DNA of 24,303 nt from Candidatus Methylomirabilota bacterium. Lineage in GTDB: Bacteria > Methylomirabilota > Methylomirabilia > Methylomirabilales > Methylomirabilaceae. Below are positions 1-24,303 of the stretch, piece by piece. A program made the position numbers and the translations under genes. The number at the start of each line of letters is the position of its first letter. The stretch's first letter is position 1. A model generated the notes under the pieces. That model was not told the origin of the DNA and ran no database searches. It saw only the letters and a program-made list of their open reading frames with translations. Location of the stretch: NCBI GenBank assembly GCA_003105305.1, contig PQAQ01000204.1, positions 1 through 24,303 of the forward strand, read 5' to 3'.

Positions 1-155
1 CGCTTCGGGCCGCCGGCTTGGGCGGCAAGGCCCGCGCCCAGTTCGTTTGGAGAAGCCCCAGGTCCTGCGTTCCGATCCTCCTCAGGGCTCAGAATCAGCG
101 CTATCGAGAAAAATCCCAAAAAGAGAGCGACAGACCTCGCAATTGAGCGGTTCAT
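1..155 (-). CDS. Exported protein, N-terminal fragment (runs off window start)
   Basis: An ATG at 155-153 opens a minus-strand frame that stays open to base 1, giving 51 complete codons. A strong Shine-Dalgarno (AGGGGGG) lies a few bases upstream. The first 25 or so residues look like a signal peptide: basic start MNRSIARS, then hydrophobic VALFLGFFSIALIL. The mature start is rich in Pro, Gly and Ala. The gene begins 48 bp after the S8 peptidase stop on the same strand, so co-transcription with it is plausible. Nothing in the visible part identifies a family, so I give no function. Export is inferred from the signal peptide alone. Confidence 0.6.
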   Translation of the reverse strand, partial: MNRSIARSVALFLGFFSIALILSPEEDRNAGPGASPNELGAGLAAQAGGPK

Positions 156-203
156 TAGTCCCCCCTATACGGCGCTCCAAAGGTAACTCACCCTACCCCT
201 TCC

Positions 204-1268
204 CTACCGGCTGACGATCTTCCAGTTCAGGTCGGATACGGGAATCAGGTCACTTCCGCCGATCCAGTTCACTCCGTCCATGTACCAGATGATGTTGTAT
301 CCGGCCCCCGCGTTGTAGCGCCAGAGAATGTCTATTTGGCCGTCTTTATTGAAATCTCCCGTCCCCGCGATCTGCCAAGCCGCGTCACCGACAGAGATCA
401 AGCTCGCACTTCCGGTCCAGTCCACTCCGTCCATATACCATACGACGTTCGGACCTCCGGCCCCGTAGTATCGCCAGAGGATGTCAATGTTGCCGTCCTT
501 GTTGAAGTCTCCCGTCCCCGCGATCTTCCAGGTCGGATCCGAAACCCCGAGGACTGAAGCGCTTCCTATCCAATTGACGCCGTTCAGATACCAGACGACA
601 TTCGCGCCGGTCGAGCTATTGCGCCAGAGCACGTCCACATGGCTGTCCTTGTTGAAATCCCCCGTGCCCACGATCTGCCACGCCTGGTCCGCTACGGGGA
701 TCAAGTCGCTGCTCCCGATCCAAGTCGTCCCGTTCATATACCAAACCGCATTGGCACCGCTCGAGGCATTCCGCCAAAGGATATCGATAGATGCATCGTT
801 ATTGAAATCCCCCATACCCACGATCTGCCAGTTCAGGTCGGACACCGCCATCACATCCCCGCCGCCGGTCAATATCGGCGCTGCGGCCACCGGCCCGACA
901 AACACCGCGGCTTCAGAGCCGAGGGCATACATGGCATATCGGGGATCCGCAACGCCCATGCGCGGGGTCAGGATAGATCTGTTGCCCGCCATGCGGGGAT
1001 CGTCGACCACGGCCTCAACGAATCCGCCCATGATCCCCGGAACATCCGCTTTCGTCGCTTTGGTGATCAATCCGATCTCCCGTGGATCGGACAGGGCCGT
1101 CTTGCGACCTTCCGGCACGCGGGCATCCATCTTCGCTAATTCACTCCCGGCCGGCATTCCCACGGCTCCGACCGTGTTGCCCAGGAACCAGGCCCGGTTA
1201 TAGCCGCCGGCTCCATAGTAACGCCATAAGATGTCTTCCTCCCCGTCAGAATTGAGATCGACTTTTCT
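204..1268 (-). repeat. FG-GAP-like C-terminal module, copy 1 (S8 peptidase)
   Basis: Residues 1256-1609. A first unit (VDLNSDGEEDILWRYYG, NRAWFLGN) is followed by an insert at 1288-1390 with DPR at 1316, 1345 and 1363. Four units of about 50 residues follow, each opening W-Q/K-I-V/A-G-x-GDFN and continuing DILWR...VWYMNG, and a closing WKIVSR. The D-x-N-x-D-x-x-x-D loops resemble calcium-binding loops of integrin/VCBS-type propellers (family knowledge); metal binding is inferred. Confidence 0.85.
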
Positions 1269-4200
1269 GAGGTTGCCGGGGGAAATGATGCGGAAATAAT
1301 CCGAGACGCCGTACGGCTGTCCGTCGACCTCCCTGACGATGATCCGGCTCAAAATCGTTGGATGGGCCGGCACCGACCAAAGATAGCTCCCATCGTTGGG
1401 TGTCGACGGCTCGAAAACCGCCCACTGGACGCCGGTCTCGTACTCCAGAGAAACGTTCCCTACGGTTCCCGTTGACGTCCAAGTGATCTCAAAGGGCGAG
1501 CCGGCTTGAATGGAATCCCCTCCAGTCGGGCTCAGTATCGTGATCGTCGGCCTGGGCGTAACCGAGAAGACCCGATCGCTCGTATCCACCGGGCTCCCAT
1601 CGGTCTCACTGATCCGCACCAAGCAGTTTGCCGAGACCGTTTGAGGGGTCCAGGGGTATGCGCCGTCGTTCGCCGTATTCATGGCAAGAACCGCCCATGT
1701 CGATCCGCCATTGGTCGAATAATCGATGTTCACGTTCCCAACGCCCCCGGTGCTCGACCAGGTGATGGTCTGCGGGGAGTAGGCCTCCCAACTCTCCCCT
1801 CCGTTAGGGCTCGTCACCGTGATCGTGGGCACTACAGCGACGCCGATAGTGAACGTCGCGTTGCTAATGTCAAGAGGGCTTCCGTCGGTCGCATCGCTGA
1901 TCCTGATCAGGCACTGTGTCGATTCCACGCTCGGCACTGTCCAGTCGAATGTCCATGTCCCCGGGCCTGCAAGGCCCGCAACGTCTTGTCCCCCTTCAAG
2001 GACGGGGCCAGAGAGCTCGCGCCGGTCGTCCGTCATGAGGATGAGTGGACCCTCTGTCCCAAGGTCGACCGGGGATGCGCCTGAAGACGAAGGCGGCCAC
2101 GTTTGCGAGATTGACCGGCTGTTATTCCCTTCGTTCGTTTCGGCGACAACGCCATAATAGTCCGCTCGGGCGGTCAATGTATAGGTGCCCGGGATTATCG
2201 TCCCCGGGATCGTCAGGGGATAGCTTTCAGTATGGGCCCCGCCCACCCCTAGAGCCGGGATGCTAAAATCCTGGTAGGTCAGCGTCGTCGAACCTCTTCT
2301 TAGCGTCATCCTCAGCGTTGAAGCGCCGGCTCCGCTGGTCCCGCTATTGCGCACCGTCGAAGAAATCGTGATGCCAGTCTGCGTAAAGGAATAGGTCAGG
2401 CTCGAGACCACCAGATCCGGCAGATTGGGCAACACTGTCAGGCTCACGGGCCGCGTCACGCTCCCCACCCCGTTGGTCGCATTAGTGAAGGTCACAGAAG
2501 AAGTATAGGTCCCCTCGCCCAGGCTTGTCGCCGAGGGGGCGATCGAAACCGTTACGGACGAGCTGCCCCCTGCGGCCAAGATCCCACCCGCGGCCGAAAG
2601 CGTTGTCAGATCACCGGTGCCTGCCTCCCATTCCATAGGCCAGTTCCCGGCATTTTGGACGTTATAGATCTTGCTGGCTGGGGAGAACGGCCCTCCGACG
2701 GGCCCCGAGGAGGTCAGCCCGTCAGCGGGCGTCACAGAGAGAGCGGCACGTTGCTCGATGATGGTCGTCCAGGTCGATCCGTTGTTCGTCGAATATTCGA
2801 TCTTGACCGGCCCGCCGTGTCCCGTCCAGGTGATAGGATACGTCGTCCCGACGGTGAGATTCTCTCCACCGTTGGGGCTGACGACGTTGACAAATTCAGA
2901 GAAGCCATACCCGGCCAAAGAGAACCTCTGAGGGTGCAAGGGAATCGTCTTCGCGGTGACTGTGGCGGTCCAGGTGCCGGAAACGATACCGCTGTCCACA
3001 TAGACCTGTTCAACGTTGTTAAGGTGGTCCTCGGACGACCGTATCGCCGCGGCGGAGGGGTTGCCCGGATCTAGCGTCCAGGGATAGTAGACCGTCCCGT
3101 TGGGATCCTGGAGGACCAGGTCGAGGTCGTTGACCAGCGCGGGGGAGGCGTTCTCGGTAGCCGGGTAATCGTCCCACGCCAGGGTAACCTTGACGGATGG
3201 GGCGCCGGCCGGCACGGTAAAATGATAGCTGATCTCCCGGGGCCAATCCGCCCGATCCTGGTCGAGCTGTCCTTCGGTGAATGCCGAATTGTGCAGAAGC
3301 GACATAGCATCGTTTGTGCGGATCAATCCATAACCGGAGGCGTAGTCGGGCCCCTTATTGTACCAGGAGGTGGCGTCATCGAGGTCTTGGGCCGTTTGGA
3401 TGAGGGCGGCTTTTATGGTCGAGGCGAGGGGCGCCGGCGAAGCATGAACAGCGTAATAGTCTTGGAGGAGCAGGGCGATGGCTCCGGAAGTCGCAGCCGC
3501 CGCACTTGATGTCTGTCCGAACCATCCGTAGACATAACCGCTATCGAACCCGGGGGCTCTATATAACTGGCCATCCGCGTAACATGGGGCGTTGCCATAT
3601 CTGCTATTATCAAGAGGAATGCTCGACACGCCCGATAAGTTCAATCCATGGTGATGTCCAGAAGCGACGATTTCCGGTTTTATCCGTCCGTCGGTCGTCG
3701 GCCCCCAGCTGCTGTATGACGACATGCGGTTATCATATGAGTCAATCGCCCCGACGGTGATAATGTTCTTAGCTGACTTGGGATGGTTCATGGTCCCATA
3801 ATTAACATACGGAGCCGTCGTGCTATTTCCACACCGGTTTTGGTCTCTCTCATTGCCGGCGGAAAAGACGATGATCCGGGGCTTGACGCGGGGGGTTTGC
3901 CAGGAAAAGACCTGCTCGTCCAAGAAGGAACTGAGCCCCGCATAGTCTCCGTAGCCAAATTCTGCGCATCCGGACGTCCCCCAAGAGTTGTTCGCGATCT
4001 CGATATCGTGGGTGTTTATGGCGTCTGTAAGATCGTTGGAAAAATTCACGCGCATAGCCGCGTTATCGACGTCGTTATAATCGTAGGAATAGATCGCAAC
4101 GCCGGGCGACATCCCTCTCCATCTCTGAGCATATCCACACGGCTGAGCCGCACTTAGGGCACCGTCCCCCCCGGCCAATCCCGCCGTCATCGTAGGGTGT

Positions 4201-5033
4201 TGATAATAGTTGGTCGGTTGCCCTGGGGTGTCGGCGAGTGTAACTCGCCCGCTGAGATCGCCATGCGTGTTAAGCACATGTCCCCAATCAAACACCCCCA
4301 GACGGATCCCGGCTCCAGTGAATCCCGCCGACTGGGCGGGATCGACCTGGATGTGGGTCCGAACGCGGCTCGATTCCGGCTTGAAGGCTGAGCCGACGGG
4401 CTCGATCCAGCGGACCTCGTCATCGCTAGCGATCGCGTAGATCTGCCCGGGCGGCACGGTCACAAAGATGCTTTTGAGAGAGGCGGACGCGTTAATAACT
4501 TCGGCCCCGACGGCCTCCAGTCGGATCCTCAACGCCGCGGTATCCGCGTCGTCGAAGTGCTTGACCGCAAGCTCTATTTTGCCGTCTCTGACCAGTCGTT
4601 CATCGCCGTTGGCGGCTTCCCGTATGGAGGAATAGAGCTTGTCGTCCGGCAGGATGGGGCCGGCCCAGCGGACGCCTGACTGAATGAGACGATCTAAAGG
4701 GAAGCTGGAGGGAACGGAGGCGAACCAGCTCCGGTTCGGGATGTAGTCCAGGAGTCTGACGCCAAGTCCCACCAGGACCTCCCTGGCCGCCTTGTCGGGG
4801 ATCTCATTGAATTGCATGAGCACGTGCGATCTTGCCTGGCCCGGCGAGACCGCCAGGGCGGCAGGACTGATCGGGAGGCCGGCTTCAGGTATAAAGTGCC
4901 TCGACTTGAGCTTGATGACATACCGCTCGTCCGGCCCCTTTGGCTCTTGGTCATCGCCGATGGAGCCGCTGAAGAGCAATAGCAGCAGCATTAGCCCCGC
5001 CGAGCCGTGAAGAGTCCTCTTGCGCTTTGACAT
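204..5033 (-). CDS. Secreted subtilisin-like (S8) peptidase with KP-43-like jelly roll and FG-GAP C-terminal module
   Basis: A 1609-residue exported serine endopeptidase. The ATG at 5033 follows a strong GGGGGGAGGG ribosome site. A basic N-terminus and LMLLLLLF form the signal peptide; residues 35-225 look like a propeptide. The catalytic domain spans about 230-580, with likely triad Asp249 (GVFDWG), His279 (YYQHPTMTAG) and Ser509 (GQTSSAAAA), and oxyanion Asn394 (FSAGNE). The motifs around His and Ser differ from the canonical HGTHVAG and GTSMAAP, so activity is likely but unproven. Residues 590-710 match the KP-43-type beta-sandwich (VNDLDL). Next come a SPNGGE Ig-like half domain (716-761), a BACON-like domain (about 765-868), a CARDB domain (872-972), the other half of the Ig-like domain (1025-1065) and two more complete Ig-like domains to 1250. 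The shared FG-GAP module fills 1256-1609 and ends in WKIVSR. Confidence 0.93.
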   Translation of the reverse strand: MSKRKRTLHGSAGLMLLLLLFSGSIGDDQEPKGPDERYVIKLKSRHFIPEAGLPISPAALAVSPGQARSHVLMQFNEIPDKAAREVLVGLGVRLLDYIPNRSWFASVPSSFPLDRLIQSGVRWAGPILPDDKLYSSIREAANGDERLVRDGKIELAVKHFDDADTAALRIRLEAVGAEVINASASLKSIFVTVPPGQIYAIASDDEVRWIEPVGSAFKPESSRVRTHIQVDPAQSAGFTGAGIRLGVFDWGHVLNTHGDLSGRVTLADTPGQPTNYYQHPTMTAGLAGGDGALSAAQPCGYAQRWRGMSPGVAIYSYDYNDVDNAAMRVNFSNDLTDAINTHDIEIANNSWGTSGCAEFGYGDYAGLSSFLDEQVFSWQTPRVKPRIIVFSAGNERDQNRCGNSTTAPYVNYGTMNHPKSAKNIITVGAIDSYDNRMSSYSSWGPTTDGRIKPEIVASGHHHGLNLSGVSSIPLDNSRYGNAPCYADGQLYRAPGFDSGYVYGWFGQTSSAAAATSGAIALLLQDYYAVHASPAPLASTIKAALIQTAQDLDDATSWYNKGPDYASGYGLIRTNDAMSLLHNSAFTEGQLDQDRADWPREISYHFTVPAGAPSVKVTLAWDDYPATENASPALVNDLDLVLQDPNGTVYYPWTLDPGNPSAAAIRSSEDHLNNVEQVYVDSGIVSGTWTATVTAKTIPLHPQRFSLAGYGFSEFVNVVSPNGGENLTVGTTYPITWTGHGGPVKIEYSTNNGSTWTTIIEQRAALSVTPADGLTSSGPVGGPFSPASKIYNVQNAGNWPMEWEAGTGDLTTLSAAGGILAAGGSSSVTVSIAPSATSLGEGTYTSSVTFTNATNGVGSVTRPVSLTVLPNLPDLVVSSLTYSFTQTGITISSTVRNSGTSGAGASTLRMTLRRGSTTLTYQDFSIPALGVGGAHTESYPLTIPGTIIPGTYTLTARADYYGVVAETNEGNNSRSISQTWPPSSSGASPVDLGTEGPLILMTDDRRELSGPVLEGGQDVAGLAGPGTWTFDWTVPSVESTQCLIRISDATDGSPLDISNATFTIGVAVVPTITVTSPNGGESWEAYSPQTITWSSTGGVGNVNIDYSTNGGSTWAVLAMNTANDGAYPWTPQTVSANCLVRISETDGSPVDTSDRVFSVTPRPTITILSPTGGDSIQAGSPFEITWTSTGTVGNVSLEYETGVQWAVFEPSTPNDGSYLWSVPAHPTILSRIIVREVDGQPYGVSDYFRIISPGNLRKVDLNSDGEEDILWRYYGAGGYNRAWFLGNTVGAVGMPAGSELAKMDARVPEGRKTALSDPREIGLITKATKADVPGIMGGFVEAVVDDPRMAGNRSILTPRMGVADPRYAMYALGSEAAVFVGPVAAAPILTGGGDVMAVSDLNWQIVGMGDFNNDASIDILWRNASSGANAVWYMNGTTWIGSSDLIPVADQAWQIVGTGDFNKDSHVDVLWRNSSTGANVVWYLNGVNWIGSASVLGVSDPTWKIAGTGDFNKDGNIDILWRYYGAGGPNVVWYMDGVDWTGSASLISVGDAAWQIAGTGDFNKDGQIDILWRYNAGAGYNIIWYMDGVNWIGGSDLIPVSDLNWKIVSR

Positions 5034-5250
5034 CGTTCCCTCCCCCCTGCGAATTATCAGGCCCCGATGGTGCCTTGAGAACTGAATATGCTAAACAGGA
5101 CGATCCAGGAAGATGTCAAAAGAGAAGGGACTACGCGGTAGAATTGGCGAGAACCGATACCCCCATTTGAGAAGAGCGACCCCACGGAATGGAACCGCTT
5201 CAATTTGCCGACCCCCGGGGGAATGGCCTCCCCCTCCCCTTCTTAATATG

Positions 5251-5280
5251 AGTATGGGGCGGGAGAAGATGTCTTGTCAA
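5251..5280 (-). promoter_or_regulatory. Candidate sigma70-type promoter for the S8 peptidase gene
   Basis: Minus strand: perfect -35 TTGACA (5280-5275), 18-bp spacer, -10 CATACT (5256-5251). It would give a leader of about 210 nt before the ATG at 5033. A second perfect TTGACA at 5119-5114 has only a weak TTTAGC 18 bp downstream. Confidence 0.4.
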
Positions 5281-5311
5281 TAGATTTTTTGGTGTCCTCT
5301 TTTCGGCTGGC

Positions 5312-5359
5312 AATCCTTCAAGCGAAGTGAGCCGCAGCGTGCTGAGGGGATTGAGGATT
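5312..5359. other. Potential stem-loop in the M6/S8 intergenic region
   Basis: AATCCTTCAA (5312-5321) pairs with TTGAGGATT (5351-5359) with one bulge. A competing pairing joins GCCGCA (from about 5331) with TGCGGC (near 5371-5376). No T-run follows on either strand at the expected place, so this does not look like a simple intrinsic terminator. Confidence 0.35.
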
Positions 5360-5616
5360 TCGGAGAGCGTGCGGCGTGGAGGAGCCTCGGATAAACCAAG
5401 CTTCTCCTGCCCCAAATGGTCAGGAGAGCCCAGATGCCTGACCCGGAGATGGCTCTAGCTCGTTTGCTAGAATACGGTTGAAGCCAAATGCCGGAAGCCA
5501 AAAGGAGTGATCGTGGACTAGAAAGGGCTTTTCCCACCCGTCGCAATTCATAAGATGGTCCCGGCAGGTGAGAAGCCAATAAAAATGTGCAGGTTGATAG
5601 GACAGACCGCCAATTG

Positions 5617-6693
5617 CTAGCGGCTCACGATCCTCCAGGTCAGGTCCGGGACCGGCAGCAACTCGGCGCTCTCGGTCCAAGCTACCCCGTTCATGTACCA
5701 GATGACGTTGGTTCCGCCGGCGCCATTGTAGCGCCAGAGGATGTCGACGTTCCCGTCGTTGTCATAATCGCCCGTGCCTGCGATTTGCCAGGCCGCATTG
5801 CTTACTGGGATCAGCTCCGCGCTCCCGATCCAGGTCCCATTGTTCAAATACCAGACGACGTTGTAGCCGCCGGCTCCGTTGTAGCGCCAGAGGATATCGA
5901 CGTTCCCGTCCTTATTGAAGTCCCCGGTCCCCACGATCTGCCAGTTCTGATCAGACACGCCAAGAAGGACGGCGCTCCCGATCCACGTCGTCCCGTCCAG
6001 GTACCAGATGACATTCTCGCCGCTGGCGCTATTCCTCCATAGGATGTCGGCGTGCGTATCTTTGTTGAAGTCTCCCGTCCCTACGATCCGCCAATTCAAG
6101 TCAGCGACCGGGAGGAGCTCGGCGCTGCCGGCCCATTCTGTCCCGCTCATGAACCAGACGACGTTCGCACCGCTGGAGATATTCCGCCAGAGGATGTCGA
6201 CATAAGTATCATTATTGAAGTCCCCAGTCCCCACGATCTGCCAGTTCAGGTCGCCCACCGGCAGCACATCGCCCCCCCCCAAATAGCTGGGCGTCGAGGC
6301 CAGGTCCAGCTGTGCGCCGGAAGGTGTATCGGCCTTGACGTTAATTTTGACTTTCCTCGGATCGTCATAGCCCAAGGGAGGCGGTTCGGGGGCTACGCTG
6401 CCCGCCATGCGAGGATCGCTGATGCCAGCCTTGCCCAACGTGCGTCCTTGAGCCTTGCCCATGAGATCCCTAGGGCTCTTCGGGGCAAAATTCGCTTTCC
6501 GGTAAGGCACAAACCGTATTTCGCTCTCGCCCGGCCTGTTCCCGGCAAGATCCGCCTTTATTGGGAGCCCCCGCGGAGCCGCAGGCAGCTCCGGCTGGCC
6601 CGAGTCCCCGAGGAACCAGGCCCGATTAGACCCGCCAACACCGTAATACCTCCACAAGATGTCCTCCTGCCCGTCGCCGTTGAAATCAACCTT
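5617..6693 (-). repeat. FG-GAP-like C-terminal module, copy 2 (M6 peptidase)
   Basis: Residues 862-1219. First unit VDFNGDGQEDILWRYYG, then an insert at 891-998 with SPR at 934 and DPR at 954 and 972, then four units starting near 1011, 1061, 1111 and 1163 and a closing WRIVSR. The last unit is nearly the same as in copy 3, with a 37-bp exact DNA match (5639-5675 equals 9349-9385). Confidence 0.85.
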
Positions 6694-9276
6694 CGGAGAG
6701 GGGCGGAAGACCGCAACATCATCGATGTACCAATAATCATATTGGTAGAGGTTGCCGGTGATCGTAAAAGCGACAAACGTCGTCGAGATATTGAGATTAT
6801 GCGCGAGGGTGGTCACCACGGTTTCAGCCCCGATGTTCGAACTCGTCGTCGCGATCGACCAAGCTTCGTCCGTCCAAGTCGCTCTGTCGGGGCTCGTCTG
6901 GATCTTGAGCACGCACCCGGCGCCAAACGCGTCCAGGAAATGCTTAAAGCGCAAGCGCAGGGTCGCGTATCCGATCGTATTGAGAGGCGGGGTGATCAAT
7001 CTCGTTGTCCCGGGGTTGACGGAGTCCCATGAGCAAAGCACTTCGTAGGGTGAACCTCCCGCGTAGTTCGTCGCGCTGAAGCTCCACAGGTTTCCGATGC
7101 CGCTCCCGGAATTCTGTTGAACCCATCCCGAGGGGAGTACGGCAAAGTCCTCCGCGAATGGAATCGTAACCGGAAGGACCAAAGCGAAGTCGGCATCCGA
7201 TTCGTCCCATGCGGTCCCCTGCCCGACCCGGACCCGGAAATCGGACCCGGTCGTTTCACCAACGCCGATCACCCAAGGAAAAGTTCCGGCCGATGCACCG
7301 GCGGTCCCGAGGGTTCTCTGTTTGATCCCCCCTTTATAAAGGTCGATGGTCACCAATCCGGTCAGGCCCGTCTGGGTCCAAGTGATATCGTGACTTGAGC
7401 CCGCCGCCCAGATCTCCCCCCCATTCGGGGAGGTCACCGTGACCGGGGACGGAGGAATGATGATGGAGAAACTGGCATTGGAGATATCGAAGGGGACCCC
7501 AGCGGCCCCTTCCGCGACCCTGATGAGACAAGAACCGCTTGAAACGAGCGGGACCTGGATGGTCTCCGAGCCGTCGTTCGGCGTGTTGTCGGCGAGAGCC
7601 GTCCAAGTCGTTCCAGAATCCGTCGTCAGGAGGATGTCCACGGTGCTCATGCGTCCCGTGCTCAGCCAGGTGACAGTCGCGCTGTTCCCTGCGGTCCAGG
7701 TCTCACCGCCGTTCGGCGATGTCACCGTCAACGTGTTGATCGCGACATCAAACGAGATTGTGCCGCCATAGAAGCCGACGTTAGAGATCGACAAGCCTCC
7801 CGGCGACCCGTCGGTCAGGAAGCTCGAAGGATTCGTGACGTCGTTGATCTGGGTCCTCAACTGATTGGCCGAGAACGGGGCCAGCCCAGGCTCCCCGTCT
7901 AGGGTCGGGGTGCCGCTGGGACGGTAAATGTAAACTTCGTCCGGAGGGCCGTTGGCGTTTCCCGTGAGGGCCGTATTGATGCGATAGACCAGGAGCCCTT
8001 CGTTATAGAGGTTGCCCTCGAAGGTCCCCCCGCCCGTCTTCTTCCGGTATTCGACGACGAAGTACTCGGTCGAGGAGACGGGCGAAGCGATCTTGTAGCA
8101 ATTGTTCGTCGGGCTGGTCAGAGGATTGAGGGTGTACGTCCCGGACGCCGTGATCTCGGGGATGGCCGCGATCCAATGTCCGTACTTCCATTTCATATAG
8201 GCGCCCATATGCTCGGGAGGATCGAGGTTCCACTCCATGAGGTCCCAGGCCCAGACAGGCTGGAGGTACGAATAGCTTGAGTTGTAATGATAAAGGTCGG
8301 GCGCGCCCAGAGAGTGAAACATCTCGTGACAGAGGACGCCCACGCCCAACGACGTCTCCATCTGGAAATTATAGGTCCAGACGAGCTTGCCATTGATGTA
8401 GGCGTAGGGCGATGTATAGAGGGACCATTTGTGCGGCCAAAGGAGCGTGGACCAGGCCGTTGGCTCGCCCTTGACGACAAAGACGATGTTGTCGACATAC
8501 CCGTCCGAGTCGCCATCGATGTTCAGTCCCGCGGGCACTTCGGCGCTAATGGCGTTGACCGCGTTCCTGAGCAGCGCATGCTCCCGGTTCGCCCGTTCCA
8601 GTTGCCCGTTATAGCCCGTGGGATTCGTCGTTGCGTCATAGGGCATGTAATAGGCGCGGGGATAGGAATCTTGATAGGAAAAGACTCCGGGCATGGACCC
8701 GGGGTAGAAGGTCGAACCTATCGTCAGTTGGCTATACGAGACCTCGGTGAAGTAGTTCCTGAACGAGTTCGCTCCGGCAACCGCAGAACCGAAGGACTCC
8801 GCGGTGCCATCGATGAAGAGCTCCGTGAACTCCTCCTGGTCCGAGAACCGGATATAGACGACCAGGTTGTTGATCGTCCCAATCTGCGGGACATTGACGA
8901 TCGGCTCATTCGCGGCCGCCGCAACGCGCATCTCCCTCGTTTTTGGATCGTCAAGAACTTGTGCCCTTATCCCGGCCTGTTCGAGCGTCCGGGCATCGGT
9001 CCGGCCGGCGATGAATTCCGTCGGCACGAGCCTGCCGTCAACCTTGTCGGCATACACGAGGAAGCCTGTAGCCGGGTTCCGCAAGATCGTATAACCGTCC
9101 TTGTCATGAAGCCAGTTGTAGAATTCGTCGCCGCTGGCAAGACAGCTCAAGACGGTGCCATCCGGCTGTTTGACGTGCACGGGGATATTCCGTAAGTACG
9201 CGGCATCAACAACGCTGACGCATAGAAGAATGAAAGCCAGACTTGAATAGAAGCTGCTCAGCAACATACGCCGCAT
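5617..9276 (-). CDS. Secreted M6-family (immune inhibitor A-like) metallopeptidase with FG-GAP C-terminal module
   Basis: 1219 residues from the ATG at 9276, which sits behind GGGGAG. The frame is open further upstream, but that part overlaps the end of the C1 peptidase gene and lacks a signal peptide. Signal peptide 1-25 (LAFILLCVSVVDA). The propeptide, about 27-120, has the M6-type VKQPDGT and SGDEFYNW features. The catalytic domain spans about 130-370, with zinc motif HEMFHSLGAPD (His317, Glu318, His321) typical of M6. Residues 515-605 and 611-700 are SPNGGE Ig-like domains. Residues 704-857 form a choice-of-anchor J-type jelly roll (WYIDDV). The shared FG-GAP module fills 862-1219 and ends in WRIVSR. 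The start lies 50 bp after the C1 peptidase stop, so the two are probably one operon. Expected role: extracellular proteolysis. Confidence 0.93.
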   Translation of the reverse strand: MRRMLLSSFYSSLAFILLCVSVVDAAYLRNIPVHVKQPDGTVLSCLASGDEFYNWLHDKDGYTILRNPATGFLVYADKVDGRLVPTEFIAGRTDARTLEQAGIRAQVLDDPKTREMRVAAAANEPIVNVPQIGTINNLVVYIRFSDQEEFTELFIDGTAESFGSAVAGANSFRNYFTEVSYSQLTIGSTFYPGSMPGVFSYQDSYPRAYYMPYDATTNPTGYNGQLERANREHALLRNAVNAISAEVPAGLNIDGDSDGYVDNIVFVVKGEPTAWSTLLWPHKWSLYTSPYAYINGKLVWTYNFQMETSLGVGVLCHEMFHSLGAPDLYHYNSSYSYLQPVWAWDLMEWNLDPPEHMGAYMKWKYGHWIAAIPEITASGTYTLNPLTSPTNNCYKIASPVSSTEYFVVEYRKKTGGGTFEGNLYNEGLLVYRINTALTGNANGPPDEVYIYRPSGTPTLDGEPGLAPFSANQLRTQINDVTNPSSFLTDGSPGGLSISNVGFYGGTISFDVAINTLTVTSPNGGETWTAGNSATVTWLSTGRMSTVDILLTTDSGTTWTALADNTPNDGSETIQVPLVSSGSCLIRVAEGAAGVPFDISNASFSIIIPPSPVTVTSPNGGEIWAAGSSHDITWTQTGLTGLVTIDLYKGGIKQRTLGTAGASAGTFPWVIGVGETTGSDFRVRVGQGTAWDESDADFALVLPVTIPFAEDFAVLPSGWVQQNSGSGIGNLWSFSATNYAGGSPYEVLCSWDSVNPGTTRLITPPLNTIGYATLRLRFKHFLDAFGAGCVLKIQTSPDRATWTDEAWSIATTSSNIGAETVVTTLAHNLNISTTFVAFTITGNLYQYDYWYIDDVAVFRPSPKVDFNGDGQEDILWRYYGVGGSNRAWFLGDSGQPELPAAPRGLPIKADLAGNRPGESEIRFVPYRKANFAPKSPRDLMGKAQGRTLGKAGISDPRMAGSVAPEPPPLGYDDPRKVKINVKADTPSGAQLDLASTPSYLGGGDVLPVGDLNWQIVGTGDFNNDTYVDILWRNISSGANVVWFMSGTEWAGSAELLPVADLNWRIVGTGDFNKDTHADILWRNSASGENVIWYLDGTTWIGSAVLLGVSDQNWQIVGTGDFNKDGNVDILWRYNGAGGYNVVWYLNNGTWIGSAELIPVSNAAWQIAGTGDYDNDGNVDILWRYNGAGGTNVIWYMNGVAWTESAELLPVPDLTWRIVSR

Positions 9277-9326
9277 GTTTACTCCCCGCCCCGGCGTGCG
9301 AAATTGAACGCTTAGCCCGACATTAG

Positions 9327-10436
9327 CTACCTGCTCACGATCTTCCATGTCAGGTCCGGGACCGGCAGCAACTCGGCGCTCTCGGCCCAGGCCACCCCGT
9401 TCATATACCAGATGACGTTGGTTCCTCCGGCGCCATTGTAGCGCCAGAGGATATCGATATTCCCGTCGCTGTTGTAATCCCCGGTCCCGACGATCTGCCA
9501 CGTCGGATCCCCTACCGGGATCAGTTCTGCGCTCCCGATCCATGACGCGTAGTTGAGATACCAGACTAAGTTGTAGCCGCCGGCTCCGTCGTAGCGCCAG
9601 AGGATGTCGGCACTCCCATCTTTATTGAAATCGCCCGTGCCCACGATCTGCCAGCTCGGGTCGGATACGCCGAGCAACACGGCACTCCCGATCCAATTCG
9701 TCCCGTTCATGTACCACACGACATTCGAACCACTGGACGCGTTCCGCCAGAGGATATCGATAAAAGTGTCGTTATTGAAATCCCCGGTCCCCACGATCTG
9801 CCAACTCAGATCGCTGACGGGGATGAGCTCGGCGCTCCCGATCCATTCCGCCCCGTTCATGTACCAGACGACGTTAGCGCCGCTTGAGATATTGCGCCAC
9901 AGAATATCGGCATGCGTGTCTTTGTTGAAGTCGCCCGTCCCTGCGATCTGCCAGTGCAGATCGCCGACCGGAAGCACGTCGGCGCCACCCAGGAAGGTTG
10001 CCGCTGCGGTCACACCGCCAATGGAATCACCCAGGGTGTCTGGATCGAGAGGGATCTTCGCATCTCTCGGATCAGCAATGCTCCCAAGAGAAGATCGAAC
10101 GATCCTTCCTCCCGCCTTCCGGGGATCGTCGACGGAGAACGGCCCTGACGATCCCCTCCTTACGTTTCCCATGACGTTCGGCGGAATCCTCGGCGAAGGG
10201 GTCTTCCTGGGATTCGAGATGATCCCCATTTTGCGCGTGTTCCCTGAGGAGGTTGCTGCGACTCGGGCACCGGAAGGTCGGGGGCCTTCAGGACCGGCCT
10301 CCATCGTAGCGCCGACGGCGGTCAACGGCCGCACCGCTCCCTCGGTGTTCCCGAGGAACCAGGCACGGTTGTAGCCTCCTGTGCCGTAATACCGCCACAG
10401 GATATCCTCCTGACTATCGTTGTTGAAATCGACTTT
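9327..10436 (-). repeat. FG-GAP-like C-terminal module, copy 3 (C1 peptidase)
   Basis: Residues 878-1246. First unit VDFNNDSQEDILWRYYG, then an insert at 908-1026 with NPR at 952, SPR at 958, DPR at 981 and 999. Four units follow, opening near 1038, 1088, 1138 and 1189, with a closing WKIVSR. The insert is closest to that of the LRR protein (both carry NVMG, DDPRKAGG and RSSL). Confidence 0.85.
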
Positions 10437-13067
10437 GGGAGAGAAAACCCTGGTAATGGAGACGTCATCGATATACCAATTGTCGAAATAATAGAGGTCG
10501 CCGATGATCACGAAGGCCACGAATGTCGTCTCGTCATTCAGGTTGTGTGTGATGATCGTGTCGATCGTCTCCGGGCCGATATCGACGGCGGTCGTCGTAG
10601 CCGTCCAGGCCTCATCGGTCCAGTTCATCCTGTCCGTGCTCGTCTGGATCCGCAACTGGGTGCCGCCGGTCTCCCATGCCCTCAGGAAATGCTTGAAGCG
10701 CAGACGCAGCTGGGAATATCCGATCGTGCTAATAGGCGGAGTAACCAATCGAGTCACGCCCGGAACGACATCCTCGAACGTACAGTTCATCTCATAGGCT
10801 TGGCCGCCCGCAAAGGTCGATGGAGATAGAACCCACCCATTATAGACACCCTCCCCGATGTTCTGTTGGACCCAGCCCACGGGGAATCCCGATGAGAGAA
10901 AGCTTTCAGTAAAAGGAATGCCAGAAGGTACGGTCACTAGGAATTGGGTCGACCAAGACGATATTGTTGCTGGCTCCAGCGCGCAGCGAGCCTGCGCCTT
11001 GACGGCCCGGATCCCAGGACTATTCCAGGTATGCGTGGCGGTCAGCTGCCCGACGGGCAGCCAATCGCTGCTCGTACCGTCCCCCCAGTCAAAACGATAC
11101 TGGACGTCATCTCCCGTAGAGCACTCGGAGCCGTCCGTGGCATAGATATGGGGAGCCCCAAGATCGGCCATGGTCTCTCCAGAAGGAGTCCGGGGGGCCG
11201 AGACGAAATGCAGCAAAGTGACGGCAGGGCCGCTGTAGGTCCCGGCAACTGGGAAATTCGCCGACTCTCCGCGACCGTCCTCAAAATGGAAACGGTACGC
11301 ATGGTTGCCCAACGATAAAGAACTGGCTTCATAAAGGTAATACCCTGCTTCCGGAACCCCGGATGTCAAGACCATGGGATAGGCGGTATCGTCGATGATG
11401 ACATTCTTGACCGTGGGCGCGTCCCCGTCAGCATCGGAATAGTAAGCGAAGAAATAAAAGGAGGTTCCGATTGGCCCCGCCAGGGGATTGACATAACCAT
11501 TGGTCACGACCGGCGCATGGTTAGCAGTCGGCCCGGAGTAAGTATAGGTGACATAAAGGCTTTCTGACTGGTTATCCAGGACCAGTTCACCACCCGCATA
11601 GCCGACCTCAGTTTGGTTAATCAGGTCCTTGATCTTGAATGTCCTGAGGGTGGCGGGATTTCCCGTCGTGCTGTCCGCCATCCGGAGATAGTAGTTCCGT
11701 GTGCTTCCCGTCGTCGACAGCAGATCGGTGGCGTCGAAAACGAACGTGCCGTCCACAGCTTCGCTCGTGCCATTGAATGCATAGGCGCCGCCTTGGTAGA
11801 AGATCGCCGCCGGGTTCCATATTTCTGTAGGCGATGTCGATGCGAGATCGGAGGTGCCCAGGCTCATCGCGAGCTGGCTTCTTCGCCCATGGTTGACCGT
11901 GAATTCCGCGACCATCGATGGGGAATACCCGACCCTGGGAGTCATGACGAAGGCGAGGTCCATCTGGAAGGCCGTTTCCCTTCCTTCCGATGGACCGTCG
12001 GGGACGGCCGATACGCTCCTAAGGGCGTCGTAGGCGAGCCAGATGAATCCGTTGTCCTGCCATGAACTGCCCCAGGAGTTGACGATCTTGAAAGCGCCCT
12101 TCTCGCCGGGATCGATGACCATATTCCCATTGACGTCGCTCCAGACCGCATCGTTATATCCGACGACGGTCATGGCATGGGAGCCCTGTTCACCATTGAC
12201 AAAATACCCGATGGCCTTTCCCACCTCGGAGTCATCGTCAGTTGTGGCGGGGTCGTCCATGATGATCTGCCCCTGCCAGGACATGATAAAAGTCCCGAAT
12301 ACCGGGATGTATCCGTTGGTCAGCAGTTCCTTGATCTGCTCAATTCCGGCGTCCGTGCCCGCATTATAGAGATACTGGAAGGGATAGGTCCTCGTGCTCA
12401 GGGCATTCTGCCAGGCCGAAGTGGTCAGGCACCAGGCACGATAATCGCCATCATAAGGGAATTCGGCCAAGGTCGCGGCCCCATGCTTTTCGAGGAGGTT
12501 GTAGGCATCGATCGCCTGCGTGCCTACGTTATCTCCGCCGTTGATCATATTGTATGTCCATTTGGGGGAATACACCGTGAGGACCTGCGGCTCACGCACT
12601 AAAGCCGACATATAGGAAAGCTGATAATAGGTGGTCGCGAAAGGCAGGCAGGAGTTCAATTCTCCCTGGTCCCCTATCGGGGGGAAAAAGGTCTGTGTGC
12701 TGTTATCGACGGAATCCGGAAGTTCACCCAACAGCTCCATATTCGGGAAGGTCGCCTGGATGGAGACCCCGGAACCTTCGATAGTACTCTCGAGTTCCTG
12801 TCCGATGGGCTTAACGAGGCTGGGTTTCAGGGCTTCCTTCCCCTGCTTGGCCCTATGCGCATTGATGCGCTCCAATCCCAGCCGATTGGCGTGGACCATC
12901 TTGACACGCGGCCAGTTATCTCTGATCGTCTTGAATTGCGCGGCATCGATGGGTTTGAGCCCGGTACGCTTCGAGCCATCGGCGATCTGCTTATCGGCGG
13001 ATAGGCCGGCCAAGGAGATGATCGACAATATCCCGAGAATTGCAGTAGCTTTCGAAACCTTGGCCAT
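9327..13067 (-). CDS. Secreted papain-like (C1) cysteine peptidase with PKD, jelly-roll and FG-GAP C-terminal module
   Basis: 1246 residues; the ATG at 13067 has a strong AAGGAG 7 nt upstream (13080-13075). Signal peptide 1-24 (ILGILSIISLAGLSA), then a propeptide to about 120. The C1 domain spans about 125-375: Gln134 and Cys140 in DQGELNSCLPFA, His297 in GSHAMTVVGYND, Asn330 in NSWGSSW. The residue after the nucleophile is Leu, not the usual Trp. Residues 376-510 are a beta-rich domain I do not recognise, 515-615 look Ig/cadherin-like, and 620-713 are PKD-like (FDWGDGTSSDW). Residues 717-872 are a choice-of-anchor J-type jelly roll very like the one in the neighbouring M6 protein. The shared FG-GAP module fills 878-1246. 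The gene likely heads an operon with M6. Expected role: extracellular cysteine endopeptidase; substrate unknown. Confidence 0.9.
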   Translation of the reverse strand: MAKVSKATAILGILSIISLAGLSADKQIADGSKRTGLKPIDAAQFKTIRDNWPRVKMVHANRLGLERINAHRAKQGKEALKPSLVKPIGQELESTIEGSGVSIQATFPNMELLGELPDSVDNSTQTFFPPIGDQGELNSCLPFATTYYQLSYMSALVREPQVLTVYSPKWTYNMINGGDNVGTQAIDAYNLLEKHGAATLAEFPYDGDYRAWCLTTSAWQNALSTRTYPFQYLYNAGTDAGIEQIKELLTNGYIPVFGTFIMSWQGQIIMDDPATTDDDSEVGKAIGYFVNGEQGSHAMTVVGYNDAVWSDVNGNMVIDPGEKGAFKIVNSWGSSWQDNGFIWLAYDALRSVSAVPDGPSEGRETAFQMDLAFVMTPRVGYSPSMVAEFTVNHGRRSQLAMSLGTSDLASTSPTEIWNPAAIFYQGGAYAFNGTSEAVDGTFVFDATDLLSTTGSTRNYYLRMADSTTGNPATLRTFKIKDLINQTEVGYAGGELVLDNQSESLYVTYTYSGPTANHAPVVTNGYVNPLAGPIGTSFYFFAYYSDADGDAPTVKNVIIDDTAYPMVLTSGVPEAGYYLYEASSLSLGNHAYRFHFEDGRGESANFPVAGTYSGPAVTLLHFVSAPRTPSGETMADLGAPHIYATDGSECSTGDDVQYRFDWGDGTSSDWLPVGQLTATHTWNSPGIRAVKAQARCALEPATISSWSTQFLVTVPSGIPFTESFLSSGFPVGWVQQNIGEGVYNGWVLSPSTFAGGQAYEMNCTFEDVVPGVTRLVTPPISTIGYSQLRLRFKHFLRAWETGGTQLRIQTSTDRMNWTDEAWTATTTAVDIGPETIDTIITHNLNDETTFVAFVIIGDLYYFDNWYIDDVSITRVFSPKVDFNNDSQEDILWRYYGTGGYNRAWFLGNTEGAVRPLTAVGATMEAGPEGPRPSGARVAATSSGNTRKMGIISNPRKTPSPRIPPNVMGNVRRGSSGPFSVDDPRKAGGRIVRSSLGSIADPRDAKIPLDPDTLGDSIGGVTAAATFLGGADVLPVGDLHWQIAGTGDFNKDTHADILWRNISSGANVVWYMNGAEWIGSAELIPVSDLSWQIVGTGDFNNDTFIDILWRNASSGSNVVWYMNGTNWIGSAVLLGVSDPSWQIVGTGDFNKDGSADILWRYDGAGGYNLVWYLNYASWIGSAELIPVGDPTWQIVGTGDYNSDGNIDILWRYNGAGGTNVIWYMNGVAWAESAELLPVPDLTWKIVSR

Positions 13068-13148
13068 CGTATTTCTCCTTAATCTACCCCGGATCGCATT
13101 TGTCCCTAAACCACTATATATAAATGAGATGGGTCAAGTAATGGGCCC

Positions 13149-13177
13149 AATATCGCACTTAATGACCATTTGTTCAA
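13149..13177 (-). promoter_or_regulatory. Candidate promoter for the C1-M6 peptidase operon
   Basis: The 152-bp gap upstream of the C1 gene is clearly AT-richer than its surroundings. On the minus strand TTGAAC (13177-13172), a 17-bp spacer and GATATT (13154-13149) form a moderate sigma70-like pair. A TATATATA run lies nearer the gene, after a TTGACC, but with poor spacing. Weak evidence. Confidence 0.3.
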
Positions 13178-13219
13178 GTCTTTATTATTGTCTCTATTTT
13201 AGTACCTGATATTATGGCG

Positions 13220-14329
13220 CTAATGATTGACGATCTTCCATGTCAGATCCGGAACCGGCGGCAACTCGGCGCTCTCGGCCCAATTCACCCCGTTCATGCA
13301 CCAGATGACGTTGTGTCCCCCCGCTCCGTCGTAGCGCCAGAGGATATCCACATTCCCGTCGTTGTTGTAATCCCCAGTTCCGACAATCCGCCACGTCGTA
13401 TCCTCTACCGGGATCAGTTCGGCGCTTCCGATCCAGGCCGCTTCCTGCATGTACCAGACGACATTAAATCCGCCGGCCCCTTCATAGCGCCATAGGATAT
13501 CGATACTCGTATCGTTATTGAAATCTCCCGTCCCGACGACCCTCCAATTCGGATCGGATACCCCGAGAAGCAGCGCGCTGCCGATCCACTCTGTCTCGTT
13601 CATGTACCAGACAACGTTCGAACCACTTGCGATATTGCGCCAAAGGATATCGACATGCGTGTCCTTGTTGAAGTCTCCGGTGCCGACAATCTGCCAGCTC
13701 AAGTCTGTCACGGGAAGGAGCTCCGCGCTTCCAGTCCACTCCGTCCCGTTCATGAACCACACGACGTCCGAGCCGGTGGCCATATTTCGCCAGAGGATAT
13801 CGATATGGTCGTCATTGTTGAAATCTCCAGTCCCCACGATCTGCCAGTTCAAGTCGCCCACGGGAAGCACGTCGGCGCCCCCTAGGAGACTCGGCGCTGC
13901 GGTCACTCCACCGGAAGCATCCCTTGGGGCCTCGGAATCGCAAACGACTATCACCTCTCGCGGATCGGCAGTGCTCATGAGAGAAGATCGGACGACCTTT
14001 CCTCCCGCCTTCCGCGGGTCATCAAATGAGGCCGGCCCCGGCGTTCGCCTGTTGCTATCGCCCATGACGTTCCGCGGAACCCTCTGCAAAGCGCCCTTCC
14101 TTGGATCTGAGATAACACCCATATCACGCAGGTTCCCGGATGATGTTGCCATGACCCGATTCCCGGCCCGCCTTCCGCCAGTAAGGCCGGCCTCCATCGG
14201 AGTGCTGACGGCTGTCAACGGCAGACCTGCTCCTACAGTGTTCCCGAGGAACCAAGCACGGTTGTAGCCGCCCTCGCCATAATACCGCCACAAAATGTCT
14301 TCCCGCCCGTCCCCGTTGAAATCGACTTT
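13220..14329 (-). repeat. FG-GAP-like C-terminal module, copy 4 (LRR protein)
   Basis: Last 369 residues of the frame. First unit VDFNGDGREDILWRYYG and NRAWFLGN, then an insert at 13886-14239 with three DPR motifs (frame residues 953, 982, 1000) and VPRNVMG, then four FG-GAP-like units and a closing WKIVNH. Confidence 0.85.
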
Positions 14330-16963
14330 CCTGGAGGGAGATGCCGACATGATGGCGAAGTCCGCGTTCGACTCGTCCGAGATGCCGCTTTGCCAGACGA
14401 GGACCCGATAGTCGGTCCCTGGCGTATCGCCAATTGCCCACGATAGGGTCCCGTCCGTAGAGGCGGCGGTCCCCAGTGTTCTCTGATAGACTCCACTTTT
14501 ATAGAGATCGATGGTCACGGAGCCAGTCAGACCCGTCTGCATCCAGGTGATGTTATGGGCCGAACCCGCCGCCCAGGCTTCGCCGCCGTTGGGCGAGACG
14601 ACCGTAATCGTCGGCACGATGACGGTCGCCGAATAATCCCGGTTCAGCTGGTCGGCTATAACGGAGGGGTAGGGCATGAAGGCTGGATTAAAAGCATAGC
14701 CCGCGAGAGTCGGGGTAGCTGTTCCCGACCATCCGGCGGGAACGACGACGTCATAGACGCCGGATCCGTTAGTTACCGGATTTCCAGGGAGCCCGGATAT
14801 CACCACGCCTGGCAGAGGCGATTCGCCCACCATGACGGCTCCCGAGATGTGGACGTTGATCTGAAGCCAAGCTATGGCTGAAACCTCGACGCTGAGCCCG
14901 CTCTCGACGACGTTCTGGTTGGCTGAGTGGGCCTCGGTGAGCGTCTGGACAACGAAGTAATAGGTCTCGCCCGGCGTCAAGCCGGTCACCTTGAAAGACG
15001 AGGAGGACTTGTCCGACGTGGTTCCTGCGAGCGTATAAGGGCCACTTGCAGTCTGCGAGCTATAGATCTCATAGTGGCCCGAGTTACCCGAATAGGCGAT
15101 CGGGATCCACGATATGAGTATGGCCCCCCCGTCCCGAGCAGTCGCCACGACGTTCGATGGCGCCACGGTCTGCGTCGCCGCCCAATCCGGATCCTTCGTG
15201 TTCAGGAAAGTGATCAGCGCTTCGTCTGAAGCGTATAGCGCGTTGTAGGCGAGGCTCGTCGAGGCCGGGTTAAGAGCGGTCAGGTTTGCCAAGGATGAGG
15301 GAATGGGACCGGCCAGCCTATTTCCATAGATACGCAGGATTGTCAGTTGGGTCAAATTGCCTAGCTCTGCCGGGATCGTCCCCTCAAGCAAGTTATCGTA
15401 GATAGAGAGGTCGACCAGCTGGGTCAGGGCCCCCAGCTCGGGCGGGATGGAACCACTGAGGTTGTTGGAATAAAGATGTAAGTATTTTAAGCTGTGAAGG
15501 TTCCCCAATGTCGTGGGGATAGGGCCGCTGAGCTCGTTGAGATGGATATATAGATACTGTAGGTTGGCCAGATCGCCCAGTTCCGGCGGAATCCCGCCGG
15601 AAAGCTGGTTACCGTGGAGTAAGAGTTGCCTCAGGGCCGTCAGGCTTCCGAGCTCCGGAGGGATCGAGCCGTTCAGTTCGTTGAATTCTAATAAAAGTGT
15701 CTTCAGAGCTGTCAATCCAGCGAAGGACACAGGAATTGTCCCGGTCAAGCTGTTGAATCGGAGATCCAAGTTGACGAGCTTGCTTAAGCTCCCCAATTCG
15801 GGGGGAAGTGAACCGTTCAGGTTATTGTTTCCGGCGATCAGATCAGTCAGCCTGGACAGATTTCCAAAACTCGCCGGGATAGGCCCGTTGAGTTGGTTGT
15901 TAGCGATACGGAGGAAGACCAGAGAGGAGAGATTCCCCCACTCCTCAGGAATCGCTCCGCTTAACTGGTTCGAATGCATCACCAGAGTCTCAAGGGCAGT
16001 CAGGTTGCCGAGACTCGCTGGGAGAAGTCCACTGAACTGATTGTCGTGCAGGTCGAGCGTTTTCAGGTTGACCAGGTTCCCCAATTCGGAAGGCAGGGAA
16101 CCGCTGAGATGATTGGTGTATAGCGACGCATATTGGAGGTCAGTTAAATTCCCCAAGCTCGCGGGGAGAGGGCCGCTGAACTGGTTATTGCAGAGATCGA
16201 GCGCCGTGAGCTTGGTCAGGTCGCCCAGCTCGGTTGGGAGCGATCCGGTGAGTTGATTCGCGGTGAGAAGAAGTCTGATCAGGTCCGTCAGGTTACCCAT
16301 GCTCGGAGGAAGAGAGCCGACGAGCCTGTTGGAACGGAGGTCCAGGACGGTCAGATAGGGAAGATCGCCGATCGCGGGGGGGAGACTCCCAACAAGATTA
16401 TTCGCCGCAAGGGTTATCGCCGTGATATTCCCCCCGTTCGAAGTGATGCCGTACCAGGTGCCTTCCGTGCCCGGCATAGCGAAGCCATCGGTATGAAGCG
16501 GCGGGGTTTTCCAGCCCCTATTTGTTGTCCAAGCATCGCCGTTCGTGGAGTTGTAGAAAGCGATCAAGGCCTGGCGCTCTGTCGCACTTGTCGTGAATGA
16601 TACCTCGTTGCCATAGACCGTATCCAGCGCATTGGCCGCGTACGCCCTGGCGTAGTAAGTGGTCGCACCCGCCAGTCCTGTCAACAAACCCGTGAACGCG
16701 CCGGTCGTGGACGCGGCGCCGGCATCGGTAAAGCTATCAGCGAGGGTCGGCGAGCCGGTGGTGTTCCAGACAAAGCCGTGGGCTGTTGGACTCGGCGACC
16801 CAAGGGCTGTGATATCTCCGTTACCCGTGGCCGTGACCGCGTTCACGGAGGTCGCCGCCTGGGTGGTCACGGCGGGGGCCACCGCGATAACTAAGTCAGG
16901 CGCCATGGCCGCCGAAACAACGCTGACGTTCCCGGCCCTGTCCCGCTGAACTGCGGTGATCAC
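13220..16963 (-). CDS. LRR protein with FN3, Ig-like and FG-GAP C-terminal module (3' part of a frameshifted gene)
   Basis: 1247 codons from a GTG at 16963; the frame really continues the upstream exported fragment, giving about 1468 residues if one G is removed. It opens mid-domain: ITAVQRDRAGNVS is the last strand of an Ig-like domain begun in the other frame. Then come an FN3-like domain (about 28-126), an LRR N-cap (ERQALIAFYNSTNGD, WYGIT), and 15 complete 24-residue plant-type LRRs with partial units at both ends (179-575). An FN3 domain (YYFVVQTL), a carboxypeptidase-regulatory-like domain and one SPNGGE Ig-like domain follow. The shared FG-GAP module starts at 879 and ends in WKIVNH, not the SR of the other three. 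Probable role: extracellular binding of protein or glycan. I see no catalytic domain. Confidence 0.85.
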   Translation of the reverse strand: MITAVQRDRAGNVSVVSAAMAPDLVIAVAPAVTTQAATSVNAVTATGNGDITALGSPSPTAHGFVWNTTGSPTLADSFTDAGAASTTGAFTGLLTGLAGATTYYARAYAANALDTVYGNEVSFTTSATERQALIAFYNSTNGDAWTTNRGWKTPPLHTDGFAMPGTEGTWYGITSNGGNITAITLAANNLVGSLPPAIGDLPYLTVLDLRSNRLVGSLPPSMGNLTDLIRLLLTANQLTGSLPTELGDLTKLTALDLCNNQFSGPLPASLGNLTDLQYASLYTNHLSGSLPSELGNLVNLKTLDLHDNQFSGLLPASLGNLTALETLVMHSNQLSGAIPEEWGNLSSLVFLRIANNQLNGPIPASFGNLSRLTDLIAGNNNLNGSLPPELGSLSKLVNLDLRFNSLTGTIPVSFAGLTALKTLLLEFNELNGSIPPELGSLTALRQLLLHGNQLSGGIPPELGDLANLQYLYIHLNELSGPIPTTLGNLHSLKYLHLYSNNLSGSIPPELGALTQLVDLSIYDNLLEGTIPAELGNLTQLTILRIYGNRLAGPIPSSLANLTALNPASTSLAYNALYASDEALITFLNTKDPDWAATQTVAPSNVVATARDGGAILISWIPIAYSGNSGHYEIYSSQTASGPYTLAGTTSDKSSSSFKVTGLTPGETYYFVVQTLTEAHSANQNVVESGLSVEVSAIAWLQINVHISGAVMVGESPLPGVVISGLPGNPVTNGSGVYDVVVPAGWSGTATPTLAGYAFNPAFMPYPSVIADQLNRDYSATVIVPTITVVSPNGGEAWAAGSAHNITWMQTGLTGSVTIDLYKSGVYQRTLGTAASTDGTLSWAIGDTPGTDYRVLVWQSGISDESNADFAIMSASPSRKVDFNGDGREDILWRYYGEGGYNRAWFLGNTVGAGLPLTAVSTPMEAGLTGGRRAGNRVMATSSGNLRDMGVISDPRKGALQRVPRNVMGDSNRRTPGPASFDDPRKAGGKVVRSSLMSTADPREVIVVCDSEAPRDASGGVTAAPSLLGGADVLPVGDLNWQIVGTGDFNNDDHIDILWRNMATGSDVVWFMNGTEWTGSAELLPVTDLSWQIVGTGDFNKDTHVDILWRNIASGSNVVWYMNETEWIGSALLLGVSDPNWRVVGTGDFNNDTSIDILWRYEGAGGFNVVWYMQEAAWIGSAELIPVEDTTWRIVGTGDYNNDGNVDILWRYDGAGGHNVIWCMNGVNWAESAELPPVPDLTWKIVNH
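15240..16429 (-). repeat. Leucine-rich repeat array (15 full 24-residue repeats)
   Basis: The 72-bp period encodes LGNLxxLxxLxLxxNxLSG followed by IP or LP, x2, with partial repeats at both ends. This is the plant-specific LRR consensus, which also occurs in bacterial secreted proteins (family knowledge). The repeats have diverged at DNA level, so this is an old array, not a fresh expansion. Confidence 0.9.
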
Positions 16964-17627
16964 CCCCCTCGCTCAACGGCATAGCGAGGCTGAGCGAGCA
17001 AGACTCGCTGCCTTCCGCAACTAACGTGGAGCCCAGGGCGCCTTCCACACTGCTGAAGATGGTCACGGTGGCGTCGGACTCGACACCAATGATGTCGAAT
17101 GCGGGCATCGTGATCCCGGTAACGTTGTCGGCACTCGAAGAGCCTGAGTCGCTCGAAGCCTGAAGGTCTGGCGCTTGCGGAGGCGCGGGCGCCGCGGTAT
17201 CGATCACGATCTGTTTGTTCGCGCCGAGCGATCCGGCCGTCCCGGGAATCGGCAGGGATAGAGTCGCGTCTTCGCCCGCTCCATTCTTGATCGTCCCACC
17301 TTTCAATTGCAGAGGATCTGTGCTGACGTAGTCCAGGTCCGAGGCGGTGTGGCCAGCGGCCACCGTATAAAAGAACAGCAGCGTCGTAGTCCCGCTGCCG
17401 GAAGCATAGTCGACGACGGCGTTCGGGGTTCCGGTCTCCAGTTTGATCTGCGGGGTCCCCGTGACAAATATGATTTCATCGAATGTCACTTGGATGGCGA
17501 TGACGTCGCCTGCCTTATAGAATCCGTCTGCTGTAGCCGAAGTGATATTGATCGGAACTGCCCCCTGCAATGAGGCCCCCATAAAAGCCAAGACAAATAA
17601 TGAGAGTGTCAGCTTGGCGGTTCTCAT
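16896..17627 (-). CDS. Exported Ig-like N-terminal part of the LRR protein (frame broken at a G6 tract)
   Basis: The ATG at 17627 starts a signal peptide (LTLSLFVLAFMGASLQG). Residues 26-144 form an Ig-like domain of the type with VTFDE, TGTPQ, LETG and GANKQIVIDT. Residues 148-221 begin a second Ig-like domain (SDSGSSSADNVTG, ATVTIFSSVEG). At the run of six C on the plus strand (16963-16968) the frame leaves the domain: residues after Gly221 (GDHRSSAGQGRERQRCF) are out-of-frame, and the frame ends at 16896. With five G the sequence reads LSEGVITAVQRDRAGNVS, a normal Ig strand joined to the LRR frame. The ribosome site is weak (GGTGG). Either a sequence error, a disrupted gene or a phase-variable tract. 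Confidence 0.8.
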   Translation of the reverse strand: MRTAKLTLSLFVLAFMGASLQGAVPINITSATADGFYKAGDVIAIQVTFDEIIFVTGTPQIKLETGTPNAVVDYASGSGTTTLLFFYTVAAGHTASDLDYVSTDPLQLKGGTIKNGAGEDATLSLPIPGTAGSLGANKQIVIDTAAPAPPQAPDLQASSDSGSSSADNVTGITMPAFDIIGVESDATVTIFSSVEGALGSTLVAEGSESCSLSLAMPLSEGGDHRSSAGQGRERQRCFGGHGA

Positions 17628-17679
17628 GTTGCCACCGTTCTCAAGATGTCCGCATTTCTTTCTAGAGAATTGAATATGA

Positions 17680-17708
17680 AATTAATGGAGAATATAAACA
17701 ATATTCAA
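17680..17708 (-). promoter_or_regulatory. Candidate promoter for the LRR gene
   Basis: Minus strand: TTGAAT (17708-17703), 17-bp spacer, TTAATT (17685-17680), in an AT-rich stretch about 55-80 bp upstream of the ATG at 17627. An alternative pair TTGTTT-N17-CATATT overlaps it. Tentative. Confidence 0.3.
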
Positions 17709-17810
17709 CATCCAATTCTGTCTGCTCCCTAGACCTTAGCCTACACCTATTCTGGTCCTGTTGCAGCCTGACGCTGAGTCCTGGCTGAACAATTCTGCTA
17801 CAGGATTATG

Positions 17811-17905
17811 GATATATCTCACCCCCACCATCACCGCGGGGGGCTATTCCAGGGGTGATATCTTGATAGGTTTTATCACCGCAAGGGGTGAGAACGGTGA
17901 CACCG
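17811..17905. other. Cluster of inverted TCACC/GGTGA repeats
   Basis: GATAT (17811-17815) and CACCCC (17820-17825) are mirrored by GGGGTG (17852-17857) and ATATC (17858-17862). Within and beside them lie ATCACC (17830-17835) with GGTGAT (17854-17859), TCACC (17876-17880) with GGTGA (17887-17891), and CGGTGACACCG (near 17895-17905). These could be operator half-sites or a folded RNA at the fcl 3' end. No U-run typical of a terminator follows. Confidence 0.4.
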
Positions 17906-18062
17906 GCCCTAGTTAATACCGGGTGGCAATTTCAGATTTCGCCGGCCGGGGTGCCCGATATACGGCAGACATCGGTTTTCTCGTTTCGCACGAAACTCGT
18001 AACTGCCATTGCGACCCCGCAGGGGAAGGAGTGGATCCTCGAGAAGTCTTAGCACACAAAGT

Positions 18063-19010
<948 letters not shown>

Positions 19011-20051
19011 TCAAGTGCCCCGGATCCAGCCGAAGCCCTTGTCCACGACGATCTGTCTGCCCTGGCCGGAGCTCGGCAGGCCCGCGCTCTCGAGATCGCT
19101 GTCGGTCATGATCTTGACCAGGTCTTCGAAAGTAATCCGAGGCTGCCAGCGGAGCTTCTCCAGGGCCAAGCCGCAATCGGCCCGAAGGCTGTCGACCTCG
19201 GTGGGCCGGAAGTATTTCGGATCGATCTCGACGTGCTTGGCCGTGTCCAGCCCGGCGCAGGCAAAGGCCGCTTCGAGGAATTCCCGGACGGAATGGGATT
19301 CGCCCGTGCCGATGACGAAGTCGGCGGGCCTCTCCTCCTGGAGCATGCGCCACATGACCTCGACGTACTCGGGAGCGTAGCCCCAGTCCCTTTTCGCATC
19401 GAGGTTGCCGAGGAAGAGCTTGTCCTGTTTGCCGGCCAGGATCGCGGCGATGGCCTTGGTGATCTTCCGGGTGACGAACGTCTCGCCGCGTCTCGGGCTC
19501 TCGTGGTTGAAGAGGATGCCGTTCGAAGCCCAGAGGCCGTAGCCCTCGCGATAGTTGACGGTCATCCAGTAGGAGTGGAGCTTTGCCGCGGCGTAGGGGC
19601 TTCGAGGCCTGAAGGGGGTTTTCTCGTTCTGGGGTGGCGGCGCCGCGCCGTACATCTCCGAGCTCGAGGCCTGGTAGAAGCGGGTCGTGATGCCGCTGCG
19701 GCGCACCGCCTCGAGGAGACGGGTCGTTCCGATGGCCGTGACATCCCCTGTGTACTCCGGGATGTCGAAGCTGACCCGGACGTGGGACTGGGCGCCCAGG
19801 TTGTAGATCTCATCGGGGGAGACGTTGTAGATCAGGGTCGTCAGCTGTTCGGAGTTCGACAGGTCGCCGAAATGCAGGTGAAGGCGGACGTCCGGGCTAT
19901 GCGGATCCTCGTAGAGGTGGTCGATGCGCCCCGTGTTGAAGCTGCTCGACCGGCGGATAAGCCCGTGGACAACATAGCCCTTGGATAGGAGGAACTCGGC
20001 CAGATAGGAGCCGTCCTGCCCGGTGATGCCGGTGATAAGGGCTTTTTTCAT
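19011..20051 (-). CDS. gmd: GDP-mannose 4,6-dehydratase
   Basis: 346 residues from the ATG at 20051; the longer open frame is rejected because the NAD(P)-binding fold begins right at [14 protein letters not shown] (Gly8, Gly11, Gly14). It dehydrates GDP-D-mannose to GDP-4-keto-6-deoxy-D-mannose. Other family marks are [11 protein letters not shown], the catalytic region SSSEMYG, Tyr153-x3-Lys157 in [26 protein letters not shown] and [11 protein letters not shown]. The start overlaps the stop of the upstream epimerase by four bases (ATGA), which indicates translational coupling; fcl follows 15 bp downstream. Confidence 0.95.
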
Positions 20052-21064
20052 TTGTAGTACCCCAAATACCACTCGATGAAGCGATCGATGCCCTCTTCGA
20101 CCGAAGTCGCAGGCTGATAATCGAGATCGCGCCGCAGGTCCTCGGTGTCGGCCCAAGTCGACCGGACGTCCCCCGGCTGCATCGGGAGCATATTCTTAAC
20201 GGCCTTTCGGCCCAGCGCCCGTTCGATCGCCGCGACGAATTCCAGGAGCCTGACCGGCGATCCGTGCCCGATGTTGTAGACTTTGAAGGGGGGGCCGGGA
20301 GGCAAGGCGACCGGGGGCTTATCGATGACGCGGACGACTCCTTCGACGATATCGTCGACGTAAGTGAAATCGCGCTCCATGTCGCCGTGATTGAAGATGT
20401 CGATCGGCCTGTTCTCGCGGATCGCCTTGGCGAAGATGAAAGCGGCCATGTCCGGCCGCCCCCAGGGGCCGTAGACCGTGAAGAACCTCAGGCCCGTGGT
20501 AGGCAGCCCGAAGAGATGGCTGTAGCTGTGGGCGATGAGCTCGTTCGATTTCTTGGTCGCCCCGTAGAGGCTGACGGGGTGGTCCGTATCGGAATCCGTC
20601 GAGAACGGCATCGTGGGATTTAGGCCGTAGACGCTCGAGCTGCTGGCATAGACAAGATGCCCGGTTTCGCAGCGCCGGCATAGCTCGATGAGGTTGACGA
20701 ATGCGGCCAGGTTGGACTCCACATAGGCGTGAGGATTTTCCAAACTGTAGCGCACTCCGGCTTGGGCGGCGAGATGGCAGACCTTGTCGAACTTCTCCTC
20801 CCGGAAAAGCCGGCCGAGCGATTCCCGGTCCGCAAGGTTCTGCTTGACGAAGCGATAATTGGGGTGTTTAGCGCTCGGAACCGGGAGACCGTCTTGGATG
20901 AGGGCTTCGTCGATCCCTGTATCGGCGAGCCTGGCGTACTTGAGCCGGATATCGTAGTAGTCGTTGATGTTATCGAGGCCGACGACCTCATCGCCCCGGG
21001 CGAGGAGGCGCCGGGCCAGGTGGAATCCGATAAAGCCGGCCGTCCCAGTAACAAGAATCTTCAA
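20048..21064 (-). CDS. NAD-dependent epimerase, UDP-glucuronate 4-epimerase-like
   Basis: 338 residues from a TTG at 21064, chosen because it directly precedes [12 protein letters not shown] (Gly7, Gly10, Gly13) and has an AGGAAGGGGGT ribosome site (21081-21071). An in-frame ATG at 21100 lies only about 13 nt after the predicted transcription start and would add 12 non-fold residues. The marks [13 protein letters not shown], Tyr167-x3-Lys171 in [23 protein letters not shown] and [11 protein letters not shown] are those of bacterial UDP-glucuronate 4-epimerases (LspL/CapI type), which make UDP-galacturonate. A UDP-GlcNAc or UDP-Glc epimerase is a less likely alternative. First gene of the three-gene sugar-nucleotide operon, coupled by ATGA to gmd. 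Confidence 0.88.
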
Positions 21065-21119
21065 AACTTCACCCCCTTCCTCTTCGTCCCGGGCTCCCAT
21101 GAGAGTGAAACGTGGACGA

Positions 21120-21149
21120 ATTGTATTTAAACGGCACAAGTCGTGTCAA
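21120..21149 (-). promoter_or_regulatory. Strong sigma70-type promoter of the sugar-nucleotide operon
   Basis: Minus strand: perfect -35 TTGACA (21149-21144), 18-bp spacer, -10 TACAAT (21125-21120, five of six consensus bases). Predicted start near 21113, about 50 nt before the TTG start codon of the epimerase gene. Confidence 0.65.
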
Positions 21150-21173
21150 GGAACGTAAGGGGGACAGCGGACT

Positions 21174-21863
21174 TTATTTTTTATCCTTCGAAGCGAGCCA
21201 ATCCCGGAACTTCCCCGAGCTGATCTGATATCGTAGGACATAATAGAAGAGTTTTCCGTATTCTTCCCTGACATAGATGCGGCTCAGGGGGTCTTTCCAC
21301 CATTGCCGATGATAGGGCGTCTGGGAAAAGGGAACCGGCGACATCTGCACCTCGATCCTCTCCCCCAGCACCCGTTTAAAGGCCCAACGGGCCCGCCGCA
21401 TGTGGAACGGGTCGCTGACGACGATCACCGAACGGACCGGGGTAGCGCTACGCGCGATCCAATCCCTCAGTTTCTCGGCCTCCATATAGGTGCTGATGAC
21501 CGACGAATCGTCGAACGCAATGGCGGCCTGGGGCACGCCTTGGGCGATCGCCCGCGCCTTGCCGTATTCACCGTGGTTATAGCCATGATTTTCGCACCAG
21601 CCGCCCGTAAAGAAGAGTCTGTCCCCGAGACCCCGCTTATAAAGTTGGATGGCGTGGTCGGTCCGGTTGTCTTCACCGGCGATCACGTGGATCACGTCGG
21701 CGCGATGCAGGCGATCTTCGTAAACGAGGAAATCGCCGAACGGAAGAAGCCAAAGACCGCGAAAAACAAAAAGAAGACATGCGGCGACCGCCACGATGCC
21801 GGCTAGGACGGCCCATTTTGAACGGAGAAAGCGGCGACTCCGCCGCCTGACGCTCTCAGGCAT
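21174..21863 (-). CDS. DUF218/YdcF-type membrane-anchored protein
   Basis: 229 residues from the ATG at 21863. Basic N-terminus (RRRSRRFLRSK), then one membrane segment at about 17-40. The DUF218 core follows: ADVIHVIAGEDNR, YKRGLGDRLFFTGG, SSVISTYMEAEKL and VVSDPFHMRRARWAF, matching the family pattern (S-x-x-T-x-x-E-A and SDxxHMxRA). Relatives (YdcF, SanA, ElyC) act at or near the envelope, some in peptidoglycan or lipid-linked sugar homeostasis, but their chemistry is poorly defined. A longer frame starting at TTG 21899 is rejected because that TTG is the first base triplet of the predicted -35 box. The gene lies 109 bp upstream of the epimerase, which has its own promoter, and diverges from the propeller gene. 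Confidence 0.82.
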   Translation of the reverse strand: MPESVRRRSRRFLRSKWAVLAGIVAVAACLLFVFRGLWLLPFGDFLVYEDRLHRADVIHVIAGEDNRTDHAIQLYKRGLGDRLFFTGGWCENHGYNHGEYGKARAIAQGVPQAAIAFDDSSVISTYMEAEKLRDWIARSATPVRSVIVVSDPFHMRRARWAFKRVLGERIEVQMSPVPFSQTPYHRQWWKDPLSRIYVREEYGKLFYYVLRYQISSGKFRDWLASKDKK

Positions 21864-21869
21864 TCCGGA

Positions 21870-21899
21870 ACTATAGGGCCCGCTCCCGACCTCTGTCAA
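21870..21899 (-). promoter_or_regulatory. Strong promoter of the DUF218 gene, probably giving a leaderless mRNA
   Basis: Minus strand: TTGACA (21899-21894), 18-bp spacer, TATAGT (21875-21870). Seven bases past the -10 is 21863, exactly the A of the ATG. No Shine-Dalgarno precedes that ATG (TTCCGGA only), which fits leaderless translation. Confidence 0.55.
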
Positions 21900-21939
21900 G
21901 GGACGGTGCTAAATCCGGGGGAGATCGGACATTAAAGTG

Positions 21940-21968
21940 TTGACAATCCGAAGATTGTGAGCTATCTA
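21940..21968 (+). promoter_or_regulatory. Candidate promoter of the propeller/CARDB gene
   Basis: Perfect TTGACA (21940-21945), 17-bp spacer, TATCTA (21963-21968). It points toward the ATG at 22090 and would leave a leader of about 115 nt. The -10 is weak (three of six). Confidence 0.45.
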
Positions 21969-22089
21969 CTAATCAGAAGGGAGCCGGGGTGGAGAAAAGG
22001 CTTCCAGACCAAGAGTGCGATTCCCAGAATTCTTGGGCTGATGTTTCCTCGCTTTATCACCCCGGCACAGATCCGGCCAGGGGGAGACC

Positions 22090-24303
22090 ATGAACAGAAG
22101 CGGCGGCGGATGCATCCGACAAAGGGGCCGTCGCTCGGGATCCCAGGCCTTTCGCAGATCTGGCCTGCTGCTGCTTGGGGCGTCCGTCGTTGCCCTTCTG
22201 ATGACATCGCTGGCCGGAGCTCCCCAGCGAACTCCGGGACTGCGCAAGGTCCGGGAGATCGAGACCGGACCTCTGGGGATAAGAGGCCAAGCGGGTTTGG
22301 CTTTCCTCGAGAAGGGCAACCGCTTCCTGGTCCTGGGGGATGGAGCGATGGCCGCCATCGGCCATCGCGGGGGTGATGCCGGATCCAGGACTTCGGCCGC
22401 TTCCGTCAGGAACCCGGTCAACGTGGCCTTCGACAGCCAGACGGGTCGTTTGCTGATCCTGGATGCAGAGGCCCGGCGCCTGTCCGTCATCCGGGCTGAC
22501 GGCGATAACGACGTTGCGCCTGAGACGCTTTCCACCGTCGACATCACGCATCTGGCCCTGACCGATCCCCAGGGGATCACGGCCGATCGGGAAGGCCGCC
22601 TCTATATCCTGGACGGGACGCCTCCGCGAATAGTCCAAGCGGGAATGCTGGGCGACCAAGGAGTCGTCCTCCAGTCGATCCGCCCGCTGACGCCGGATAT
22701 CGGCTCCGGTTTCCGCGGCATCGCCTTTGATCCCGGATCCGGGCACCTTTTCGTCATGGAGCCGGGTGCGCGGACACTGCTCGAGCTTACGACAGCGGGA
22801 AAGCTCGTGGCCGCGCGGGATCTGTCGGGCCTTCTGAGCGGGCGTCCCCAGGGGCTCACCTTCGCGCCGAGCGGCGACTCGACCGATGACCCGTCGGAGC
22901 TGAGCCTCTATGTGCTGGAAGCGGGGGGAACGGCGCAGATCACCGAGCTGTCCCTCAAGCCGTTGGCTGCGCCGAATGCGGCGGCACCGACCGTCTTCCC
23001 TGAGTTGGTTCAGGTCATTCCCATGTACCAGTTTTCTCCGCCGAGCCCCGATCCGTGCGGGATCACGTATTACCCGCCCCTCAACTGCTACCTGGTCACC
23101 GATTCCGAAGTCGAAGAAATGGGTCTGTTCGCGGGGGCCAATCTTTTCAAGATGAGCCCGACCGGGGCGCTGCTGGGAACGGCCAACCTGACCTCGTTTA
23201 CGCGGGAGCCGACCGGTATCGTCTACAACCCCGCCAACGGCCGGCTCTTCATCTCCGACGATGACGCGGTGAGGATCAATATCCTGAATCCTGGACCGGA
23301 CGGGCTGCCGTTCACGGCCGACGACGTTGTCACCCGTTACCCCCTCGCCGCCACGGGCAGCGGTGACCCGGAAGACGTGGCTCTCGACACCTGGCGAGGG
23401 ATCCTCTATTGGGTGGACGGAGTCAACAGCGAGGTCTACAAGGACGATCCCGGCCCCAATGGGGTTTTTGACGGGGTTCCCCCGACGGGAGACGACCTGG
23501 TGACGAGCTTCGACACGACGGTCCTGGGAGTCACGGATCCGGAAGGGATCTGCTTCAATACCGATAATGGACATCTCTTCATCATCGGCGTCCAACCTTC
23601 CGTGATCGCTGAGGTCGACACGGACGGTAATCTCCTGCGGACCATCAACGCCTCCGCGACTCAGGCCGTCAAGCCGGCGAGCCTGGCCTACGGGCCGAGC
23701 ACTCTCCGGCCGGGCACGATGAGCCTGTTCATGACGGCGCGAGGCGTCGACAACAACGAAGTTTCCAGCGAGAACGATGGGATGGCGTACGAGCTCTCTT
23801 TTGCGCAGCTTGGCGCCGCAAACGACGTGGCGGTGACCGGCGTGACGGCCCCGACGACGGTGACAATGGGGACGGCCCAGACCGTGACGGTCGCCGTTGC
23901 CAACCAGGGCACAGTCGCGGAGACCTTCCAGGTGAGCCTCGCGGATAGCTTGGGGTCAACGGTGGGATCCCCGCAGACGGTCACGGCTTTGGCGGCGGGA
24001 GCGACCCAGGCCTTGAGCTTCGCCTGGACGCCGACCGTGGCGGGGACACACACGCTGACGGCGACGGCCGCGACGGTCTCGGGCGAGACGGACACGGTGG
24101 ATAACGTGGGGACGGCGGCGGCGGTGGTCAGCGTGGCGACAACGCATGATGTGGCCGTGACCGGGGTAACGGCGCCGACACCCGTGACGATGGGGACGGC
24201 CCAGACCGTGACGGTCGCCGTTGCCAACCAGGGCACAGTCGCGGAGACCTTCCAGGTGAGCCTCAGCGACAGCCTGGGAGCGACGGTGGGAGCGCCGCAG
24301 ACG
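22090..24303 (+). CDS. Exported NHL-like beta-propeller protein with tandem CARDB repeats (runs off window end)
   Basis: The ATG at 22090 follows AGGGGGAG, and the frame is open for 738 codons to the last base. A long basic start (to about residue 24) precedes a hydrophobic segment LLLLGASVVALLMTSLAGA, giving a signal peptide ending near 44. Residues 65-570 are blade-like repeats with recurring DPQGI, FRGIAFDPGSGHLFV, RPQGLTFAPSG, EPTGIVYNPANGRLFISD, DPEDVALD and DPEGICFN segments, as in NHL/SdiA-regulated propellers. Two acidic segments (GPDGLPFTADDVVT at about 401 and GPNGVFDG...GDDLVT at about 454) may bind calcium. Residues 578-685 are one CARDB Ig-like domain and 686 onward begin a second, nearly identical one. 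No catalytic motif seen. Likely an extracellular or envelope binding protein; ligand unknown. Confidence 0.82.
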   Translation, partial: MNRSGGGCIRQRGRRSGSQAFRRSGLLLLGASVVALLMTSLAGAPQRTPGLRKVREIETGPLGIRGQAGLAFLEKGNRFLVLGDGAMAAIGHRGGDAGSRTSAASVRNPVNVAFDSQTGRLLILDAEARRLSVIRADGDNDVAPETLSTVDITHLALTDPQGITADREGRLYILDGTPPRIVQAGMLGDQGVVLQSIRPLTPDIGSGFRGIAFDPGSGHLFVMEPGARTLLELTTAGKLVAARDLSGLLSGRPQGLTFAPSGDSTDDPSELSLYVLEAGGTAQITELSLKPLAAPNAAAPTVFPELVQVIPMYQFSPPSPDPCGITYYPPLNCYLVTDSEVEEMGLFAGANLFKMSPTGALLGTANLTSFTREPTGIVYNPANGRLFISDDDAVRINILNPGPDGLPFTADDVVTRYPLAATGSGDPEDVALDTWRGILYWVDGVNSEVYKDDPGPNGVFDGVPPTGDDLVTSFDTTVLGVTDPEGICFNTDNGHLFIIGVQPSVIAEVDTDGNLLRTINASATQAVKPASLAYGPSTLRPGTMSLFMTARGVDNNEVSSENDGMAYELSFAQLGAANDVAVTGVTAPTTVTMGTAQTVTVAVANQGTVAETFQVSLADSLGSTVGSPQTVTALAAGATQALSFAWTPTVAGTHTLTATAATVSGETDTVDNVGTAAAVVSVATTHDVAVTGVTAPTPVTMGTAQTVTVAVANQGTVAETFQVSLSDSLGATVGAPQT
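23821..24303 (+). repeat. Tandem CARDB repeats, 324-bp period
   Basis: Two in-frame 108-residue units starting at DVAVTGVTAPT. A 75-bp stretch at 23866-23940 is repeated without mismatch at 24190-24264. The flanks differ by several substitutions. The second unit is cut by the window end, so more copies may follow. Confidence 0.9.

Follow-up and report, generated by a model that had tools for sequence, protein, structure and literature searches.

Why three peptidases of different catalytic class and an LRR protein, encoded side by side, should all end in the same module is the question raised by this locus. Within the window, by which we mean the whole stretch of 24,303 nucleotides analysed, the four are read from the minus strand: an S8 protein (subtilase; 204..5033) with CARDB and Ig-like domains, an M6-type metalloprotease (5617..9276), a C1 (papain-like) protease with PKD-like and choice-of-anchor-J-like domains (9327..13067), and an LRR protein with fn3 and Ig-like domains (13220..16963). 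We placed the M6 start at 9276, where a signal-like start lies 50 nt beyond the C1 stop codon. The LRR gene is split: an open reading frame at 16896..17627 (minus strand), with a signal-like start and a partial Big_13 domain, holds the start and is probably the N-terminal part of the protein that 13220..16963 continues in another frame. Peptidase_S8 and Peptidase_C1 scored above their Pfam cut-offs and LRR families were found, and the M6 protein passes NCBIfam TIGR03296, yet lies below the Pfam M6 cut-off.

A sequence-only reading of this DNA had placed the module at 204..1268 (S8), 5617..6693 (M6), 9327..10436 (C1) and 13220..14329 (LRR), all on the minus strand, and these positions were confirmed. 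Each copy reaches a stop codon, and identity to the C1 copy (72% for LRR, 63% for M6, 59% for S8) is far beyond chance. The same reading held that the proteins share no head domain, which proved incorrect. A choice-of-anchor-J-like domain (NF038128) directly precedes the module in M6 (6709..7158, minus strand, 26.8 bits) and C1 (10455..10913, minus strand, 29.6 bits), just below the cut-off of 30 in both; this stretch also matches six places in the protein C9:4524, to which NCBIfam assigns no family. In addition, a Kre9/KNH-like Ig domain is common to the S8, M6 and LRR proteins, above cut-off in the first two and below it in the third.

Pfam FG-GAP_3 and FG-GAP score above cut-off in all four window proteins, and the common order of parts described earlier was found in each, although one unit, an insert and four further units is better described as five units, the first of which is interrupted. 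The insert, an arm of about 110 residues containing DPR motifs, lies at 870..1172 in S8 (three DPR motifs; limits approximate, trimmed by eye), 6283..6606 in M6, 10002..10340 in C1 and 13883..14236 in LRR (limits approximate), again on the minus strand. Among 87 insert-bearing proteins, 83 have four further units after the insert, and homologues without an insert point to the same number, 40 of 79 having 10 units and seven having 15. By a loose pattern, 71 of the 87 modules contain five or six Asp loops of the expected kind, 13 contain four and three contain two or three. One protein, P0163, has three units only, and the few other modules detected with fewer than five include some that are cut or apparently frame-broken.

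The two ends of the module carry complementary half-units. The motif W-x-[IV] before the Asp loop is present in unit 1 of only one of the 87 proteins, as against all 316 internal units picked out by the pattern, and the missing half-strand is found instead at the C-terminus in 78 of 79. Such an arrangement suggests that the fixed C-terminus of the sequence-only reading, which is indeed present, is best read as the Velcro closure of a ring that supplies the half-strand without which unit 1 begins. The module would thus very probably form a closed ring of five blades, a beta-propeller of the VCBS/FG-GAP superfamily that is complete in itself, each blade having about one D-x-[ND]-x-[DN] loop of the metal-binding type. 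In such a ring the last residues, W-[KR]-[IV]-x-S-R, would complete the innermost strand of blade 1 by providing its first half. A PDB profile search gave only a weak match to a solved relative, CRTAC1 (9etn_A, E=3e-4; 0.11 with a narrower profile). A seven-bladed propeller of the integrin type does not fit the count of five units and was rejected.

The arm interrupts blade 1 at one fixed place in the ring, predicted to lie between its third and fourth strands. DPR motifs are strongly retained in it (120 observed in 57 inserts, 2.7 in shuffles), and in 37 of 53 a spacing of exactly 18 separates the last two, whereas identity between the arms of many proteins is near random and a second class of arms mostly lacks DPR. 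The two types of insert have mean charges of +3.4 and +2.6 and the rings of about -20, a difference that is suggestive only. In P0145 and P0148, which appear to share a contig, the rings are 98% identical, the arms 33% (equal to the shuffle maximum) and the 250 residues preceding the module 24%; such a pair fits the spread or gene conversion of rings while arms diversify. The arm, which differs between proteins, would probably add a second, protein-specific contact.

The module profile search of the genome bin gave 10 matches on three contigs: four on C204, three and a 23-residue contig-end fragment on C9, and two on C77, one of them ended by the contig edge at 319 of 369 residues. Its heads include proteases and, in the database, multicopper oxidases; LRR, SBBP and Ig heads, which have no obvious substrate, bear it as well. 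The expectation that mainly exported proteins carry the module was upheld, since 48 of 69 insert-bearing database proteins beginning with Met have a signal-like start by our own simple rule (nine proteins without Met excluded) and many of the other 21 begin within a domain and look N-truncated. Frequent mid-protein positions had been named as evidence that would count against the sequence-only reading; a result of this kind was obtained, but in a minority. The module lies near the N-terminus in 4 of 87 proteins, with 599-796 residues following, and three more have 15-18 residues beyond it, while in 79 of the 87 at most six residues follow the last unit detected, in one case only through the contig end.

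What else can occupy the end of the same heads is informative about the role of the ring. Among 63 listed homologues of the C1 head, the window's included, that cover at least 63% of it, 17 carry the insert-bearing ring (one more is cut inside the insert), three a PLL/PHL-type lectin propeller, one another VCBS-like propeller, and 41 a putative anchor that NCBIfam calls lipo-invert. The tail of P0161, on a C1 head 73% identical, matches the PHL lectin 5mxe_A (E=2e-34), and the more distant relatives P0236 and P0264 pass a T9SS sorting-domain model. In this one head family, therefore, the module stands where relatives have known or putative anchors. Because the heads are exported and the slot is otherwise filled by anchors or lectin-type propellers, the surface retention proposed earlier remains a fair reading and, on the evidence from this head family, the best one; the mechanism proposed with it, by analogy with T9SS C-terminal domains, dockerins and PEP-CTERM, was not borne out, the module being by its sequence a self-closing VCBS/FG-GAP propeller. 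The window proteins have neither PF18962 nor TIGR04183 among their Pfam and NCBIfam matches, and no dockerin or PEP-CTERM family among their Pfam matches at E<=0.01. In the bin's relatives, lipo-invert models gave eight weak matches and none above cut-off in 60.

We propose that the most likely ligand of the propeller is a glycan belonging to the surface or matrix of the producer itself, and that by binding it the propeller would hold secreted enzymes, and binding proteins as well, at the cell. To the whole of this chain, from the five-bladed ring through glycan-mediated retention to the contact made by the arm, we assign a probability of about one half. The slot evidence also fits binding of an external glycan, and the ring could instead be a lectin-like propeller specific for foreign glycans or glycoproteins, so that the enzymes are carried to food, not to the cell. 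We consider this possible, if on the unlikely side: a lectin-type propeller fills the same slot and the heads include proteases and multicopper oxidases, but a putative cell anchor fills that slot far more often, distant relatives have a T9SS sorting domain there, and heads without an obvious substrate also bear the module. Cohesin-like docking to a common protein partner that gathers the enzymes would account for the presence of one module on many clustered heads and for DPR motifs retained at a set spacing. The near-random arms and the DPR-poor class nevertheless fit a single shared receptor poorly, and no candidate partner gene was found in the two neighbourhoods examined (the window cluster and the RA.bin134 cluster). 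Concerted evolution of rings by genome, which could have signalled a shared partner, was likewise rejected: among 57 proteins typed A by pattern, rings borne by different heads within one contig or genome averaged 68.5% identity (50 pairs, of which the bin supplied 35), those sharing a head but lying on separate contigs 68.1% (145 pairs), and the remaining 1379 pairs 64.0%, which gives no clear signal. We therefore regard protein docking as quite improbable, and a glycan seems a better candidate than a protein partner.

That a repeat domain has mostly spread neutrally, without a common function, is very improbable in our view. Rings do move between heads and inserts do diverge to near-random identity, but this would not explain why DPR motifs persist at a set spacing, why the insert stays at one ring position, or why the slot otherwise holds anchors or lectin-type domains. 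More improbable still is a C-terminal sorting or secretion signal of the T9SS kind, in spite of the strong tendency of the module to end its protein; we rejected it as the main reading on account of the N-terminal copies, the probable ring closure, which would already account for the terminal residues, and the lack of PF18962 in the bin, where the control was weak, a single one of 14 control genomes matching, and that below cut-off. SprA_N had no match in six genomes, in which setting the controls were likewise silent. Returning to glycan-mediated retention, a bolder form of it can be entertained, which we rate as speculative and rather unlikely: a loop-displaying propeller that docks itself, so that a matrix-bound assembly of enzymes forms with no dedicated scaffold protein, the ring being the conserved half that holds all members to one polysaccharide and the arm the fast-changing half that sets the neighbour or target of each enzyme.

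The genes around the clusters bear on a glycan partner in two cases. Nucleotide-sugar genes adjoin the window cluster (18063..21139, minus strand), comprising a GDP-L-fucose synthase-like gene (285.8 bits, cut-off 500), gmd (511.7 bits, cut-off 415) and a further sugar-nucleotide epimerase-like gene, and in RA.bin134, which gave no gmd match at cut-off, some 4 kb separate the cluster from a polysaccharide locus beyond it. A general link between module and sugar genes was not seen, a rough search having found them at 4 of 78 collection loci (5 ORFs, 1009 kb) and on one among 20 contigs used as controls (119 kb), without enrichment.

The contig itself may be misbinned or laterally gained. Among 94 other genomes of the phylum there was no full-length module match and one partial match (G071), the C1 head was absent from the 13 other genomes searched, and a DUF218-like neighbour is 28-35% identical to proteins of the genus. 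In composition, the 6.7 kb beside the modules scores 0.548 with the bin, 0.536 with RA.bin134 and 0.550 with an Aminicenantes locus, which puts it no nearer to the bin than to the other two, whereas each of 10 of the bin's own contigs is nearer to the bin. These observations count against bin membership; in its favour, C9 (0.41 with the bin, 0.34 and 0.32 with outsiders) and C77 (0.55, against 0.43 and 0.37) are nearer in composition to the bin. The gmd product is 66-68% identical to that of 8 of 14 same-genus genomes, which is given little weight here as a sign of membership because gmd reaches such identity between distant phyla. Since misbinning or lateral gain is possible, searches of the bin's supposed relatives are weak evidence on the biology of the module.

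Many exported proteins of bacteria carry VCBS/FG-GAP domains, and these are often labelled no further than "repeat protein". In one head family the end slot holds now an FG-GAP ring, now a lectin-type ring, now a putative membrane anchor, and such alternation suggests a specific and testable function. If our reading is true, it would suggest how uncultured polymer-degraders might hold enzymes at the cell with neither a cellulosome-like scaffold nor a T9SS, and the arm offers both a marker for tracking the system and a defined object for tests.

Among known systems, the T9SS (TIGR04183) and lipo-invert (NF058595, NF058597) choice-of-anchor proteins share the head family and the slot; lipo-invert tails, as we read them, have a hydrophobic stretch and a Cys, whereas the module end has no such stretch. 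PLL/PHL lectins use the same slot, but their repeat differs from that of the module and no PLL/PHL chain was listed in a PDB search with module profiles A1 and A2 up to E=1, so that by present evidence they are a separate family. Tachylectin-2 is a five-bladed lectin with the Velcro closure that the module probably shares, according to the part of that account available (PMC4735018); tachylectin-like propellers are described, in the available part of another, as lacking the Asp motif (PMC8023676), which the module has, placing it outside that family. The closest kinship is with VCBS/FG-GAP propellers (PF13517, PF01839), which the module resembles in unit sequence, in Pfam matches above cut-off and in an Asp-rich loop of the D-x-D-x-D-G type between strands A and B. 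From the same partial source, these are secreted, often with Ig-like domains, and have seven units in the integrin, PVL and TcB types (PMC8023676). Such propellers are already in print, and the description of the module as uncharacterised holds for its insert-bearing variant, of which we found no account in the literature searched on FG-GAP, lectins, Aminicenantes and matrix. In function, the nearest precedent would be the Velcro-closed propeller of Bap1/RbmC, which in the portion of the report available holds its proteins to the producer's own matrix polysaccharide in Vibrio cholerae (PMC10102183); it has eight blades and sits on adhesins, and is likened here by description, not by sequence. 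Compared with the VCBS/FG-GAP propellers of the integrin, PVL and TcB types, the insert-bearing ring appears to be set apart by its five units and by the arm that interrupts blade 1.

The best evidence on the role of the FG-GAP/VCBS module comes from the slot behind the C1 protease head (the part of the protein before the module): since putative anchors and lectin-type rings fill the same slot in homologues, the ring of units that makes up the module probably does a related job, as judged from the sequences of this one head family. With the C1 head minus its module as query, 274 of 8000 candidates scored passed and the best 120 were listed, among them 63 proteins, the window's included, whose match spans 63% or more of the query. 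An insert-bearing ring occupies the slot in 17 of these 63 listed homologues, one of which (P0163) shows three units only, and in P0162 the ring breaks off within the insert, even though the contig is given as 310 kb long. Three of the 63 listed (P0161, P0164 and P0165) end in a PLL/PHL-type propeller; the P0161 tail matches the PHL lectin 5mxe_A at E=2e-34, and P0164 and P0165, both with precomputed PF26607, were assigned with a repeat model derived from the three together. P0166 carries another VCBS-like propeller (by eye and precomputed Pfam). Choice-of-anchor-Z repeats with lipo-invert, a putative NCBIfam anchor tail, fill the slot in the remaining 41 of the 63 listed, all of them scanned; "choice-of-anchor" names denote heads with alternative anchors. 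Among more distant listed matches, P0236 and P0264 passed a T9SS sorting-domain model, P0249 has a precomputed Pfam T9SS tail, P0216 has PLL-like repeats, and the tails of many others are PKD, fn3 or undefined.

In the window, minus-strand genes encode an LRR protein and C1, M6-type and S8 proteases, each with the same module of about 355-370 residues at its C-terminus, which bears out the claim of the sequence-only reading that four different heads share a common end module. The C1 stop lies 50 nt from the M6 start, the latter being our choice. The LRR gene is apparently split by a frame change (window 16896-16963), one frame holding a signal-like start and the beginning of a Big_13 domain and another frame the remainder; this is an assembly error or real. 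On the plus strand, an open-ended gene (window 22090-24303) encodes NHL and SdiA-regulated-type repeats and, after them, CARDB, and is weakly ScyF-like (37 bits, cut-off 350). The module search of the source genome that the same reading had proposed gave 10 matches on several head types, further copies lying on contigs C9 and C77; a contig end leaves just 23 residues of one match, and another stops at 319 of 369 residues. The C9 and C77 heads are SBBP propellers, a choice-of-anchor-J-like plus BACON protein, a contig-cut PKD-like protein and one head without a named family. One protein on C9 (L009:6321-9809) has six matches to the choice-of-anchor-J-like stretch of the C1 protein. Two further FG-GAP_3 matches in the bin (L141, C245:6997-7176; L142, C90:1993-2166) lie on contigs where the module profile found nothing.

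The module consists of five units of about 50 residues each, the first broken by the insert after its third expected strand; strands were assigned from a published blade pattern rather than a model (PMC8023676). We assembled 87 distinct insert-bearing proteins (92 called minus 5 duplicates) from the best 120 of 3379 passing matches (8000 candidates scored), the 61 listed in a second search, the bin contigs and RA.bin134, an Acidobacteria MAG. Of the 40 proteins that the second search added, three were left out, two of which show the first unit only. W-x-[IV] precedes the Asp loop in all 316 internal units picked by pattern (about 348 expected) and in the first unit of 1 of 87 proteins, and it recurs within the last 12 residues in 78 of the 79 whose C-terminus lies at most 6 residues after the last unit. 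Because the motif missing from unit 1 is supplied by the C-terminus, the module ends appear complementary within one strand, in the manner of a propeller with Velcro closure. Unit counts in 79 insert-less homologues from the same best 120 of 3379 (10 in 40, 12 in 16, 15 in 7, 5 in 5, other numbers in 11) make rings of five, elsewhere perhaps six, likely.

That the module forms the protein end held for those 79 of 87, one of them only through a contig end, and failed for four (P0051, P0054, P0065 and P0066) with the module near the N-terminus and 599-796 residues behind it, in three after a signal-like start. P0080 ends in WRIVSR, its last unit not joined to the run, and P0021, P0101 (which looks frame-broken) and P0122 have 15-18 extra residues behind the module. 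The bin may also hold an N-terminal-module protein: the C77 left-edge ORF (L010:1-1000) matches the P0051 tail (48% over 328 residues), though its module would be beyond the contig edge.

The insert, or arm, measures 87-153 residues, a measure that can take in part of the next strand, and occurs in two kinds, one keeping DPR and one mostly without it. At least one DPR is present in 58 of 87 proteins and at least two in 53, with a spacing of exactly 18 residues between the last two in 37 of these 53; the 57 pattern-typed inserts of the DPR-bearing kind hold 120 DPR against a shuffle mean of 2.7 and maximum of 8 (200 shuffles). The second kind shows recurrent motifs such as LKPKQVMRDPMD (by eye), and within its arms in P0151, P0153 and P0169 there are short repeats, SPMDVGN for example. 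Pairs drawn at random from the 87 proteins (900 in all) had a mean identity of 58% for rings and 25% for inserts (first 95 residues), shuffled inserts giving a mean of 21% and maximum of 33% (200 shuffles). In 16 pairs chosen for similar rings the ring/insert contrast ranged from slight (the L016 pair, ring 98%, insert 92%) to extreme (P0145/P0148, rings 98%, inserts 33%, and 24% over the 250 residues that precede the module). From these identities and the DPR spacing, rings thus seem to move among heads and arms to change quickly, with a few fixed points kept. A module lineage with a different ending, WKLVPGCRIW, sits on a head without a named family at L010:2214-3320, and P0044 and P0064 carry it on SBBP heads (rings 87-92%, arms 26-35% identical). 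Among 78 loci of a one-genome-per-species collection, a long gap after unit 1 occurs only in RA.bin134 (2 loci, 5 proteins).

The named relatives are Candidatus Aminicenantes (P0124) and RA.bin134. Within the bin's phylum, the 94 other genomes searched (95 with the bin) gave no full-length module match and one of them, G071, a single partial one. In composition, the 6.7 kb beside the window modules resembles the bin no more closely than it does outsiders (an Aminicenantes locus and RA.bin134), and C9 and C77 are somewhat nearer the bin. The window's contig may have been binned wrongly or gained by lateral transfer. Both C9 and C77 stop within a module, so the assembly breaks at these repeats.

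FG-GAP/VCBS propellers as such are well described (PMC8023676, PMC9218822 and PMC3192720). In a literature search covering few subscription journals, no paper turned up that describes the insert-bearing five-unit form, that joins Aminicenantes with FG-GAP, or that mentions lipo-invert, invert_tail or choice-of-anchor Z; the papers around the module are general ones on propellers, lectins and matrix.

The proteins would be exported via their signal peptides and the ring would fold, perhaps with Ca2+ in its Asp loops, and bind a putative surface or matrix glycan, holding the heads near the cell, with the arm adding a further contact. The ring could instead target external glycans, or a protein partner. 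Nucleotide-sugar genes adjoin the window cluster (gmd over its cut-off, a GDP-L-fucose synthase-like gene under it). In RA.bin134, five module genes span about 29 kb of one contig and a polysaccharide locus begins about 4 kb past the last, with a hexapeptide transferase, a Wzx-type flippase, glycosyltransferases and a Wzy_C match under cut-off; gmd had no match there at the threshold used. A rough count gave no sugar-gene enrichment at module loci (4 of 78 collection loci, of which nearly all lack the insert, vs 1 of 20 control contigs, three of them masked), and the link to sugar genes is a lead rather than a result. For the proposed binding of a surface or matrix glycan, precedent is offered by the Bap1/RbmC propeller of V. 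cholerae, which attaches to exopolysaccharide of the matrix; deleting its Velcro leaves the protein secreted while adhesion fails (PMC10102183).
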